Origin: an uncultured Microbulbifer sp. | GTDB taxonomy: Bacteria > Pseudomonadota > Gammaproteobacteria > Pseudomonadales > Cellvibrionaceae | Assembly: GCF_947504145.1 (NCBI RefSeq) | Contig: NZ_CANNGQ010000001.1 | Span: 248,001-312,000 of the forward strand | Direction of reading: 5' to 3' | DNA length: 64,000 nucleotides | In this document: positions 1 to 64,000 of the stretch, piece by piece | How positions within the stretch are numbered: the stretch's first letter is position 1 | Layout: each line of letters opens with the position of its first letter | Notes under the pieces: model-generated | The model's database searches: none | Told to the model about the DNA's origin: nothing | The model's input: only the letters and a program-made list of their open reading frames with translations | Position numbers and translations under genes: made by a program

Positions 1-1
1 C

Positions 2-1630
2 ATGGCGAGAAGCAAAGTGTACGACTACGTGATTGTCGGAGGCGGATCAGCCGGCTGTGTGCTGGCCAATCGCCTCAGTGAGGATGAGCAGAATCGCGTC
101 TGCCTTCTGGAGTCCGGCCCCTCCGATCACAACCTGCTGATCCAGATGCCCGTCGGTATCGGATATCTGGTGCCGGGCAAGCGCTTCAATCTTCATCACT
201 ACACGGAACCCCAGGCCAACCTCGATAACCGCCGCTTGTTCTGGCCCCGAGGGCGAGTAGTTGGTGGAAGCAGCGCCATCAATGCGATGCTGTATATCCG
301 CGGTAATGCCGGAGACTTTAATGCCTGGGAGCGCGAGGGAAATCCGGGCTGGGGCTGGGATGGTATCTTGCCTTACTTCCTTCTGGCGGAGGGCAATCAG
401 CGTGGCAGTGACGCCTGGCATAGCGGTTTTGGCCCATTGGCGGTTTCGGATCTCAAGTGGAAGTCACCGGCGGGCAAGGCGTTTGTGCGCGCTGCGCATG
501 AAGCCGGACATAGACCCAACCACGATTTCAATGGCCATCACCAGAACGGTGTCGGCTTTTATCAGGTAACACAGAAATCCGGTCGTCGTTGCTCTTCCGC
601 TACTGCCTATCTCTACTCCGCAAAGGCTCGCCCCAACCTGAGTATTTACACCAGCTCCCCCGTGGCTCGGTTGGAATTTAAAGGCAGCAGAGTCAGTGCG
701 GTGACCTTGTGGAATGGTCAGCGCGTTGTAGCCAATAAAGAAGTTATTCTGTGTGCTGGCGCCATTCAGTCGCCGCAGTTGTTGATGCTGTCGGGTATAG
801 GCCCGGAGGATGAGCTGAAAAAATTGGGTATCGTACCCCAGTGCCACCTTCCCGGCGTTGGCAGAAATTTACAGGACCACCTAGATATCACTCAGGTTGT
901 TGAAACCAATTGTGAGGTCGGATTTAACGATGGATTCTGGCCCAAGCTCAAGACGGCCCTGCGCTTTCCCGAATATCTGTTGCTGAACCGTGGAAAGCTG
1001 ACCAATAACGTAGCCGAAGCGGGTGGGTTCGCCAGCTCCAGCCTGGCCGGCGAGTACCCCGATGTCCAATTCCATCTCAGCGCGGTGCCGTTGTTCAATC
1101 ACGGGCTCGACAAGCGACCTGGCAACGGCTACTCGCTGCATGCCTGCGCCCTGCGGCCGAAAAGCCGGGGCAAGATAACATTGAAGTCTCGGGACCCTCG
1201 GGAATTGCCATCCATCCAACCCAATTATCTGGCAGAGCCGGAAGATCTGCAGGTATTGATGGAAGGCTTCGAAATGTCCCGTGAAATTATCGAGCAACCA
1301 GAGCTTAGAAAGCTGCAAAAACGCTGGTGGCAGCCCGAGCAATCCTTGGTCAGCAAGGGGGAGATTGCCAATTTCATCCGGCAAAAGGCGGAGTCAATTT
1401 ATCATCCGGTAGGCACCTGTAAGATGGGCCAGGATGACATGGCTGTGGTGGATCATGAGTTGCGTGTGCGCGGCGTGAATGGACTGCGCGTGGTGGATGC
1501 CTCCATAATGCCCACCCTGATCAGTGGCAATACCAATGCGCCAGTGATTGCCATCGCGGAAAAAGCGGCGGAAATGATCCTCGCCAAACCCGCACTACAG
1601 AAGCCGCTGGAAGTTAGTGAAAACGCATGA
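2..1630 (+). CDS. GMC-family FAD-dependent oxidoreductase (alcohol/choline dehydrogenase-like)
   Basis: A 542-residue flavoprotein of the glucose-methanol-choline family, which oxidises alcohols to aldehydes with FAD. The N-terminus has the dinucleotide-binding signature VIVGGGSAGCVLA (about residues 10-22), followed by the GMC signature around GRVVGGSSAINAM (about 84-96). The C-terminal catalytic region shows YHPVGTCKMG with the expected His, and a later SGNTNAPVIAIAEKAA segment. Length matches the family. The ATG lies at base 2, so its ribosome site is outside the window. The stop overlaps the rlmA start (ATGA). BetA (choline dehydrogenase) is the closest well-known relative, but no betB or betI is beside it, so the substrate is unassigned. 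Confidence 0.9.
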   Translation: MARSKVYDYVIVGGGSAGCVLANRLSEDEQNRVCLLESGPSDHNLLIQMPVGIGYLVPGKRFNLHHYTEPQANLDNRRLFWPRGRVVGGSSAINAMLYIRGNAGDFNAWEREGNPGWGWDGILPYFLLAEGNQRGSDAWHSGFGPLAVSDLKWKSPAGKAFVRAAHEAGHRPNHDFNGHHQNGVGFYQVTQKSGRRCSSATAYLYSAKARPNLSIYTSSPVARLEFKGSRVSAVTLWNGQRVVANKEVILCAGAIQSPQLLMLSGIGPEDELKKLGIVPQCHLPGVGRNLQDHLDITQVVETNCEVGFNDGFWPKLKTALRFPEYLLLNRGKLTNNVAEAGGFASSSLAGEYPDVQFHLSAVPLFNHGLDKRPGNGYSLHACALRPKSRGKITLKSRDPRELPSIQPNYLAEPEDLQVLMEGFEMSREIIEQPELRKLQKRWWQPEQSLVSKGEIANFIRQKAESIYHPVGTCKMGQDDMAVVDHELRVRGVNGLRVVDASIMPTLISGNTNAPVIAIAEKAAEMILAKPALQKPLEVSENA

Positions 1631-2445
1631 TCTGGCAGTGCCCTCATTGCAAAGAGCCCCTTGAATTACTGGAGCGAAGCTGGCGCTGTACCAGTGGCCA
1701 CAGTTTCGATCGCGCCAAAGAGGGCTACGTAAACCTGCTACCGGTTCAGCAAAAGCGCAGCCGGGAGCCGGGCGACTCGCTGGAGATGCTCAATGCACGC
1801 CGGCGTTTTCTCGAGGCGGGGCACTATGCGCCGTTGGCGGATGCCATTGGTGCGCAGTTGCAACGTGTTTCGACGGCGCCCGGGTGGATATTGGATGTGG
1901 GCTGCGGCGAGGGCTGGTACGCGCGCAAACTGACCGAACTCGGTTGGCAGGCGGCGCAGGTATTTGGTGTGGATATCGCCAAAGCCGGTGTGCGTTTGGC
2001 GGCCAAAAAACAACCCGAGGCACATTTTGCGGTAGCGAGCAGTTTCCATCTTCCTGTGACCGATGTAAGCGTGGATGCGATTTTGCGCGTGTTCGCCCCG
2101 GGGCCAACGGAAGAGCTGGTTCGGATACTGAAGCCGGGCGGCATCGTTGTCGACGTGTCGCCGGGGCCAGTGCATTTGTGGAGCCTGAAAAGCAGGCTTT
2201 ACGAAACCCCCAAGACCCACGAGCCGCCGGGGCCCTTGTCCGGGCTGGATGCGGTCAGCGAGTTGCGTTGCGAGTTCCCCCTCAAGATCAACACAAATCA
2301 ACAGGTGCGGGATTTTCTCGCCATGACCCCGTTTGCGTGGAAGGGGCGTGCGGAGGCGCGCGAGGCGCTGGAGCAGCAGGACACTTTGTCGCTGGAAGCG
2401 GATTTTCTGCTGCGGGTTTATCAAAAAAATACAGGGCGGGATTAA
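1627..2445 (+). CDS. rlmA: 23S rRNA (guanine-N1)-methyltransferase RlmA
   Basis: SAM-dependent methyltransferase of the RlmA/RrmA type, which methylates N1 of a guanine in helix 35 of 23S rRNA. The N-terminus carries the family zinc ribbon (C5-P-H-C8, then C and H in the segment RCTSGHSF). It is followed by KEGYVNLLP and by the SAM-binding motif ILDVGCGEGWYARKL near residue 90. Its 272 residues match the family. The start overlaps the upstream oxidoreductase stop by four bases, which indicates translational coupling; tadA follows after 3 bases. Methyl transfer in this family belongs to ribosome maturation, so the link to the oxidoreductase looks like simple co-transcription. Confidence 0.93.
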   Translation: MIWQCPHCKEPLELLERSWRCTSGHSFDRAKEGYVNLLPVQQKRSREPGDSLEMLNARRRFLEAGHYAPLADAIGAQLQRVSTAPGWILDVGCGEGWYARKLTELGWQAAQVFGVDIAKAGVRLAAKKQPEAHFAVASSFHLPVTDVSVDAILRVFAPGPTEELVRILKPGGIVVDVSPGPVHLWSLKSRLYETPKTHEPPGPLSGLDAVSELRCEFPLKINTNQQVRDFLAMTPFAWKGRAEAREALEQQDTLSLEADFLLRVYQKNTGRD

Positions 2446-2448
2446 CAA

Positions 2449-2904
2449 GTGGCAACGCCGCGGGATTATCAGTTTATGCATCAGGCACTGGCGCTGGCAG
2501 GCAAAGGCGCCGAGCTCGGAGAAGTGCCAGTGGGGGCGCTGGTGGTGCTCGACGGTGAGGTGATTGGTGAGGGTTTTAATCAGCCCATATCTGCCTCCGA
2601 CCCCAGTGCGCACGCGGAAGTGAAAGCACTGCGTGCCGCAGCAGCGCACCAGAGCAATTACCGCTTACCCGGCGCCACCCTGTACGTGACCATAGAACCG
2701 TGCACCATGTGTTTCGGCACGCTGATTCACGCGCGCATCGCGCGGTTGGTCTACGGCGCAGCCGAGCCCCGTGCCGGGGTGGTGGCAAGCCAGTTACAGT
2801 TGGCTGATCAGACGTTTTTCAATCACAAAATAGAAGTAGAAGGGGGCGTTCTGGCTGACGAGGCTGGTGCCCTGGTGCGAGATTTTTTCCAGAAACGACG
2901 TTAA
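2449..2904 (+). CDS. tadA: tRNA-specific adenosine deaminase TadA
   Basis: Zinc deaminase that converts adenosine 34 of tRNA-Arg(ACG) to inosine. The catalytic HAE motif is at residues 55-57 and the zinc-binding PCTMC at 84-88, both intact. The typical GEVPVGALVV segment sits near residue 24. It is 151 residues long. The GTG start is the first start codon after the rlmA stop and keeps the conserved N-terminal helix (MHQALALA); a weak GGA lies 7 bases upstream. The small channel gene begins 2 bases after the stop. Confidence 0.95.
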   Translation: MATPRDYQFMHQALALAGKGAELGEVPVGALVVLDGEVIGEGFNQPISASDPSAHAEVKALRAAAAHQSNYRLPGATLYVTIEPCTMCFGTLIHARIARLVYGAAEPRAGVVASQLQLADQTFFNHKIEVEGGVLADEAGALVRDFFQKRR

Positions 2905-2906
2905 CC

Positions 2907-3344
2907 ATGTTCTTGGCAATCCTGATCAATGCACTGCTGGTCGCAGTGGCGGTGGTGCTTCACCATGAAGCGCTCAATATTCTATTTTGGTTGGGCCGGA
3001 GGCTCAGCGTACGACGCAATATTGGCGTACTGATCGGCGTTTTTGGGGCGCTGGTTGCCCACATCGTCGAGATCTGGATGTTTGCGGTGGGGTATCTGTA
3101 TATGTATCACTCACCCTATTTCGGCACACTGGAGGGGAATTTCGACGGAACATTGCTCGATTGTGTTTACTTTTCCTTTACGACTTACACCTCCCTTGGT
3201 GTCGGTGACATCGAGCCATACGGAGCTCTGCGCTTTACCGTAGGGCTTGAGGCACTCACCGGGCTGGTATTGATTACCTGGACCGCGTCTTTCCTGTTTC
3301 TGAAAATGCAGCGTTACTGGCAGCGGGAGACGGAAAACTGCTAA
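2907..3344 (+). CDS. Small two-helix potassium channel (Ion_trans_2-type)
   Basis: A 145-residue inner-membrane protein with hydrophobic helices at about residues 1-18, 38-66 and 108-130. Between the last two is a pore loop, TTYTSLGVGDIEPYG (about 92-106), which matches the K+ channel filter except that the central aromatic of the usual TVGYGD is replaced (LGVGD). The final 15 residues are a short cytosolic tail without an RCK/TrkA domain, so any ligand gating must come from elsewhere. The ATG is 2 bases after tadA. Ion selectivity is inferred from the filter only. Confidence 0.8.
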   Translation: MFLAILINALLVAVAVVLHHEALNILFWLGRRLSVRRNIGVLIGVFGALVAHIVEIWMFAVGYLYMYHSPYFGTLEGNFDGTLLDCVYFSFTTYTSLGVGDIEPYGALRFTVGLEALTGLVLITWTASFLFLKMQRYWQRETENC

Positions 3345-3452
3345 GGCGCCGTATTTTCTTCGCTCTGATACTGCACGCGCTTTTTCTGATTACACCACGG
3401 CCAGGGCAGCCTCTTACTGGTTACCTTTGCTCAACGAAACACAGGGAATGAT

Positions 3453-4826
3453 GTGAAAAATAGAATATCGATTGTACTGATTGTAATACTGGTGACTTCT
3501 ATACTGATGGCATGCGACAACAGCAAGTCGCCGGAAGGGAAAGACAGCGAAGAAACAGCAGTTTCCGCCTCCACCGATATAACAGGTACACAAAAGGAAG
3601 GCGCTGATCCCGCGCTGGATCAGATCGCACAAGACTACGTGCGTCTGGTGCTGACCCTTGGCAAGCACGATAAAAGCTATGTGGATGCCTACTACGGCCC
3701 GGCAGAGTGGAAGTCAGAAGCCGAGGCCGATAACGCATCACCGGCAGAACTCGCGAGCCGCGCAGAAATGCTACTGTCCAGACTGCCGCAGAATATCGAG
3801 CCAGCGGGAGATCTGCTGACCCTGCGCAAGCACTACCTGAAAACCCAGTTGAAAGCGGTTGCCGCCCACGCCCATCATATTGCCGACGCCAGCTTTCGCG
3901 ACTTTCAACAGGAGGCCAAATTACTCTACGACACCGAGCCGCCGGTGCAGGAGTACGCGGAGTTTGACCCCGTACTGGCGCAGCTGGAGACGGAACTGCC
4001 GGGCAGCGAGCCGTTACACCTGCGGGTTCAGCAGTTCCAGCAGCAATATCGGATACCGGAAGACAAGCTGGATGCCGTGTTCAGCGCCGCCATTGCCGAG
4101 TGTAAGAAGCGGTCCCTGGAGCATATTCAGTTACCGGCCAATGAAAGTTTCAAGCTGGAGTACGTGAAGGACAAACCCTGGAGTGGCTACAACTGGTATC
4201 AGGGCAACGCACACAGCCTGATCCAGATCAACTCTGAACTGCCGATTTATATTGATCGCGCCGTCGATCTGGGCTGTCACGAAGGCTACCCGGGGCACCA
4301 TACCTACAATGCGCTGCTGGAGCAGAAGCTGGTCAAGGATCAGGGCTGGCCGGAGTACAGTGTCTATCCACTGTTCAGCCCCCAGTCACTGATCGCGGAA
4401 GGCAGTGCCAATTACGGTATTGAACTGGCTTTTCCCGGGGATGAAAAAACCCGTTTTGAACAGGAAACGCTGTATCCCCTGGCCGGCCTGGACCCACCCT
4501 CGGCGGAAAAGTACCAGCGGGTGCTTTCGCTACTGGCGCAGCTAAAATTCGCGGAAAACATCGTCGCGCGCGAATACATCAATGGCAAGCTCGACCGGGA
4601 TGAAGCCATTGCGCGCTTTCAGAAGTACACCGTCATGAGCCCGGAAAAGGCAGCACAGCGTGTCCGCTTCGTGGATACCTACGGTGCCTATGTGATCAAT
4701 TACAACTGGGGGAAAGCATTGGTGAAGGAGTATGTGGAGCGCGATGCAGAAACCACTGACGCGCGCTGGCAGAAATTTTCAACGTTGTTGTCCTCACCCC
4801 GCTTGCCTTCGTCCCTGTACTGGTAG
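3453..4826 (+). CDS. DUF885-family lipoprotein, putative zinc metallopeptidase
   Basis: A 457-residue predicted lipoprotein. The signal peptide ends in the lipobox ILMAC with the lipidated Cys at residue 21, followed by a polar linker. The body matches the DUF885 family, related in fold to M32 carboxypeptidases. The hallmark HEGYPGHH (about residue 276) gives an HExxH-like zinc site with one extra residue, and a glutamate-containing segment (LIAEGSANYG) about 40 residues later could supply a further ligand. Family members are thought to be peptidases, but substrates are poorly known. The ATG follows a spaced AGGGAATG element. Confidence 0.8.
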   Translation: MKNRISIVLIVILVTSILMACDNSKSPEGKDSEETAVSASTDITGTQKEGADPALDQIAQDYVRLVLTLGKHDKSYVDAYYGPAEWKSEAEADNASPAELASRAEMLLSRLPQNIEPAGDLLTLRKHYLKTQLKAVAAHAHHIADASFRDFQQEAKLLYDTEPPVQEYAEFDPVLAQLETELPGSEPLHLRVQQFQQQYRIPEDKLDAVFSAAIAECKKRSLEHIQLPANESFKLEYVKDKPWSGYNWYQGNAHSLIQINSELPIYIDRAVDLGCHEGYPGHHTYNALLEQKLVKDQGWPEYSVYPLFSPQSLIAEGSANYGIELAFPGDEKTRFEQETLYPLAGLDPPSAEKYQRVLSLLAQLKFAENIVAREYINGKLDRDEAIARFQKYTVMSPEKAAQRVRFVDTYGAYVINYNWGKALVKEYVERDAETTDARWQKFSTLLSSPRLPSSLYW

Positions 4827-4834
4827 CACCGGAG

Positions 4835-4864
4835 GTTGGGGCGTGGAAATATCTCCGCCCCAAC
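4835..4864 (+). terminator. Candidate hairpin terminator after the DUF885 gene
   Basis: Nine-base stem GTTGGGGCG (4835-4843) pairs with CGCCCCAAC (4856-4864) across a 12-base loop, 9 bases after the stop codon. The T-rich tract (TTTTATTTTTTT) lies about 15 bases further downstream, so it is not a textbook terminator. Confidence 0.5.
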
Positions 4865-5248
4865 ACTTCTTAACGTTTTATTTTTTTCCAGATTTCCTGA
4901 CCTGAATGTCGTCTGAATAGCTGACGGAAATTTTCCTATCTGGAATATTCCGGACATGAGTTGTCCACAGGTCTGGCGCCGAAACTCACTTCTGTGGACA
5001 AGTGTGGCGTCAAATAGCTCCTTTCTGTCGTCTTATTTTCCATTTTAAATGTCTCCAGAACCCTCGGCGATTTTTGCGCCTGGCGCATAATTTATTTTAA
5101 TGGAGGTGTATGGCGTCCACATTGTGCAAAAGTTCCACAGATGGAGATTTTTTTCGGTTGTTTTTTCTACAGGTGGTTGTTCCCGTGTCTAGACTGACAG
5201 TGATTGGGTTAATTGCTGTTTAATTTGCCGAATACGATGGAGTTCTCA
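4865..5248. other. Intergenic stretch upstream of the OmpW gene
   Basis: No convincing gene. The stretch is AT-rich compared with its surroundings. It contains a 10-base inverted repeat TTGTCCACAG (4961-4970) and CTGTGGACAA (4992-5001), whose cores resemble DnaA boxes. Before the porin start there are T-rich tracts (5150-5170). I see no clear -35/-10 pair. The porin ribosome site GGAG is at 5239-5242. Confidence 0.5.
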
Positions 5249-6001
5249 ATGAAAAAGACACGCGTTCTGACACCGCTTGCTATCGCTTTTGCTGCCATGG
5301 TTAGTGCCCAACAGGCATCAGCGGACTGGTTGAGTGATGGTGATTTTATTGTTCGTGTTGGTGCCAGCTGGGTAGACCCAGATGACAGCCGTGATGATCT
5401 GCGCTTTAGCGACGATTTCATTCACGAAGATTTTGATATCGACGCTGATACCACCTGGAATATTTCCGGTGCCTGGCTTCCGGTTGAGCATTGGGGTGTT
5501 GAACTGATGTATATCGGTTCAACTAACCACGACATGGACCTGAAGCGCATTGGCTATGCCGGTGACTATTACGATATCGACAAGTACACAGTTGGTGACT
5601 TTGATGCCAGCTATTCCAATGCCTATCTGAACTGGTATCCGCTGAGCCGCGATTGCATGGGCCAGCCCTACATCGGTATTGGTCTTAACTACACCGACTT
5701 CAATGACGTTAGTCTGTCTAATGATTTCCGCGATGACCTGAATGACCTGGGGCTGACGAATTTCGATAATCGAATGACGCATTCCTGGGGCTTTACCGGT
5801 CAGTTCGGTGTGGACTTCAAGTTCGGTCATGAAAGCGCATTCCTGGTGAACGCTGCGGTACTGTATATCGATGCGGACACCGATTATCGCTTCTCTTACA
5901 CCGACAACAACTTCCAGCCGTCGGAGCGCTTTGTTGGTGAAGTAACCGACATTGACTACAGCCCTTGGGTGTTCAACCTGGGTGTTGGTTACTCTTTCTA
6001 A
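5249..6001 (+). CDS. OmpW-family outer-membrane protein
   Basis: A 250-residue protein with a cleavable signal peptide (MKKTRVLTPLAIAFA, with processing expected near SADW). The alternating polar/hydrophobic pattern is that of an eight-stranded barrel, and it ends in VFNLGVGYSF with the terminal Phe used for BAM recognition. The body contains OmpW-like segments such as GVELMYIGSTNHD and YIGIGLNYTDF. The sequence is rich in Asp and Tyr. I chose the ATG at 5249 over an upstream in-frame TTG because GGAG lies 6 bases before it and a proper signal peptide begins there. OmpW proteins form narrow hydrophobic channels; the cargo here is unknown. Confidence 0.85.
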   Translation: MKKTRVLTPLAIAFAAMVSAQQASADWLSDGDFIVRVGASWVDPDDSRDDLRFSDDFIHEDFDIDADTTWNISGAWLPVEHWGVELMYIGSTNHDMDLKRIGYAGDYYDIDKYTVGDFDASYSNAYLNWYPLSRDCMGQPYIGIGLNYTDFNDVSLSNDFRDDLNDLGLTNFDNRMTHSWGFTGQFGVDFKFGHESAFLVNAAVLYIDADTDYRFSYTDNNFQPSERFVGEVTDIDYSPWVFNLGVGYSF

Positions 6002-6043
6002 TCTCGCAAACGAGATTAAAGAGTAACGTTCAAGGATGAACGG

Positions 6044-6068
6044 AAAGGCACCTTCGGGTGCCTTTTTC
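6044..6068 (+). terminator. Intrinsic terminator after the OmpW gene
   Basis: Nine-base stem AAAGGCACC / GGTGCCTTT with a TTCG tetraloop (6053-6056), running into a T tract. This is a textbook rho-independent terminator 42 bases after the porin stop. Confidence 0.93.
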
Positions 6069-6115
6069 GTTTCGATGGTTATTGAACGGATTGTTCACTG
6101 TCTACCGGTTTCACC

Positions 6116-7087
6116 ATGGAATATCGCGATTATTACCAGATTCTGGGTGTGGAGCGCAGTGCTGCGCAGGATGAAATCAAGCGCGCATACCGTAAGCTTG
6201 CACGTAAATATCATCCGGATGTGAGCAAGGAAGACGACGCGGAAGATCGCTTCAAGGAAGTAAACGAAGCCTATGAAGTGCTGAAGGATCCGGAAAAACG
6301 CGCCGCTTACGATCAGCTCGGTAAAAACTGGAACAGCGGCCAGGACTTCAACCCACCGCCGGACTGGGACCAGGGATTTGAGTTCCATGGTGGTGGTTAC
6401 ACCGAGGCGGACCCGGAAGCGTTCAGTGATTTTTTTGAAAGCCTGTTCGGGCGCGGCGGATTTACCCAGGGCGGTTTTAACCGGGAGGGCTTCCAGCGCG
6501 GTGGCCAGCAATTTCACGGGCAGGGGCAAAATACCCATGCGCGGATCGCCATTGATATCGAAGACAGTTATGCCGGCAGCAAACGCCAGATCACCCTGAA
6601 ACACTCTGAGCTGGGGCCCGATGGTCGCCCGGTACTCAAAGAGCGCAAGCTGAATGTCACCATTCCCAAAGGGGTGACGGAAGGGCAGCAGATTCGGTTG
6701 GCGGGGCAGGGCGAGCCCGGTATGGGCGAAGGCAAGGCCGGCGACCTGTTTCTGGAAATAGTGTTTAACGCGCACCCTCGTTACAGCGTGGAGGGAAAGA
6801 CGGTGTACCTGGATTTGCCGGTGGCTCCCTGGGAGGCGGCACTCGGTGGCAAGGTAGAGGTGCAGACACCGGATGGCGCGGTGAACCTGACGCTGCCCGC
6901 CAACAGTAAGAGTGGCGGTAAATTACGCCTCAAAGGACGCGGCTTACCGGCGAAAGAGCCTGGCGACCTCTATGTGGTATTGGATATCGTCACACCAGCG
7001 GCAAATACGGATGCCGAGCGCGCCGCTTACGGCGAGTTCCGCGATGCGTTTACCTTCGATCCGCGTGGCAGTGCGGGCCGGGCATAG
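6116..7087 (+). CDS. cbpA: Curved-DNA-binding co-chaperone CbpA (DnaJ family)
   Basis: DnaJ-type co-chaperone of 323 residues that stimulates DnaK and also binds curved DNA in relatives. The J domain occupies residues 1-70 with the invariant HPD at 33-35. A Gly/Phe-rich linker follows (about 75-135), then two C-terminal substrate-binding beta domains. The cysteine-rich zinc region of DnaJ is absent, which is what separates CbpA from DnaJ. Its partner gene cbpM starts 23 bases downstream, the standard arrangement in proteobacteria. Confidence 0.93.
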
Positions 7088-7110
7088 GTCTTGATCGGGA
7101 GAGCGAAAGT

Positions 7111-7419
7111 ATGTCGTCTGAAATTGAATCCACAGCCGTGATCCTGGATGAGAACAGCCAGCTGACACTACGCGAACTATGTATCGCCTGTGCGCTCTCT
7201 GCCGAGCAGGTGATGGCATTGATGGAGGAGGGGGTCATCGAGCCCCACCGGGCCACCGACCCCATGAAGTTCAGCGGGGTCTGTGTGCGGCGGGTAAGAC
7301 GGGTGGTACACCTTGAGCGGGACCTGGGGGTGAACCATGCGGGGGCGGCACTGGCGCTGGAGTTGCTGGAAGAAATCGAGCAACTCCGCGCGCGTATCCG
7401 CCGCCTGGAGCGGCGCTAG
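7111..7419 (+). CDS. cbpM: Chaperone modulator CbpM
   Basis: A 102-residue protein of the CbpM family, which binds the J domain of CbpA and restrains its co-chaperone and DNA-binding activity. The sequence has a MerR-like helix-turn-helix region (LTLRELCIACALSAEQVMAL, then EEGVIEPH). A C-terminal coiled coil follows (ALELLEEIEQLRARIRRLERR region). It lies immediately downstream of cbpA; GGAGAG sits shortly before the ATG. Confidence 0.92.
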   Translation: MSSEIESTAVILDENSQLTLRELCIACALSAEQVMALMEEGVIEPHRATDPMKFSGVCVRRVRRVVHLERDLGVNHAGAALALELLEEIEQLRARIRRLERR

Positions 7420-7445
7420 TCTTGTTCTATTAGCGCTGACGGGGC

Positions 7446-8429
7446 CTAAATCGCAGTGCTGGTGATTTCGTAAATCAGGTAACCGGTGTATGCCAAGTAG
7501 GCGGAAAGCAGTGCCGCGCCTTCAAACCGGTTGATGCGGCCCTGCCGTTTGCGGAATCCGTAGCCAAAAATAAACAGCGCGATGGTCAACCCCATCACCA
7601 TCGGCCAGTCGCGGGTGAGCAACTCCGGAGGGACGGTGGGCATGGGTGCGATGGCGCCGGCGATACCCACTACCGCCAGCAGGTTGAACATGTTCGAGCC
7701 CACCACGTTGCCGATGGCGATATCGTGTTCGCCCTTGCGCGCTGCCGCAACCGTAGCCGCAAGCTCCGGCAGTGAGGTGCCGAGAGCGACGATGGTGAGG
7801 CCAATAATCAGGTCACTGACCCCCAGCTGATGGGCGATGGTTACTGCACCCCAAACCAGCAGGCGTGAGCTGATGATCAGCAGAATCAGCCCGGCGACCA
7901 CCCAGAACAGCGCCTTGTTGAGCGGCATATCGTGCTCTTCGAGGTGGCTGTCCATATCCGATTCAATCACATCCCCCTTACCTTTCAGCGCGGAGTAAAT
8001 GGACCAGCCGATCAGGCCGAAAAAGCCCCCCAGTAGGATCAGGGACTCGGTGCGGCTGAGGCCGCCGTTCCAGAAAAAGGCAGCGGTCACACAGGTTAGC
8101 ACCAGTAGCAGCGGCAGCTCCTTGTGGATGATTTTGCTGTTGACCGTGAGCGGAATCATGATCGCGGTGGCGCCGAGTATCAGGCCCGTGTTGGCGATAT
8201 TGGAGCCGTAGGCATTACCCAGTGCGAGACCGGGGCTGCCGTCCAGTGCCGCCATGGCGGATACCACCATTTCCGGCGCGGAAGTACCAAAGCCGACGAT
8301 CACCATGCCGATCAGCAGTGACGGCATGCCCGCGTGTTTTGCGGTGGCTGCCGCCCCGTCGACGAAGCGGTCAGCGCTCCACATCAGCAGGACAAATCCG
8401 GCGAGAATCGCAATCAGGGCAAGGGTCAT
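7446..8429 (-). CDS. Calcium/sodium antiporter (YrbG-like, CaCA family)
   Basis: A 327-residue inner-membrane exchanger with about ten helices and the two inverted alpha repeats of the CaCA superfamily. The first has GFGTSAPEMVVSA and GNAYGSNIANT (about residues 46-85); the second has ALGTSLPELAATV and GNVVGSNMFN (about 210-255). The acidic residues of both repeats are intact. A cytosolic acidic/His segment (ESDMDSHLEEHD, about 158-169) separates the halves. It exchanges Na+ for Ca2+ in characterised relatives. The gene is convergent with cbpM and stands alone. Confidence 0.9.
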   Translation of the reverse strand: MTLALIAILAGFVLLMWSADRFVDGAAATAKHAGMPSLLIGMVIVGFGTSAPEMVVSAMAALDGSPGLALGNAYGSNIANTGLILGATAIMIPLTVNSKIIHKELPLLLVLTCVTAAFFWNGGLSRTESLILLGGFFGLIGWSIYSALKGKGDVIESDMDSHLEEHDMPLNKALFWVVAGLILLIISSRLLVWGAVTIAHQLGVSDLIIGLTIVALGTSLPELAATVAAARKGEHDIAIGNVVGSNMFNLLAVVGIAGAIAPMPTVPPELLTRDWPMVMGLTIALFIFGYGFRKRQGRINRFEGAALLSAYLAYTGYLIYEITSTAI

Positions 8430-8668
8430 GGCTATCCTTGGTAGTTGGTCTTGGTGTCAGTCGTGTTGCTAACCAGTCGGTCGCGGCACAGATTTCAGGT
8501 TGCCGCGAGGAGGTTCGAAATCGGGGGCGATTGTAACGGCTCTTTCGCCCCCTTGCAGCGCTGTTTGCCCGGATACGGTGCTGGTGGCACCTAATCGGGG
8601 ACCCTACAGTTTGGTCTGATTTCGAATCCGCCATTTATTCCGTTGAACTGGGCAGAGGCCGTGAGTGT

Positions 8669-9592
8669 ATGAACAAGAAGTTGCTACTGGGCGCGCTGAT
8701 TGGCGCAGGTATGTCGATGTTGAACAAGAAAATTCGCCAGCAGCCGGCGCCATCCCCCGGTACCCCGCCTCCAGACTTCCATCGCCCGGATTTCAGCAAG
8801 GTTCCGCCCCCTGACCAGCAGGGCACGGGAACGGGCCCCAGTCTGGACGATATTCTCGCCCGCGCTGGCCAACCGGGTGGGTTGAACCCGGGAGACACCG
8901 CTGGTGGACAGAAACCGGGCGGTGATGTCTTTGGTGGTGCGGTGCCCGCAGGAGCGGGTGCCGGTGGCGCAGCGGTGCTCATGGAAATTGCCCGCCGAAT
9001 CTTTTCGCAAATGCAGCAGTCACCGGGCGCCAGTGGCGGAGGGAATGCGGGCGGAGGCCTGGGCGGCGGTGCAGGTGGCGGCCTTGGGGATATTCTCGGG
9101 CAGATATTTGGCCGTGCCGGCGGCAAATTTGGGCAACAGGGCCCCGAGGGGCCTCAGAGCAACCCCGGTAACTGGCAGAATCCGTCCTCCGGCGGCAAGG
9201 GTGGCCTGTTCGGTTTCGTGAACACCGCCAGCGCCGATGCAGCCGGTGGGGAAGGGCAGGCGGATGCCATGCTCAAGGCGATGGTGGCAGCGGCGCAGGC
9301 AGATGGAAAAATCGATGAAGCCGAGCAGCGGAATATTCTGCAGGCCCTGGATGGGCAGCTGGAGGCATCGGCCCTGGATGCATTTCGCCAGTTTCTCACT
9401 CAGCCAGTGAGCATGGATGAGGTGGTGTCTGCGGCGCATGACCCGGCCACCGCGTTCAATCTATATCTGGTCTCCGCGATGACGATCAATCCAGACAACC
9501 CGCAGGAGAAGCAGTACTTGGAAATACTGGCAGAAAAGCTGGGAATTTCCGAACAGGCAGTGCAAGTGATCGAGCAGCAGCTACCGCGGTAG
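8669..9592 (+). CDS. DUF533/TerB-like protein with Gly-rich linker
   Basis: A 307-residue protein related to the YebE/DUF533 family. It begins with the family N-terminal segment MNKKLLLGALIGAGMSML. A long low-complexity Gly/Pro/Gln region follows (about residues 30-185). The C-terminal helical TerB-like domain (about 190-305) has the acidic, metal-site-like motif AAAQADGKIDEAE. The function of these proteins is not established; TerB-like folds are linked to envelope stress and tellurite resistance. The stop codon lies inside a 26-base palindrome shared with the convergent neighbour's end region. Confidence 0.8.
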   Translation: MNKKLLLGALIGAGMSMLNKKIRQQPAPSPGTPPPDFHRPDFSKVPPPDQQGTGTGPSLDDILARAGQPGGLNPGDTAGGQKPGGDVFGGAVPAGAGAGGAAVLMEIARRIFSQMQQSPGASGGGNAGGGLGGGAGGGLGDILGQIFGRAGGKFGQQGPEGPQSNPGNWQNPSSGGKGGLFGFVNTASADAAGGEGQADAMLKAMVAAAQADGKIDEAEQRNILQALDGQLEASALDAFRQFLTQPVSMDEVVSAAHDPATAFNLYLVSAMTINPDNPQEKQYLEILAEKLGISEQAVQVIEQQLPR

Positions 9593-9599
9593 CTGCTGC
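9574..9599. repeat. 26-bp perfect palindrome between convergent genes
   Basis: Twelve-base arms GCAGCAGCTACC and GGTAGCTGCTGC around a central GC give a perfect palindrome covering the last codons and stop of the DUF533 gene. No T tract follows on either strand, so it is not a classical terminator, though it could still fold in both transcripts. Confidence 0.7.
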
Positions 9600-9613
9600 G
9601 AGCGCCTGGGGGC

Positions 9614-11002
9614 TTAAGGCAAAAGCCGGGCGAAGTTTGCTTCGGTCGGGTATTTGCCAGCGGTCCAACCCAGGCGCACGATCACGGTGTTGGTGGAGGG
9701 AGACACCATCACCACCTGGCTGCGGTTGCCGGACATGAAATAACTGTCTACCGGCAGTGTGGGGTACAGCGAAGTTTCACCGCCGCGGTTCAGCCAGAAC
9801 TGGTACCCATAGGCCGGATCGTTATCGCTCTGGTTGGGGCTGCTGGCAGCTTGCACCCAACCCTCGGGGAGCAGGCGTTCGCCATTCCACTCGCCGTCGT
9901 TCAGCATCAACAGGCCGAGCCGCGCCCAGTCGCGCGCGGAGGCATAAATGTAAGAGCTCCCTACAAATACGCCAGCGGCATCCATCTCGAACGTGGTGTT
10001 GCGCATTCCCAGCGGCGTGAGGATCTGCTGCTGGAAGAAATCCACATTGGCCTGCGGGCTGCCGCCCACTTGCTGGTAAATCCATCGCGCCAACAAATTG
10101 GTGGTGCCGGAGGAGTAAGAGAAATACGCACCGGGTTTGTGTGCCAGCGGGCTCTGTAGGGCGACACCCGATGCGCTGTGAGCGTTGAATAACATCTGTG
10201 TAGCGTCGCTGCCCGGTGCGTAGGTTTCATCAAAGTCCAGCCCGGACGACATTTGTAACAGGTTTTCCAGGCTGATCTGATTGCGTTCGTCGGTCCATTC
10301 GGGAAACAGTGGTGTGGTGATATCCAGTTTTGGATTCAGTGCCTGCAGCCTGCCCACCATCATTGCAGTCACACTTTTTCCCATGGACCAGCCGAGTAGC
10401 TGGGTGTCCGGGGCGATGCGGTCGCCATAGGCCTCGGCTATCAGTTTTCCGTCTTGTACCACCAGCAGGGCGCGGGTGTTCAGTCCCGACTGATTGTCGG
10501 CGGCCAGAATCTCATCGAGGGTGTGTTGCAGTTTCGCGTCAATCTGTGTGGCGGCGCTTCCCGCGGGCCACTCCTGTGCTCTGCCGTTTTCGTCGGCACT
10601 AACGGTATTATCATCAGTACTCTCGGCACTAGACGATGCGACCGAAACCCGGTCCAGCGCGCTGGTGTCACCGATATCCAGTGTGCAGCCGAGCCCCGGG
10701 CGGTAGGTCGCACTGGTTTCACCCATGCCGAACATAGTGGCAGTGACTCGTCGATTGCCGTACTCCAGGTCCAGTAGGCGGTTTGCCGGGGAGTAAGAGG
10801 CAAGGTCTTCGAGGTTGCGCGACGGGCTGAAGCCGGAAACATAATAGCCGGAGCATGCCAGCTTCGCGCCCATGCCTGTGGCAACGCGCACGGCATCGCC
10901 CAGCTGGGTGACGGAAAATCCCAGCAGAGTCGGTGCGAGCAGCGCGAGTACCAGCAGCAGGCCGGCAAGAGAGGCGAGAGAAGTCAGTATTATTTTTTTC
11001 AT
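9614..11002 (-). CDS. Serine hydrolase of the beta-lactamase class C / DD-peptidase family
   Basis: A 462-residue protein with an N-terminal membrane anchor or signal (KKIILTSLASLAGLLLVLAL) and a unique domain of about 150 residues. A beta-lactamase-type serine hydrolase domain follows. The nucleophile motif is S206-M-G-K209 (SxxK) and the second motif is Y296-S-S. The third Lys/His-Gly motif is not obvious. The protein is periplasmic or membrane-anchored. Family members include peptidases, esterases and amide hydrolases, so calling it a beta-lactamase would be unwarranted. Confidence 0.82.
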   Translation of the reverse strand: MKKIILTSLASLAGLLLVLALLAPTLLGFSVTQLGDAVRVATGMGAKLACSGYYVSGFSPSRNLEDLASYSPANRLLDLEYGNRRVTATMFGMGETSATYRPGLGCTLDIGDTSALDRVSVASSSAESTDDNTVSADENGRAQEWPAGSAATQIDAKLQHTLDEILAADNQSGLNTRALLVVQDGKLIAEAYGDRIAPDTQLLGWSMGKSVTAMMVGRLQALNPKLDITTPLFPEWTDERNQISLENLLQMSSGLDFDETYAPGSDATQMLFNAHSASGVALQSPLAHKPGAYFSYSSGTTNLLARWIYQQVGGSPQANVDFFQQQILTPLGMRNTTFEMDAAGVFVGSSYIYASARDWARLGLLMLNDGEWNGERLLPEGWVQAASSPNQSDNDPAYGYQFWLNRGGETSLYPTLPVDSYFMSGNRSQVVMVSPSTNTVIVRLGWTAGKYPTEANFARLLP

Positions 11003-11160
11003 GGATAGCCGGTCATGAGTGACAGATCATGGGTAAAGACGGTGGATACACGGTCACGGGTAAGTGGCTGGAGAGCATCCGTTAAGCGAGGATTTTAACA
11101 ACGGGTATAGCGGGGCGGGGAGGTTATCCGAGGCCAGAAAATTCCGCGAAAAAACGGATT

Positions 11161-11199
11161 AAAAAAGCCGGTACCCGAATCGATTCGGACACCGGCTTT
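11161..11199 (-). terminator. Intrinsic terminator downstream of mmsA
   Basis: Read leftward, AAAGCCGGT pairs with ACCGGCTTT around an inner self-complementary GAATCGATTC and runs into a T tract. It lies about 20 bases past the mmsA stop. Confidence 0.85.
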
Positions 11200-11220
11200 G
11201 CAGCGTGAACGCTCTAACGA

Positions 11221-12717
11221 TCAGCCATTGCTTGGGAAGGTGAACTGCGCCCCTTCACGCACTCCGCTGGCGGGCCAGCGCTGGGTGATGGTTTTGCGCT
11301 TGGTATAGAAGCGCACGGCGTCCGGACCGTAGGCATGCAGGTCACCAAACAGGGACTGCTTCCAACCGCCAAAACTGTGGTAGGCCGCCGGCACGGGCAG
11401 GGGGACGTTTACACCCACCATACCCACGAGGATATTGTCGGCAAAATAGCGTGCAGCTTCGCCATCGCGGGTGAAAATACAGGTGCCGTTGCCGTACTCG
11501 TGGGCGTTAATGATGTCCATGGCTTCCTGCATGGTGTCCACACGCATCACGCACAACACCGGGCCAAAAATTTCTTCCTGATGAATGACCATACCTTCCT
11601 TCACCCGGTCGAACAGGCTGGCGCCCAGGTAGTTGCCATTCTCAAAACCGGGCACCTTCAGGCCCCGGCCGTCCACAACCAGTTCTGCGCCTTCTTCCTC
11701 ACCCTTGGCGATATAACCCACGATTTTTTCCAGCTGTGCACGGGTTACCACCGGGCCCATATCGTTGCTGTTGTCCATGCCGTCGCCCACCTTGAGGTTG
11801 GCGATCTGCGCTTTCAGTTTATCGATCAGTGCATCGGCGGTGGCATCGCCCACCGCCACCGCAACGGAAATTGCCATGCAGCGCTCACCGCAGGACCCGT
11901 AAGCCGCACCCATCAGCGCACTCACTGCATTGTCGAGATCCGCATCCGGCATCACGATCGCGTGGTTCTTTGCCCCGCCGAATGCCTGCACACGCTTGCC
12001 ATTATTACAGCCGGTTTCATAAACGTACCTGGCGATGGGCGTCGAGCCGACAAAGCTGACCGCGTGTACCCGGCTGTCCGAAAGCAGCGTATCTACCGCT
12101 TCCTTATCGCCGTTCACCACGTTCAGTACACCCGGGGGCAGGCCCGCCTCCTGGGCCAGTTGGGCGATCAACAGCGCGGAGCTGGGGTCGCGCTCGGAGG
12201 GTTTCAGAATAAACGTATTGCCACAGGCAACCGCCATCGGCCACATCCACAGAGGCACCATGGCGGGGAAATTGAACGGGGTAATACCGGCGCACACACC
12301 AAGCGGCTGGAACTCGCTCCAGGAATCGATGGCCGGGCCCACATTTTTGCTGTGCTCACCTTTCAGCAATTCCGGGACACCGCATGCGTATTCCACATTT
12401 TCAATACCGCGCTGCAGCTCGCCCATGGCATCGTTCAGGACCTTGCCGTGCTCGCGGGTAATCAACGCACAGATTCTGTCGCTGTTCTGCTCCAGCAGGT
12501 CTTTGAGGCGGAACATAATGCGCGCGCGCTTGACCGGCGGCGTGTTGCGCCAGGCCGGATACGCCGCCTGCGCAACAGAGATCGCTTCTTCCACAGTCGC
12601 TTTGCTGGCAAGTGCGACTTTGTTTTCCACCGTATTGGTGGATGGATTGACGATGTCCTGAGTGCGGTCATCGCCTGTATACATTTCGCCGTTGATCAGG
12701 TGGCCGACGGTGTGCAT
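11221..12717 (-). CDS. mmsA: CoA-acylating (methyl)malonate-semialdehyde dehydrogenase
   Basis: NAD-dependent aldehyde dehydrogenase of 498 residues. It converts methylmalonate or malonate semialdehyde plus CoA to propionyl- or acetyl-CoA. The catalytic cysteine is C280 in GSCGERCMAISVAV, and the NAD/Rossmann segments include NFPAMVPLWMWPMA and FVGSTPIARYVYE. The downstream EEIFGPVL and the C-terminal TQRWP region are typical of MmsA. I moved the start to the ATG at 12717, preceded by GGAG 8 bases upstream, because the longer form adds a non-conserved Arg-rich extension. It sits downstream of a beta-alanine-type aminotransferase; together they would take beta-alanine to acetyl-CoA. Confidence 0.9.
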   Translation of the reverse strand: MHTVGHLINGEMYTGDDRTQDIVNPSTNTVENKVALASKATVEEAISVAQAAYPAWRNTPPVKRARIMFRLKDLLEQNSDRICALITREHGKVLNDAMGELQRGIENVEYACGVPELLKGEHSKNVGPAIDSWSEFQPLGVCAGITPFNFPAMVPLWMWPMAVACGNTFILKPSERDPSSALLIAQLAQEAGLPPGVLNVVNGDKEAVDTLLSDSRVHAVSFVGSTPIARYVYETGCNNGKRVQAFGGAKNHAIVMPDADLDNAVSALMGAAYGSCGERCMAISVAVAVGDATADALIDKLKAQIANLKVGDGMDNSNDMGPVVTRAQLEKIVGYIAKGEEEGAELVVDGRGLKVPGFENGNYLGASLFDRVKEGMVIHQEEIFGPVLCVMRVDTMQEAMDIINAHEYGNGTCIFTRDGEAARYFADNILVGMVGVNVPLPVPAAYHSFGGWKQSLFGDLHAYGPDAVRFYTKRKTITQRWPASGVREGAQFTFPSNG

Positions 12718-12827
12718 GATTTCTCTCCTACGGGAATGTCTCCCGATTCGAATGCTGTAAGTGTCTGGTATGAAGGTGCCTCGCAAGGGTTTCCCGGGAT
12801 CGACACCGCCACTGACTAAGTAAAAAA

Positions 12828-14162
12828 CTAGCGAACTTCCTGCAAAATATCCCGCAGGGTTTCCGCGATCTGCGTAATCTGGTTGCGCTCAATAATAAAC
12901 GGCGGCGCAATGGCAATGGTGTCGCCGGTCCAGCGCAGCAGAATGCCGCGGCGGTACGCTTCCAGCACTACATCCATGGCGCGCTTGCCCGGTTCGCCTT
13001 CGCGAGGCTGCAACTGCACCGCACCGGCGAGGCCGTAATTGCGAATATCCACAACATGGGCCGCATCGTTCAGGCTGTGCAGCGCCTCTTCAAAATACGG
13101 CGCCATCTCATTTACGCGCTCAAACAGCTTTTCATTTTCGTAAATGTCCAGTGTCACCATCGCCGCGGCGCAGGCCACCGGGTGGGCTGAATAGGTGTAA
13201 CCGTGGGCGAGCTCCGGAATGTGCTCCGGGCCCTGCATAAAGGTCTGGTAAATATCATCGCTGGCAATAACCGCCCCCATGGGGATGGCACCGTTGGTAA
13301 TGCCTTTTGCTGTAGTGATGATATCCGGCTGCACAGCAAATTCCTGCGCTGCAAACGCAGAGCCGGTGCGCCCGAAGCCGGTAATGACCTCGTCAAAGAT
13401 CAGCAGGATATCGTGGGCACTGCACAGTTCGCGCAACGTTTTCAGATAACCCTTGGGCGGCAGAATCACACCCGCGGAGCCGGCAAAGGGCTCCACCATG
13501 ACTGCTGCAATATTTTCTGCACCCTGCAGATTGATGATGTCCAGAAGACGGTTTGCCATCGCCTCACCACCGTGTTCCGGCAGGCCGCGAGAGAACGTAT
13601 TTTCTGGCAGCAGGGTGTGGGGCAGGTGATCGACATCCAGGGCCGGGCCAAAGGTTTTGCGGTTGCCCACCATGCCGCCCACAGAGATACCGCCGAAGTT
13701 GACGCCGTGGTAGCCCTGGGCGCGGCCCACCAGACGGATTTTTTCCGGGCGGCCTTTTGCCCGCCAGTAGGCGCGGGCGATTTTCAGCGCGGTATCTGCC
13801 GCTTCCGATCCGGAGTTGCAGAAAAACACCCGGTTCAGGTCACCCGGTGCCATGTCTGCGAGACGCTTGGCGAGTTTGAATGCGGCGGGGTGGCCAAACT
13901 GAAAGGCCGGTGAATAGTCGAGGCCGGTAAGCTGGCTTGCTACCGCATCGGCAATTTCCTTGCGGCCGTGGCCCAGGTTGCTGCACCAGAGACCGGAGAA
14001 GGCATCCAGCACCGAACGGCCATCGGCGGTGGTGTAGTGCATACCCTCTGCGGCCACAAACAGGCGCGGGTCGGACTTGAAATGGCGGTTGCCGGTAAAC
14101 GGCATCCAGTGGGCTTCGAGCTCTTCAGGGCTCAGGCCGGCGAGGCTGTCTAGATCAGCCAT
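12828..14162 (-). CDS. Class III omega-aminotransferase (beta-alanine--pyruvate type)
   Basis: PLP-dependent class III aminotransferase of 444 residues. The cofactor lysine is K286 in TTAKGITNG, the PLP-ring aspartate is D257 in IFDEVITGFGRTG, and the phosphate-binding CNSGSEAADTALK starts near residue 115. Sequence and length fit beta-alanine--pyruvate transaminases (OapT/Apt), which make malonate semialdehyde. The next gene in the transcript, mmsA, uses that product. The gap of 110 bases leaves room for a separate promoter. No LysR-type regulator is adjacent. Other omega-amino donors cannot be excluded. Confidence 0.87.
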   Translation of the reverse strand: MADLDSLAGLSPEELEAHWMPFTGNRHFKSDPRLFVAAEGMHYTTADGRSVLDAFSGLWCSNLGHGRKEIADAVASQLTGLDYSPAFQFGHPAAFKLAKRLADMAPGDLNRVFFCNSGSEAADTALKIARAYWRAKGRPEKIRLVGRAQGYHGVNFGGISVGGMVGNRKTFGPALDVDHLPHTLLPENTFSRGLPEHGGEAMANRLLDIINLQGAENIAAVMVEPFAGSAGVILPPKGYLKTLRELCSAHDILLIFDEVITGFGRTGSAFAAQEFAVQPDIITTAKGITNGAIPMGAVIASDDIYQTFMQGPEHIPELAHGYTYSAHPVACAAAMVTLDIYENEKLFERVNEMAPYFEEALHSLNDAAHVVDIRNYGLAGAVQLQPREGEPGKRAMDVVLEAYRRGILLRWTGDTIAIAPPFIIERNQITQIAETLRDILQEVR

Positions 14163-14413
14163 GGTTCACCTCGTGACTTCAGCGATGATTATTGTGGTTC
14201 AGTTCTTGCGGAGCGCTGGCGCTTGAGGCGAGTTTAGGGGCGATCAATAAACTTTACAATAGTTGAATAATGATTCGGTTATTGGTGTTTGGGGAGGCGG
14301 TTTGGTTGTTTGGTGGACGAATAGGGGCCAGCTGACGACCTTTTAACCTCAGGTGTTAAATATATTGATCGTCGGGGCGTGGTGCCGGGCGCGAGGACAC
14401 CCGAAGAGAGTCG

Positions 14414-16255
14414 TCAGGCCGTCTCGCGCTCAAATTCCCGTAGTAGATCGAGAAACGGTTCCCCAAAGCGGGCCAGCTTACTGTCGCCGATGCCGGAGAT
14501 CGCCAGCATCTCTGCCTCGTTGCGCGGGCGCGCTGAGAGCATCTCCCGCAGGGTGGCATCGTGGAATACCACATACGGTGGCACGCCGCGCTCTTCGGCC
14601 AGGGATTTGCGCAGCGCACGCAGGGCATCCCACAGCGGGAGATCTTCTTCTGCAATTTCCACCGGTGCGCGGGAGCGCGACTCGCCGGTGCCTTTTGCCG
14701 ATTTCGCTGGCGTCTTGGGCAGGGTGCGCAGTTGCAGGTTTTCTTCGCCGCGCAGTACCGGGCGGCACTGCTCGGTCAGTTGCAGGGCGTTGAAGGCTTC
14801 CGCATTCACCCGCAGGTAGCCGCGCACCACCAGCTGGCGAGTGACTGCGCGCCATTCATTACCGCTGAGGTCGGCGCCGATACCGTAGGTGGAGAGCTGG
14901 TTGTGGTTGAACTGGCGGATTTTCTCGGTATCCGCACCGCGCAATACGTCGATCACATGGGCGGCGCCAAAGCGCTGGCCGGTGCGGTAGATGCAGGACA
15001 TCAGCTTGCGCGAGGCGTCACTGGCATCCCAGGTGGCGGGCGGTTCCGCGCAAGTATCGCAATTGCCGCAATCCGCATCCTGCTCCTCATTAAAGTAGCG
15101 CAGCAGGGCGCGGCGGCGGCAACTGGTGATCTCACACAGGCCCAGCATCGCGTCCAGCCGTTGCCGCTCCTGCCGTTTGTGTTCGTCGCTGCCCTCGGAT
15201 GTGGCCGCCATCTGGCTGAGTTTGACCACGTCTTCCAGCCCGTACAACAGCAGTGCGGTGGCCGGCTCGCCATCGCGACCGGCGCGGCCGGTTTCCTGGT
15301 AATAGGCCTCGATACTTTTTGGCAGGTCCAGGTGCGCCACGAAGCGCACGTCCGGTTTATCGATGCCCATGCCAAAGGCGATGGTGGCCACCATGACGAT
15401 GCCTTCTTCCCGCAGGAAACGGCGCTGGTGCTCGGCGCGCACCTCGGCAGCGAGGCCGGCGTGATAGGGCAGTGCGTTGAATCCCTGCTGCTGCAGCCAC
15501 TGGGCGGTAGATTCCACCTTGTTGCGGGAAAGGCAGTAGATGACCCCTGCATGGCCCTGGTGTTCTGTATTCAGGAATTGCAGCAGCTGGCGCTTGGGGT
15601 TGTTTTTGGGGGCGATGCGGTACTGGATGTTCGGGCGATCGAAGCTGCTGATAAAGTGCCGCGCATCGTTGAGATCGAGACGCTGCGCGATCTCTCGTCG
15701 GGTGCGTTGATCCGCGGTTGCGGTCAGGGCCACCCGCGGCACCTCGGGAAAGCGCTGGTGCAGGCAGGAAAGCTGCAGGTAATCCGCGCGGAAGTCGTGC
15801 CCCCACTGGCTTACACAGTGTGCCTCATCAATGGCGAAGAGGGCGATGTTGGTCTGTTCCAGCAGCTCCAGGGTGCGGGGCTGCAGTAGCCGCTCCGGGG
15901 CGAGGTACAGCATTTGCAGATCGCCGCGCAGTAATTGCGCCTCGATATCCTGTGCGGTGCGGAAATCCAGCGAGGAATTCAAAAAGGCGGCGGAAACGCC
16001 CGCCGCCCGCAGGGCTTCCACCTGATCTTGCATCAGCGCGATCAGTGGCGAAATCACGATGCCGCAGCCCGGGCGGGCCAGGGCCGGAATCTGGTAGCAC
16101 AGGGACTTGCCGCCACCGGTGGGCATCAGTACCAGAGCATCCTCACCGGTCACCAGGGTATCGATAATGGCCTGCTGGTCACCCCGGAACCCGGTGTAGC
16201 CAAAGGTGTGTTCGAGGATGTAATGGGGGCTGTTGGTGGCGGGGGTGTCTGTCAT
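14414..16255 (-). CDS. recQ: ATP-dependent DNA helicase RecQ
   Basis: A 613-residue 3'-5' SF2 helicase of the RecF pathway. It has Walker [13 protein letters not shown], the DEAH-box segment [16 protein letters not shown] with the RecQ aromatic loop, and motif [14 protein letters not shown]. The zinc-binding cysteines lie in [10 protein letters not shown] and DCGNCDTC, followed by the winged-helix RQC domain and a C-terminal HRDC domain (about 525-605). The ATG at 16255 was chosen because the upstream in-frame extension is Arg/Pro-rich and not conserved. The gene stands alone. Confidence 0.95.
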
Positions 16256-16397
16256 GGGCGGCAGTATACCCCCGGGGTGGCTGCGGCGGCGAACTGGTAC
16301 CACCGATCCGTTGTCCAATTCTTGGCGTACATTACCTCATGAATTCGTGACGATGGTCTATAATCCTTCCACCGCAGACATAGACAGGGATAAAGCT

Positions 16398-16871
16398 ATG
16401 CGCGCTATGACAATGATAACGACAATGAAGTCTGTGCTATTCCCCAGTGCACTGGTCGGTGTACTTACTTTACTTGCGGGCTGTGTTTCCCAGGCCCCAG
16501 AACCCATCAATCCTCGCAATCTAGCCCAGTCCGCGGTCGCCGATACGCATCTCGGCTGGAAGCCAGCGCCCGCTAATCAGCTCAGCTACTCACTGGCGAC
16601 CTCTACAGGCATCGCCCGAATGGAAATGCGTGAGCTGCCGGTGGACCTGCAGGCAGTAACCATTGAGCTGCCCGGAATGCGCAATATCGAGGGTATTCAG
16701 TGGCGTGGTGCCAGTGGCGATCACGCCATGCTGTTTGATGGCGCTGAGGGAATGGACGGCGTGACGGTGGAACGTCAGCACCGGGGCTATCTGCTTCAGG
16801 TGCGCGGGACGGCGTTGGAGTCCATCCGCAGCGGCGGTCATCTGACGGTGATCGATTACTACCGGAACTGA
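16398..16871 (+). CDS. Small lipoprotein of unknown function
   Basis: A 157-residue predicted lipoprotein with a signal peptide ending in the lipobox LLAGC (Cys near residue 31). The mature part has no motif I recognise and looks like a compact beta-rich domain. I prefer the ATG at 16398, after AGGGATAAAGCT, because translation from there gives a standard signal peptide; the reading frame is open further upstream into the recQ promoter region. There is no operon partner: recQ is divergent and the cyclase gene downstream is convergent. Confidence 0.7.
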   Translation: MRAMTMITTMKSVLFPSALVGVLTLLAGCVSQAPEPINPRNLAQSAVADTHLGWKPAPANQLSYSLATSTGIARMEMRELPVDLQAVTIELPGMRNIEGIQWRGASGDHAMLFDGAEGMDGVTVERQHRGYLLQVRGTALESIRSGGHLTVIDYYRN

Positions 16872-16876
16872 TCGTT

Positions 16877-16901
16877 GGCTGGGGGCTGGGGGCTGGGGGC
16901 T
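16877..16901 (+). repeat. G-rich heptamer repeat
   Basis: Three tandem copies of GGGGGCT follow GGCT between two convergent genes. Three G5 runs plus a GG could form a G-quadruplex on the plus strand. Confidence 0.6.
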
Positions 16902-16905
16902 CCAT

Positions 16906-17700
16906 TTATTGGAAACCCAGCCCGTCTGGCCGGATCAGATAGAGGTTCGGCCAGTACTTTCCTGTTACCCAAAGGCCGTTGCGGGCCTTGTCCCAGGCGA
17001 TGCCGTTGGCCACGGCATCTACGTGTCGCCGCCCCTTCAGGCTGCTCTGCCGCAGCTTCTCCAGATTTAAAATACCTTTCACTTCGCCCGTTCCGGGGTC
17101 GATGGCGATAATGCGTGGGTCCTGCCAGATATTCGCCCACACCAGGCCATGTACATACTCCAGCTCGTTGAGCCGTGACCAGTTTTCGTCACCACCTTTT
17201 ACCCGAATCTGCCGGGTGATCTCGAAGGATTCCGGGTCGCGAAAGGTAAGTGTATCGCTGCCGTTACTCATGATCAGCTGCTGACCGTCGCTGGTCAGCC
17301 CCCAGCCTTCCCCCTGGTAGCGCAGCACCTTTTCCTGTGTGAATTTCGTGCGGTTGTAGACCAGGGCTTCGCCGGCGCGATAGGTCAGTAGGTACAGCCG
17401 ATCCTCCAGTACCGCGAGCCCCTCCGCAAAGCGGTTGCCGGCGAGCCATTTGCGTCTTACGGGATTACCGCCGGGGTCGGTATACTCCGCAAGCCAGGAG
17501 CGGCCGTAGAGCCCGCTGCTCTCCAGCCAGCGCTCGCCGTCGTAATAGAGTCCCTGAGTGAAGTGGTCGGCGGGCCGGGATTTGCTGTCCAGCAGTGTGT
17601 ATTCCACCGGCTCGACCGCGTGGCTACTGCTGGTAAGCAGCAGTGCGGCGGCAGCGGCTTTGATGGCTGGCCAGATGGTGAATTTCTGTGCGGCTCCCAT
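16906..17700 (-). CDS. Glutaminyl-peptide cyclotransferase, plant/bacterial beta-propeller type
   Basis: A 264-residue secreted enzyme predicted to convert N-terminal Gln of peptides to pyroglutamate. It begins with a signal peptide (about residues 1-30, ending SSSHA). The body has the five-bladed propeller motifs of this family: FTQGLYYDG, ESSGLYGRS, FAEGL, GEGWGLTSDGQQL, SNGSDTLTFRDP, LNELEYV and NGIAWD. The ATG at 17700 gives the signal peptide; the longer frame upstream would run into the divergent DUF502 gene's promoter. Activity is inferred from the family only. Confidence 0.85.
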   Translation of the reverse strand: MGAAQKFTIWPAIKAAAAALLLTSSSHAVEPVEYTLLDSKSRPADHFTQGLYYDGERWLESSGLYGRSWLAEYTDPGGNPVRRKWLAGNRFAEGLAVLEDRLYLLTYRAGEALVYNRTKFTQEKVLRYQGEGWGLTSDGQQLIMSNGSDTLTFRDPESFEITRQIRVKGGDENWSRLNELEYVHGLVWANIWQDPRIIAIDPGTGEVKGILNLEKLRQSSLKGRRHVDAVANGIAWDKARNGLWVTGKYWPNLYLIRPDGLGFQ

Positions 17701-17752
17701 GGCGATAGATCGATTTCCCTGTTCAACCCTATTCAGATCAGTGCAGTAAGTT

Positions 17753-18382
17753 ATGACCAGAATAAAAACATTTGTCACGCTGACGTTGCTCGGTGGCCTC
17801 GCCGTTGTGTTGCCCATTGCGATTTTTGTGATGCTGATCCAGTGGCTGTTTGGCCAGATCACTGACATGGTGGCGCCGGCGACTCAGTGGATGCAGGCAC
17901 ATACGGAATTCAAGGATAACCTTGCGCGCCTTGTGGTAATAGCGCTGATTCTCGGGGCGTGTTTCCTGATCGGCCTGCTGGTAAAGACCAGTGTGGGCCG
18001 CTGGGCGCACAAGCACCTGGACTTCTGGCTGGGCAAGCTGGCGCCGGGCTACAACACGATCAAGGAACTGGTGTTGCAGTTTATCGGCGGTGGCGGCAGT
18101 GAGGGGGTACTGTCGGGGCCGGTGGCGCGAGCGCGCATTCACGGCGTCGGGAATCCACTGTCGGTAACTGCCATCGTGACCTCGCAGCACGCCAACGGCG
18201 ATTTCACGGTGTATGTGCCTACCGCTCCGGTGCCGACTTCCGGGTTTGTTTTCCACCTGCCGCCGGAGTGCGTGGAAATCCTGCCCCATGTCACCGTAGA
18301 AGCGGCCATGAAATCCATCGTCGCCTGCGGTTCCGGCAGTGGACCGCTACTCGCCCCGCCAGCGTTGAAAGAAACCAGCTAA
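17753..18382 (+). CDS. DUF502 inner-membrane protein
   Basis: A 209-residue protein with two N-terminal transmembrane helices (about residues 8-32 and 60-83), followed by a soluble domain. The domain has the segments GKLAPGYNTIKEL and NPLSVTAIVTSQHANGDFTVYVPTAPVPTSGFVF, which are typical of the DUF502 family. No function is established for the family. The 3' end overlaps the convergent mnmC stop by 4 bases. Confidence 0.82.
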   Translation: MTRIKTFVTLTLLGGLAVVLPIAIFVMLIQWLFGQITDMVAPATQWMQAHTEFKDNLARLVVIALILGACFLIGLLVKTSVGRWAHKHLDFWLGKLAPGYNTIKELVLQFIGGGGSEGVLSGPVARARIHGVGNPLSVTAIVTSQHANGDFTVYVPTAPVPTSGFVFHLPPECVEILPHVTVEAAMKSIVACGSGSGPLLAPPALKETS

Positions 18383-20409
18383 AAATCCCTGTTTTTGCCC
18401 AGTGCGCGAATCGCAAAGCGCATTGGGTGCAGCGCCTTCACTAGCTCTTCCGATACCGGCATTACTTCTCCGGTGATCCAACCTGCAAGCACTTCCGCCG
18501 CCAATGGCGCGTAGGTAAACCCGCGCGATCCCAGCCCGGCCAGCACAAACAGGTTTGGCTGGTAGGGGGTGCGTTGATCGATCAGCTGTTTGCGATTTTT
18601 GCGCAGTGGTTGATAGGTGTTTTCCAGTTGATCCCAGTTTGCCACCGGACCCGCCATCGGCAGATAGTCCGGAGTAGCGGCGCGCAGGGCGGCGCGGCCG
18701 CGCAGGGATTGCTGGCGAAAAGAATCTGCGACGTCCGGGAGCAGGGAGGCGAGCGTGTGCAGGTTCTCCTCGTGCTCTTCGCTACGGATTTCAGTGTCGG
18801 TTTGCTTCAGTTTGAAGGTGGCGCCGAAGCTGTGGCTCGACGGCTCTTCGCGGGTATCGGCGGGAGCGATGTAGCCTTCTCCGCACAGGGCGAGTTTCAG
18901 CTTTTTCGATGCTTCCGTTGTCGCCGCAAATGAAACCTGCCCGCGTATCGGGCGCAGGGGTAGCGGAGCGGATTGCGGGAACTGGCGATTGAAGTTGGCG
19001 GTGCAGAGAATCAGAGCGTCGAATACTGGTTGCTCCGAACTACCCGAAATATCTAGCTGCCAGCGATTGTCTTTTTCGTTGGCACAATCGATGGTTGTGT
19101 CGAATCGGGTTTGGATGTTGGGGTGGTCGAGTAACGCCGTGCACACCTGTTTCGGGCGGAGCCATCCTGCCTTAGGGAAATACAGGCCCGGCGTGTTCAG
19201 GTGTACGCCCGCTAATTTTGTGGCCTCGGGAGCGGTGACGGGCTGCGCCAGTGACGAGCCCTTGTCGAGTGCCAGTTGATCAACGATCTGCTGTTGCAGC
19301 TGTTGTTCCTTTTCCGTCTGAGCCAGTTGCAGCAGCCCATTGAAGTGCACGGCTTGCGGACAATGTGTTGGATAAAAGCGCTGGGCGAACTGGAGTGCCA
19401 ACAGGTTGAAGTCGCCATTGGGGCCGGGCTTGGGAGAGAGCTTCGCGTAGAGAATGCCCTGATCATTGCCGGAAGCACCACTGCCCGGGGCGCAGCCCTG
19501 TTCGAAAACCGTGACTTGGATATTGCGCGCCGCCAGCGCACGGGCAGCGGTGGCGCCTGCGATACCGGCGCCGATAATGGCGACGGACTTGGGATGGGTG
19601 GCTTGCTGCGATGGCGGCAGGTGCCAGGGGGTGGACTTGTGCTTGTGCGGTTCTTCCGCCAGTGGTGGTGCAAATTCGCCGCGCAACATTTCTCGTTTGC
19701 GGCCAAAGCCGGGTACCTTCTGTAAGGCAAAGCCCGCAGATTTCAGCCCGCGCTTAACGATGCCCGCACAGGTAAACGTGGCGAAGGTGGCCTGTGGCGC
19801 GCTCAATCCGGCAATGGCCTGAAACAGGTCCTGGCTCCACATTTCCGGATTTTTCGACGGCGCGAAACCGTCCAGAAACCAGGCATCAACCACACCATCC
19901 CGACCTGGATCGTCTTGTCGCAGGCGCTCGAAGCCGCGGCTCGCCTCATCAATTACCAGTGTGAGGGCAACGCTGTCGGAAAACTTTAGTCGGTGAACGC
20001 CGGAAGCGAGATAGGGTGGGTACTGCGCGATCAGTTGCTCGCTGAGGTCTGATATTTCCGGCCACATTTCCAGGGCGCGGACCAGGTCTCCAGGGTGTAA
20101 CGGAAATTTTTCCACGCTGATAAAATGTAACTGCGCGTTCGCGGGAGCAACCTGCTTCCACAACTGCCAGGCGGCGAGAAAATTGAGCCCGGTACCAAAG
20201 CCGGTTTCGCCAATGGTAAAGCGAGCCCCCTCCGCCAAATCGGCCCAGCGTTGGGGCAAGTGGTTTTCCCCTAAAAAAACGTGGCGGGTTTCTTCTAGCC
20301 CGGATGCGGTGGAGAAATAGATATCGTCAAAAGCACAGGAAACCGGCTGGCCGTTATCCCGCCACTCCAGCTGGGCGTGGTGCACAGATGTTTTTTTGCT
20401 TTCAGACAT
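18379..20409 (-). CDS. mnmC: Bifunctional tRNA mnm5s2U34 enzyme MnmC
   Basis: A 676-residue fusion that finishes the wobble modification mnm5s2U34 in tRNAs for Lys, Glu and Gln. The N-terminal half is the SAM methyltransferase (MnmD/MnmC2), with FTIGETGFGTGLNFLAAW near residue 65 and the DAWFLDGFAPSKNPEMW segment. The C-terminal half is the FAD oxidoreductase (MnmC1), starting at SVAIIGAGIAGATAARALA (about residue 272) and ending with GLGSRGFTYAPLAAE. Both halves look intact. It is the last gene of a leftward group after fldB (23-base gap). Confidence 0.94.
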   Translation of the reverse strand: MSESKKTSVHHAQLEWRDNGQPVSCAFDDIYFSTASGLEETRHVFLGENHLPQRWADLAEGARFTIGETGFGTGLNFLAAWQLWKQVAPANAQLHFISVEKFPLHPGDLVRALEMWPEISDLSEQLIAQYPPYLASGVHRLKFSDSVALTLVIDEASRGFERLRQDDPGRDGVVDAWFLDGFAPSKNPEMWSQDLFQAIAGLSAPQATFATFTCAGIVKRGLKSAGFALQKVPGFGRKREMLRGEFAPPLAEEPHKHKSTPWHLPPSQQATHPKSVAIIGAGIAGATAARALAARNIQVTVFEQGCAPGSGASGNDQGILYAKLSPKPGPNGDFNLLALQFAQRFYPTHCPQAVHFNGLLQLAQTEKEQQLQQQIVDQLALDKGSSLAQPVTAPEATKLAGVHLNTPGLYFPKAGWLRPKQVCTALLDHPNIQTRFDTTIDCANEKDNRWQLDISGSSEQPVFDALILCTANFNRQFPQSAPLPLRPIRGQVSFAATTEASKKLKLALCGEGYIAPADTREEPSSHSFGATFKLKQTDTEIRSEEHEENLHTLASLLPDVADSFRQQSLRGRAALRAATPDYLPMAGPVANWDQLENTYQPLRKNRKQLIDQRTPYQPNLFVLAGLGSRGFTYAPLAAEVLAGWITGEVMPVSEELVKALHPMRFAIRALGKNRDF

Positions 20410-20432
20410 GAGTGCCCGTCACTTGAGACCTG

Positions 20433-20954
20433 TTACTTGAGACCGAACTCGCGCATGATCTGCTCGCACCACTGGTCCAGGCGCTCGTCGCTGCGGTCGA
20501 ATTCGTTTTCCTCATCCAGCGCCAGGCCCACAAACTGACTGCCGTCTGGCGTTAGCCCCTTGGACTCCTCGAACTCGTAACCGTCCGCCGACCAGTAACC
20601 CACCGCCTTAGCGCCAACCGCCACTACCTGCGCGTGCAGGTAACCAAGGGCATCCTGGTACCACTGCGGATAGCCCTCCTGATCGCCCAGCCCGTAAAGC
20701 GCCACCATTTTCCCACCCAGCTCCAGTGTGGCCAGCTGATCCCAGCAGTTTTCCCAGTCCTCCTGAAGCTCGCCATAGTCCCAGGTGGGAATACCCAGAA
20801 TCAGAAAATCGTACTCCTGCATCAGGGCGACGTCATCGTCCGCCACATTGTGGATATCCACCCACTCCTCGCCGAGCCGATCGCGGATTTTCTCCGCCGC
20901 CATTTCGGTGTAACAAGTGCTGGAACCGTAAAAAAGTCCGATAGGTGCGCGCAT
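20433..20954 (-). CDS. fldB: Flavodoxin FldB
   Basis: A 173-residue long-chain flavodoxin, a one-electron carrier with FMN. The phosphate-binding loop [18 protein letters not shown] (about residues 6-23) and the ring-binding segments [15 protein letters not shown] and [20 protein letters not shown] are nearly the same as in enterobacterial FldB. FldB can replace FldA for some reductases. It lies between trmL and mnmC in the same direction, with gaps of 18 and 23 bases. Confidence 0.92.
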
Positions 20955-20972
20955 AAAAGTGTGAGTACTGAT

Positions 20973-21440
20973 TCAGTCTTGAGCGTTAATAAAGCCCAGC
21001 TGTCGCCAGGCCTCATATATGACAATCGCCGCCGCGTTGGAAAGGTTGATGCTGCGGCTGTTGGCGCACATGGGAATGCGCAAGGTGTGCTCCTGCCCGG
21101 TTTGAGCGAGAAACGCTGCCGGCAGCCCGCGGGTCTCCGGACCGAAGACGATCGCATCGTCGGCGCGGAACTCGATCTCCGAGTGCGGTCGGCTGCCCTT
21201 GGTGGAAAGCGCCAGCACCCGCTTGGGCTGCTCTGCGTCCACAAACGCCTCCCAGTCCCGGTGACGCACCACGCGGCTGTATTCCGCATAGTCCAGTCCC
21301 GCCCGGCGCAGGCGCTTGTCGTCCATCGCGAACCCGAGAGGTTCGATCAGATGCAACTCCGCACCAGTATTGGCGCACAGGCGGATGATATTGCCGGTAT
21401 TGGGGGCAATTTCGGGCTGGTAGAGCACGATTTTGAACAT
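20973..21440 (-). CDS. trmL: tRNA (cytidine/uridine-2'-O-)-methyltransferase TrmL
   Basis: SPOUT-class methyltransferase of 155 residues that modifies the 2'-OH of wobble nucleotide 34 in tRNA-Leu. Family segments are [23 protein letters not shown] at the N-terminus, [18 protein letters not shown], and the knot region FGPETRGLP plus [19 protein letters not shown]. Length is typical. It clusters with another wobble-modification gene, mnmC, in the same leftward group. Confidence 0.94.
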
Positions 21441-21510
21441 GATTACTGCAACGTTAATCGCTTAAAGCCGAATGGAGCGGCGATGGGGCTTTGCGCGAAG
21501 GTGTCGATAG

Positions 21511-21602
21511 CGGGTATAGCCTTGGGAGACCTTCACCGCCATGGATGGCGGTGCAGAGCCCCCAGGGAAAGGTTTACGGCGTGTCTCCCAAGGCTATACC
21601 CG
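21511..21602. repeat. Long inverted-repeat element (possible REP-like unit)
   Basis: A perfect 20-base inverted repeat: CGGGTATAGCCTTGGGAGAC (21511-21530) and its reverse complement (21583-21602). Between the arms, CACCGCCAT and ATGGCGGTG (21534-21553) form a second hairpin. The unit lies in the 215-base gap upstream of trmL and is unrelated to the flanking genes. I found no second copy in this window. It is too small to encode a transposase. Confidence 0.75.
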
Positions 21603-21655
21603 GTAGCGGCACCGCCACTGGACGAATCCAGTGCGGCAAAGCTAAGGGGCGGGGA

Positions 21656-22186
21656 TTATAGCGCGGAGGAGGTTTCTTCGCAGTCGATCTCGACTCCCAG
21701 CTCGTCGGCGATCTCATCCAGCTCGTCGTGGAGGCCGTCGATGCTCACATCTTCCGCCACACTGATGGTGCACTCCGCGGTAAAAAGAGGCTCGCCGCTC
21801 CAGGGCGTGCTGCCATAGCGCGTGTCCAGTGTCTCCATATTGATCTTGCGGGCCGCCAGTGCGCGGGAGATTTCCTTCACGATACCCGGGCGGTCATTAC
21901 CCACCAACTTCAACTGCAGCGTTTGGCGGCTGTCCGCAGCCACGGCCATCGCATCCTCAATCTGCAGCTTGAAATCGTCCCCAGCGAGATTCTGCAGAGC
22001 AGCCTTTAAATCCCCGCTGGCGTCTGCCGCCACACTCACCCGCAGGATACCGGCAAACTTACCGGCAAAATGCGCCATCCGGCTGTCTTCCCAGTTGCCG
22101 CCGTTTTCCGCCACCGCAGCGGAGAGCATCTCCACCACACCGGGCTTATCGTCGCTGATGATCGAAATCACAAGATGCTGTTGCAT
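21656..22186 (-). CDS. GcvR-like protein with two ACT domains
   Basis: A 176-residue protein with two ACT domains. The first begins HLVISIISDDKPGVVEMLS (residues 4-22) and the second begins LQLKLVGNDRPGIVKEISRAL (about 91-111). Both carry the DxPG(I/V)V ligand-binding signature. This layout matches the glycine-cleavage repressor-type protein GcvR, which in enterobacteria binds glycine and restrains GcvA. No gcv genes are in the window. A looser assignment to ACT-domain regulators is safer. Confidence 0.75.
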   Translation of the reverse strand: MQQHLVISIISDDKPGVVEMLSAAVAENGGNWEDSRMAHFAGKFAGILRVSVAADASGDLKAALQNLAGDDFKLQIEDAMAVAADSRQTLQLKLVGNDRPGIVKEISRALAARKINMETLDTRYGSTPWSGEPLFTAECTISVAEDVSIDGLHDELDEIADELGVEIDCEETSSAL

Positions 22187-22373
22187 AAGGGCTTCCTTAC
22201 TGGCGCTGCCAAATCAATTGAACTGCTGAATTGTAGCCAGTGAGGCCCCCCGTGGGCAAAGTTCTCCTTTAAACGAATGGGGAACTTCGGCGGCGCAGTC
22301 GCCTCTTTACATCACCGGGCGGGCAGTGTTGAATCACTGGCGGTAGGAAGAACAATCAACAGGAGGATCTTGC

Positions 22374-23180
22374 ATGAAACTGGTTCATTGGTTGGCGGGC
22401 ATGGCCTGCGCAGTATCACTGGTTGGTGCGGCGCAAGCCGAGCCGCTGAAAGACGCGATCAAAGGGGATCAACGTACCCCGGAGTACGCGGCACGGGACA
22501 AGTACCGTCACCCTGCAGAAACCCTGGAATTCTTTCAGGTGAAGCCGGACATGACTGTGGTGGAAATCTGGCCAGGTGGTGGCTGGTACACCGAGATTCT
22601 GGCTCCGGCGCTGCAAGACGAAGGCATGTTTTACGCGGCCCACTTCCCCAAGGATACCGACGTTGGCTACTTCAAGCGCTCCCGCGAGGGCTTTGAAAAA
22701 ATGCTGTCGAAAGAGAAAGACACGTATGGCGCGGTTAAATTGACCGAGTTTGCGCCCGGTGGCGACAGTGAAATTGCCCCCAAAGGTTCTGCAGACGCGG
22801 TACTCACTTTCCGCAATGTGCACAACTGGATGCGCGGCAATAATGAACAAGCGGCTTTCCAGACCTTTTACGAGGCGCTGAAGCCGGGTGGTGTTCTGGG
22901 TGTTGTTGAGCACCGGGCCAAGCCGGGCACCAGCCGCGGTGACATGGTCAAAAGCGGCTATATGACGCAGGACTACGTCGTTAAGCTGGCGAAGAATGCG
23001 GGCTTCGAGTTGGAAGAGAGCAGTGAGATCAACGCAAACCCGAAAGACTCCGCAGATCACCCGAAAGGTGTCTGGACCCTGCCGCCATCTCTGCGCCTTG
23101 GAGATGAGGACAAGGAGAAGTATCTGGAAATCGGCGAAAGTGACCGCATGACACTGCGCTTCCGCAAGCCCAAGTCCTGA
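22374..23180 (+). CDS. Secreted protein with a SAM-methyltransferase fold
   Basis: A 268-residue protein with a clear signal peptide (KLVHWLAGMACAVSLVGA, cleavage near AQAEP) followed by a class I methyltransferase-type domain. Motif I reads VVEIWPGGGWYTEILAPAL (about residues 62-80), where Trp-Pro replaces the usual small residues. A motif IV-like segment is AVLTFRNVHNWM, and post-IV is GGVLGVVEHR. The protein is expected in the periplasm, where SAM is not known to be available, so catalysis is doubtful. GGAGG lies shortly before the ATG. A terminator follows directly. Confidence 0.8.
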   Translation: MKLVHWLAGMACAVSLVGAAQAEPLKDAIKGDQRTPEYAARDKYRHPAETLEFFQVKPDMTVVEIWPGGGWYTEILAPALQDEGMFYAAHFPKDTDVGYFKRSREGFEKMLSKEKDTYGAVKLTEFAPGGDSEIAPKGSADAVLTFRNVHNWMRGNNEQAAFQTFYEALKPGGVLGVVEHRAKPGTSRGDMVKSGYMTQDYVVKLAKNAGFELEESSEINANPKDSADHPKGVWTLPPSLRLGDEDKEKYLEIGESDRMTLRFRKPKS

Positions 23181-23200
23181 TATCCCTGTCGATCGAAGTT

Positions 23201-23232
23201 AAAATGCCCCGGAATTTCCGGGGCATTTTTTT
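23201..23232 (+). terminator. Intrinsic terminator
   Basis: AAAATGCCCCGGAA pairs with TTCCGGGGCATTTT and runs into seven T residues, 20 bases after the stop of the secreted methyltransferase-like gene. Confidence 0.93.
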
Positions 23233-23243
23233 ATAGGTAACAA

Positions 23244-23489
23244 ATGATAATCCCGCACTCTCAGTTAGACCCAGAAACCCTGCAAAACCTGCTGGAAGAA
23301 TACGCCACCCGGGACGGCACCGATTACGGTGAGCGAGAAATGAGCCTGGAAAGCAAGGTGGCCAATCTGCGTCGGCAGCTGGAAAGCAAGGTGGTTGTGA
23401 TCTGGTTTGAGCCCGGTGAGGAGTCGGTGAACCTGATTCTTGCAGAAGATATTCCCAGAGACTTTCCGGGCCACGGTGAGGCGCCCTGA
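23244..23489 (+). CDS. UPF0270/YheU-family protein
   Basis: An 81-residue protein of the YheU (UPF0270) family. The characteristic N-terminal segment IIPHSQLDPETLQNLLEE is followed by EYATRDGTDYG and VVVIWFEPGEESVNL. Its function is unknown. As in many gammaproteobacteria it is beside an alpha/beta hydrolase gene, whose ATG overlaps this stop (TGATG), so the pair is translationally coupled. Confidence 0.9.
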   Translation: MIIPHSQLDPETLQNLLEEYATRDGTDYGEREMSLESKVANLRRQLESKVVVIWFEPGEESVNLILAEDIPRDFPGHGEAP

Positions 23490-24139
23490 TGTCGAGTGAC
23501 TGGTTGATTGATCGGCCGGAGCAGGCGCCCATCGCCTGGTATCTTTTTGCTCACGGCGCCGGTGCACCGATGGACAGTGACTTTATGCAGTCATTGGCAG
23601 AGATGCTCGCAGCACAGGGCGTGGGGGTGGCGCGCTTTGAATTCCCGTATATGGAGGAGCGCCGGGCGTCCGGCAAGCGTCGGCCACCGAACAAAATGGA
23701 TGTGTTGCTGGAGGCGTTTCAGGCGCAGATCGATCGCGCTGAAGTCGAGCTGTCCGCTGCGCCTTTGTTTATCGGCGGCAAGTCCATGGGTGGACGGGTT
23801 GCGAGTATGCTCGCACAGGAGAACTTCGAGCGGGGCAGGGTGGCTGGTGTGGTGTGCCTGGGGTATCCGTTCCATCCACCGGGCAAACCGGAGAAGTTGC
23901 GCACCGAGCACCTCCAGTCGATTACCTGCCCGACATTGATCGTACAGGGCACGCGGGACAAGCTGGGGGCTGAGGAAGAGGTTGCGCGGTATACGCTGTG
24001 TCCGGATATTGAGTTTTGCTGGCTGGAGGATGGCGATCACGATTTCAAGCCGCGCAAGGCCAGCGGTTTTACCCAGCGGCAGCACTGGCAGGCTGCCGCG
24101 GATCGGGCGGTCGGGTTTATGCGCGCTCGAGAATCGTAA
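23489..24139 (+). CDS. Alpha/beta hydrolase of the KANL3/Tex30 family
   Basis: A 216-residue alpha/beta hydrolase. LFAHGAGAPMDSDFM near residue 19 provides the oxyanion region, and the nucleophile elbow is GKSMGG (about 93-98, Ser). A late Asp (TRDKLG) and His (EDGDHDF) complete a plausible triad. The family is known in eukaryotes as KANL3/TEX30 and is widespread in bacteria, with unknown substrate. It overlaps yheU by one base. Its 3' end overlaps the convergent monooxygenase gene by 23 bases. Confidence 0.87.
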   Translation: MSSDWLIDRPEQAPIAWYLFAHGAGAPMDSDFMQSLAEMLAAQGVGVARFEFPYMEERRASGKRRPPNKMDVLLEAFQAQIDRAEVELSAAPLFIGGKSMGGRVASMLAQENFERGRVAGVVCLGYPFHPPGKPEKLRTEHLQSITCPTLIVQGTRDKLGAEEEVARYTLCPDIEFCWLEDGDHDFKPRKASGFTQRQHWQAAADRAVGFMRARES

Positions 24140-24401
24140 TCCGTTCGTCCTGCGCTAGCATAGGTGCCAGTTGTGCCATCTGGTCCCGGCGCTCTTCGCT
24201 GTCGTACCACTGTTGCCAATGGAGGACGGATTTCCATTTTGAGAGGGTGAAACGGCGGCGGGGGTTGTTCTTTTCGGTATAGGTATGGCCATCCACAAAG
24301 CCAGTGGTTTTATAGGCATTGGTCAATAGTTGGCGAGCCGCTTCCTCGTAGGTTGATTCCAGATCCTCGGCAACTTCCCGCTCGATCAATACGTAAATCA
24401 T
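24117..24401 (-). CDS. Antibiotic-biosynthesis-monooxygenase (ABM) domain protein
   Basis: A 94-residue single ABM (ferredoxin-like, dimeric alpha/beta barrel) domain. Segments are MIYVLIEREVAEDLESTYEE, GFVDGHTYTEKNN and FTLSKWKSVLHWQQWYDSEER. These small proteins include quinol monooxygenases and many of unknown role, and no heme- or flavin-specific residue decides here. It is convergent with the hydrolase gene. Confidence 0.78.
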   Translation of the reverse strand: MIYVLIEREVAEDLESTYEEAARQLLTNAYKTTGFVDGHTYTEKNNPRRRFTLSKWKSVLHWQQWYDSEERRDQMAQLAPMLAQDERITILERA

Positions 24402-24597
24402 GACTGCTCTCTTATCCTTCTCATGGAAACGACGGTTGTGGTGGCTTTAATCCAACTATTCTGACGAACAGGATGTGCGTAGTTTAGTCTTTTCCTGTGC
24501 GATTCGGCGAACCAGTTATGCACAATGACCGGGCGTTCTGGCCGGGCAGGCACGGATTGCAGATGACGCGCCGACGCAAATCCCTGACAATACCCGC

Positions 24598-24828
24598 ATG
24601 AAGTCACACCATACCCTCGATGCCCGTGGCCTGCTGTGCCCGGAACCCGTCATGATGCTCCACGCCGCGGTACGTAAAGTCGCGGAAGGTGAAGTATTGC
24701 AGATGTTCGCCACAGATCCATCAACTCAGCGCGATGTACCGAAGTTCTGCCAGTTTCTCGGCTATGAGCTGGTGAAGCACGCAGAGGAGAACGATGAGTT
24801 TGTGTACTGGATCAGGAAGGCGGGTTGA
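24598..24828 (+). CDS. tusA: Sulfur-carrier protein TusA
   Basis: A 76-residue SirA/TusA-fold sulfurtransferase. It accepts sulfur from IscS and passes it to the TusBCD-TusE-MnmA relay for 2-thiouridine at tRNA position 34. The catalytic cysteine is C15 in the signature [13 protein letters not shown]. This pathway meets MnmC, encoded 4 kb away, on the same wobble nucleotide. The gene stands alone, followed by a terminator hairpin. Confidence 0.93.
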
Positions 24829-24885
24829 TCCTGTATTGGTTGCGGTAGCTCGCCATGGGTGAGATACAAAGAGTGCAGAAATAAC

Positions 24886-24912
24886 AAGGGCGACCACTGG
24901 TCGCCCTTGCCG
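24886..24912. terminator. Bidirectional hairpin between convergent genes
   Basis: CAAGGGCGACCA pairs with TGGTCGCCCTTG (12 bases, very short loop) between tusA and the leftward gene at 24935-25621. Neither flank has a long T tract, so strength is uncertain. Confidence 0.6.
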
Positions 24913-24934
24913 TGTCTGGATTTTAGGGGATTTG

Positions 24935-25621
24935 TTAGGGCGAGGTGACAAGCGCCGCGATCGCAGCCAGGGCCTCCGGGTCTTCGGATTTGATCTTGTT
25001 GGCGATGTGGTGTTGGAAGAAGTAGCGGAAACATTCCGATTCCTGTGCCGGGTAGAGGCAATCGTCCCCGGGAAGAACCGGTGTGGTCTCCACACTGTTG
25101 TGATCAATCAGCATGCCGTGGATCTCACCACTGGCGAAAAGCCGCCAGCTCACCACTTCGGTAAGGGTCAGGTTTTCCTTGCCTGCATCCATGAATACCG
25201 CGTGGGTACCAATGGTGTCGGGGATCTCCTGGACAACCTCATCCGCCTGATTGCTTTCGTACTCGAAGTATTCTGCCGCAGTCTCCAGCTCGACAATTTT
25301 ATGGATGGGAGGCTCGTGGAAAATTTCCTCGATACCCGGGTCATAGTAGCCTTCAAATCGTCCATCCAGAGGATCCTGAATGTCCGGGCAGGCCACGATG
25401 TTGTTCAACCAGGGAACCAGTCCGACAATCTCGCCGTTGGCACGCAGGCCCCAGCATAAGATTTTCAGGCTGTAGAGGTCAGTTCCACTGGAATTGTTGG
25501 AGTAGAGCATTTCCAAGCCGTCCAGCTCCGGAGACAGGCGGATAAACCGCAGGTTCTCAGAAGTCTCGATTGGCTTGCCGGTGAAGAGGTCAACCACGTT
25601 GTTAGAACTGTGGTCGGTCAT
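24935..25621 (-). CDS. Conserved hypothetical protein
   Basis: A 228-residue soluble, acidic protein that I do not recognise. Features seen: an N-terminal segment TDHSSNNVVDLFTGKP; a central GLVPWLNNIVACPDI; a stretch with EGYYDPGIEEIFHEPPIHK; and repeated GEI(V/H)G(L/M) elements in similar contexts (WGLRANGEIVGLVPW and WRLFASGEIHGMLID), which suggests two related halves. The start is set at 25621, preceded by AGGAGG 7 bases upstream, rather than a longer unsupported extension. No neighbour suggests a role. Confidence 0.7.
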   Translation of the reverse strand: MTDHSSNNVVDLFTGKPIETSENLRFIRLSPELDGLEMLYSNNSSGTDLYSLKILCWGLRANGEIVGLVPWLNNIVACPDIQDPLDGRFEGYYDPGIEEIFHEPPIHKIVELETAAEYFEYESNQADEVVQEIPDTIGTHAVFMDAGKENLTLTEVVSWRLFASGEIHGMLIDHNSVETTPVLPGDDCLYPAQESECFRYFFQHHIANKIKSEDPEALAAIAALVTSP

Positions 25622-26150
25622 AGAGCACCTCCTTGCAGGGCCGGTAATGGGGCGGGAAGGTCTTGTACTACTTATTGAGATACAACCGGCGTAGGGATAG
25701 CGTGCGAGGGCCGGGCGGCCAATCGCCGAATCCAGACTCCGGAAGCAACTTTTTTGCCTCCCTGGGAAGCCGGTACCGCAACCGAAAACAACCACTCAAA
25801 GCTCTCGGGGCGATTGCGCTGAGCGATAGCTGGTTTCCGGTATCCCTATGTTCAAAGGTATATTCTGATCCGCAGAAATACAACCAGCGGAAGGGTGTTC
25901 TTTGCGTTGAATTTCCTCCTTTGGCAGTGAGTGGGTGGTGAATCGACCGCAGCGGGTGTGATCATCGGTCACGCCAGGCTGGCCGAGTCGGCCAGCTGGT
26001 GAGAACGCCACCGCGATGCGTGACGCAGGCTTCGCGCTTGATCCGCCGCAAGCCGCTGTTATAGTCCGCGCCATCCGGGCGTTGGGGGCCGAAAAACGGT
26101 AAATTCCCCGATCGCTTCCTTCATCGCCAAGACATTGCCAGGAGCCAGAG
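25622..26150. other. Intergenic stretch between divergent genes
   Basis: About 530 bases without a credible gene. A 9-base hairpin GCTGGCCGA/TCGGCCAGC lies at 25978-25996 without a T tract. The promoters for the leftward hypothetical gene and for epmC must be here, but I see no convincing -35/-10 pairs. Confidence 0.5.
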
Positions 26151-26798
26151 TTGTCACAAGCCTCGCCAGTCACTGTTTATGACGAGCAAGTTCCATACCA
26201 TCACTCCCCTGCGGGTGAGGTATTGCCCTGTGGCCGGGCTTTATCCGTGACTGAACGGATAGTCATCGTCTTCAATCAATGTTTTTCCGACGTTGATGGG
26301 CTGAACACCCGCCTGCAAGGTGGGCAGGAAGAGCCCTATTACCGCCCTGCAGGAGACAGGGCGGCTGCCTGGCATCAGGTTGAGTTCACCCGGGATTATG
26401 CCGCCAGCGCGCTCCATGAGGCCGCGCACTGGTGTGTGGCTGGCACCGCGCGCCGCCAGCAGCCGGACTATGGCTACTGGTACGCGCCGGATGGCCGCAC
26501 TGCTGAGCAGCAGGCGGAATTTGAGCGTGTGGAAGTGAAACCCCAGGCATTGGAGTGGATTTTTTCCGTTGCCTGCGGCATGAAATTTCGCGTGAGTGCC
26601 GACAACCTGGATGCTGGGCTGGGCCCGAGCGAGGATTTCAAGCGCAACATTTGGGCACAGGCGCAGCATTATTGCGAGCAGGGCGCCAACGCACGGGGTA
26701 TAAATCGGGCCGTGCGGTTTGCCCGCGCTCTTGCTCAGGCGTTCGGTCGCCCCCACCCGTTGCAGGCGGATTATTACCACCTGGAGGATCTGGAGTGA
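26151..26798 (+). CDS. epmC: Elongation factor P hydroxylase EpmC
   Basis: A 215-residue enzyme of the EpmC/YfcM family, which hydroxylates the modified lysine of elongation factor P. Diagnostic segments are IVIVFNQCF, TRLQGGQEEPYYRPA, SALHEAAHWCVAG (with its His/Glu metal-site residues), GYWYAPDGR and FERVEVKPQALEW. The start is a TTG preceded by AGGAG. The stop overlaps the GTG of the next gene (GTGA). epmA, epmB and efp are not in the window. Confidence 0.92.
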   Translation: MSQASPVTVYDEQVPYHHSPAGEVLPCGRALSVTERIVIVFNQCFSDVDGLNTRLQGGQEEPYYRPAGDRAAAWHQVEFTRDYAASALHEAAHWCVAGTARRQQPDYGYWYAPDGRTAEQQAEFERVEVKPQALEWIFSVACGMKFRVSADNLDAGLGPSEDFKRNIWAQAQHYCEQGANARGINRAVRFARALAQAFGRPHPLQADYYHLEDLE

Positions 26799-27727
26799 GC
26801 CAAGCCTACCTGGTGGATGCCTCGGTCTATATTTTTCGCTATTACTTTGCCTTGCCTCCCAACTGGGAAAGCCGCAGTGGATATACGACAGAAGCGGTAT
26901 ACGGGTTCAGTAACTTTTTACTCGACCTGCTGGCCCGTAAGCCGTCCCATATTGCCTGTGCCTTCGACGAATCCCTGGGCAGTTGTTTTCGCAACGAGAT
27001 CTATCCCGAGTACAAGTGCAGCCGCGCACTGCCCGATGAGGCGCTCGCCTACCAGCTGGCTGCCTGTCGTGAAATGGCGGAAGCCTTGGGCATTGCCAGC
27101 TACGCCAGCGATCGATTTGAGGCCGACGACATTCTGGCAACTCTGACACGTCGCTGTGCGGAAAATGGTTGTGCACCGGTCATCATCACCCGCGACAAAG
27201 ATCTGGGGCAGTTGCTGGATCGTGGCGCTGCCAGCCTGTGGGACTTCGCCGCCGACCAGCACCTCGGGCGCGCGGAAATAGAGCAGAAGTTTGGCGTGCG
27301 CCCCGGCCAGATTGCCGATTACCTGGCGCTGGTGGGGGATACGATCGACGATATTCCCGGTGTTCCCGGTATCGGTGCCAAGTCGGCCGCACGTTTGTTG
27401 GCAGAGTTCGACGGGATCGAATCGCTGATTGCCAATGTTGAACAGGTCGCCACCCTGAAAATCCGTGGCGCAGCGGGCATTGGTAATAAGCTTGCCGAGT
27501 TCGCCGAGCAGATGCGCATGGCATTGCGGCTGGCCGAGCTGAATTACACCGTGCCGTTGAAGATGCGTAACCCGGGTACTGCGGACCTCGAATGTAGGCC
27601 GGTAGAGCCGGGTCTGGCCGTGGCGCTGGCGGAAGAATTTGGAATTGGTGGCCTCGCCAAAAAAATCCGCCGCACTCTGGAGCCTGCGCCGCAAAGTGCT
27701 GAAACAGTGAGTCCTGTGATCGTATGA
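26795..27727 (+). CDS. 5'-3' exonuclease / flap endonuclease (PIN-like FEN family)
   Basis: A 310-residue nuclease related to the exonuclease domain of DNA polymerase I and to Xni/ExoIX. Acidic metal-site residues are in AYLVDASVYIFRYYF, ACAFDESLGSCFRNEIYPEYK, FEADDILATL and ITRDKDLGQLL. The helix-hairpin-helix GVPGIGAKSAARLL follows near residue 190. It starts with the GTG at 26795 that overlaps the epmC stop by four bases; upstream in-frame codons lie inside epmC. The stop overlaps the pdxB start, so three genes are translationally coupled. Full FEN activity would need biochemical proof. Confidence 0.88.
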   Translation: MSQAYLVDASVYIFRYYFALPPNWESRSGYTTEAVYGFSNFLLDLLARKPSHIACAFDESLGSCFRNEIYPEYKCSRALPDEALAYQLAACREMAEALGIASYASDRFEADDILATLTRRCAENGCAPVIITRDKDLGQLLDRGAASLWDFAADQHLGRAEIEQKFGVRPGQIADYLALVGDTIDDIPGVPGIGAKSAARLLAEFDGIESLIANVEQVATLKIRGAAGIGNKLAEFAEQMRMALRLAELNYTVPLKMRNPGTADLECRPVEPGLAVALAEEFGIGGLAKKIRRTLEPAPQSAETVSPVIV

Positions 27728-28842
27728 CCATGAACATCGTTGCCGACGAAAATATCCCCGGGCTGGAAACCTGGTTTGCGGACCTGGGTACCATTACCCG
27801 CGTGCCCGGGCGCAATGTCACCCGGGAGCAATTGGCCGAAGCCGATATATTACTGGTGCGTTCTGTCACCAACGTCAATCAGGCGCTGCTTGAAGGCACG
27901 CCGGTGCGCTTTGTGGGTAGTTGCACTATTGGTACCGATCACCTGGATACCCGGTGGTTGGAACAGCAGGGTATTGCCTGGAGCGCGGCACCGGGCTGCA
28001 ACGCCAACTCGGTGGTGGAATACGTATTCTGTGTATTGGCTGCGCTGAACATCGATTGGCGTGGTCGCAGTTTCGGCATTGTGGGTTGCGGCAATGTGGG
28101 CGGCACACTGCAGAGCAGGCTGCGTACGCTGGGTATCCCCTGCAAGATTTACGATCCCTGGTTGGCGGACAACCCCGATGCCGCGGACCTGACTACGGTC
28201 CTGCAGCAGGATGTAATATGCCTGCACGCGCCGCTGGTGAAAGAGGGCGCACATCCCAGTTTGCACCTGATTGATGAAGGGGCGCTGGCGCGGATCAAAC
28301 CCGGGGCAGTGCTCATCAGTGCCGGGCGCGGCGCGGTCATTGATAACACGGCGCTGCTATCCCTGTTGACATCATCGACGCCGTTTACCTGTGCGCTGGA
28401 CGTGTGGGAAGGCGAACCGGATATCAATCTGGAGCTGCTTGAAAAAGTCGATCTTGGCAGCCCGCATATTGCCGGCTATAGCCACGACGGCAAACTGGCG
28501 GGGACGCGCCTGGTGCGCGAAGCGCTGAGCCGAGCCCTGTCTCTGCCGTTGGTGGAATCGGCTGAGAATTCTGCCGGGCAAACGCAGACAATTACCACCG
28601 GTGAGCAGGGCTTTTCCGCCATCCGCGATCTGTTATTGAAAATCTACGATCCCCGCGCCGACGATCAGCGTCTGCGCGTCGCCGCAGCGGAGGCTCGAGC
28701 CGGAGGTCAGCCCATGGCCGCCGCCTTTGACCAGTTGCGTAAGCAGTACCCCAAGCGCCTGGAGTTTTCGCACTATAGCCTTGTCGACTCGCGTCTGGAC
28801 GCAGCAGTGCGGCAGCAACTGGAAATTCTGGGGCTCAAGTGA
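27724..28842 (+). CDS. pdxB: 4-phosphoerythronate dehydrogenase PdxB
   Basis: A 372-residue D-2-hydroxyacid dehydrogenase that oxidises 4-phosphoerythronate in DXP-dependent pyridoxal phosphate synthesis. Signatures are NIVADENIPGLETWF at the N-terminus, the NAD motif FGIVGCGNVGGTLQSRLR near residue 116, the catalytic Arg in LISAGRGAVID, the Glu in DVWEGEPD, and His in SPHIAGYSHDGKLAGT. The C-terminal dimerisation domain is present. It overlaps neighbours by 4 bases on each side. Confidence 0.95.
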   Translation: MTMNIVADENIPGLETWFADLGTITRVPGRNVTREQLAEADILLVRSVTNVNQALLEGTPVRFVGSCTIGTDHLDTRWLEQQGIAWSAAPGCNANSVVEYVFCVLAALNIDWRGRSFGIVGCGNVGGTLQSRLRTLGIPCKIYDPWLADNPDAADLTTVLQQDVICLHAPLVKEGAHPSLHLIDEGALARIKPGAVLISAGRGAVIDNTALLSLLTSSTPFTCALDVWEGEPDINLELLEKVDLGSPHIAGYSHDGKLAGTRLVREALSRALSLPLVESAENSAGQTQTITTGEQGFSAIRDLLLKIYDPRADDQRLRVAAAEARAGGQPMAAAFDQLRKQYPKRLEFSHYSLVDSRLDAAVRQQLEILGLK

Positions 28843-30026
28843 AACTCAAAAAACTCGGATTGATCATCAACCCCTGGGCCGGTATCGGTGGCCCCGCCGG
28901 GCTGAAAGGGAGCGATGGGGCTGAGACCGTAGCCCAAGCGTTAAATACGGGTATCCAGCCGCAATCCCACAAGCGTGTAGCAATCGCATTACAGGCGCTG
29001 GTGCCATTTACTGAAACATTGGAGATTGTCACATTCGCGGGGGATATGGGGGAGGCGCAGGCACGCGATCTGGGCTTTTCGGTTGACGTGGTTGGTGCAG
29101 CCGCAGGCGACCGCTCCACCCCCGCCGACAGTGAAGCCGCGGCAGAAGCGATCCGCGCTGCCGGCGCCGACCTGATTGTGTTTGCCGGCGGCGACGGTAC
29201 TGCGCGCAATATGGTGAATGCACTGGGAGACAGCTTTCCGGTACTGGGTATTCCCGCTGGAGTGAAGATGCACTCGGCCTGTTTTGCCATTTCCCCCAAA
29301 GCGGGCGGGGAAGTGCTGCGGCGTCTGATGGCCGGCGAGCTGGTGGATCTGCACCAGCGGGAAGTACGCGATATCGATGAAAAGTCCTTTCGCGAAGGCC
29401 GGGTAAGTACCCGCTATTACGGCGAGCTGCTGGTGCCGGAAGAAGGGCACTTTTTACAGGCGGTGAAAAATGCGGGCCGTGAAGTGGAAGAGCTGGCGGT
29501 GGCGGACATTGCCGCTGGAGTCATTGAAGAAATGAGCGAGCAGGATCCGCACACCCTGTACATTTTTGGCCCCGGCTCCACTACGTTGGCGGTACTGTCT
29601 GAATTAGGGGAAGACGGTACGTTACTGGGGGTGGATCTCTGGCAAGGTGACACACTGCGGGCGGTTGATGTCAATGCGGTACAGATCGAAGAGGCCATCA
29701 GGCAACACCGCAAAAACAATCCGGAAAATCCGGTAAAAATCATTCTTACCGCGATCGGCGGCCAGGGTCACCTGATCGGCCGTGGAAACCAGCAGTTATC
29801 CCCGGCCGTACTGAACGCCGTGGGGCGCGAGCACCTGATGGTGGTAGCCACCAAAACCAAAATTACCGAGCTGGGCGGCCGCCCGTTGCTGGTAGACAGC
29901 GGTGATCCGGCGCTGGATGAAGCCTGGAGTGGTTTTATTCCCGTGGTGACCGGCTACCGCGATGAAATTCTGTACCCGCTGTCTGGTGATGGCAGTGGCG
30001 AGTATCCCGAGACAAACCCCTCGTAA
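28839..30026 (+). CDS. ATP-NAD/AcoX kinase-family protein
   Basis: A 395-residue protein with the NAD kinase fold. GLIINPWAGIGGPAGLKGSD opens the protein, and the nucleotide-binding GGDGT motif is in VFAGGDGTARNMVNAL near residue 112. Later segments are GIPAGVKMHSACFA and FGPGSTTLAVLSEL. It is longer than NadK and belongs to the separate family often annotated as ATP-NAD/AcoX kinase; the substrate is not settled. The start is a GTG overlapping the pdxB stop by 4 bases. Confidence 0.85.
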   Translation: MKLKKLGLIINPWAGIGGPAGLKGSDGAETVAQALNTGIQPQSHKRVAIALQALVPFTETLEIVTFAGDMGEAQARDLGFSVDVVGAAAGDRSTPADSEAAAEAIRAAGADLIVFAGGDGTARNMVNALGDSFPVLGIPAGVKMHSACFAISPKAGGEVLRRLMAGELVDLHQREVRDIDEKSFREGRVSTRYYGELLVPEEGHFLQAVKNAGREVEELAVADIAAGVIEEMSEQDPHTLYIFGPGSTTLAVLSELGEDGTLLGVDLWQGDTLRAVDVNAVQIEEAIRQHRKNNPENPVKIILTAIGGQGHLIGRGNQQLSPAVLNAVGREHLMVVATKTKITELGGRPLLVDSGDPALDEAWSGFIPVVTGYRDEILYPLSGDGSGEYPETNPS

Positions 30027-30047
30027 ATAGAACAGGCGAACAGACCA

Positions 30048-31004
30048 TTGAACTGGGAACCCCTGCTGCAGGCAGTACGCAGCCAACTTGAACAAGAGCG
30101 TGCCGAGGAAAGTCGGCTGGACAGCCGCCGTTTGTTTCACGGCCGCGGCAATTGTTATGCAGGGCTCGAGCGCATCTGCGTCGATAGTTATTACCCGGCC
30201 ATTCTGGTGACGCTGTTCGAGGAGCACGAAGACGAGAGCGGACTTGTAGAGCAGCTCTGGACAATGGCGCAACCGTTCGGCTACACCGGATTGGCAGTGC
30301 AGCGCCGCTACCAGACCCGTGCACCGATTGTGTGGGAGTGCGGCGAGCCGGTAGAGGCACCGGTGGCGCGTCGCGGAGCGCTGCAGTTTCCGTTGACCTT
30401 TGACCGGCAGAATGTGGGTTTCTTTCTGGATATCGAGCCGGGCCGCCAGTGGCTGGAACGGCAGGTACGAGAAAAGGCCGGGAAGGTGGAAAACCTCAAG
30501 GTGCTGAATCTGTTTTCCTTTACCTGTGCATTTTCCGTGGTGGCGCGAGCGGCCGCGGATCAGGAAGCCTGCGAAATTCTGAATATCGATCTGAACAAGG
30601 GGGTGCTGAAGCGCGGGCAGGCGAACCACCAGTTCAATAATTTGCCCATGAAAGGTATCCGCTTCGTTGCTCGGGATGCATTGCGGGATTTCAAGCGCTA
30701 CGACCGCAGCGGTCCTTTCCAGTTGGCGGTGGTTGATCCGCCCACCCGGCAGCGCGGTGCGTTTGAGGTTGAGATCAACTATGCGAAGCTGCTGGAAAAG
30801 CTCCCGGCCTGTCTGGCGGATGAGGCGGATCTGTTGCTGGTGTTGAATTCACCGGCGCACAATGAGGCGTATTTTCGTGAGTTGGTCGCTGCGGCAAACC
30901 CGGGATATTCTGTGGTGGAGCGATTGCCGCAAAACCCGGATTTCCCCGATAGCGATCCGGACGCAGCCCTGAAGATGTTGCACGTAAAATTTCAGCGGCG
31001 TTGA
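30048..31004 (+). CDS. Class I SAM-dependent methyltransferase (RlmI/RlmK-related)
   Basis: A 318-residue protein of the SAM-dependent methyltransferase group close to rRNA cytosine methyltransferases RlmI/RlmK-L. Motif I is VLNLFSFTCAFSVVARAAA (about residue 152), an acidic motif II is LNIDLNKGVLKRG, and the catalytic-type motif is VVDPPTRQRGAF. LFHGRGNCYAGLERICVD occupies the N-terminal part and no PUA domain is visible. The start is a TTG 21 bases after the previous stop with a weak ribosome site, so the exact start is uncertain. Target RNA is unknown. Confidence 0.8.
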   Translation: MNWEPLLQAVRSQLEQERAEESRLDSRRLFHGRGNCYAGLERICVDSYYPAILVTLFEEHEDESGLVEQLWTMAQPFGYTGLAVQRRYQTRAPIVWECGEPVEAPVARRGALQFPLTFDRQNVGFFLDIEPGRQWLERQVREKAGKVENLKVLNLFSFTCAFSVVARAAADQEACEILNIDLNKGVLKRGQANHQFNNLPMKGIRFVARDALRDFKRYDRSGPFQLAVVDPPTRQRGAFEVEINYAKLLEKLPACLADEADLLLVLNSPAHNEAYFRELVAAANPGYSVVERLPQNPDFPDSDPDAALKMLHVKFQRR

Positions 31005-31014
31005 TTCCGGCTCG

Positions 31015-31410
31015 CTAGCGGCTTAGTTGAGCCATCAGTCCCACCATCAACTCTTCCAGTTGGGGCGATGATCCGCCCCGCACCACCTGATCCAGTTTCT
31101 CTGCGTTACTGGTGCCGTCTTCGCCCCGACTGACCAGCAACAGAAAGCTGTGATGGGAGAGCGCGGCTTCTTCGACGGCTTCCTGTCGTACCAGTTGTGA
31201 AAAGCGGATATAGCCGCACTCCTTGAGCCAGGTCATGGCGCCCAGGCAGGCGAGGTGGCGGGGGGAGTGCAGTCCGAATTCGTCCGGCGTATCCGGGCCC
31301 GCAATATCTTCCACATAAATCGTGGCCGGCGCGGGGAACTGCTGGAACAGTGCCAGCAGTATGCGCCCCGCGTCGCGGTAGAAATCGTGGATGTGTAAAT
31401 CGTCCAGCAT
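31015..31410 (-). CDS. Conserved hypothetical protein
   Basis: A 131-residue soluble, acidic, mainly helical protein without motifs I recognise. Visible segments are LHIHDFYRDAGRILLALFQQF and GLHSPRHLACLGAMTWLKECGYIRF, the latter resembling a winged-helix core. It lies 93 bases downstream of alaA on the same strand and may share its transcript. The gap holds two copies of TTCACGCAA. Confidence 0.65.
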   Translation of the reverse strand: MLDDLHIHDFYRDAGRILLALFQQFPAPATIYVEDIAGPDTPDEFGLHSPRHLACLGAMTWLKECGYIRFSQLVRQEAVEEAALSHHSFLLLVSRGEDGTSNAEKLDQVVRGGSSPQLEELMVGLMAQLSR

Positions 31411-31503
31411 CTCTTAGTCTCGGTACTGCTTTTCTTTCAGTTCACGCAATGCATGCCGTTCACGCAACTTACGCAAATTCACTCAATAGTTATTTGTTTT
31501 TAA

Positions 31504-32718
31504 CTATTTTGAGTAGCGTTCCAGGAAATTGCCCAGGCGATTTACTGCGTGCGACAGGTCGTCGGCGCGGGGCAGGAATACGATCCGCAGGTGATCCGGC
31601 GCGTCCCAGTGGAAGGCGCTGCCCTGTACCAGCAGGATTTTTTCCTGGCGCAGGAAGTCGAGTACGAATTTCTCATCGTTGTCGATTTTGTGGCGGTCCA
31701 GATCAATACGCGGGAACAGGTAAATAGCGCCCTGGGGTTTTACACAGCTCACCCCGGGAATGTCGTTCAGCATTCGGTAGGCGAGATCGCGCTGCTGGCG
31801 CAGGCGCCCGCCGGGCAGCACCAGGTCCTTGATGCTCTGGTAGCCGCCGAGCGCTGTTTGCACTGCAAACATCGCCGGCACATTGCCGCACAGGCGCATG
31901 GAAGACAGGATATCCATGCCTTCGATAAATCCCCGCGCGCGGTGCTTGGCCCCACTGATAATCATCCAGCCGGAGCGAAACCCGGCCAGGCGGTAGGACT
32001 TGGACAGGCCGTTAAAGCTCAGGCACAACACATCGTCGGCAAGGGTGCCCATGGGCGTGAATACAGCGTCGTCGTACAGGATCTTGCTGTAGATCTCGTC
32101 GGCAAAAATCACAAGGTTGTGCTGGCGTGCCACTTCAACGATCTGCTGCAGCAGTTCTTTCGGGTAGACCGCGCCGGTGGGGTTGTTGGGGTTGATCACC
32201 ACGATGCCACGGGTGCGTGGGGTGATTTTGGATTTGATGTCGTCAATATCCGGCAGCCAGCCCGCCTGCTCGTCGCAGCGGTAGAGCACCGGTTTGGCAC
32301 CGGTGAGGTTGGTTGCCGCCATCCACAGGGGGTAGTTGGGCATCGGCAACAACATTTCGTCACCGGTGTTCAACAGGGCCTGGGTGGACATGGAAATCAG
32401 TTCGGAGACCCCGTTCCCCAGGTAGATATCATCGATTTCTACTCCGGGCACACCGAGGACCTGGCACTCGTGCATGATGGCCTTGCGCGCGGCAAACAGT
32501 CCTTTAGATTCCACATAGCCCTGCGCCTGAGACAGGTTGTAAATCACATCCTGAAGGATTTCATCCGGTGCGTCGAAGCCGAAGGGGGCCGGGTTGCCGA
32601 TGTTCAGCTTCATGATCCGGTGGCCTTCTTCTTCCAGGCGCGATGCCTGCTCCATCACCGGTCCGCGAATCTCGTAACAGACGCCGTGGAGTTTTTCCGA
32701 CTTGTGAATATCCTTCAT
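31504..32718 (-). CDS. alaA: Alanine-synthesising aminotransferase AlaA
   Basis: A 404-residue PLP-dependent class I aminotransferase that makes alanine from pyruvate with glutamate. The N-terminal KSEKLHGVCYEIRGPVMEQA and KLNIGNPAPFGFDAP are typical of AlaA (YfbQ). The PLP lysine is in SFNGLSKSYRLAGFRSGW near residue 240, and NPNNPTGAVYP and FADEIYSKILYDD supply the Asn and Asp/Tyr ligands. The gene starts at an ATG 284 bases before the divergent msrB. Confidence 0.93.
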   Translation of the reverse strand: MKDIHKSEKLHGVCYEIRGPVMEQASRLEEEGHRIMKLNIGNPAPFGFDAPDEILQDVIYNLSQAQGYVESKGLFAARKAIMHECQVLGVPGVEIDDIYLGNGVSELISMSTQALLNTGDEMLLPMPNYPLWMAATNLTGAKPVLYRCDEQAGWLPDIDDIKSKITPRTRGIVVINPNNPTGAVYPKELLQQIVEVARQHNLVIFADEIYSKILYDDAVFTPMGTLADDVLCLSFNGLSKSYRLAGFRSGWMIISGAKHRARGFIEGMDILSSMRLCGNVPAMFAVQTALGGYQSIKDLVLPGGRLRQQRDLAYRMLNDIPGVSCVKPQGAIYLFPRIDLDRHKIDNDEKFVLDFLRQEKILLVQGSAFHWDAPDHLRIVFLPRADDLSHAVNRLGNFLERYSK

Positions 32719-33002
32719 TGCTGTGTTCTTTCAATAGGCGTTTCAACGGTAAACTGGATGGCCTTGCAAGGTTTTTTCCTTACAGAGGCTTGCCAGCAGG
32801 CAAATTCTTCTAACCGGGGCCCGTTGTCTAGTAGGCTTTGCTTCCAGTTTCTGAATCGGGTTTGACCACCGGGCGGGGTTTGGGTGAACCGGGCGCGATG
32901 GGAAATACACCGTGGGTAGCGAGGGTGCTGCCGCTAAGCGTTGTGCCGGGCAGGGTAGTGCCACTGGATACTGACTTATCAGGCAAAAAAAGGAGTCACA
33001 GT

Positions 33003-33404
33003 ATGTCAAAAGAAAAAGACGATAACTACTGGCGCGAGCGCCTTACCGAAGAGGAATATCGCGTTTGCCGGGAGGCGGGGACCGAGCGGCCGTTTACCGG
33101 TGAATACTGGGATACCTTTGAGGATGGCAAGTATCGCTGCCGCTGTTGTGGCGAGGCGCTGTTCAATGCGGAATCCAAGTTCGACGCCGGCTGTGGCTGG
33201 CCGAGTTTCGACGCCGCGGCACAGCAGGGCGTCGTCGAAGAGCGGGTGGATAGCAGCCTGGGGATGCAGCGCACGGAAATTGTGTGCGCCAACTGCGGTT
33301 GTCACCTCGGCCACGTATTCCCCGATGGACCGACCGACACCGGCTTGCGCTATTGTGTTAATTCACTGTCGGTAAAACACGATCCGGAAGAAGGCACTGA
33401 CTGA
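33003..33404 (+). CDS. msrB: Peptide-methionine (R)-S-oxide reductase MsrB
   Basis: A 133-residue repair enzyme that reduces methionine-R-sulfoxide. Two CxxC pairs (CRCCGEAL and CANCGCHLGH) bind structural zinc, and the catalytic cysteine is in RYCVNSLSV. The substrate pocket segment is GCGWPSFDAA. The ATG at 33003 follows AAGGAG with good spacing; the open frame upstream has no similarity to the family. Length is standard and no MsrA domain is fused. Confidence 0.95.
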   Translation: MSKEKDDNYWRERLTEEEYRVCREAGTERPFTGEYWDTFEDGKYRCRCCGEALFNAESKFDAGCGWPSFDAAAQQGVVEERVDSSLGMQRTEIVCANCGCHLGHVFPDGPTDTGLRYCVNSLSVKHDPEEGTD

Positions 33405-33482
33405 CCGATACGTATCGGAGCACGGCGGTCACCATTTGTGTGCCATGCGCGAGCGTGTGAAGGGTAATTGTGGAGAGCGGAG

Positions 33483-34358
33483 ATGATTCGATCGGGCCGT
33501 CCCCGCCACTGGGGCCGTTGGTTGTACCGGGTCCAGTGGCTTTTGCTTGGCGCAATCGGCCTTGGGGTGGTGGCGGTGCGCACCGGGGTGCTGGGCCTGG
33601 ATGCCGCCTTTACCGTGTTTGGCGCATTGGGGCTGGCCATGGTGGCGGTGGCGCTCTTTTCGATGCTGGTGTTCCTGTGGGGGCTGGTTCGCCGCCACAG
33701 CGAGGCGCGCACTGCGGCCCTCTGGGCCATGGTCATGGGGCTAATCCCGGTGGCACTGCCCCTGTTTACGGTGGGCCAGCAGAGCCTGAATACACCGGCG
33801 CTGTACGATATTACGACAGACCTGTCGGACCCTCCTCAGTTTGATCTGCTGCTGTCGCTGCGGGAAAGTAGCGATCACAGCCCCGATTACCCCGGGGCGG
33901 CTGCGGCGGCAGTGCAGAAAGAGGCCCCCATGTACCGGGACATCCAGACTCTGGTATTGCCCGTTCCCGCGGATCAGGTAATGGCCGCCGCAGAAGCCGT
34001 GGCACGGGACCTTGGCTGGCGGGTTATAGCGGTAAAGGCGGGGCAGGGGCGCCTGGAAGCGGTGGTGCGCACCCCACTGCTGGGGATTACCCAGGATGTG
34101 GTGGTGAGAATCCGGCCCGAAAGTACTGACAGTGCTAGCGCAGATAGCGATGGCAAGCAGTCCAAGACCGCGTCTGGCGATCAGAAGCCGCGTACATCAT
34201 CGAGCGCAACAGGGGATAAACCAGTCAAGGCTCAAGGGAATACCGTGATTGATATGCGCTCTGCGTCCCGATCCGGCGAGCGCGATTTTGGCAGTAACGC
34301 CGCGAGAATTCGCGAATTCATGCGTCAGTTGGAGGCGCGTACCCAGCTGGCGCAGTAA
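33483..34358 (+). CDS. DUF1499 membrane protein
   Basis: A 291-residue protein with three N-terminal transmembrane helices (about residues 14-37, 42-66 and 79-97) and a DUF1499 domain (about 110-225). The domain ends in LEAVVRTPLLGITQDVVVRIRP. A Ser/Asp/Lys-rich linker and RSASRSGERDFGSNAARIREFM complete it; that last segment is also part of DUF1499 in relatives, so the linker is an insertion. The ATG at 33483 has GGAG 7 bases upstream. Function is unknown. Confidence 0.78.
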   Translation: MIRSGRPRHWGRWLYRVQWLLLGAIGLGVVAVRTGVLGLDAAFTVFGALGLAMVAVALFSMLVFLWGLVRRHSEARTAALWAMVMGLIPVALPLFTVGQQSLNTPALYDITTDLSDPPQFDLLLSLRESSDHSPDYPGAAAAAVQKEAPMYRDIQTLVLPVPADQVMAAAEAVARDLGWRVIAVKAGQGRLEAVVRTPLLGITQDVVVRIRPESTDSASADSDGKQSKTASGDQKPRTSSSATGDKPVKAQGNTVIDMRSASRSGERDFGSNAARIREFMRQLEARTQLAQ

Positions 34359-34482
34359 TTCTTGTATAGATGCCGGGGAGGGCGAGCGGGGAAATCGCTA
34401 TCGGCCGCAGGCCATTTTGTCCACTGTTATGTAAGTGCCTGTATGGAAAGGAAAAATTTAAGGAAAAGTTTTAAATCGGGTG

Positions 34483-34511
34483 TTGACAGCCCCCCGGCCT
34501 GTCCATAGAAT
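34483..34511 (+). promoter_or_regulatory. Sigma-70 promoter of the tRNA operon
   Basis: TTGACA (34483-34488), a 17-base spacer, and TAGAAT (34506-34511), followed by a GC-rich discriminator (GCGCCCC). The discriminator is the type found at stringently controlled stable-RNA promoters. The first tRNA begins about 66 bases downstream. Confidence 0.88.
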
Positions 34512-34577
34512 GCGCCCCACTTCTGACGCACTGCTGAACTTTCACAAGCACTCAGCGGCGCCAAAGAAGGATTCTGG

Positions 34578-34653
34578 GTCCCCATCGTCTAGAGGCCTAG
34601 GACACCGCCCTTTCACGGCGGTAACAGGGGTTCGACTCCCCTTGGGGATGCCA
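34578..34653 (+). tRNA. tRNA-Glu (TTC), copy 1
   Basis: 76 bases including an encoded CCA. The anticodon loop is CTTTCAC (anticodon TTC) on a CCGCC/GGCGG stem, the T arm is AGGGG-TTCGACT-CCCCT, and the acceptor stem GTCCCCA pairs with TGGGGAT (one G-T pair). Confidence 0.97.
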
Positions 34654-34655
34654 TC

Positions 34656-34731
34656 GCGGGAATAGCTCAGTTGGTAGAGCGCAACCTTGCCAAGGTTGAG
34701 GTCGCCGGTTCGAACCCGGTTTCCCGCTCCA
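34656..34731 (+). tRNA. tRNA-Gly (GCC), copy 1
   Basis: 76 bases including CCA. The acceptor stem is GCGGGAA/TTCCCGC, the anticodon loop TTGCCAA (anticodon GCC) sits on CAACC/GGTTG, and the T arm is CCGG-GTTCGAA-type. It starts 2 bases after tRNA-Glu, so both are processed from one transcript. Confidence 0.97.
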
Positions 34732-34739
34732 GTTCCTAT

Positions 34740-34815
34740 GTCCCCATCGTCTAGAGGCCTAGGACACCGCCCTTTCACGGCGGTAACAGGGGTTCGACTC
34801 CCCTTGGGGATGCCA
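34740..34815 (+). tRNA. tRNA-Glu (TTC), copy 2
   Basis: Sequence identical to the first tRNA-Glu over 76 bases. It lies 8 bases after the first tRNA-Gly. The identity of both Glu and Gly pairs points to tandem duplication of a two-tRNA unit. Confidence 0.97.
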
Positions 34816-34891
34816 ATACTGCAAGGTCGCAACGTAACGACGACCTTGCATTACCAGGCCGGAAGATTTACTTTCGGTCTGGTCTAATTTC

Positions 34892-34967
34892 GCGGGAATA
34901 GCTCAGTTGGTAGAGCGCAACCTTGCCAAGGTTGAGGTCGCCGGTTCGAACCCGGTTTCCCGCTCCA
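34892..34967 (+). tRNA. tRNA-Gly (GCC), copy 2
   Basis: Identical to the first tRNA-Gly. The spacer to the preceding tRNA-Glu is 76 bases here but 2 bases in the first unit. The spacer holds a GCAAGGTCG/CGACCTTGC inverted repeat (34819-34850). Confidence 0.97.
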
Positions 34968-34973
34968 AAATTA

Positions 34974-35000
34974 AAGCCGCTCAATGAGCGGCTTTTTTTT
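34974..35000 (+). terminator. Intrinsic terminator of the tRNA operon
   Basis: AAAGCCGCTCA pairs with TGAGCGGCTTT and is followed by eight T residues, 7 bases after the last CCA. Confidence 0.95.
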
Positions 35001-35129
35001 GTCTGTCGTTTGGCTGGCGGCGCTGCGCGCAATCCGGCGACATGGGCAATCCATCCTGCCAGCCCCGGTTGAATTGTGCCTCTCAAGGGCGTTGAATAGC
35101 GCCTTCCTCCAGCGAACATAGTGGAAAGT

Positions 35130-36095
35130 ATGACAGCCGCTCTATCCATACGCGATTTGCAGAAAACCTACGACAATGGCTTCCAGGCGCTGAAAGGCAT
35201 CAGTTTCGAGGTGCAGCCCGGTGATTTCTTCGCCCTGCTGGGCCCCAACGGTGCCGGCAAGTCCACCACTATCGGTATCCTCTGCTCCCTGGTACGCAAG
35301 ACCGGCGGCAGTGTGTCGATTTTTGGTATCGATATCGACAAGGACTTCCCCAAAGCCAAGCAGGCGCTGGGCGTGGTGCCGCAGGAGTTTAATTTCAGCC
35401 AGTTCGAAAAAGTGTTCGATATTGTGTGCACCCAGGGCGGCTTTTACGGTATGCCGCGCAAGCTGGCGGAGGAGCGCACGGAAAAGTACCTGCGCAAACT
35501 GGGGCTGTGGGACAAACGCAGTACCCAGGCCCGTATGCTGTCCGGTGGCATGAAGCGCAGGCTAATGATTGCCCGCGCACTGATCCACGAGCCGAAGCTG
35601 CTGATTCTGGATGAGCCTACCGCCGGTGTGGATATCGAACTGCGCCGCTCCATGTGGGAGTTCCTGCAGGAGATCAACGCCCAGGGCACCACCATTATTC
35701 TGACCACTCACTACCTGGAAGAGGCAGAGAGTCTGTGTCGCAATATTGCGATTATCGATAAGGGAGAAATCGTCGAGAACACGTCGATCAAGTCCCTGAT
35801 CAAAACCCTGAGCCGGGAGGTATTTATTCTCGATACTCGCGAGTCCCTGAGTGCCGCCCCGGATTTTGGCAGCTTTGAAGGCCGGCTGGTGGACGAGCAC
35901 AGCCTGGAGGTGACCGTGGAGAAGGGGCAATCCCTCAGTGAACTGTTTACCCTCCTGACCGCGCAGAACATATCCGTAACCAGTATGCGCAACCGCGCCA
36001 ACCGTCTGGAGGAGCTGTTTGTCTCCCTCCTGGCGGAGAACAAGAAACAGAAGGCCGACGATGACCGCGGTGAAAGCAAGGAGGTACAGTCGTGA
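35130..36095 (+). CDS. yadG: ABC transporter ATP-binding protein (YadG)
   Basis: A 321-residue ATPase of an ABC-2 type exporter. Walker A is GPNGAGKST (about residues 37-45), the signature motif is LSGGMKRR, and Walker B is LLILDEPTAGVD; the H-loop His is in TTHYLEE. The C-terminal accessory domain ends in MRNRANRLEELFVSLL, close to YadG throughout. The ATG at 35130 has GGA 5 bases upstream; a GTG three codons earlier is the alternative. Its partner permease overlaps by 4 bases. Substrate is unknown. Confidence 0.92.
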   Translation: MTAALSIRDLQKTYDNGFQALKGISFEVQPGDFFALLGPNGAGKSTTIGILCSLVRKTGGSVSIFGIDIDKDFPKAKQALGVVPQEFNFSQFEKVFDIVCTQGGFYGMPRKLAEERTEKYLRKLGLWDKRSTQARMLSGGMKRRLMIARALIHEPKLLILDEPTAGVDIELRRSMWEFLQEINAQGTTIILTTHYLEEAESLCRNIAIIDKGEIVENTSIKSLIKTLSREVFILDTRESLSAAPDFGSFEGRLVDEHSLEVTVEKGQSLSELFTLLTAQNISVTSMRNRANRLEELFVSLLAENKKQKADDDRGESKEVQS

Positions 36096-36865
36096 GCCCG
36101 CAATTGATCTGGACTGCGTTTTCTACCATCTTCCGCCGGGAAGTGCGCCGCTTTACCCGTATCTGGCCGCAGACACTGGTGCCACCGGTAATCACCATGT
36201 CTCTCTATTTTGTAATCTTTGGCTCGCTGATCGGCAGTCGCATCGGTGAAATGGGCGGCTACTCCTATATGGAATTTGTGGTGCCCGGCCTGATCATGAT
36301 GGCCGTGATCACCAACTCCTACGGCAATGTGGTGTCCTCGTTTTACAGTGCCAAGTTCCAGCGCAGTGTGGAAGAGTTGCTCGTGTCTCCCACACCCAAC
36401 TGGGTAGTGATGGCCGGTTATGTGCTCGGCGGCGTGGCGCGTGGCCTGATCGTGGGGTTGGTCGTAACCATCATCGCGCTGGTGTTCACCTCACTGACCA
36501 TCCAGCATGTCGGCCTCACGGTGCTGATCGTGTTCTTGACCTCCACGCTGTTTGCGTTGGCGGGGTTTATCAATGCGATTTTTGCCAACAGCTTTGACGA
36601 TATCTCGATCATTCCCACCTTTGTGTTGACGCCGCTGACCTATCTCGGCGGTGTGTTTTATTCCATCGAGCTGTTGTCTCCGTTCTGGCAGGGGCTGTCG
36701 AAGCTCAACCCGATCCTGTATATGGTCAATGCTTTCCGCTACGGCGTGCTCGGAGTTTCCGATATCAGCGTTGGCTGGGCGTTTGCCGGGGTGCTGGTGT
36801 TTATTGCGCTGCTGTCGGCCTGGGCGCTGCATCTGATGAGTCACGGCAAGCGTCTGCGTCACTGA
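36092..36865 (+). CDS. yadH: ABC-2 type transport permease (YadH)
   Basis: A 257-residue permease with six transmembrane helices and an ABC-2 signature in the segment LTPLTYLGGVFYSIELLSPFWQ (first 20 residues are the core). It starts with a GTG overlapping the yadG stop by 4 bases, so subunits are made together. N-terminal FRREVRRFTRIWPQTLVPPV and VPGLIMMAVITNSY are typical of the YadH group. Confidence 0.92.
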   Translation: MSPQLIWTAFSTIFRREVRRFTRIWPQTLVPPVITMSLYFVIFGSLIGSRIGEMGGYSYMEFVVPGLIMMAVITNSYGNVVSSFYSAKFQRSVEELLVSPTPNWVVMAGYVLGGVARGLIVGLVVTIIALVFTSLTIQHVGLTVLIVFLTSTLFALAGFINAIFANSFDDISIIPTFVLTPLTYLGGVFYSIELLSPFWQGLSKLNPILYMVNAFRYGVLGVSDISVGWAFAGVLVFIALLSAWALHLMSHGKRLRH

Positions 36866-36880
36866 TTGGATATTAACGGT

Positions 36881-36921
36881 TCGCCTACAGGGTGCTTCGC
36901 AGGAGCCTGCCCGGCAGGCGA
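36881..36921 (+). promoter_or_regulatory. Candidate structured leader upstream of queF
   Basis: TCGCCT (36881-36886) can pair with AGGCGA (36916-36921). Alternatively GCCTGCC (36905-36911) can pair with GGCAGGC (36913-36919). The two pairings share bases and exclude each other, as in an attenuator. It does not match the preQ1 riboswitch consensus that I know. Confidence 0.3.
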
Positions 36922-36942
36922 GTAAAAAGCTTGAGTGAAAAC

Positions 36943-37773
36943 ATGCATCGAGAAGACTGGAAGAATCTGCCTCTGGGCAAGGAAACACACTACGAATCCA
37001 CCTACAACCCGCAGTTACTGCACCCAATCCCACGCTCGGTGTCCCGCGCGCAACTGGGGCTGGATGGGCAGGCGCTGCCGTTTAGCGGCGCAGACGAGTG
37101 GTGGGGCTTTGAGCTGTCCTGGCTCAATCCGAAAGGCGTCCCCCGGGTGGCCGTGGCCCGTTTCCGATTTGCGGCCTCCAGTCCGTCCATGATCGAGTCC
37201 AAGTCTTTCAAGTTGTATCTGAATTCCCTGAACCAGACCGAGTTCGCCTCGGCAGATGCCGTGCGTGCAACGCTTGAAAAAGACCTGAGCGCTGCCGCCG
37301 GTAGTGACGTGGCGGTTTCCCTGTTTGATGTGGAAGACCCGCAGCTGGCGGTACATACACCTGAAGGGATTTGCGTGGACCAGCTGGATATTGAAGCGCG
37401 CAGCTACCAGCCGGATGCCGGATTACTGAAACTGGCAGAAGGGGGAAATGCAGTGGAAGAAACCCTGTACAGCCACCTGCTGCGCAGCAATTGCCCGGTA
37501 ACGGGGCAGCCTGACTGGGCGACTGTTTCCATTGCATACCGCGGCCCGGCGCTTGACCGCGCTTCCCTGCTGGCCTACATCATCTCTTTCCGTGAGCATC
37601 AGGACTTCCACGAGCACTGCGTGGAGCGCATCTACTGCGATCTGCAGCAGCTGGCCGACTTTAAACAGCTGACCGTTTGCGCCCGCTACACCCGTCGCGG
37701 CGGACTGGACATCAACCCTTTAAGAACCTCCACCGGCGAAATCGACTTTCCCGGACGCTTCGCCCGGCAGTAG
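36943..37773 (+). CDS. queF: NADPH-dependent preQ0 reductase QueF
   Basis: A 276-residue long-form (YqcD-like) QueF, which reduces the nitrile preQ0 to preQ1 in queuosine synthesis. It has tandem T-fold halves. The N-terminal half holds the QueF motif [11 protein letters not shown] (E85 onward) and the C-terminal half the nucleophile C184 in [13 protein letters not shown], plus [13 protein letters not shown]. The ATG at 36943 gives the conserved N-terminus; a TTG four codons upstream is possible. Other queuosine genes are absent from the window. Confidence 0.93.
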
Positions 37774-37817
37774 TGCCGGCACTGGCGCAACGCTACAGAC
37801 GAAAAGATTTGCAAAAT

Positions 37818-37840
37818 AATCCCCTCGCCATGAGGGGATT
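37818..37840. terminator. Hairpin after queF
   Basis: AATCCCCTC pairs with GAGGGGATT over a 5-base loop, 45 bases after the queF stop. The T tract is better on the minus strand (ATTATTTTGC), so termination of queF is only probable. Confidence 0.5.
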
Positions 37841-37946
37841 CGCATCCGTATCCCGTTACTAACTCTATCGGCTCGAGAAATATTGGCGCTCTATGCATCA
37901 GAATCGCCGTTGTTTCCGCCATTGAGCGCAAATTGGAATAGTACGG

Positions 37947-38771
37947 ATGGAAAACGCAAATACATTGGATTTTGGTCAAGAGCGGGTGGCTGCGACCATA
38001 CAGGCGCAGGGTTACCGCGGCCGTAAGCGGGGCAGGTCTGACGTACACAGCAACAGGCTACTGCAGATTAAAACCCGCGCTATCAGTGACGGCGCCGAGC
38101 TGCGGGAGGGCACCCTGCTGCGCGTCAACGTTGCTGGTGCCAATTGCGGTGGGGAGCAGGGCGGCTCGGTGGGGTACGGCTCGGTGGAGTATGTGGTAAG
38201 CGCGGGTTACCAGAACCAATATGAATACGCGCTCGACCTCGCCAGTGCGATCAACACCCAGAAAAATATCCCGATTTCCGCCGGGGAGCGCCAGGCGGAT
38301 GGCTCTCTGCGCGCAAGCGGCTCTTCGTGCCTGAACTGGATATGGGGCCCGGAGGGGAATTTTACCGCGAGTATCGAACGGCTAGACCCTGTACAGATGA
38401 CGACGATCGGCGGTCAGTCGCTGGCAGCGGGGCAGTTGCTTGAAGTTCTGATTCTGAATGCCGGCATCTATTCGCAACATATGCGATTTCAGTATCGTGT
38501 GCCCAGTGATTTTCACGGTAAAAGCTGGCGTTGGCCGGCGGCACTCTCCCGGGTGATCAATGCCTGTGCGGAACAGAATAACTACCCGGTCCGGGCTGGA
38601 GAGTTCGATCGCGATACCGGTGCCATCAAGACGGTAGAGTCGACGGACCGGAATAAAATCTGGGTGGCGACCAGCGATGCCGGCCAGGTGATGGTGAAAA
38701 TTCGGGCGGACGGCCAGCTGGTCCGCTTTCAGTCAGACTATCCGCAAACGCAGAAGTACCTGGTGGGCTAG
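37947..38771 (+). CDS. Hypothetical protein with two related domains
   Basis: A 274-residue protein without a signal peptide that I do not recognise. It appears to contain a duplicated domain. Residues 52-145 and 157-256 share a layout: a (L)xxGxLLxVxxxxAG opening, a central predicted helix ending in AIN or VIN, a (I/V)xAGExxxxxG turn, then (N)xIW and a beta end ((F)TASI / VMVKI). The N-terminus (about 1-45) is basic. The gene is convergent with the Ser/Thr kinase gene, 16 bases away. Confidence 0.65.
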   Translation: MENANTLDFGQERVAATIQAQGYRGRKRGRSDVHSNRLLQIKTRAISDGAELREGTLLRVNVAGANCGGEQGGSVGYGSVEYVVSAGYQNQYEYALDLASAINTQKNIPISAGERQADGSLRASGSSCLNWIWGPEGNFTASIERLDPVQMTTIGGQSLAAGQLLEVLILNAGIYSQHMRFQYRVPSDFHGKSWRWPAALSRVINACAEQNNYPVRAGEFDRDTGAIKTVESTDRNKIWVATSDAGQVMVKIRADGQLVRFQSDYPQTQKYLVG

Positions 38772-38787
38772 CGGAGCAGGAGAGGGC

Positions 38788-41580
38788 TCAGGTTGAGGTC
38801 TGCAATACCGCAGCGTTTACGACCGAACCCGGGCTGGAATTTTTGTTTTGTTCGCGCAGCTCAGTCAGTAGGGTTTGGTATTTGGCGATTACTGGTGCGT
38901 CTTCGGGAAATGTTTTTCTCAGGCTTTCAATGAGAGTTTTACATTGCGAAATCGCACGCTGCAAGTCGCCCTGAGCGATGGAAATGTTTACATCAGCCTG
39001 GTCAGTTTCAAGCACGATGGGAGCGTGACGGGGAAACGTGTTTAGGTAAATGGTCCGGGATTTATCGGTTAACCTGCGGGCTTTTTCCAGTTCTTTCTCT
39101 TGCAGTGCGATGCGGGCGAGTTTCAGGTTCCATGCGGCTACACCGTAGTCGTTTTCGCCGAATTGAGCGATATTTTCCTCAATGACAACGTTGATCATGC
39201 GTATGCCTTCTTCAAGGTCACCTGTAGCAGCCATCGCTTCCCCCAAGTTCGCTCGAGGCAGATAGGTTGCTTCAGAGTCGTCCGGGTATATTTTCTCGAA
39301 GATTGCATTGGCTTTTTCCAAATCTTCTCGAGACTCTGCGTACAACCCCATTTCAAAGTATGTAAACCCTCGATGGTTGAGCAGCTGTGCGGTAGATTCT
39401 GGTGATTGCGCTTCGCCCTGAATGAGTTCGCTCAGTAGCTCGATCGCGAACTGGTGGTGACCAAAGCGGCGCACGAGGCGCGCGTACTGGCTTGCGATAT
39501 TCCTGAACAGTTCGTTGCCAGGGGTGAATATCTGTTTTCCGACCTCGTAGGCGTGCTCTAACTGTTCGAGTGCTTCATTCGAGCGACCTGTGCGCATATA
39601 GCATCTGGCGAGTTGCCTGTAACTATTCAGTGTCTCCGGGTGTGACTCCCCAAGTAGCGCGATTCGATCTGATAATACGGTTTCCGCCAGGCGAGCTGCT
39701 TGCTTAAATTCGGCCTTGTTAAAATATACGCCAGACAGGCTGTGACGAGTGCCGATTCCGAGTTTCCCTCCTTTGTCAGGCAGCCGCTCCCAAGTGTTTT
39801 GAGCTTCCGTTAACAAGTGGATAGCGCGGTCTGGGTTGCCCGCTTTGGACTCAAGCTCTCCCTCTCTATAAAGAGCCAGGGCGGCAAGGTGTTGGTTCGG
39901 AAACTGATGTAACACTCGGCTTGCGTGAGAGAGGGCGCTGGCCGCGTTTTCGAATTCGCCTAAAATGCTCAGGAAATGACCGAGCCGGATCAAAGATTCG
40001 GCTTGCGTATATGCGATTTTCTGACGCTGCTCAGGTGCTGCTTCCGTAAATGCAGGATCTGGTATCAGTGCCAGCGCTTCCTTTTGGAGCTCCACCGCAT
40101 CCCGGTATTTCCCTGTATTGAATTTCACCAGCGCAAGTGTCTCGATAAGCTGTGACTTGACGGCAGGGTCCTCGTTCAGGGATGTCCGGGTTTTCTGGAC
40201 GGCGCTATTCAGCAGCTGCTCAACATTCACAGTGTGTCCCTGCGCCCTGGCGGGAGAGGCGGCATCAAACATATCCGTCAGCATTTGCGTTACGCGCTGC
40301 GCGGTATGCGCCTGCCGCTCGGTTTCAGCTTTGGCAGTGAGCAGGTTGTCCCTTTCCAGTGCCAGCTTGTTGGCCAGGTACGCAGTGGCAGCCAGCCCGC
40401 CGGTAATCGTCAGTAGCACTGTCAGTGTGAGCAGGGACGCAACGGGGTAGCGACGAACGAGTTTACCGCTGCGATACAGGAATCCCGCTGCGGTGGCCTG
40501 TACCGGTTCTCCAGTCAGGTAGCGCTCGATATCCCGTTGTAACTCACTGACGCTGGCGTAGCGGTTCTGAGGCTCCTTGCGCAGGGATTTGGCGACGATA
40601 TTGTCGATGTCCCCCTTGAGTGCATTGGCCTTGGTTCGAAAGCCGCTCCGGGCGGCCGCCTTGCTGACAGGGGCGGGCTCGTCTTCGCAAATGGCTCGAA
40701 TGAGTTGCTCGGTGGATCGGTCGCCCCCGGGATGCGGGGAGCTGCCCGACAGCAGCTCGTAGAGCAGGGTGCCGAGGCCATAGACATCGGTGGCGGTCGA
40801 GGTTGCCTTGCCGGCGAGCTGTTCCGGGCTGGCGTAGGCGGGCGTGAGCCCGGAGAGCCGGGTGGTATGGTGGGACTTTTGCTCGCTGTGCAGAATTTTA
40901 CTGACACCAAAGTCCAGCAGCTTTACCTGCCCGGCGGGAGTCACCAGGACATTTTCCGGTTTTATATCCCGGTGGATGACCAGGTGGTTGTGGGCAAAAC
41001 TCACCGCGTCGCAGACCGCCAGAAACAGGGTTAGGCGCCTCTGTAAGCCCAGCTGCTGCTGGTCGCAGTAGTCGGTAATTGCAGCACCCTGAATGTACTC
41101 CATTACCAGGTAAGGGCGCTGTTCCGGCGTGGCGCCGCCGTCGAGCAACATGGCAATATTGGGATGTTGCAACTGCGCGAGAACCTGTCGCTCGCGGTGG
41201 AAGTGTTTCAGCTCTGCTTCGCTGGCAAAGCTGGGGGCGATTTTGACCGCCACCTGCTGTTGATAGCTGCCATCGTCCCGGTGGGCCAGAAAAACAATGC
41301 CCATACCGCCGCGGCCGATTTCCCGTTCCACCCGATAGATACCGAGCCGCTGGTCCTGGCTCAGGTTCTGGGTGAGGCCCTGCAGTTGCTGGCCGATAAT
41401 GTTGGTGTGCTGCTGCTCTGGGTTTTCGTTATCGGAAATGGTGAGCAGGCGCCGCACCTCGTCGATGAGTGGCTTGTCGAGGGCGCATTCGGCGAGAGCG
41501 GTTTCCCGCTCTGCCTGGCTGAGTGGTTCACAGGCATCAAACAGTTGCTTGATGCTGATCAGTTCACTGGCATCACGCAT
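38788..41580 (-). CDS. Transmembrane Ser/Thr protein kinase with TPR sensor region
   Basis: A 930-residue Hanks-type kinase. The N-terminal domain is cytosolic: Gly loop IGRGGMGIVF (about 88-97), ATP lysine K113, catalytic H203-R-D205 with KPEN, and D223-F-G. All key residues are present. A single transmembrane helix lies near residues 388-410, followed by about 500 residues of TPR-like helical repeats that end in the periplasm. The gene overlaps the upstream ECF sigma factor gene by 8 bases. Sigma factors of this group are controlled by phosphorylation from a linked kinase in Xanthomonas and Vibrio, so a kinase-sigma pair is likely. Confidence 0.88.
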   Translation of the reverse strand: MRDASELISIKQLFDACEPLSQAERETALAECALDKPLIDEVRRLLTISDNENPEQQHTNIIGQQLQGLTQNLSQDQRLGIYRVEREIGRGGMGIVFLAHRDDGSYQQQVAVKIAPSFASEAELKHFHRERQVLAQLQHPNIAMLLDGGATPEQRPYLVMEYIQGAAITDYCDQQQLGLQRRLTLFLAVCDAVSFAHNHLVIHRDIKPENVLVTPAGQVKLLDFGVSKILHSEQKSHHTTRLSGLTPAYASPEQLAGKATSTATDVYGLGTLLYELLSGSSPHPGGDRSTEQLIRAICEDEPAPVSKAAARSGFRTKANALKGDIDNIVAKSLRKEPQNRYASVSELQRDIERYLTGEPVQATAAGFLYRSGKLVRRYPVASLLTLTVLLTITGGLAATAYLANKLALERDNLLTAKAETERQAHTAQRVTQMLTDMFDAASPARAQGHTVNVEQLLNSAVQKTRTSLNEDPAVKSQLIETLALVKFNTGKYRDAVELQKEALALIPDPAFTEAAPEQRQKIAYTQAESLIRLGHFLSILGEFENAASALSHASRVLHQFPNQHLAALALYREGELESKAGNPDRAIHLLTEAQNTWERLPDKGGKLGIGTRHSLSGVYFNKAEFKQAARLAETVLSDRIALLGESHPETLNSYRQLARCYMRTGRSNEALEQLEHAYEVGKQIFTPGNELFRNIASQYARLVRRFGHHQFAIELLSELIQGEAQSPESTAQLLNHRGFTYFEMGLYAESREDLEKANAIFEKIYPDDSEATYLPRANLGEAMAATGDLEEGIRMINVVIEENIAQFGENDYGVAAWNLKLARIALQEKELEKARRLTDKSRTIYLNTFPRHAPIVLETDQADVNISIAQGDLQRAISQCKTLIESLRKTFPEDAPVIAKYQTLLTELREQNKNSSPGSVVNAAVLQTST

Positions 41581-42094
41581 GACTGTGTTGCAGCCGGTCT
41601 GTCAAAAAGGTCCGCGCAAACTTCAGTTCCCGCTCTACCGTTGCCACGCTCAGGGATAAGAGTTCGGCGATCTTAGCCTGGGTAAAGCCGGCCAGGTAGT
41701 GGAGTTCGGCGATGCTTTCCAGGCGCTCGCTGATCGATGCCATTTCGGTCAGTGTTTTGTCGATGGTGAGCAGGCCCAAATTGATGTCGATATCTCCAAG
41801 CAGATCATCCCCCCAGATTGTGCGTAGATGCTTTCCATTGCGCTTTTGCGCGGATTTGGATCTCGCATGATCGATCAGCAGGTGGCGCATGGCCTTGGCG
41901 GCACAGCGGTACACGTGGGCTTTGGACTGGTATTGGGTGGGGGATTCAATCAGGCGGATGCAGGCTTCGTGGACTATGTCTGTAGTCTGGAGAGTCAGGT
42001 TGCCGTATTGGCCAGCCAGGATGCGGCGCGCGCACTGGCGCAGCTCGCGGTACAGCTGCTCGGTCAGCTCGGGTATTGCATGAGTATCGGTCAT
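41573..42094 (-). CDS. ECF-type RNA polymerase sigma factor (kinase-linked group)
   Basis: A 173-residue extracytoplasmic-function sigma factor. The sigma2 region includes YRELRQCARRILAGQ and TTDIVHEACIRLIES. The sigma4 helix-turn-helix includes LHYLAGFTQAKIAELLSLS. In sigma2.2 the acidic DxxD cluster used by most ECF factors to contact RNA polymerase is not evident, and Thr residues are present in TLQTTDIVHE. In the kinase-controlled ECF43 type, threonine phosphorylation replaces that charge. No anti-sigma gene is adjacent; the overlapping kinase gene fits instead. An ATG at 42094 starts the protein. Confidence 0.87.
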   Translation of the reverse strand: MTDTHAIPELTEQLYRELRQCARRILAGQYGNLTLQTTDIVHEACIRLIESPTQYQSKAHVYRCAAKAMRHLLIDHARSKSAQKRNGKHLRTIWGDDLLGDIDINLGLLTIDKTLTEMASISERLESIAELHYLAGFTQAKIAELLSLSVATVERELKFARTFLTDRLQHSHA

Positions 42095-42159
42095 AGAGAA
42101 GGAAGAGAATAAAGTCCGCGGTTACCAGAGTAAGACGATCTGCCGACGATCTTCCGGAA

Positions 42160-43554
42160 CTAGATAATAACCTTGCTCTTCAGGCGGGCCTGTGCCTTCT
42201 GCAGTGCCTGGAGGACCTTTTCCTTGTCGTAATTGCGCACTTTTTCCAGGTCCAGGTGCATAGCAAAACCGGGGGCGTGCTCTTCCAGGTAGCTCTGTTG
42301 TCCGCCCAGGTTTTTGCGCAGGTCGGTGACCGAGTAGACCTTTACCGGTGTGCTGAAGCCTTTCACCGTCACGTGGCCTTTGTCACGGCACATGACCGTC
42401 TGTTTGATCATTGCCCAGGTCTCGTGACTGATCAGCACTTCGCCGGGTTCTGCCGCGCTTTCCAGGCGGGCCGCCAGATTCACGTGGGTGCCCATCACGG
42501 TGTAGGTCTGGTGGTCGGCGGTGCCGAATACACCGACGGTACAGTAACCGGTATTGATACCCATACGGATCTGCAATGGATGGGAGATGCCCTGGTCGTA
42601 CCACTCCTGCATCATCTCGCGCACCCGTTTGCGCATTGCCAGCGCCATAGCCACACAGCGCAGGGCATCGGATTTGGGGCCTTTGCTCTGATCGTCCCCG
42701 AACACCACCATCACTGCGTCGCCGATGAATTTGTCGATGGTTCCGCCGTAGTGCGCGACGATGCGGGACATCTCGGTCAGGTAATTATTCAGCAGGCGGG
42801 TCAGCGTTTCCGCTTCCATTTCTTCCGTCAGCTGGCTGAAATCTTTGATGTCGGAGAAGAACACCGTGAGCAGTTTGCGCTCGGTGACAATCTCTTTTTC
42901 CCTACCGGTGGTCACTGCTCGCCACAGGCGTTTTGGCAAATAGCGGGAGAGCTTGTAGCTGGCCAGGTTGGCGATGCGCTGCTCTTTCTGCAGCTGTTGA
43001 TTATTTTCCTTCAGCGTGGATATCTGCTTGTGGGTATAGAAGGCGTAGCAGCAGAAATAGGTGAAAACGCCGATCAGGCTTGCGGCACTGATATTGAGGT
43101 CCGCATTGACCACCAGGGCAGGGCGGTGCACCAGGTAGCCAACCCCCACTCCGAGCAGCATCGCGGTATTGTGTTCAAACCAGCAGCGCCCGCCACCCTG
43201 AGTCAGGGCGTTGAATTGCACCATGGTGAGGAATAGCAAACTGGGCAGCAGGCTGAAATTCGACAGGGCCATCGCCATACCGATCAGCAGTGCGTCGGTG
43301 AATGAGAGCCAGCGGCGGACCTGTTGGGTATTTTCAGGAATACTGCGGCGCGCAATCTGATAGGCAATTGGTATGTAACCCAGCAGAAGCGCAGCCATGG
43401 CAAGCTGCAGCAGGGTGTCTTTAGAGGAAAGCGCCGACCAGCTGATGCTGTTCAGGAGCGTGCCGGAAGCGGCAAAACAGATCAGGGCGCGGAAATAGAG
43501 CGGGTACCTGGAATCTTGCGGGCGGCTGCTGGTTTCTTCTGACTGGTTCTGCAT
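42160..43554 (-). CDS. Membrane-bound class III adenylate/guanylate cyclase
   Basis: A 464-residue protein with about six transmembrane helices (about residues 18-180), a short coiled coil, and a class III cyclase domain (about 225-415). The metal-binding aspartates are in VFFSDIKDFSQLTEEM and FIGDAVMVVFGDD, and HVNLAARLESAAEPGEVLIS is the typical distal part. The base-specifying residues cannot be decided by eye, so cAMP or cGMP remains open. It is transcribed 66 bases upstream of the sigma factor gene and may share its transcript. Confidence 0.88.
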   Translation of the reverse strand: MQNQSEETSSRPQDSRYPLYFRALICFAASGTLLNSISWSALSSKDTLLQLAMAALLLGYIPIAYQIARRSIPENTQQVRRWLSFTDALLIGMAMALSNFSLLPSLLFLTMVQFNALTQGGGRCWFEHNTAMLLGVGVGYLVHRPALVVNADLNISAASLIGVFTYFCCYAFYTHKQISTLKENNQQLQKEQRIANLASYKLSRYLPKRLWRAVTTGREKEIVTERKLLTVFFSDIKDFSQLTEEMEAETLTRLLNNYLTEMSRIVAHYGGTIDKFIGDAVMVVFGDDQSKGPKSDALRCVAMALAMRKRVREMMQEWYDQGISHPLQIRMGINTGYCTVGVFGTADHQTYTVMGTHVNLAARLESAAEPGEVLISHETWAMIKQTVMCRDKGHVTVKGFSTPVKVYSVTDLRKNLGGQQSYLEEHAPGFAMHLDLEKVRNYDKEKVLQALQKAQARLKSKVII

Positions 43555-43868
43555 GAAAGCTGGGTCTTATCGGTAACGGTATTGATCCGGGAGCATTTTG
43601 TTTTTTTCTCGTCCCCGTCAATTACTGGTGTACGGTTACTTTGCCGGATGGCAGATGTACAACAGAGCCTCAAGGTTTTTGGTTATAACGAGGCATGGAT
43701 CACTGACAGGCGCAAAGTTTACCCTCATGTTGCGCTGAATGCGACGGCTAATGAGGATGTAGTCCTAGTGTGTACGCCCGTACCACAATGGCGCCTCTCG
43801 GTTTTACGGTAGAATCCCCCTCCCCATTTGGGGCGTTAATATGTACTGGCAGAATTGGGAGGAAATAC
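43555..43868. other. Divergent intergenic stretch
   Basis: About 310 bases between the leftward cyclase and the rightward nitroreductase, with no credible gene. It contains a 12-base inverted repeat CCCCATTTGGGG (43822-43833), and TAGAAT (43810-43815) could serve as a -10 for the nitroreductase, without a good -35. Confidence 0.45.
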
Positions 43869-44429
43869 ATGGATGCGTTAGACGCACTGCACAACCGGGT
43901 GTCCGTAGGCGGCTTGACCGAACCCGCCCCAGATAGTCAGCAACGGGATGCCATTTTTCGCGCCGCATTGCGTGCCGCCGACCACGGCAACCTGCGCCCG
44001 TGGCGTTTCCTGGTGGTTGAAGGGGAAGCGCGCAAGCGCATGGGGGAGATCTACCTCCGGGCCAGCGAGGCCGGCGAGCCCCTGAGCGAAGCCCAGCGTG
44101 AGCGCACACTCGCCATGCCACTGCGGGCCCCTTTGATTGTCGTTGCCATCACGCGTCTGCAGGAGCACCCGAAGGTGCCCCATAACGAGCAGCGCATGTC
44201 CACCGCCGGTGCCGTACAGGCCATGATTACTGCCGCCTTTGCCCAGGGCGTCGGTGCCTACTGGCGCACCGGGGCGCTCGCTGAGAACCAGTCTGTCGCT
44301 GAAGCGTTGGGCCTGGCGGAAAACGAAGAGGTCAGTGGCTTCATTTATATGGGAAGCCCCCAGAAGCCCCCGCGCCCCGCCCCAGAATTGGCAGTGGAAG
44401 ACTTCTTCGCGGACTGGACTGGGGAATAG
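43869..44429 (+). CDS. Nitroreductase-family protein (YdjA-like)
   Basis: A 186-residue flavin-dependent oxidoreductase of the minimal, YdjA-type nitroreductase group. FMN-contact segments are LRAADHGNLRPWRFLVVEG (about 34-52) and TAGAVQAMITAAFAQGVGAYWRTG (about 113-136, shown in two parts in the protein). The shortened family lacks the usual C-terminal extension. GGAGG lies 7 bases before the ATG at 43869; an in-frame upstream extension is not conserved. Substrate is unknown. Confidence 0.87.
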   Translation: MDALDALHNRVSVGGLTEPAPDSQQRDAIFRAALRAADHGNLRPWRFLVVEGEARKRMGEIYLRASEAGEPLSEAQRERTLAMPLRAPLIVVAITRLQEHPKVPHNEQRMSTAGAVQAMITAAFAQGVGAYWRTGALAENQSVAEALGLAENEEVSGFIYMGSPQKPPRPAPELAVEDFFADWTGE

Positions 44430-44473
44430 GCGCCCCAAACTGGCGCGGCTGGCGGGAAAATTCTGAAATACAC

Positions 44474-44502
44474 TTGCACCGGTCGTCGCCTTTCTGTAAA
44501 GT
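44474..44502 (+). promoter_or_regulatory. Sigma-70 promoter of tRNA-Ser
   Basis: TTGCAC (44474-44479), a 17-base spacer, and TAAAGT (44497-44502), followed by a GC-rich discriminator (TCGCGCTCGC) about 48 bases before the tRNA. Confidence 0.7.
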
Positions 44503-44549
44503 TCGCGCTCGCTGATCGGGACGTATGTCACTGATTAGCAAGACAATTT

Positions 44550-44637
44550 GGTGAGGTGTCCGAGTGGCTGAAGGAGCACGCCTGGAAAGTGTGTATACGG
44601 CAACGTATCGAGGGTTCGAATCCCTCCCTCACCGCCA
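44550..44637 (+). tRNA. tRNA-Ser (GGA)
   Basis: 88 bases including CCA, with the long variable arm of a class II tRNA (TGTGTATACGG-type). The anticodon loop is CTGGAAA (anticodon GGA), and the acceptor stem GGTGAGG pairs with CCTCACC. Its 3' end is the integration site of the mobile element; the gene stays intact because the element restores the same 27 bases. Confidence 0.97.
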
Positions 44638-44638
44638 T
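44612..44638 (+). repeat. attL core repeat
   Basis: 27 bases running from GGGTTCGAATCC to CACCGCCAT inside the T arm, acceptor stem and CCA of tRNA-Ser, repeated exactly at 59955-59981. Confidence 0.95.
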
Positions 44639-44641
44639 CTA

Positions 44642-44665
44642 AGCCTTTGATTTTAAAGGCATTTT
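44642..44665 (+). terminator. Element-supplied hairpin after tRNA-Ser
   Basis: GCCTTT pairs with AAAGGC over a 6-base loop and is followed by ATTTTC just after attL. It may terminate the tRNA transcript in place of the displaced original terminator. Confidence 0.5.
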
Positions 44666-44682
44666 CGGAAATTTGTCCCAGA

Positions 44683-44736
44683 ATGGGGCAAAAATGGGGC
44701 AAAACCGCGAATCATTGCATTAGCTGTTTTGCCCCA
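44683..44736. promoter_or_regulatory. Left arm-type integrase sites (candidate)
   Basis: Two tandem copies of ATGGGGCAAAA (44683-44693 and 44694-44704) with an 11-base period, then an inverted copy TTTTGCCCCA (44727-44736) at the integrase stop. The same motif recurs in tandem near attR (59844-59871), as expected for arm-type sites of a lambda-like integrase. Confidence 0.65.
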
Positions 44737-45970
44737 GCCGGGCCGCAATCGCCCGGTTCATTTCCGAAGCATTCCCCGTTTCATCCGCTTCAATCCATTC
44801 CCCGTAATGCTTCTTCAGCATCTCTGTATCCCTGTGCCCCATTTGCCGGGCGATGACTTCCTGTGGGACACGCATGGTCAACATTTGACTGGCGAACGTG
44901 TGGCGGCACTGATTCGCTGATCTTGGGTCGACACCAGCCTTCAGGCAGAGTCGTTTGATTGCGCGCTGTATCGACGTTTTGCCCCAGGGGCCTCCGCTGC
45001 GGTTGACCCGCCAAATGAACTGGACTGGCTCCCACATGCGTTGCACATTGTTGCGCTGGGTCACCTGCACATCGATTGGTGGCAGTAGTCGGGTGCGCTC
45101 CATTTGCGCTTTCAGCAGATCGGCAGCTTTTTGGTTCAGCTCAATGGTGCGGTTGCGGTGTGTTTCCTTCGGGACGCGATATTCGAGGTCCACCAGCGCG
45201 CGACGGATTCGGAGCTTGCCTGTCTTCCCTGCGTTTTCCAGATCATTCCAGCCAAGGGCCATGGCTTCGGATACGCTAAGACCAGTCCAGCAATTGAACA
45301 GGAAGAAATCCACATCTGGGTCGCTGGGGCGGAGCCGTTCCAGTAGGGATAGCTCCTTCAGCGTGAAGGGGTTCTTTCGGCGTCTTGCTGGGTTATCGGT
45401 TTCGTTGGCACCTGGATCGGTAATGCGGTCGGCCACATTCTCCGCCAGTACACCATCCTCGAATGCCGTTCTCAGCACCCAGCGTAGAATCGGCGTGATG
45501 TTGCTGACAGTTTTGGGAGACACCCCGCCGGCGAGTAGATGCGCAATGAACTTGTCGGCATCCCGCTTGCTGATATCCCGCACACGACAGGACTCCGTGA
45601 AGTAGTCCAGCAGATGCTGATAGCGGCTCCCGTCCGCCTGCCAGGTTTTGCGGGCCTTGCGCATCTTGGCGTCGGCCAAATGCTCATCAAGTTTTTCTGC
45701 CAGCGTTACATTCAAATTGCTGCCGGTGTTTCCGCAGGCATCCAGCACCCTTGGGCTGTCGGGGAAATGCTTCCGGTAATTGAATGTTCCCTGCTTGATT
45801 TCAGCAACAATCACGTCCCGCAAAGATGCGCAGTGTTTGATGTTGCCTGGCGTCACTACATTGGTGATCGTCTCCTTGCAGCGGCGCCCCTTGTACATGA
45901 ACCAAATGCGCAGTGATGCGCCATGAAACTCCACCCCCGTGGGGAGCTTGCCCTCTAGCTTTCTAGCCAC
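44720..45970 (-). CDS. Tyrosine recombinase (integrase) with DUF3596 arm-binding domain
   Basis: A 416-residue integrase that should insert and, with the excisionase, excise the element. It opens with the arm-type DNA-binding DUF3596 segment (LPTGVEFHGASLRIWFMYKG), then a SAM-like core-binding domain and the catalytic domain. QCRHTFASQML and GHRDTEMLKKHYG hold the second Arg and the Tyr nucleophile. The first catalytic Arg, normally in TGLR, is Ser (WTGLSVSEAM), and the box II His position is Asn. I chose the GTG at 45970, with GAGGAA 8 bases upstream, overlapping the excisionase end by 16 bases. Confidence 0.9.
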   Translation of the reverse strand: MARKLEGKLPTGVEFHGASLRIWFMYKGRRCKETITNVVTPGNIKHCASLRDVIVAEIKQGTFNYRKHFPDSPRVLDACGNTGSNLNVTLAEKLDEHLADAKMRKARKTWQADGSRYQHLLDYFTESCRVRDISKRDADKFIAHLLAGGVSPKTVSNITPILRWVLRTAFEDGVLAENVADRITDPGANETDNPARRRKNPFTLKELSLLERLRPSDPDVDFFLFNCWTGLSVSEAMALGWNDLENAGKTGKLRIRRALVDLEYRVPKETHRNRTIELNQKAADLLKAQMERTRLLPPIDVQVTQRNNVQRMWEPVQFIWRVNRSGGPWGKTSIQRAIKRLCLKAGVDPRSANQCRHTFASQMLTMRVPQEVIARQMGHRDTEMLKKHYGEWIEADETGNASEMNRAIAARLGQNS

Positions 45971-46185
45971 TTCGAAATTTCCTCGATGTTGTATACCAGC
46001 CGGTTGGCTGGGTCTTTTTTGAAGTGCTTCCCTTCCATCCATGCACCCTTGAGCCTGTAGTACTCAACGGCATCCTCTGTGAACCCAAAAATTGCGGGCA
46101 ACAACTTGCCGCGCACCCATCGTGCCGGCACCACCCCCACTGATGCGGTTCTAACTTCCTGTTTTCTTGATTTCGTCCTTTCCAT
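45955..46185 (-). CDS. Excisionase (Xis-like)
   Basis: A 76-residue basic protein matching the excisionase-like family: WVRGKLLPAIFGFTEDAVEYY, then RLKGAWMEGKHFKKDP, then LVYNIEEISKWLES. This is the winged-helix pattern in which the last helix contacts DNA. It directly precedes the integrase on the same strand with overlapping reading frames, so directionality factor and recombinase are co-expressed. It overlaps the upstream zinc-finger-like gene by 35 bases. Confidence 0.85.
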   Translation of the reverse strand: MERTKSRKQEVRTASVGVVPARWVRGKLLPAIFGFTEDAVEYYRLKGAWMEGKHFKKDPANRLVYNIEEISKWLES

Positions 46186-46786
46186 GGTTTTTCTCTTCGT
46201 AAAGCCGTTGCCGGCAGGTTGTAGAGCAGGTGACGCGCCGGCGAATGCCAGTCCTCATAACGGCGCCGCACCAGGCACATTCAGAGCAATTGAATGGGGC
46301 TTTCAGAAAATCCATTGCCGGGCGATAGAACTGCGTCCAAATCGGATCGCCGCGATCAACCTCCACCAGTTGCTCATCACTAAATTCCACCACTTTTCTG
46401 AGGGGGTGATCCCCTAGCCAATTTGTCAGCATAGCCGCCCCCAGGCCTGTATCACCGGTTACGAAATCTGCTGACGAAAGCCGGTCGAAGACAGAGCCGG
46501 GCAGACACTCTTCGAGGGTATCCCGCTGCCCGAGAATGATTTCTGCCAGTGCCCGGGACAGCTTGCGCAGCTCCCCGTGCATGTTTGCCTCCGAAACCTG
46601 TTCAGGTAGAGCTTTCGCCAACTTGTCCGTGAGCCGTAACAGCTTCCTGTTACGGATTGTGGCGGCAACACCGGCAGCGCTGTCCTCAGTTTGCAGGCTC
46701 TGAGGCTCCGCAAGCATCAGCAGGTAGTCGAGCCAATACACCCGAAGGTCAGAGGCTGTCTTGCTTTCTGGCTGCATTTTTTTCAT
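46151..46786 (-). CDS. Unknown protein with C-terminal zinc-finger-like motif
   Basis: A 211-residue protein that I do not recognise. Most of it is helical (about residues 10-140). Near the C-terminus CSECAWCGAVM is followed by CSTTCRQRLYEE, giving a Cys4-type zinc-binding pattern like that of small phage and plasmid regulators. The ATG at 46786 lacks a good ribosome site; a TTG 21 codons upstream is the alternative. It is the first gene of the leftward xis-int transcript. Confidence 0.65.
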   Translation of the reverse strand: MKKMQPESKTASDLRVYWLDYLLMLAEPQSLQTEDSAAGVAATIRNRKLLRLTDKLAKALPEQVSEANMHGELRKLSRALAEIILGQRDTLEECLPGSVFDRLSSADFVTGDTGLGAAMLTNWLGDHPLRKVVEFSDEQLVEVDRGDPIWTQFYRPAMDFLKAPFNCSECAWCGAVMRTGIRRRVTCSTTCRQRLYEEKNHGKDEIKKTGS

Positions 46787-46812
46787 CACTAGAAATACTT
46801 CATTAGAAACTG

Positions 46813-46889
46813 TTGACGCAAATCTGCCATGCGTTGTATGTTTTGTCAAACACTGACGTAAAAGCCAAAAATAAACGTGTTTACGTCAA
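46813..46889. promoter_or_regulatory. Divergent control region with repeated TTGACGTAAAC-like motif
   Basis: Copies: TTGACGCAAA (46813-46822), CTGACGTAAA (46853-46862) and the inverted GTTTACGTCAA (46879-46889). A further exact copy, TTGACGTAAAC, is at 59900-59910 near attR. A rightward promoter TTGACG-18-TATGTT (46813-46842) overlaps the first copy. This looks like the operator switch between the leftward xis-int and rightward replication genes; a role in recombination is the alternative. Confidence 0.5.
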
Positions 46890-46907
46890 CATTACTGGGA
46901 GGGAGCC

Positions 46908-47081
46908 ATGGGAAGGCGCAAGAAAGCACCACCATTGATCGCGGTATCCGTATACCTGACGGCGGACGATAAGCGGCGTCTTAAGCGGCAAGCAGAACGG
47001 ACCGGCCGTTCTATTGCTGCCGAGATTCGTCATCAGTTGGGGTATGGAGATGCGGCAACAAAGCAGGAGGTAAGCCAATGA
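46908..47081 (+). CDS. Small ribbon-helix-helix DNA-binding protein 1
   Basis: 57 residues, starting MGRRKKAPPLIAVSVYLTAD and continuing DDKRRLKRQAERTGRSIAAE. A basic N-terminal tail, a beta strand (IAVSVYL) and two helices give the Arc/MetJ-type fold. GGGAGG lies before the ATG. It overlaps the next gene by 4 bases. It is the first rightward gene beyond the control region and the best candidate for its repressor. Confidence 0.7.
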   Translation: MGRRKKAPPLIAVSVYLTADDKRRLKRQAERTGRSIAAEIRHQLGYGDAATKQEVSQ

Positions 47082-47233
47082 GCAGCACAGCAGTTCAGGT
47101 TCGACTGCACCCAGTGCAGGCCAGGGAGCTTCGAAAGGCGGCCGCTGACAACTACCGTAGCGTTAGCGCTGAAGTCCGGGCCAGGCTGCAGCTGGACTCG
47201 GAAAAGGCTCGACGTAAAGCCGCCAACAAGTAA
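47078..47233 (+). CDS. Small ribbon-helix-helix DNA-binding protein 2
   Basis: 51 residues, MSSTAVQVRLHPVQARELRK followed by a helix ending VSAEVRARLQ. It has the same strand-helix-helix plan as the preceding protein and is translated by ATGA overlap with it. The two could form homo- or heterodimers. Confidence 0.65.
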   Translation: MSSTAVQVRLHPVQARELRKAAADNYRSVSAEVRARLQLDSEKARRKAANK

Positions 47234-47246
47234 CCGAATTTTCCAG

Positions 47247-47288
47247 CCCGTCAAAAAATTATCGGCTTTTTGCTGACGGGATTCTTTT
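47247..47288 (+). terminator. Hairpin after the ribbon-helix-helix pair
   Basis: CCCGTCA (47247-47253) pairs with TGACGGG (47274-47280) and is followed by ATTCTTTT. It is a weak terminator that may reduce read-through into the SSB-like gene. Confidence 0.5.
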
Positions 47289-47310
47289 GCCTAAAAAATG
47301 GAGTTTTGAA

Positions 47311-47781
47311 ATGGATATTTCACAAGCATTTAAAAGCAGTTTCGCAAAGGCTGCAGATTTTCCGGTCCCGGTGCGGGTCAGTGTTCTGCAGGTAGAAATG
47401 GAACCAGTGGGGCGGGATCAGCAGCTGAAGCCGGTTGGTACTTTCCGCCGGCTTGATACGGGCGAGAGTATTCGCGTGACGATAAATCAGACCAACGGTC
47501 AGCGATTGGCGGGCGCGTTTGGCCATGACACTGACCACTGGGTAAATCGGCAGGTAGAGATCAGCGCAAGACCAACCACTTACCGCGGGCAACCGGTGCA
47601 AGGTATTCACATGGAGCCGGTCGTGGCTACTCCCAATACGGAATACCAGACCAACCCGCCAGCCCAACAGGCGCAACCTCCGATGCAGTCACAACGACCG
47701 CAACAGCCAGCGCCGCAACAGGCACCACAACAGCCTGGGCAGCTTTCCCAAACCAATCCGAACGATGACATTCCGTTTTAA
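47311..47781 (+). CDS. SSB-like protein ending in DDIPF
   Basis: A 156-residue protein. An N-terminal beta-rich domain (about 1-108) contains VRVSVLQVEMEPVGRD, ESIRVTINQTNGQRL and HWVNRQVEISARP. A Gln/Pro-rich linker (about 115-148) follows, and the final residues are DDIPF. That tip is the same as in bacterial SSB proteins, where it recruits replication and repair enzymes. I do not recognise the N-terminal domain as canonical SSB, but strand order and position before a primase make a diverged OB fold likely. The ATG has GGAG 7 bases upstream. Confidence 0.7.
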   Translation: MDISQAFKSSFAKAADFPVPVRVSVLQVEMEPVGRDQQLKPVGTFRRLDTGESIRVTINQTNGQRLAGAFGHDTDHWVNRQVEISARPTTYRGQPVQGIHMEPVVATPNTEYQTNPPAQQAQPPMQSQRPQQPAPQQAPQQPGQLSQTNPNDDIPF

Positions 47782-47785
47782 AAAA

Positions 47786-47815
47786 ATGCCCCAGTCGTGG
47801 GCGCGGCTGGGGCAT
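47786..47815. terminator. Strong hairpin after the SSB-like gene
   Basis: ATGCCCCAG pairs with CTGGGGCAT over a 12-base loop, 5 bases after the stop. The plus-strand T tract is 6 bases further on; on the minus strand a T6 run follows directly. Confidence 0.6.
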
Positions 47816-47836
47816 GACCGATTTTTGGAGCTACGC

Positions 47837-47890
47837 GGGCAAGCGTAAGAACCGGTGATCGTAGTATATGAAGATCGCACCGGCTTGCCC
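47837..47890 (+). promoter_or_regulatory. Candidate long-stem leader RNA
   Basis: GGGCAAG (47837-47843) and CCGGTG (47852-47857) pair with the contiguous CACCGG + CTTGCCC (47878-47890), giving a 13-base-pair stem with an 8-base bulge and a 20-base loop. It lies 19 bases before the next gene's GTG start. Confidence 0.4.
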
Positions 47891-47909
47891 ATGACAGGGA
47901 GAGCACACT

Positions 47910-48347
47910 GTGCGCAAGTATCATTCATTCCATCCCAATCGATGGAACAACGACTATTACCGGCTAACGGAAAGGGGTTACAGGCACCTTGTCCTCTACT
48001 GGTATCTTGAGAGCGCCCCCGAAAGCCATCCAACCGGGCTGTACTGCATCCTGCCTGAATCGATGGCAGCCCACACAAAAATCCCGGTGCATGACGTATT
48101 TGCGATCCTTGGCGACCTTGAGGTGGTAAGGCTAATTCGCTGGGACCCCAATGCGCACATCGTTTGGGTGTTGGCATCTTGTGAAGGTCAGTACCGATGG
48201 AAGCAAGGCCCCGACAACCCGATTCCGTACAAAGACAAGCGGATAAAAGAGGCCCGGCAGCACATCAAGAGCTTGCCCAGTAGTCCGCTGGTCGATGAGT
48301 TCCTGCAAAGTTATCCGTTTTTGGGTGCCGAGGAGGTCGCACAATGA
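47910..48347 (+). CDS. Unknown replication-module protein
   Basis: A 145-residue basic/aromatic protein starting at a GTG with GGGAGAG upstream. The N-terminal part has RWNNDYYRLTERGYRHLVLYWYLES. It is followed by a winged-helix-like HTKIPVHDVFAILGDLEVVRLIRWD, in which the DNA-binding domain appears to span residues 20-85. This pattern is common in phage replication proteins that precede primase or DnaC-like genes, but I cannot name a family. The stop overlaps the primase start by 4 bases. Confidence 0.6.
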   Translation: MRKYHSFHPNRWNNDYYRLTERGYRHLVLYWYLESAPESHPTGLYCILPESMAAHTKIPVHDVFAILGDLEVVRLIRWDPNAHIVWVLASCEGQYRWKQGPDNPIPYKDKRIKEARQHIKSLPSSPLVDEFLQSYPFLGAEEVAQ

Positions 48348-49375
48348 TCCGCGTCGCCACCACACTGGAATACCTGCACTGGTGCTTTCGGGACAATCCT
48401 ATCATTGAGCTGCGCCACCAATTGGGCGGTCGATGGCAGTCCACCTGGCACGACGACCCTGAAAGTCTATACCGCGCCGCACAGCAACGATGCCGGCAAG
48501 GCAATCTGTTTATTTCACAGCAGCACATTCCCCGGGCGCCACAAGGCCCGCTGAAGAATGCGGATGTAGACCGGTATTCACGACTGCTGTTTGACTTCGA
48601 CCCGGTACGCAAGCCGGGAACCGCCTCAACGGATGCCGAACTGGCCGCATCCTTGGATCGCGCACTGTCGGTAAAGAAATACCTGACTTTGTGTGGCTGG
48701 CCCATTCCTGCAATCGCCATGAGCGGGAATGGTTATCACCTGGTGTACCGCTGCACGCTGTTGGCTACTCCCATTGCTGCGAAAAAACTTTCGACCCTTT
48801 ATCGCGGGCTGGCGGAGCGGTACTCCGATGAGCTGGTGAACTTTGATATTGCCGTTCGCAATCCTGGCCGCATCGGTACGTTGTACGGCTCGATCAAGCG
48901 CAAGGGTACACCGACAGCGGAGCGGCCCCACCGGCAAAGTCAGATCAGCATCCCATCCAGTTGGCCACAAGTACCCGCAAAGCGGGTAAACAGTGTGGTC
49001 GAGCTGCTTGCCCGCAAAGAGCAGCAGACAACCACCAAACCCACATTCAGCTCGCAGGAGCGCAAGCCACTAATGGGCGCGGGAGATTACGCGAGTCTCG
49101 ATGTGGTGAGCTGGTTTCAGTCGCGGGGAATGTATGTCACCGCCGGTCCGGAAAACATGCACTTTGTACGCTGCCCCTGGAGTGAATCCCACTCCACCCC
49201 GTCGCCTGAAAATGGTTCTGACGTGGTGATCTTTGAGTCTGACGGTTCTTGGCCGGGATTTCACTGCAAGCACGCGAACTGCGCGAACCGAAACATTCGG
49301 GACGTGATCCAGTTGCTGGGTGATGCAGATCAGTTCTGCACCAGGGTTTTCGAGGGAGGGAAAATTCATGGCTGA
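48344..49375 (+). CDS. Archaeo-eukaryotic-type primase (AEP) with zinc-binding C-terminus
   Basis: A 343-residue primase/primase-polymerase. The three AEP catalytic motifs are visible: DxD at D84-F-D86 (LLFDFDP), sxH at S127-G-N-G-Y-H132, and the third acidic residue D168 with the following RNPGRIGTLYG loop. The C-terminal part (about 250-343) has C277, H283, C308, H310 and C313, which fits a zinc finger. It overlaps both neighbours (4 and 8 bases) and sits just before the helicase, which indicates an element-encoded primosome. Confidence 0.82.
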   Translation: MIRVATTLEYLHWCFRDNPIIELRHQLGGRWQSTWHDDPESLYRAAQQRCRQGNLFISQQHIPRAPQGPLKNADVDRYSRLLFDFDPVRKPGTASTDAELAASLDRALSVKKYLTLCGWPIPAIAMSGNGYHLVYRCTLLATPIAAKKLSTLYRGLAERYSDELVNFDIAVRNPGRIGTLYGSIKRKGTPTAERPHRQSQISIPSSWPQVPAKRVNSVVELLARKEQQTTTKPTFSSQERKPLMGAGDYASLDVVSWFQSRGMYVTAGPENMHFVRCPWSESHSTPSPENGSDVVIFESDGSWPGFHCKHANCANRNIRDVIQLLGDADQFCTRVFEGGKIHG

Positions 49376-50930
49376 AATTACATTGCACCCGTTTCAACAG
49401 GATTTAATTGGTGAGCTGCGTGAAGGGCTTCGGAACGGGCACAAGCGGCAGGTGCTGGCGCTGGCCACCGGTGGCGGTAAGACCGTGGTTGCCGGTGAGC
49501 TTGCTCTACGCGCAGCACAACGCGGCAAAAAATTGTTATTCATCGTGCACCTGCAGGAGCTGGTACGGCAGGCGTGCCGACACTTTGAGAGTATTGGCTT
49601 GCGGGTGGGGGTGTTGCAGGGCGAAAACACGGCTTACAGCCCGCACGATGACCTTGTTGTGGCCAGCATCCAGACGTTCAGCCGCCGTGAGATGCACCGG
49701 CGTATCGACTGGATCGATTTTGTGGTGATCGATGAGGCGCACATTCTGCACGAGGGGCACATTGAGCTGATGCGCCTCTGGAATGCGCTGCCCTTCATCG
49801 GGCTGTCGGCAACGCCGATGCGCCAGGGCATGGGCAAATACTTTTCCAGTCTGGTGCGTGGGCCTTCTGTTGAGTGGCTGACGGAGCAGGGGTTTCTGGT
49901 GCCGGCCCTGGCCTACTGCCCTGGCGCTGCGGCACTGCAGGAGATGCTTTCGGCTGTCCCGGTGGGCAACACCGTGAACGGGCGCGATTACAAGGTTAAC
50001 GAGCTGGGTTTGGCCATGCGGCAGAAGACCCTTGTGGGTGACATTGTGGGCACCTGGCAACAGCGCGCAGAAGGCCGGCAGACGCTTTGCTTTGCGGTGA
50101 ACAAGGCCCACAGCCGCGAGATCGTCGACCAGTTTCTAGCGGCTGATATCGAGGCCGCTCACATCGAAGACCGTACCCCGGTGGAGGAGCGGGAGATTCT
50201 GATAGCGGCCTTCCGGAAAGGCCAGATTCGGGTGTTGTCATCCGTGGGGGTGCTGGCAATCGGGTTCGATGTGCCCACGGCTTCCTGTTTGATTCTGGCG
50301 CGGCCTACCAAGTCTTTGTCGTTGCATATCCAGCAGTTGGGTAGGGGTATTCGCCGCGCCGATGGGAAAGACGACTGCATTGTGCTGGACCATGCCGGCA
50401 ATGTGGTCCAGCACGGCCTGCCGGTGGATTTCGTGGTGCCTGACCTCGATGGGGGTGATAAGCCCGCAAACAGTAGCAGCCGCTCAGAGTCCCCTGCAGG
50501 CGTTGTGTGCGCGAATGCGGAGTGCAGCCATGTAATGAGCCGGGAAGTCTTTGTGTGCCCCGCCTGTGGGCTTGATAGGCCCAAACCGGAATCCGGTGTG
50601 GTGATTGTGGATGGCCGGCTGGGGGTGTACGGCGAGGAGGCTGCACCAGCCGCTACGGGTGAAACCCTGCAGGAGCTGAAGCGCCACTACTTGCAGGTGA
50701 TGGGCTGGTGCCGCCTGAACGACCACAGATCGGGGTATGCCTACCACCTGTGTCGCAAGCGGTTTGAGAGGTTTGCTGAGGCCAACAAATTGACCGGTCA
50801 CCAGCTTAACGGCCTCACTTGGCCATGGAAAACCCAGCCTGCAATTGAACCCACTCAGGAGGTCGCCCGATGGTGCGCAGGGCAGCATAAAAGGCTCCTA
50901 ATTATTGCCAAAAAGAGTGGCCAAAAGTGA
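49368..50930 (+). CDS. Superfamily 2 DNA helicase with zinc ribbon
   Basis: A 520-residue helicase. Walker A is ATGGGKT (about residues 34-40), the DEAH box is VVIDEAHILHEGH (about 117-129), motif III is GLSATPMRQG, and motif VI is QQLGRGIRRADGKDD. A Cys4 zinc ribbon (CANAEC and CPAC) follows near 400-425. Related proteins are widespread in phages and plasmids with a presumed role in origin melting or fork progress. The ATG at 49368 follows GAGGGAGGG and overlaps the primase stop by 8 bases. Confidence 0.87.
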   Translation: MAEITLHPFQQDLIGELREGLRNGHKRQVLALATGGGKTVVAGELALRAAQRGKKLLFIVHLQELVRQACRHFESIGLRVGVLQGENTAYSPHDDLVVASIQTFSRREMHRRIDWIDFVVIDEAHILHEGHIELMRLWNALPFIGLSATPMRQGMGKYFSSLVRGPSVEWLTEQGFLVPALAYCPGAAALQEMLSAVPVGNTVNGRDYKVNELGLAMRQKTLVGDIVGTWQQRAEGRQTLCFAVNKAHSREIVDQFLAADIEAAHIEDRTPVEEREILIAAFRKGQIRVLSSVGVLAIGFDVPTASCLILARPTKSLSLHIQQLGRGIRRADGKDDCIVLDHAGNVVQHGLPVDFVVPDLDGGDKPANSSSRSESPAGVVCANAECSHVMSREVFVCPACGLDRPKPESGVVIVDGRLGVYGEEAAPAATGETLQELKRHYLQVMGWCRLNDHRSGYAYHLCRKRFERFAEANKLTGHQLNGLTWPWKTQPAIEPTQEVARWCAGQHKRLLIIAKKSGQK

Positions 50931-51042
50931 CGCCGAGAAAATTACAAAAACGCGCCAAACCCAAACCCCTTTTGGCGGTCGCTTCCTCATCGAGCGGTTG
51001 TGACAATACACGCCATGTTGAATCTGATGCCCGCGAAATGAT

Positions 51043-51071
51043 GCCCCTTCGAAGCCCCTTCGAAGCCCCTT
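51043..51071 (+). repeat. Tandem GCCCCTTCGAA repeats
   Basis: Two full and one partial 11-base repeat. Each contains the palindrome CTTCGAAG. The inverted counterpart lies about 120 bases downstream. Confidence 0.75.
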
Positions 51072-51185
51072 GTCGCCAAATAAAACGAGCTAGATTTGGA
51101 GAGGGGTTCAGGGTTAGTGTCCACCAACCTGATCGAAAAGTGTGCGGACAGGAAGTGATCAATGCGTACAGGAATCAACCATTGG

Positions 51186-51213
51186 AAGGGGCTTCGAAGC
51201 CCCATCGAAGGGG
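51186..51213 (-). repeat. Inverted AAGGGGCTTCGAAG repeat
   Basis: Contains the 16-base palindrome GGGGCTTCGAAGCCCC (51188-51203) followed by a further ATCGAAGGGG half. It is the mirror of the 51043-51071 block. Confidence 0.75.
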
Positions 51214-51367
51214 CCCTACCTGTATCTTGCCCCCCACCCCGCCCCCAGATGGGCTGATTGGGCTTCCAAGGGCAATTTTCGGCTGCTCTGTGCTGGCATT
51301 TAAATCATCCCAGTTTTTCACTGTTTTTCTGCTGTTTTTCATCACCATTCCAGGGAGGGAATTACCC

Positions 51368-51577
51368 ATGGAAATCTCTACGCTGCCGCTCGACAAACCG
51401 GCCAAGAAAATCCTCAAACTCATCGATCAGCAACTCAGCGACGTGATGCTTCTCGATACCTTGCAGCACATAGATTCCCCAAATCCGACCCCGGGGTCGG
51501 ATTTGGGTAGCGAACGTGCCACATACCACCAGCACAGAACCCCCACCAGACCCACCACAACGCCCACCAGTGATTGA
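51368..51577 (+). CDS. Small protein of unknown function
   Basis: 69 residues from an ATG at 51368 with GGGAGGG 9 bases upstream. The first half is helical and charged (MEISTLPLDKPAKKILKLID, then QQLSDVMLLDTLQHID). The second half is encoded over a 30-base perfect palindrome and ends in Thr/Pro repeats. I do not recognise it. The ribosome site argues for a real gene; the C-terminal half may be incidental. Confidence 0.5.
   Translation: MEISTLPLDKPAKKILKLIDQQLSDVMLLDTLQHIDSPNPTPGSDLGSERATYHQHRTPTRPTTTPTSD
51478..51507. repeat. 30-bp perfect palindrome
   Basis: Arms CCCAAATCCGACCCC and GGGGTCGGATTTGGG with no spacer. It lies inside the small gene at 51368-51577. Confidence 0.85.
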
Positions 51578-51991
51578 TCGTCCCGACCCAATCAGGCGTA
51601 TTGCCAACACAGGCAAACCGTCCCTGGGGGCTGCCTGTGCGGGGTGGGGGGGGAATGAGAAAGAATCGTCGAGCCGTTGCGACCGGTCGCTAAAGTCGTT
51701 TGGGTGTGCTATCTCACTTTTTTGCGGGCCGTTTAAGCCCCCCACGCGCGCGCGTGCGCGCGGGTAATGTAGCCACTAAGGGGTTAGCCTGGGTGCGACC
51801 TACTTTACGCGAGGATGGCGCAGAACGCGACCTGGTGGCGTTGGGTTAGCGGCGGTGTGTTGGCGGTGCGCGGAGGACGGCTTTTCGGGGAGTCGTCACT
51901 GGGTTTGCATCCAGCCTGTCTGGGTGTACAGTTGTACAAACAACCAGCCAAGTCGGGATCAACGTTTGATCGCCGGCCAGGAGGAACCAAA
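51578..51991. other. Non-coding stretch before the late operon
   Basis: About 410 bases with no credible gene. It contains a 20-base alternating pyrimidine-purine tract (51743-51762), paired TGTACA sites two bases apart (51929-51942), and GATCAA-CGT-TTGATC (51957-51971), the last about 20 bases before the operon start. The latter two could be operator sites; I find no clear promoter. Confidence 0.45.
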
Positions 51992-52813
51992 ATGTTAGCC
52001 ATGGATTCGGCTCAACTTGGCGACTGTCGCGTGGAAATACATCGGCGCGCAGTTTCCAAGCCCCTCGAAGATTACCGCCGGCTCTGCGCCGAACGCATCG
52101 CGGATTTCGCCCGCAAGGATGCAGACAGCCAGGCCGCCTTCCAAGCAGCGCTCTATTGCGCGACCTTCCCCAAACACGCCCAAACGCTCATCGAAGCGCT
52201 TCAACGGAAAACACTCGCGGCGATCAATGCCGTGAAAGCCCTTTCCGGCAGCCTCGATATCGATTCGGACGTATGCGACCACCCGCTGGTGACCGAATGC
52301 CGGTCCCTTTACGAAACGGTTCAAGCTCTCAAATCAGCCGGCGGCGATGCACTGGAAGCGGTCGACCTGGCCGAAGTGCAGCGAGAATTGATCGAGCTGC
52401 GCGATGAACTGCTGTCAGAACTCGAAACCGCCACCAGCCGCCATGAACGCGCACAGGAAGCCAACCGACGTCTTTTTGGCGCGGCCTTGTCTCGTGTTTA
52501 CAAAATGGGGGCACTACTTAACGCGATTGAGAAAGAAGGCTGGGAAATCGACGACCTACTGCCCCCGAACTGGGTGGGAAAAGTCGATTTTTTCCAAATG
52601 GACGATTTTTCGGTTGCCAGTCTTGATCCGTGGGAACCACTGCACTCACCAAATCGTCACGCGTCCGTGATTGCCCGCCAGTGCGACCTGTTGCGTGAAC
52701 TGGATCGGGCATCCGCCAGCAAGCGCACCAGGATCAAACAGGCAGCGAAACAGCAAACGGCGTTGCGTAAAGCCGAATCGGATTTGGCGAAACTGGCGGG
52801 GAACCTCAAATGA
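51992..52813 (+). CDS. Unknown protein, first gene of the tape-measure operon
   Basis: A 273-residue, almost wholly helical protein that I do not recognise. Long amphipathic helices occupy residues 15-170 (including YRRLCAERIADFARKDADSQ) and a coiled coil lies near 105-155. A conserved-looking WEIDDLLPPNWVGKVDFFQM is in the C-terminal half, and the last 35 residues are again a basic helix. AGGAGG lies 7 bases before the ATG. It overlaps the next gene by 4 bases. Confidence 0.7.
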   Translation: MLAMDSAQLGDCRVEIHRRAVSKPLEDYRRLCAERIADFARKDADSQAAFQAALYCATFPKHAQTLIEALQRKTLAAINAVKALSGSLDIDSDVCDHPLVTECRSLYETVQALKSAGGDALEAVDLAEVQRELIELRDELLSELETATSRHERAQEANRRLFGAALSRVYKMGALLNAIEKEGWEIDDLLPPNWVGKVDFFQMDDFSVASLDPWEPLHSPNRHASVIARQCDLLRELDRASASKRTRIKQAAKQQTALRKAESDLAKLAGNLK

Positions 52814-53046
52814 GCGTACTGATTCGCAAGGCGCGATGGCGCCTTGAAGATTTCACGACGAATAATCCCAATATCAAATCGGCCTCCGCCCAGCGTCACG
52901 AATGGTTTTACGAAAACGAACTGGTGACGGAACTCATCGTTGAACGCGCATCGGGCGAGGATTGGGAAACTTTCAAATCCCGCAGTTTCCGCGAGGCCAC
53001 ACAGCATATCGAAACCTTCAAAGCCCAAAATGCGCGGGGTGCATGA
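52810..53046 (+). CDS. Small unknown protein
   Basis: 78 residues with Trp- and Glu-rich composition (KARWRLEDFTTNNPN; ASGEDWETFKSRSFREATQH). It overlaps both neighbours by 4 bases and has no recognisable domain. Translational coupling supports its being real. Confidence 0.65.
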   Translation: MSVLIRKARWRLEDFTTNNPNIKSASAQRHEWFYENELVTELIVERASGEDWETFKSRSFREATQHIETFKAQNARGA

Positions 53047-53390
53047 TGAAAGACACCGACAACCCCGGCCGCCCCTGGCACGAGTGGACCAAAAAGGCGA
53101 TTGCCGACGCGCGCAAAGGTGTTTTAGATGCGGTGGCAATCGTCATCAAAGACGAGCGCGCCGATACACGCAAGGCCATCGATGACGCCATTCGGCCAGT
53201 TATGAGACAACTGGAAACGGTCACCCATGACAGTGTTGTTTTGCCACAAATCGCCCTGCTGCAACTCGCCCGCCATCGAAAAAACATTTCCAACTATTGC
53301 GCGAAAAGCCTGAACCACCGTTCAAAGGTGGTGCGCGGCACCCCGCCTGAATTCTGTAAATCCTGGGGGTGCCACGATGACCAAAAATGA
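53043..53390 (+). CDS. Small unknown protein with helical N-terminus
   Basis: A 115-residue protein beginning with two consecutive ATG codons (53043 and 53046). The N-terminal half is one long charged helix (WHEWTKKAIADARKGVLDAV and following), and the C-terminal half is basic with two Cys. No family recognised. It overlaps the next gene by 14 bases. Confidence 0.6.
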   Translation: MMKDTDNPGRPWHEWTKKAIADARKGVLDAVAIVIKDERADTRKAIDDAIRPVMRQLETVTHDSVVLPQIALLQLARHRKNISNYCAKSLNHRSKVVRGTPPEFCKSWGCHDDQK

Positions 53391-54009
53391 CGTTATCCAG
53401 CACGAAGTTCAGCACGCGGTCGCGGACCTGGCATTTCTGGCCCGTTGCGCTGGTCGCCTGGGCTTCGACCGCCAGCAAGCATTCGAAAAAGCAAGCACGT
53501 ACCTTGCCGTTGATATGGACGGCTTGCGCGAAATGGGTGGTGCGCTCGGTGCTGAGTATTTGACCGGTCTGCCCGACAACCTGGACAACTTTTGCCGCGG
53601 CGCCGGTGCGCTGGCGCCTGCCATCGCGCGCAAGCCGGATGCGGTTGGTTTCGCTATTCGGGAAAAGTCGATTGAATCTCTGGTTGCTGTCGGTGAGCTA
53701 TCCGATGGCGATGTTCAAATCTTCGAGGCGGCGAACTGTTCTCTGGAAGATGCGCTGATCGCTGGCTTGGCGGTCGTGGAACTTCAAAAAGCGCTCGGAT
53801 ATGTGGGTTGGCGTCGGTTCTGCAAATCGGTCTATACGCTGGCCGACCATGATCTGGTACCGGCCGAAAAAATTTTACCGCTGGATACATTGGACCGGCT
53901 CAACCGCAAGGCGCACGCCCGGTACTGCGCGATTCGCCAAAGTGTTGCCGGCGAGCGCATCGACTTTCAAAAACTACAACAAGGCCGCTCGATATTTGTT
54001 GGCCGCTAA
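53377..54009 (+). CDS. Unknown helical protein
   Basis: A 210-residue protein, all-helical by composition, starting MTKNDVIQHEVQHAVADLAF. The segment ALGYVGWRRFCKSVYTLADHD is near residues 139-159. No catalytic motif is visible. It lies between overlapping genes in the tape-measure operon, and its stop is next to the following start region. Confidence 0.6.
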   Translation: MTKNDVIQHEVQHAVADLAFLARCAGRLGFDRQQAFEKASTYLAVDMDGLREMGGALGAEYLTGLPDNLDNFCRGAGALAPAIARKPDAVGFAIREKSIESLVAVGELSDGDVQIFEAANCSLEDALIAGLAVVELQKALGYVGWRRFCKSVYTLADHDLVPAEKILPLDTLDRLNRKAHARYCAIRQSVAGERIDFQKLQQGRSIFVGR

Positions 54010-54023
54010 TGAGGGCACCCACC

Positions 54024-54731
54024 ATGAACAAACAAACCGTAGCGCTACTCGTGCACGAACTCTGCCACGGCCTGGTGCGGACCGCGCTGGCCCCCATCAA
54101 GGGCGACGTGCTGCATATCCTGTTGGACGACCGCGGCGGCCTGTGTGCCTACCAGCCAACCGGTGACCCCGAAATCGATACCGCCTGCACCGCCGCCGGC
54201 CCCATTGGTGAAATCCTGCATCACGCCGAAGAACATGCCGTCAAGATTGCCAGCCGAATTTTGTGGCAACCCTGGACACTGCTGACGATGTGCCAGCCGC
54301 TGGCCCCCGAGGACCACGAAATACTGCAGCAAGCGCACAGCGACGACTCGGAAAACTTCAATCGTGCGGTGCGCCTGTCGGTGCTACTGACGCAATCGTT
54401 TGTCGGTGACGGCGCGGTGGCCTTTGCCGCGAAACAGGTAGCGCAGGATATGGGCGAAGTAGTGCAGACCGGCGTATTGCTCGCCCACTTCGGAAACCTG
54501 GGCCGGCAGATCGAGGGCACCCAATTGTTGCCATTGGGGCGGGCCAATGTGGCGCAGACCATTCGATTCGATCACCCGGTGACCGCGGAGGCGACCCTAC
54601 ACACATTCACACCGCCGGACCGGGGCGACAGTAGCGGGCAAGCCCTGTACCGCCTATTGACCTGGCAACCCCAGCCGCTGCCGTCAGAATTCAATGAATC
54701 GTTTGAGAATTTCGACCGTGACCGCGTTTGA
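54024..54731 (+). CDS. Unknown protein with HExxH metallopeptidase-like motif
   Basis: A 235-residue protein. Near its N-terminus it reads VALLVHELCHGLVR, an HExxH motif (His11 to His15), followed about 45 residues later by EILHHAEEHAVK, which could give further metal ligands. I do not recognise the rest. I chose the ATG at 54024, with GAGGG 8 bases upstream, over the earlier ATG at 54009. A zinc peptidase acting on a virion or host protein is possible, but a coincidental motif cannot be excluded. Confidence 0.6.
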   Translation: MNKQTVALLVHELCHGLVRTALAPIKGDVLHILLDDRGGLCAYQPTGDPEIDTACTAAGPIGEILHHAEEHAVKIASRILWQPWTLLTMCQPLAPEDHEILQQAHSDDSENFNRAVRLSVLLTQSFVGDGAVAFAAKQVAQDMGEVVQTGVLLAHFGNLGRQIEGTQLLPLGRANVAQTIRFDHPVTAEATLHTFTPPDRGDSSGQALYRLLTWQPQPLPSEFNESFENFDRDRV

Positions 54732-54933
54732 TGAAATTCAGGAAATCGTCGCCGGCTCAAACTGGCGCATCCTGCACGATAAACAGGGTGTTGCGTGGGC
54801 GGTCGAAATTGCAGGCGAACAGACCATTCTGAACCGCCAGGAGCCTGTGAACGTGCAAACCTGGCGGGCGATTTCCGAATATGTGGATCGCCGCCGTGCA
54901 CAAACCACCCGCACCGGTGACCCGCCCAAATAA
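54694..54933 (+). CDS. Small unknown protein
   Basis: 79 residues, with DEIQEIVAGSNWRILHDKQG and VEIAGEQTILNRQEP. The ATG at 54694 overlaps the preceding gene by 38 bases and has no ribosome site. A GTG at 54718 (71 residues) is an equally plausible start. No family recognised. Confidence 0.55.
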   Translation: MNRLRISTVTAFDEIQEIVAGSNWRILHDKQGVAWAVEIAGEQTILNRQEPVNVQTWRAISEYVDRRRAQTTRTGDPPK

Positions 54934-54964
54934 TTCGATCAGCTCTTGAGCAAAGGAGGTGGCG

Positions 54965-55396
54965 GTGTCCGACCAGTTAAAAGTTGAATCGAATCTCGGT
55001 TACATCGATGAGATGTTGCAGAATTTCACACGCCAGGCAAGCAACCAAATCTATGGTCGGGCCGTAGCCAGGTCAGCAACAAAATTAAGCCGGTTAATGC
55101 GGAAAGATGCCCCGAGGGTTTCGCGCAACTTAGTCAAAGACCTTGGAACTCGTCGCCTCCGCGGGAAACGCATTCGCATCGTCGGCGTTCGTTGGCGCTA
55201 TTACTACAACACGCTGGAAATGAAAACCAACCGACCGGGAACACCTTTCAACCCCTGGTTTCGGGATTCGTTCAACCGGCACGCTCCTGGTGTTCTCAGA
55301 GAAATGGAACAGGAAATGCTCGACGCCATCAACCAGGTAGCCGAAAGGGAAGATCGCAAGTCCCGTGGCGTTCCCGTGAGGAGACCCAAAAAATGA
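54965..55396 (+). CDS. HK97 gp10-like phage protein
   Basis: A 143-residue basic protein resembling the HK97 gp10 group of head-tail or tail-completion proteins. It has an N-terminal helix (SNLGYIDEMLQNFTRQASNQ), an AVARSATKLSRLMRKDAPRVS core, and RYYYNTLEMKTNRPGTPFNP, which is typical of the group. The start is the GTG at 54965 with GGAGG 5 bases upstream. It overlaps the tape-measure start by 4 bases. The assignment rests on motif pattern and context, and it is the only other structural-type phage gene. Confidence 0.6.
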   Translation: MSDQLKVESNLGYIDEMLQNFTRQASNQIYGRAVARSATKLSRLMRKDAPRVSRNLVKDLGTRRLRGKRIRIVGVRWRYYYNTLEMKTNRPGTPFNPWFRDSFNRHAPGVLREMEQEMLDAINQVAEREDRKSRGVPVRRPKK

Positions 55397-57516
55397 GCGC
55401 TTTCGGATTACTACAGGTCGCCCTGACGGCGAAGACTGCCAGCTTCAACCAGTCGATGCGTCAAAGCGCCACCGCTACAGAACGCCTGCAGCGCAATGTG
55501 CGGCAACTTGATCAGCGAATGGCGCGCGCACAACGCAGTTTTGCGAATTTTGCCCGTGCAGCTAGTGCCTTCACCGGGTTAGCACTTAGCACCTCCACAA
55601 TTAAAAGTTTTCTCGACGCCACCGACCAGCTCGCCAAGATGGCGCGAACGGTCGGCATTTCCGTTCAAGAATTACAGGCGCTAGAACATATCAGCGAACG
55701 CGCTGGAATCAGTACCGAACAACTTAATACTGCGCTGCGTGGGTTCGCTGTGCGCGTGGGTGAAGCAAGGGCGGGCACAGGTTCGCTAGCGTCCTCTTTG
55801 GGCCGAATTAACCCATTAGCGTTGAAAAATATTGTTAACGCAAAAAACCAATCTGAGGCGCTTGGTGCATTGGCCAACGCCATTTCCGGCGCGAAGGATG
55901 AGACCGATAAACTTGCAATCGCGTCAGCAGCCTTTGGTACCCGAAATTCTGAACTCGTCCGCGTATTTGGTGAAGGCGCCGAGGTGCTTCAACAAACGGT
56001 GGATGAAACCAATAAAAAAATGGGGGCGTTCAACACTGAACAGACGGCCACGGCGGAGCGGTTGAACGATATCTGGGCTGACATAAAGAAAAAATTCAAA
56101 ACCACTGTTGGAGGCGCTTTCCTCGATTTTGCCGCATGGGTAGAGGGGCCGATGCGGCGCATCTGGAATGGCGCCATGCAGCTGATGAACATGATGGCGG
56201 CCGGTTTGGAGACGGTCGGGACTCTGATGTCTGCCGTTGCGCAAGGTGGGGATGCGGTTCGTTGGGACAACCTGAAAAAACGCTTAACAGAAATCAATGA
56301 AAAGTATTCGGAACAGTCGCGGTACATGAGTGAGATGATTCTGACGGGCAATACCGCCGCCGATACCGTAGCCAAGAAAGTTGCCCGCCTTAGCGGCGCA
56401 ATGAAGGAATACGCAGACCAGGTAAAAGCCGCGATTGACGCGTTGGCACCGCCACCAACCACGACACAGGAACTCGAAGAACTTGATTCGAAGTTCGAAT
56501 CGCTAAAGCGGTCTTTAGACCCTGCATATCGCTCTATGCAGGAATTCAATGATAGCGCTGAACTCCTAAACAAGTTGCTTGCCGAGGGCAAGATTACCCG
56601 TGATGAGTACAATCAATGGCTGGGCACACTGAAAGACCGACTGTTTGAGGCGTCCAAGGAATGGAAGGATTTCCTCGATGTGGCGCGCGAAGTTGAGGAG
56701 GACATTAAACGGCAAAATGCACAGAACGCCGAAGCGGCTGCCCGTTTCGAAGCGCTGAAATCCCGACTGGCTTCGCTAAAGGCGGAAGTTGATCCCCTGG
56801 TCGCCAATTTGCAGCGCTGGAATGAGGCGCAAAACACACTCAACGAGTCAGTGGCCGCGGGTCTGATCACACAGGAAGAAGCCACGCAGACAATGGAGAA
56901 ACTCCGCGTTCAGATGGATAAGACCGCGGCCGATGGCGCACAGGCAAGCGAGTCACTGGCCCACGCGGTTGGCGGTGTGCTGCAGTCCAGCGTGTCGAGT
57001 TTTGCAGATTCGCTGATTGAATTTGCCACCAGCGGAAAGTTTGCCTTTAAAGATTTTGCCAACAGCGTGATTCAGGATATCGCCAAAATGGTGATTCAAT
57101 TTCAAGCGTTGCAATTGATCAAAGGTTCCAGCCTGGGGAGCTTCTTTGGTATCACCGGATCAGCCCACGGCAACGCATTCAATCACGGCCAGATACTGCC
57201 GTTCGCCCATGGTGGAGTGATTTCCGGCCCGACTATGTTTGGCCTGGCGGGCAACCGCATGGGTATTGCTGGCGAGGCCGGCCCCGAGGCGATCCTACCC
57301 CTACGCCGCGGCAGTGATGGCGACCTAGGTGTGAAGGCTGACGTGCATGTCACGGTGAACAACAACGCGCCCGGTACCGTAGCGACCGCCACCTCCGATG
57401 AAGCGGGCAATATCGAAATCACGGTCAACCAGATTGCCCGTGACATTCTTTCCGGCGGTGGCCGGGTAAGCCGCGCATTGGAAACCACCTATGGTGTGAC
57501 ACGCGGCCGTGGTTAG
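55393..57516 (+). CDS. Lambda-type phage tail tape-measure protein
   Basis: A 707-residue protein that fixes tail length and passes through the tail lumen at infection. It begins MSAFGLLQVALTAKTASFNQ. Long helical stretches follow (for example residues 25-60 and 430-520) with a hydrophobic segment near residues 240-290. The C-terminal part reads FADSLIEFATSGKFAFKDFA and IQDIAKMVIQFQALQLIKG, as in the lambda gpH C-terminal family, and then AGEAGPEAILPLRRG. If the helices set length, the tail would be about 100 nm. The ATG overlaps the gp10-like stop. Confidence 0.9.
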   Translation: MSAFGLLQVALTAKTASFNQSMRQSATATERLQRNVRQLDQRMARAQRSFANFARAASAFTGLALSTSTIKSFLDATDQLAKMARTVGISVQELQALEHISERAGISTEQLNTALRGFAVRVGEARAGTGSLASSLGRINPLALKNIVNAKNQSEALGALANAISGAKDETDKLAIASAAFGTRNSELVRVFGEGAEVLQQTVDETNKKMGAFNTEQTATAERLNDIWADIKKKFKTTVGGAFLDFAAWVEGPMRRIWNGAMQLMNMMAAGLETVGTLMSAVAQGGDAVRWDNLKKRLTEINEKYSEQSRYMSEMILTGNTAADTVAKKVARLSGAMKEYADQVKAAIDALAPPPTTTQELEELDSKFESLKRSLDPAYRSMQEFNDSAELLNKLLAEGKITRDEYNQWLGTLKDRLFEASKEWKDFLDVAREVEEDIKRQNAQNAEAAARFEALKSRLASLKAEVDPLVANLQRWNEAQNTLNESVAAGLITQEEATQTMEKLRVQMDKTAADGAQASESLAHAVGGVLQSSVSSFADSLIEFATSGKFAFKDFANSVIQDIAKMVIQFQALQLIKGSSLGSFFGITGSAHGNAFNHGQILPFAHGGVISGPTMFGLAGNRMGIAGEAGPEAILPLRRGSDGDLGVKADVHVTVNNNAPGTVATATSDEAGNIEITVNQIARDILSGGGRVSRALETTYGVTRGRG

Positions 57517-57564
57517 CGACTACGCTCGCCCCGGTGGACACAAACAAATGTGATCAAAGACCAA

Positions 57565-57588
57565 TCGTTACGCGTAACGATGTATACT
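57565..57588 (+). promoter_or_regulatory. Palindromic operator overlapping a promoter (candidate)
   Basis: A 16-base perfect palindrome TCGTTACGCGTAACGA (57565-57580) followed 2 bases later by TATACT (57583-57588). The operator would lie in the spacer region of the promoter for the small gene at 57649. Confidence 0.5.
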
Positions 57589-57611
57589 GCACCCAAGTCG
57601 TCAGGAAGCAA

Positions 57612-57638
57612 TAGCCCACACTAGCACGGGCTTTTTTA
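57612..57638 (+). terminator. Short terminator-like hairpin
   Basis: TAGCCC pairs with GGGCTT over a 10-base loop and runs into six T residues. It follows the tape-measure gene by about 95 bases and precedes the next ATG by 10, so it might end the late operon or attenuate the next transcript. Confidence 0.55.
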
Positions 57639-57648
57639 TGGGAGCGGA

Positions 57649-57810
57649 ATGGAACCGAAAGACAAGACAGGCGCCGAACGTGCGCGCCGGTACCGGGAGC
57701 GGCAGGGAAAGCACGGTTTGAAGAAAGTCGCATTGTGGATTCGCCCCGAATACGAAGCCAACGCCAGGCGCGCGGAAAAGCGCTGGCAAAAACCCAAGGA
57801 TGGCAAATGA
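57649..57810 (+). CDS. Small basic ribbon-helix-helix-like protein
   Basis: 53 residues: a basic helix (GAERARRYRERQGKHGLKKV), then VALWIRPEYEANARRAEKRW. The strand-plus-helix end resembles a ribbon-helix-helix core. It has GGAGCGGA before the ATG. The palindrome just upstream suggests autoregulation. It is the third such small protein in the element. Confidence 0.6.
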   Translation: MEPKDKTGAERARRYRERQGKHGLKKVALWIRPEYEANARRAEKRWQKPKDGK

Positions 57811-57826
57811 AGTATCGAGATACGCC

Positions 57827-58579
57827 ATGCTACGCATCACCCTGGTCTGTTCGCGCTATGCGCTCAATAAGCGAGTAAGCCGCAAGCCCTGCGGCACCCT
57901 CGAAAAACACCCACCACTGCCACTCGCGGACGGCAAGGCCGCCACCCTGGAGGTACCCACCCCGGCGGCCTTCGGGGCGGTCTTGCGCGATGCCGGCACC
58001 GATCCCAATGCCATCCTGATCGGCGGCTATGCTGACCGGCCATCGTTTCGGCTGGTGTCACAAAAGAAACTGGCCACCGCCCCTGACGGCCTGACCCGCA
58101 CAAAGGACAATTTCACGCAAAGCAGTTGGGTTCTCTTCGACTACGACCGCCCAGCGAATATGCCTGCCCACCTGCAGTACACCACCGCAGGTGAATGGCT
58201 TGCGGCCATGGGTCGATTGATTCCCGGGTTCAGCGCTGCGGGCAAGGTGGTTTCCCCATCCACCAGCGGCCGCATTCTGTTCGATGGCAAACCAGCCGGG
58301 CCGGCTGGGTGGCACTGTTGGGTTCAGGTGCAAGACCCGGCGGACGTGGGACGGTTTCGGAAGGCACTGCTCGAACGCGCACAGGGCACCCCATACGGCT
58401 TTCTACGGCGCTGGGGTGGTGGCAAGCGGAAATGGTCGATATTCGATCCCACGGCACTGGGGAGCGCAGAGCGGGTGATTTTTATTGGGGCACCGGAAGT
58501 GCACGGGAAAGGGCTGACGGTGGCGCGTCCGGATATTCAGGTAATCGATGGGGGGGCACTGGACACGCGGCGGGTTTGA
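57827..58579 (+). CDS. Second primase-fold (AEP-like) protein
   Basis: A 250-residue protein resembling the N-terminal primase domain of phage primase-helicases. The motifs are D105-Y-D107 in WVLFDYDRP, an sxH-type H163 in AGWHCWVQVQ, and D207 in WSIFDPTAL. The N-terminal segment is LVCSRYALNKRVSRK, then VPTPAAFGAVLRDAGTDPNA. Phage homologues usually continue into a helicase domain of several hundred residues; this one stops after the primase core. The ATG at 57827 was preferred over 57800 because the latter lacks a spaced ribosome site. It starts 16 bases after the previous stop. Confidence 0.65.
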   Translation: MLRITLVCSRYALNKRVSRKPCGTLEKHPPLPLADGKAATLEVPTPAAFGAVLRDAGTDPNAILIGGYADRPSFRLVSQKKLATAPDGLTRTKDNFTQSSWVLFDYDRPANMPAHLQYTTAGEWLAAMGRLIPGFSAAGKVVSPSTSGRILFDGKPAGPAGWHCWVQVQDPADVGRFRKALLERAQGTPYGFLRRWGGGKRKWSIFDPTALGSAERVIFIGAPEVHGKGLTVARPDIQVIDGGALDTRRV

Positions 58580-58660
58580 TTCAATGGCCAGGTGGTGCCC
58601 ATCCAGTACCATTGCGCTATCCTACCCCGAAACCCCACCACAGCCAGTCAGGGAGGCCGC

Positions 58661-58822
58661 ATGGGCAGACGGAGCCGTCCACCGAAAAGCGTTCGTGAAG
58701 GGAAGGCACCGCCCCACCAAAATAGGTCGAGCGGTTCCGACGCGGAAAAGAGCCGGGAATTGAATCGCCTGCGTTACGAGAATGCGCGACTGCGGCGGGA
58801 GCTGGATAAATACCGGCACTGA
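58661..58822 (+). CDS. Small basic coiled-coil protein
   Basis: 53 residues. The N-terminal half is basic and Pro-rich (MGRRSRPPKSVREGK) and the C-terminal half is a leucine-heptad coiled coil (LNRLRYENARLRRELDKY). GGGAGG lies 5 bases before the ATG. The plan resembles a small DNA-binding zipper protein, but no family is recognised. Confidence 0.55.
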   Translation: MGRRSRPPKSVREGKAPPHQNRSSGSDAEKSRELNRLRYENARLRRELDKYRH

Positions 58823-59010
58823 TACACTGAACAGGCCGCGCTATGCGAGCGAGGGGCCTTCCACTCGCTGATTGTCAGTTTGTGTCGGATTGCCAGTTTC
58901 TACCGTGAGAAACTGGCACGCCTATCAACGCGTGCCCATCTGCCCATATTCCCACCTGCCCATTTCCCCGGTAACTTCTAGGTTCCAATAACAACCCGAA
59001 GGAGTGGGGC

Positions 59011-59241
59011 ATGACCATCAAACGAGATATTGAACGGAACCGCCGAAAGGCGCTGCAGCGGCATTGCCGACCCAAGGCAATGAAACCCCGTGAGCGAGGC
59101 CAGCAGATTGAAATCCGCCGCAACCGGGAGCCACAGCATGTACAAGTGAAGTCGCTGGGGAAAACCATATCTATCCCCGTGCCCGAGTCCGCTGCACAGC
59201 CCGCGGCCATGGAATTGACGATCAATTGGGGAACCAGATGA
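59011..59241 (+). CDS. Small unknown basic protein
   Basis: 76 residues, with KRDIERNRRKALQRHCRPKA at the N-terminus and a beta-like VQVKSLGKTISIPVPES toward the end. AAGGAG lies 7 bases before the ATG. It overlaps the next gene by 4 bases. Function unknown. Confidence 0.6.
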   Translation: MTIKRDIERNRRKALQRHCRPKAMKPRERGQQIEIRRNREPQHVQVKSLGKTISIPVPESAAQPAAMELTINWGTR

Positions 59242-59483
59242 TGAAGGTTCAAGTTTCAGAGCGGGCACTATTGCGCCGGATCAACCGTCGCCTAGAGGAT
59301 AAGCTGGAGGAGGTATGCAAATGCGCCGAAAGCTCACAGTGGCACAGCGACTTGGGCGATTACTACTGCGTGGATCAGAACCTGAACACCGTTATTGCGC
59401 AGCACATCGATCTGGAGGCATGGGGCAGAGAACTGGGAGCGCTGAAGCCCCATGAGGAGATGGCCCAAACCGAGCCAGCATAG
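59238..59483 (+). CDS. Small unknown phage-type protein
   Basis: 81 residues starting at adjacent ATG codons (59238 and 59241) with overlap to the previous stop. The content is VSERALLRRINRRLEDKLEE and GDYYCVDQNLNTVIAQHIDL. Small proteins of this kind accompany phage primase genes in other genomes, as I recall, with no known role. Confidence 0.55.
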   Translation: MMKVQVSERALLRRINRRLEDKLEEVCKCAESSQWHSDLGDYYCVDQNLNTVIAQHIDLEAWGRELGALKPHEEMAQTEPA

Positions 59484-59499
59484 GCAGTTATACTGCCCC

Positions 59500-59599
59500 T
59501 GCCGCACCCCACCAGTCCCCTGTGAGGGCATCCGACCGGGATCGGAACCGTGCGCTGCGCCAGTGGCCGCGCCAGGCGGTTTCGGTTCGGGGTGCGGCA
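59500..59599 (+). ncRNA. Candidate structured RNA
   Basis: TGCCGCACCCC (59500-59510) pairs perfectly with GGGGTGCGGCA (59589-59599). The 78-base interior is GC-rich with its own short complementary segments. TTATACT (59488-59494) just upstream could be a -10, without a clear -35. No T tract follows the stem. Confidence 0.35.
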
Positions 59600-59788
59600 C
59601 CCCCATTGCTTGCCTGCGGTTTAATTTGACGCCAAACTATCCCTGTCTGCCTGCCCTGGGCAAGCGGGCACTGCCGGCCCACCGTCTGACAGTAAGTGGC
59701 ATTATTTTGGGGGAGTGGGCCGGCGCTACCACTCACCGGTAAACCTTCCCGCTCTCCGCAATAGAATCCGCATAGGCCTGCCCTCGTG

Positions 59789-59871
59789 TTTGCCCCAATT
59801 TTCACGCCAGATAAGGCCTGCGGCCCATCGACCCCTCCCTCACTTGGGGCAAAATTGGGGCAAATGGGGCA
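59789..59871. promoter_or_regulatory. Right arm-type integrase sites (candidate)
   Basis: TTTGCCCCAA (59789-59798) in one orientation and three tandem copies in the other: TTGGGGCAAAA (59844-59854), TTGGGGCAAA (59855-59864) and TGGGGCA (59865-59871). They match the motif at the left end. Confidence 0.65.
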
Positions 59872-59954
59872 GGGTTGTACACGGGACTACAAGGGTTTGT
59901 TGACGTAAACTGATGTTTTCACAGTCGTATACGGCTACAAACGGGCTGTAACTT

Positions 59955-59981
59955 GGGTTCGAATCCCTCCCTCACCGCCAT
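59955..59981 (+). repeat. attR core repeat
   Basis: Exact second copy of the 27-base attL core from the tRNA-Ser 3' end, without the rest of the tRNA. Confidence 0.95.
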
Positions 59982-59985
59982 ATCT

Positions 59986-60019
59986 AAAAAGCCCCTGGCG
60001 AAAGCCCGGGGCTTTTTTT
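59986..60019 (+). terminator. Displaced original terminator of tRNA-Ser
   Basis: AAAAAGCCCC and GGGGCTTTTTTT form a stem with a GC-rich loop, 5 bases after attR. Its distance from the CCA of attR is what one expects for the tRNA terminator before integration. Confidence 0.85.
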
Positions 60020-60112
60020 ATGCCTTGCGGTAACAGCGAATGTCCCTCCAGAACTTGATCTATCGCCACAAGATCAAGACAATTCGCGCCTAGCTCCAGA
60101 AAAACAATCAAA

Positions 60113-61276
60113 ATGACCGCGCAAAACCCCAGCCTCCAGCAACAGGTTAGAGCACAAAAAATAGCCAGTGTTTACAAGCATACCTGGACGCTTGCTGTAA
60201 GCCACCCGATCGCAGGTACATTGCTGGTCGCTAATTTCTGGGATGTCGCTTCTTCTGTACTGCTGCTGGTGTGGTTGGCCGTCTTGATCCTGGTGTCTGT
60301 CGCCAGGGTTCCTCTGTACTTTCATTACCGTCGACACGAGAAAGAAATCGCGCAGTGCGAACGCTGGGGGTTTTACTTTGCCGCCATGGCGGCACTGCAG
60401 GGAAGTCTCTACGGGGTGGCCTGGTTTGCGTTTGTCCCGGCTGGCGACCCGTTTCTTTTGTCCGTTGTGTGCCTGTGGGTGATGGGGCTGAGCGCATGCG
60501 CGGTCGTGGGTTACGCAGCACACCCCAAGACCCTGTTGTCGTTCTTTGTTCCGGTTGTGGTGCCGGGTACCGTGTTGCTGCTGTTGGATGGCAGTGAGCG
60601 CATGCAAATCCTCGCCGCCGCATTGTTTGTATATGGTGTAGTGATTCTGCTGGCTTCGGCACCGGTTTACCGATCCATTGTGCAGTCGATAGAGCTCAAT
60701 CTCCGCTTGCGGGAGCTTTCGGAAAAAGACGGCCTGACCGGGCTCGCGAATCGGCGCCACTTCGACGAAACGTTGCAAAAAGAGCTGGATCGGGCGGCGC
60801 GCCACGACCACCCGATGTCGTTGCTACTGCTGGATATCGATCACTTCAAGGCCTATAACGACCACTATGGGCACGTCTCCGGTGATCATTGTCTGCGACT
60901 GGTCAGTGATGCCATTGCTGGCTGTATTCAGCGCAGTGGGGAATTGCTGGCGCGCTATGGTGGTGAAGAGTTTGCGCTGTTGCTGCCGAATACGGATAAA
61001 ACACAGCTGGCTGTGGTTGTGGAGCGGCTGCAGAGCGCGATTCGCGAGAGCGCCCTTCCTCACGAGGGTAGGCCAGACGATCTGCTATTGATTACCGCCA
61101 GTATTGGCGGTACCACCGTGGAAGGGGATTACCCGGCCAATCCTGAAAGCCTTATTGAAAATGCCGATACCGCTCTCTACATGGCAAAAAACCACGGCCG
61201 CAATCAGTACTTTTTTTATTGCCGAAGGTCTGGCCAGCTGGCTGGGACAGAAGCGGAAGAGTCTGTCCCAGGTTAA
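60113..61276 (+). CDS. Membrane-bound GGDEF diguanylate cyclase
   Basis: A 387-residue protein with six transmembrane helices in about residues 25-190 and a GGDEF domain (about 210-375) that makes cyclic di-GMP. The active motif is GGEEF (RYGGEEFALLLP), and DGLTGLANRRHFDE and LLLDIDHFKAYNDHYGH hold the other catalytic residues. The inhibitory I-site position reads RSGE where RxxD is expected, so product inhibition may be weakened. No EAL domain. It is the first chromosomal gene right of the element. Confidence 0.9.
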   Translation: MTAQNPSLQQQVRAQKIASVYKHTWTLAVSHPIAGTLLVANFWDVASSVLLLVWLAVLILVSVARVPLYFHYRRHEKEIAQCERWGFYFAAMAALQGSLYGVAWFAFVPAGDPFLLSVVCLWVMGLSACAVVGYAAHPKTLLSFFVPVVVPGTVLLLLDGSERMQILAAALFVYGVVILLASAPVYRSIVQSIELNLRLRELSEKDGLTGLANRRHFDETLQKELDRAARHDHPMSLLLLDIDHFKAYNDHYGHVSGDHCLRLVSDAIAGCIQRSGELLARYGGEEFALLLPNTDKTQLAVVVERLQSAIRESALPHEGRPDDLLLITASIGGTTVEGDYPANPESLIENADTALYMAKNHGRNQYFFYCRRSGQLAGTEAEESVPG

Positions 61277-61286
61277 GCCCCGGTAA

Positions 61287-61673
61287 TCAGAACCGGTTCA
61301 GCTCTTCACGCAGGTCCTGCTCCAGATCTGTGGCTTCGGTGATCCAGATACTTTTATCCGAGCCGGGGAATACCCCGATTTCAATTCCGTCTTTTTTTAG
61401 CCCTGGCAACCAGCGGTTCAGGAACTGAGGCAGGGGAATATTTTTGGGCTGCAGGTCGCTATCGTTGGCCGCATAGGCTTCGGCGAACTCGGTGGTGGGC
61501 CAGACGGGGAGGTACTCGAAGCCGCCCTGATCCTCCGAATGTAGTTTCAGGAAATGCTCATCGCTATTGATCAGAATCCAGATCTCCCGCTCTTCCCCGG
61601 TAACATCCAGAAAGTATTCGTAGCGGGCTTCGCAATCCAGATCAATAATGGCCTGTAGTTCTTCGGCGTTCAT
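61287..61673 (-). CDS. DUF2750 family protein
   Basis: A 128-residue soluble acidic protein fitting the DUF2750 family: EIWILINSDEHFLKL, PVWPTTEFAEAYA, LPQFLNRWLPGLKKDGIEIG and VFPGSDKSIW. Function is unknown. It is convergent with the diguanylate cyclase gene, 10 bases apart. Confidence 0.82.
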   Translation of the reverse strand: MNAEELQAIIDLDCEARYEYFLDVTGEEREIWILINSDEHFLKLHSEDQGGFEYLPVWPTTEFAEAYAANDSDLQPKNIPLPQFLNRWLPGLKKDGIEIGVFPGSDKSIWITEATDLEQDLREELNRF

Positions 61674-61816
61674 GGCTTGCCCTCATGTTCATACATGTCC
61701 CGTGCACGGGAGCGTTTGATTTGGCCGCGGTCAGTGCGGCCATTGCAGGCTCCGGTTTGGTCCGGGTTCTGCATGCTAGTGTTCACAGTATACGGGAATT
61801 GGAAGTACGGATACCT

Positions 61817-62641
61817 ATGTCAGTTTATTGGACCATTGGTCAGAATACTGAGGGACGCGATTTTGTTGTCGGAGATGTACACGGTTATTACCAGCAGTTG
61901 ATGACCCAGCTTGACGGCGTGGATTTTGACCCGGCGCGGGACCGGCTGTTCTGCGTCGGAGATCTTGTGGATCGCGGTCCTGACAGTGCTGCGCTGGTGG
62001 ATATGATCGACCAGCAAGTGTACTTCAGCGTCCTTGGCAATCACGAAGCCATGATGATCGCGGGGTTCGAAGACCCTGCCGATATTCGCCTGCATTTTGC
62101 CAATGGCGGGGAATGGTTTTACGAGCTGCCCCGAAGCAGGCAGCAGCAGTTGGCGGAAAAGGTGCGCCAGTGGCCCTGGGCCATGGAAATTGCCACTGCT
62201 GAAGGCGCCATCGGCCTGGTGCATGCGGATGTGCCGGACAGCAGCTGGCTTGAGGTCAAGCAATTACTGCGGACTATCGACGAACGCTGGGAGCGGGGTG
62301 CATCGCTGATTGATCGCGCTGTGCATGCCGTTGCGCAGCCTCTGTTGTGGCGCAGGGGGCTAATTACTCGCCTGTACCAGGAGTTGATTGGTCCCGGTGA
62401 AAGCAAGCGGGCGGTACCGGAACACAAGCAGGCATTTCTCGAAGGGCTTGGGCGCCTGAGCAGGATTCCCGCCGAGCGGTTCTCCCCGTTTTCAGTTGCA
62501 GGGATCGATGGCGTTTATATGGGGCACTCCTATGTGCCGTCGCCCACCACCGTGGGAAACTGCCATTTCCTCGATACCTTTCGTGGGGAGCCCGGTGACG
62601 TACTGGGGCTGGTGTGTGTCAGTGCACCGGCAGAGAAATAG
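61817..62641 (+). CDS. Calcineurin-like Ser/Thr protein phosphatase (PrpA/lambda type)
   Basis: A 274-residue metallophosphatase. The dinuclear metal motifs are GDVHG (about residue 19), GDLVDRG (about 48), GNHE (about 75) and the late GHS (YMGHSYVPSP), typical of PrpA and lambda phosphatase, which remove phosphate from proteins. An insertion (about 165-225) distinguishes it from the minimal enzyme. GGAAG precedes the ATG at 61817, which gives the conserved N-terminus. It could oppose the kinase at 38.8-41.6 kb, but that is speculation. Confidence 0.88.
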   Translation: MSVYWTIGQNTEGRDFVVGDVHGYYQQLMTQLDGVDFDPARDRLFCVGDLVDRGPDSAALVDMIDQQVYFSVLGNHEAMMIAGFEDPADIRLHFANGGEWFYELPRSRQQQLAEKVRQWPWAMEIATAEGAIGLVHADVPDSSWLEVKQLLRTIDERWERGASLIDRAVHAVAQPLLWRRGLITRLYQELIGPGESKRAVPEHKQAFLEGLGRLSRIPAERFSPFSVAGIDGVYMGHSYVPSPTTVGNCHFLDTFRGEPGDVLGLVCVSAPAEK

Positions 62642-62688
62642 AACACAAACCCTATCTACTCCCGCTCTGTAAATGACAGCCTAGTTGG

Positions 62689-63018
62689 TTACAGGGCTGT
62701 CATTACCCCGCCCAATAGCAATGTGAGGCCAATAGTGAGTAATCCTTGCACCAGCGCAATCAAAATACCCTTGAAGAACCCCGTGCCCAGCACCAGCATG
62801 TAGGCGATGGCCGCGAGCGGAATGGTGATCAGAATTCCCCATTCCTCGGTGACCCCGGGGATAAGCCCGCCGACAAAGTGCTGGATTATCACCGCGAGAA
62901 GCAATGCAAACAGGCAGGAAAATACTCCTGTATTGCGTGCTCCCAACATCGCCGCCGCCATTTTCAATGGCAAGACGAGTATCGCGACAACAAAGATCAG
63001 TAGTATTAAAAACTCCAT
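62689..63018 (-). CDS. Small integral membrane protein of unknown function
   Basis: 109 residues, four predicted transmembrane helices (about 2-18, 30-52, 60-80 and 84-105). LVLPLKMAAAMLGARNTG follows the first helix. No family recognised. It is convergent with the phosphatase gene and divergent from the antiporter gene. Confidence 0.65.
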   Translation of the reverse strand: MEFLILLIFVVAILVLPLKMAAAMLGARNTGVFSCLFALLLAVIIQHFVGGLIPGVTEEWGILITIPLAAIAYMLVLGTGFFKGILIALVQGLLTIGLTLLLGGVMTAL

Positions 63019-63175
63019 CTGTTAGACCCTGTAAATGGAAAGATGCATTTAGGGTAAACGCTCTTTTTGCCGGAAGCACGTGCCGGCATCGAAATAGACG
63101 CCGCGTTTGGCATGATTTTGTGGGAGCATGGCAGGCAATTCAATTTCAGCAGTAACCGGGCCGGCACTCATCACT

Positions 63176-64000
63176 ATGGAACAAATTATCGCAAACCCAA
63201 TGGCCATGCTCGTAGCGGTCGGGATTGTCTCGATTGCGTGTCAGTACCTGGCCTTCCGGCTCAAGCTGCCGGCTATCTTGCCCCTGCTATTGGCAGGCCT
63301 CACGCTAGGGCCTCTGACCGGTGTGCTGGACCCTGATGCCCTGTTTGGTGATCTGCTGTTTCCACTGGTGTCACTGGCAGTTGCCATCATCCTGTTTGAG
63401 GGTGCGCTTACCCTCAAGCTGTCTGACCTGGCAGGGCATGGCACCATGGTGCGCAATCTGTGTACCATCGGCGCTCTAGTGACCTGGCTGATCGCCACGC
63501 CTGCTGCTTACTATGTACTCGGCATGCCCATGCAATTGGCCGCGTTGTTTGGTGCTATTGTCACCGTTACCGGGCCCACGGTGATCGTGCCCATGTTGCG
63601 CACGGTGCGCCCGAACACCCGTATATCGAACATTCTGCGCTGGGAAGGTATCGTCATCGATCCTATCGGTGCTCTGCTCGCAGTACTGGTGTACGAATAC
63701 ATCGTGGCCGCACAAAACCCATTTGAACATTCACTGGTGTTATTGCTGAAAGTCGTCGTCATCGGTTTTGGCCTTGGCGCCCTGATGGGCTATTTCCTCG
63801 GAACCCTATTGCGCAAAAACTGGGTGCCACATTACCTGCGCAATACCGCGGTGCTGACGTTGATGCTCGGCGCCTATGCCGCCTCTGATCTGATGGCACA
63901 CGAATCCGGATTACTCACGGTGACCGTGATGGGGATCTGGATGGCGAATATGAAAGGCCTGGATGTCGATGACATTCTCGAGTTCAAGGAAACCCTCAGC
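63176..64000 (+). CDS. CPA1-family cation/proton antiporter, N-terminal part
   Basis: The first 275 codons of a gene cut by the window end. The sequence has about nine transmembrane helices, including LPAILPLLLAGLTLGPLTGV, LAVAIILFEGALTLKL and a VTVTGPTVIVPMLRTVRP segment. The ion-site pattern of CPA1 (NhaP-like) exchangers follows as EGIVIDPIGALLAVL, with the Asp in a transmembrane helix. It exchanges Na+ or K+ for H+ in relatives. The ATG at 63176 lacks a clear ribosome site. A C-terminal regulatory domain may lie beyond the window. Confidence 0.88.
   Translation, partial: MEQIIANPMAMLVAVGIVSIACQYLAFRLKLPAILPLLLAGLTLGPLTGVLDPDALFGDLLFPLVSLAVAIILFEGALTLKLSDLAGHGTMVRNLCTIGALVTWLIATPAAYYVLGMPMQLAALFGAIVTVTGPTVIVPMLRTVRPNTRISNILRWEGIVIDPIGALLAVLVYEYIVAAQNPFEHSLVLLLKVVVIGFGLGALMGYFLGTLLRKNWVPHYLRNTAVLTLMLGAYAASDLMAHESGLLTVTVMGIWMANMKGLDVDDILEFKETLS

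What the first reader, a model, noticed from the sequence alone, without database searches (positions are those of the whole stretch)
44612..59981. Replicating tRNA-Ser element that carries a tape measure but no capsid or packaging genes
The sequence shows perfect 27-bp att repeats, integrase and excisionase, its own primase, helicase and SSB-like protein, then an operon ending in gp10-like and tape-measure genes. No terminase, portal, capsid, baseplate, tail fibre or lysis gene is visible in 15.3 kb. Known satellites (P4, PICIs, capsid-forming PICIs) borrow or redirect virion parts; one that supplies its own tape measure could set the length or identity of a helper's tail. A prophage that lost its other genes is the plain alternative, but the intact overlapping operons argue against random decay.
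Basis: partly seen in the sequence, partly recalled or inferred. Interest (0 to 1): 0.78.

Follow-up and report, generated by a model that had tools for sequence, protein, structure and literature searches.

The report
Satellite element carrying phage tape measure
A 15-kb piece of DNA inserted in a bacterial tRNA gene looks like a parasite of phages that copies itself but brings little more than the ruler protein of a phage tail, and two distant relatives found here bring a few inner tail parts too, as was recently shown for satellites of the cholera bacterium.

Summary
The 15.3-kb element at 44612-59981 is bounded by perfect 27-bp repeats in tRNA-Ser. It has an integrase, an excisionase, a DnaD-like/primase/RadD-like-helicase module with an iteron cluster, and a coupled operon ending in an intact 707-aa tape measure protein (TMP). 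No head, packaging, tail-tube or lysis gene was recognised. The "gp10-like" and "SSB-like" labels are weak. Of 41 same-genus tRNA-Ser sites examined, two are empty, two hold other insertions, the rest are undetermined; none holds a homolog.

The module recurs in a second att-bounded element, L125, without TMP. Helicase searches led to further integrase-bearing elements; three have a small terminase subunit. Two, L297 and L300, carry a TMP plus a baseplate hub and no recognised tube, sheath, head or large terminase. L297's pair is 51% and 62% identical to the TMP and hub of a phage contig, in swapped order.

Best reading: a satellite that replaces the core of its helper's tail, as shown experimentally for V. 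cholerae PLEs (PMC12987554). The idea is therefore published; this would be a new lineage and variant. Packaging, helper and chimeric tails are untested here.

The parts
44550..44637 (+). tRNA-Ser (GGA), integration target
   Evidence: ARAGORN
44612..44638 (+). att copy, left (27 bp, perfect)
   Evidence: D5
59955..59981 (+). att copy, right
   Evidence: D5
44684..44703 (.). two TGGGGCAAA repeats inside the left end; possible integrase arm sites (role inferred)
   Evidence: D3
59845..59871 (.). two TGGGGCAAA repeats and a partial third inside the right end, same motif
   Evidence: D3
44720..46042 (-). tyrosine integrase (440 aa)
45955..46185 (-). excisionase (DUF1233)
46151..46849 (-). unknown 232-aa protein with a C-terminal cysteine-containing stretch
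   Evidence: no clear family
46908..47081 (+). ribbon-helix-helix-type small protein
   Evidence: RHH_1 E 7e-4 and FitA-like E 2e-5, below cut-off
47078..47233 (+). second small protein, overlapping the first by ATGA; not scanned
47287..47781 (+).
47910..48347 (+). DnaD-like replication protein
   Evidence: phrog_1701 E 5e-5; 39% to L125
48344..49375 (+). primase (AEP-like motifs)
49368..50930 (+). RadD-like SF2 helicase
   Evidence: phrog_16 E 1e-84; NF053632 RadD E 2e-43 but below cut-off
51034..51214 (.). GGGGCTTCG iterons and a 16-bp palindrome; candidate origin (inferred)
   Evidence: same motif in L125
51992..52813 (+). operon gene A, 273 aa, unknown
52810..53046 (+). operon gene B, 78 aa, unknown
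53043..53390 (+). operon gene C, 115 aa, unknown
53377..54009 (+). operon gene D, 210 aa, unknown, no relative found
54024..54731 (+). operon gene E, 235 aa, HELCH motif (possible metallopeptidase, by eye)
54694..54933 (+). operon gene F, 79 aa, unknown
54959..55396 (+). operon gene, 145 aa, weak tail-completion/neck match
   Evidence: phrog_5 E 0.0017; not supported
55393..57516 (+). tape measure protein, 707 aa, lambda/siphophage type
57649..57810 (+). small protein, 53 aa, not scanned
57800..58579 (+). second primase-like protein
   Evidence: phrog_16593 E 5e-10
58592..59483 (+). three small ORFs (58592-58822, 59011-59241, 59226-59483), unknown

Best explanation
It is a phage satellite of PICI-like build. 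It integrates into tRNA-Ser by a tyrosine integrase, excises, and copies itself with its own DnaD-like/primase/RadD-like-helicase module from an iteron origin. A helper phage supplies head, packaging motor, tail tube and lysis. The satellite's operon then puts its own tape measure (perhaps with a partner protein made just before it) into the helper's tails, giving chimeric tails on satellite particles. Shown here: boundaries, gene content, intact reading frames, absence of recognised head, packaging, tube and lysis genes, two empty sites in the genus, and relatives with the same kind of module plus tail-core genes. Inferred: excision, replication, packaging by a helper, the incorporation of the TMP into virions, and the helper, which must have a long tail whose tip or baseplate accepts a lambda-type TMP.
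For: Perfect att repeats in tRNA-Ser and integrase/excisionase; two natural empty sites (G039, G018) among 41 genus sites examined. Replication module shared with L125, an 11-kb element flanked by 53-nt repeats (89%) at a tRNA-Met (primase 43%, helicase 50%, DnaD-like 39%), with the same GGGGCTTCG cluster. Helicase relatives in the class (7 of 369 genomes, own included; seven places outside the own genome): five of those seven places (L295, L296, L297, L299, L300) have an integrase on the same stretch (L300 by phrog_1; the others by inspection); L298 and L301 were not examined for it. Three carry a TerS (L296 phrog_51 2e-16, L299 phrog_57 3e-20; L300 phrog_57 4e-11). L300 has TMP (phrog_2276 4e-34) and Mu-type hub (phrog_177 6e-101). 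L297 (primase and helicase 38% and 39% identical to the window's) has a hub-like and a TMP-like protein of about 707 aa, 62% and 51% identical to two adjacent proteins of an 81-kb phage contig, in swapped order. At E 1e-6 nothing but TMP in the window, and TMP and hub in L297 and L300 (with shadow frames of these two in L297), matched the ORFs of 24 phage stretches. TMP is intact and translationally coupled. Experimental precedent: PLE TMP, TAC and BhuB in chimeric tails (PMC12987554).
Against: No TerS, cos/pac site, capsid-remodelling gene, tail chaperone or hub was recognised in the window element (cos/pac was not searched for). No resident helper with a matching tail is seen: the TMP has no other match in the own genome, and the one strong terminase match of family phrog_2 (G000:C2) lies in a prophage whose TMP-like ORF, picked by eye, is different. 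Genes D and E and the 145-aa protein found no relative in any collection searched, B, C and F no family, so the operon is seen once only. The partner label is weak. Of 160 primase-bearing and 7 helicase-bearing loci only L297 and L300 carry a TMP or hub that my models detect (other TMP families would be missed and many loci are short). L125, the nearest relative, has none. The ends of L297 and L300 are not defined.
Confidence: 0.5

Rival explanations
1. Tail-assembly interference: the element is a satellite or island, but its TMP (with its neighbours) is a decoy that poisons the tails of an infecting siphophage, as a defence, and is not used in its own particles.
For: Tail-assembly interference encoded by PICIs and P4-like satellites is known (Tai, PMC11364771, passages read), and PLE11's Rta targets a phage TMP. 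No hub or chaperone that would help the TMP into a tail is recognised in the window. No resident helper with a matching tail is seen.
Against: The TMP is full length, with both conserved regions (Pfam 18-182, below cut-off, and 516-576), which a decoy might not need. L297 and L300 carry TMP with hub, the pair used in PLE11 chimeric tails. PADLOC gave only generic helicase and coiled-coil hits.
Confidence: 0.2
2. Degenerate prophage: an integrative replicon left over from a siphophage that lost head, tube and lysis genes.
For: TMP relatives taken for inspection (18 loci) sit among phage genes: 14 beside BLAST-detected virion genes, L027 with terminase- and portal-like ORFs by eye and L026 and L033 in a contractile tail module by eye, L032 with a weak terminase match (E 4e-5). 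Five further places were not taken. Replication genes of this kind also occur in phages.
Against: All frames intact and coupled; nothing else in the element matches those prophages; none of 41 same-genus tRNA-Ser sites holds a homolog of any element protein at E 1e-4; D absent from 144 other relatives; related elements with equally partial tail gene sets exist, one with the order swapped.
Confidence: 0.15
3. Non-packaged integrative plasmid-like element that has picked up a TMP gene with no present role.
For: No packaging gene recognised; L125 and L295 have a module of this kind with no virion gene that I recognise.
Against: A 2.1-kb gene placed inside a coupled operon and kept open; TerS in three relatives points to packaging.
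Confidence: 0.15

Closest known systems
PLE (phage-inducible chromosomal island-like elements of Vibrio cholerae, helper ICP1)
   Same: Integrated satellite with its own tape measure and without a large terminase; PLE TMP shown in virions, chimeric tails, tmp deletion cuts transduction (PMC12987554 section 8; PMC7567579 passages).
   Different: PLEs also encode a tail chaperone and some a baseplate hub, depend on ICP1 products for replication with a RepA (PMC7567579 passages), and have a contractile-tailed helper. Here: lambda-type TMP, own primase and helicase, no chaperone or hub recognised, tyrosine integrase at tRNA-Ser.
PICI of Gram-negative bacteria
   Same: Size, integrase, excisionase, primase-centred replication module with origin next to it; TerS in some PICIs and in three relatives here (PMC6092414 passages).
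   Different: No AlpA/MerR regulator or TerS recognised in the window; replication proteins of another kind; carries a TMP, not mentioned in the passages read. That paper notes capsid-protein homologs in PmCI172 and SaPIbov5.
cf-PICI
   Same: Putative tmp genes reported in a sampling of cf-PICIs (legend of Extended Data Fig. 10, PMC12987554).
   Different: cf-PICIs are capsid-forming and carry packaging genes (the latter recalled); none recognised here.
PICMI
   Same: Small satellite with integrase and primase and no capsid-remodelling gene (PMC10803314 passages).
   Different: PICMIs sit next to fis with AlpA and a DUF3987/DUF5906 primase; not so here; no TMP mentioned in the passages read.
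P4 and phiAH14b
   Same: Own primase (phiAH14b also a helicase-like protein), helper supplies the virion; phiAH14b even has a homolog of a tail assembly protein I (PMC4936722 passages).
   Different: No P4-type replication protein, Psu or Sid match here (features recalled). None of phiAH14b's own proteins was detected in the virion.

Membership tests
PICI | specific attachment site with integrase and excisionase | tested here: met
PICI | primase-centred replication module with origin beside it | tested here: met
   iterons (origin function inferred)
PICI | AlpA- or MerR-type regulator (Gram-negative PICIs) | tested here: not met
   no such match; a ribbon-helix-helix-type protein instead
PICI | TerS (present in some PICIs only) | tested here: not met
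   none in window; present in L296, L299, L300
PICI | absence of phage genes of the structural kind | tested here: inconclusive
   a TMP is present, other structural classes not recognised; the passage seen is cut after 'the absence of phage', and the same paper reports capsid-protein homologs in two PICIs
PICI | phage-dependent induction and packaging in phage particles | not testable with these tools
   needs experiment
PLE | satellite-encoded TMP | tested here: met
PLE | tail chaperone (tac) with tmp in all PLE variants | tested here: not met
   no TAC match; small genes B and F unassigned
PLE | sequence relation to PLE genes | not tested
   no PLE sequence was fetched
cf-PICI | capsid and packaging genes | tested here: not met
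PICMI | integration beside fis, AlpA, DUF3987/DUF5906 primase | tested here: not met
   tRNA-Ser site; no such Pfam match
P4-like satellite | P4-type helicase-primase and decoration/scaffold genes (Psu, Sid; features recalled) | tested here: not met
   no such match
Complete prophage | head, packaging, tail tube and lysis genes | tested here: not met

The most novel reading that the evidence does not exclude
A lineage of PICI-like satellites built on a RadD-type helicase carries an exchangeable 'tail-core' cassette (tape measure with hub or another partner) matched to the tail type of its helper: lambda type here, Mu type in L300, another long-tail type in L297. Swapping the inner ruler and its seat would let a satellite decide which tails are finished on its own particles and stall the helper's. 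This would extend chimeric tail building from one Vibrio-ICP1 system to siphophage and Mu-like tails across Gammaproteobacteria.
Probability: 0.35. Interest if true: 0.8.

Novelty: new variant of a known kind. Interest (0 to 1): 0.55.

Why it matters
Tail takeover by satellites was reported in one experimental system in 2026. If an unrelated satellite lineage does the same with other tail types, replacing the tape measure is a general way to steal virions, and the gene sets here suggest which tail parts are enough: TMP alone or with one partner in the window, TMP with hub in L297 and L300. That would make the open question of how a satellite TMP is chosen over the helper's testable in simpler phages.

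Tried and rejected
Close relatives of operon genes D, E, the 145-aa gene and of the TMP were sought in viral contigs, D in genome contigs, and D, E and the 145-aa gene in phage records: none confirmed; these contig scans need exact short peptides and reach close relatives only. The TMP has matches in 441 phage records at E 1e-5 or better, none covering 80% of it. D was found in 1 of 145 relatives (the own genome); primase in 2 of 145 (own and one at E 5e-4); TMP in 12 of 145 at E 1e-3 and in 7 of 390 at E 1e-12 (own included); the primase profile in 2 of 398 phylum genomes (own and G987, not followed); L297's helicase in 3 of 36 genomes of G673's family (G835 not followed).

Idea that TMP relatives share more than the TMP with the element: rejected. 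Idea that genus tRNA-Ser sites hold a complete version: rejected for 41 of 48 genomes. Seven were not examined (own, G001, G004, G007, G009, G026, G047), and two stretches were cut short by contig ends (L253, L264). A site could be called empty or filled only where the GGDEF neighbour was found (G039 and G018 empty, G046 filled) or, in G032, from a second att copy; 37 remain undetermined.

Large-terminase searches with phrog_2 alone are a weak test: 3 of 13 genomes with phage TMP loci had no match, among them G074, whose L025 has a terminase-like ORF by eye, and the family rings in 11 to 13 of 14 control genomes. I therefore lean on ORF size: apart from reverse-strand ORFs that overlap other genes (one of 461 aa in L297 was not scanned), no unassigned ORF of 400 aa or more remains in the window element, L297 or L300.

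Profile comparison of the 145-aa protein with five phage neck-type proteins gave probability 1.4%. Genes E and A against similar-looking genes of L300: no relation, nor the 145-aa protein. TMPs: window and L300 share 32% over 82 aa (E 1e-7); window and L297 nothing. No relative of L300's TMP was found in viral contigs. No tRNA repeat for L297's right end was found. L298 and L301 were searched only for element proteins, TMP and hub. In one search, single matches in L125, L299 and L304 were an integrase and ORFs outside or beside the elements.

Paper searches for a TMP in satellites or related terms. Of the six papers I opened, PMC12987554 alone reports it; I read its section 8 in full and passages. 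Of PMC11364771, PMC7567579, PMC4936722, PMC6092414 and PMC10803314 I saw passages only; the others only as listings.
Full report
1. Observation. The window holds an integrated element between perfect 27-bp repeats at 44612-44638 and 59955-59981, the left one being the 3' end of tRNA-Ser(GGA). Leftward genes are a tyrosine integrase, an excisionase and an unknown protein. Rightward come two small proteins, an 'SSB-like' protein without family support, a DnaD-like protein (phrog_1701 E 5e-5), a primase and a RadD-like helicase (phrog_16 E 1e-84). A stretch with the motif GGGGCTTCG four times within 154 bases follows. In the whole 64-kb window the motif occurs only these four times, against 1.15 expected, and 1 of 100 dinucleotide shuffles reaches four anywhere; 0 of 300 block shuffles of the element reach four within 160 bases. 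It includes a 16-bp palindrome; I read it as a replication origin. Then genes A, B, C, D, E, F, a 145-aa protein and a 707-aa TMP run as one unit; A/B, B/C, C/D, E/F and the 145-aa gene/TMP overlap. The TMP carries both Pfam regions expected (PhageMin_Tail below cut-off, Tape_meas_lam_C above) and matches 28 PHROGs families. A second primase-like gene and small ORFs close the element.

2. Is something missed? Twenty element proteins were scanned with Pfam and PHROGs, ten with NCBIfam and ten with PADLOC. None gave a head, packaging, tube, baseplate, fibre or lysis family. ORFs of 24 phage, prophage and tail-module stretches matched only the TMP. Integrase, helicase and TMP are the only ORFs of 400 aa or more. 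Most genes A-F found no relative, and the structure models were too poor, so an unrecognisable capsid cannot be excluded by structure.

3. Site history. All 48 genomes of the genus match the 389-base tRNA-Ser query (G047 only over the tRNA part at 82%). I took the downstream stretch in 41 of them. No element protein has a match in any at E 1e-4. The GGDEF gene that follows the element in the window follows the tRNA directly in G039 (346 bp) and G018 (246 bp): empty sites. In G046 it lies 16.7 kb away, and in G032 a second att copy lies 14.6 kb from the tRNA with unrelated genes between. The other 37 could not be judged. The tRNA gene is a shared landing place.

4. Relatives of the replication module. 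A scan of a collection with one genome for each of 84,980 species, with a six-row primase alignment, found 317 relatives, of which the best 80 were kept; the best by far is L125, an uncultured Thiodictyon contig, 43% over 334 aa. It has the DnaD-like, primase and helicase genes in the same order (39%, 43%, 50%), an integrase by eye, and repeats of 53 nt (89%) at 3647 and 14809, the second in a tRNA-Met. GGGGCTTCG is iterated five times within 81 bases there. L125 has no TMP that I detect. So the window element belongs to a kind of integrative replicon whose cargo varies.

5. Relatives that carry tail genes. A helicase search of 369 class genomes gave seven with a strong match, own included. 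Five of the seven other places have an integrase on the same stretch, a DnaD-like or initiation protein and a primase in most, and the helicase (partly by eye). L296, L299 and L300 have a small terminase subunit. L300 has a minor-tail/completion-type protein (phrog_1924 E 1e-33; its gene is broken by a run of N), a TMP (phrog_2276 E 4e-34) and a Mu gp44-type hub (phrog_177 E 6e-101; Pfam Gp44/GpP domains). L297, whose primase and helicase are 38% and 39% identical to the window's, has a hub-like protein (phrog_1015 E 2e-9) and a protein of about 707 aa with a transglycosylase domain at its end and a 'tail protein with lysin activity' match before it, which I read as its TMP from length and place. 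In an 81-kb viral contig (L312) the relatives of these two stand side by side between a sheath-like gene and baseplate-like genes (by eye) and are 62% and 51% identical; in the phage the TMP comes first, in the element the hub comes first. A swapped order is not what a simple deletion leaves. Neither neighbourhood shows head genes or a large terminase: no unassigned ORF of that size remains save reverse-strand overlaps, phrog_2 finds G611's only match on another contig and none in G673 (a weak test), and the flanks carry no virion genes that I recognise. L300 begins near a contig start and L297 has no repeat found, so their ends are open. Among 160 primase loci and 7 helicase loci, only these two carry TMP or hub genes that my models detect. 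The association is recurrent but not common.

6. Mechanism. In V. cholerae PLEs the satellite's TMP, with chaperone and in some cases hub, replaces the helper's in the tail; tmp deletion cuts transduction by about 96 to 99.9% (PMC12987554, section 8). The two relatives here carry inner tail parts and not the tube or sheath. I therefore take tail-core replacement as the most likely use. The TMPs are of different kinds, which fits matching to different helpers. The window element carries the least: TMP and perhaps the 145-aa protein. The only strong phrog_2 match of the own genome lies in a prophage with a different tail (type read by eye as P2-like), so the helper, if any, is probably not resident.

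7. Alternatives. A decoy against siphophage tails is possible (Tai, PMC11364771, passages). A decayed prophage is less likely given intact coupled genes, empty sites, unrelated neighbours and related partial sets. A TMP with no role cannot be excluded.

8. Novelty. Satellite-encoded TMPs are published for PLEs, and putative ones for other Vibrio elements and cf-PICIs. I found no report of such genes in elements with this replication module; the searches cover only the open library and did not search for this module by name. Verdict: new variant of a known kind, moderately high interest, mechanism unproven.

Noticed in passing
L026 (G086) 4506-12475 and L033 (G062) 4355-12366: A Mu-like contractile tail module (sheath, tube, TMP, hub, baseplate, by eye) with no head gene seen in 20 kb, in two genomes of one genus: looks like a tailocin or a tail-only element.
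   Followed up: partly
L019-L024 (G122): Six prophage stretches in one genome; sheath proteins of the other five are 93-95% and tube proteins 96-100% identical to those of L019.
   Followed up: partly
window 57800-58579: A second, different primase-like gene after the TMP; relatives in Shewanella phage SFCi1 (27%) and Pseudoalteromonas phage KB12-38 (31%).
   Followed up: partly
window 51034-51214 and L125 9783-9863: The same iterated motif GGGGCTTCG in two distant elements, after the helicase in one and inside the DnaD-like gene in the other; absent from L297, L300, L295 and L296.
   Followed up: partly
L274 (G010) and L268 (G045): Two full tRNA-Ser copies 2.7-2.8 kb apart in the same orientation: a small insertion or duplication at the same site.
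   Followed up: no
L235 (G032) and L244 (G046): Unrelated insertions of about 14.6 and 16.7 kb in the same tRNA-Ser; the one in G032 has an integrase and a UmuC-like gene by eye.
   Followed up: partly
window 54024-54731; L300 15246-15923: HExxH-type motifs in a gene of both TMP-bearing elements (HELCH; HEAGH with a sub-cut-off Peptidase_M41 match), but no sequence relation between the two.
   Followed up: partly
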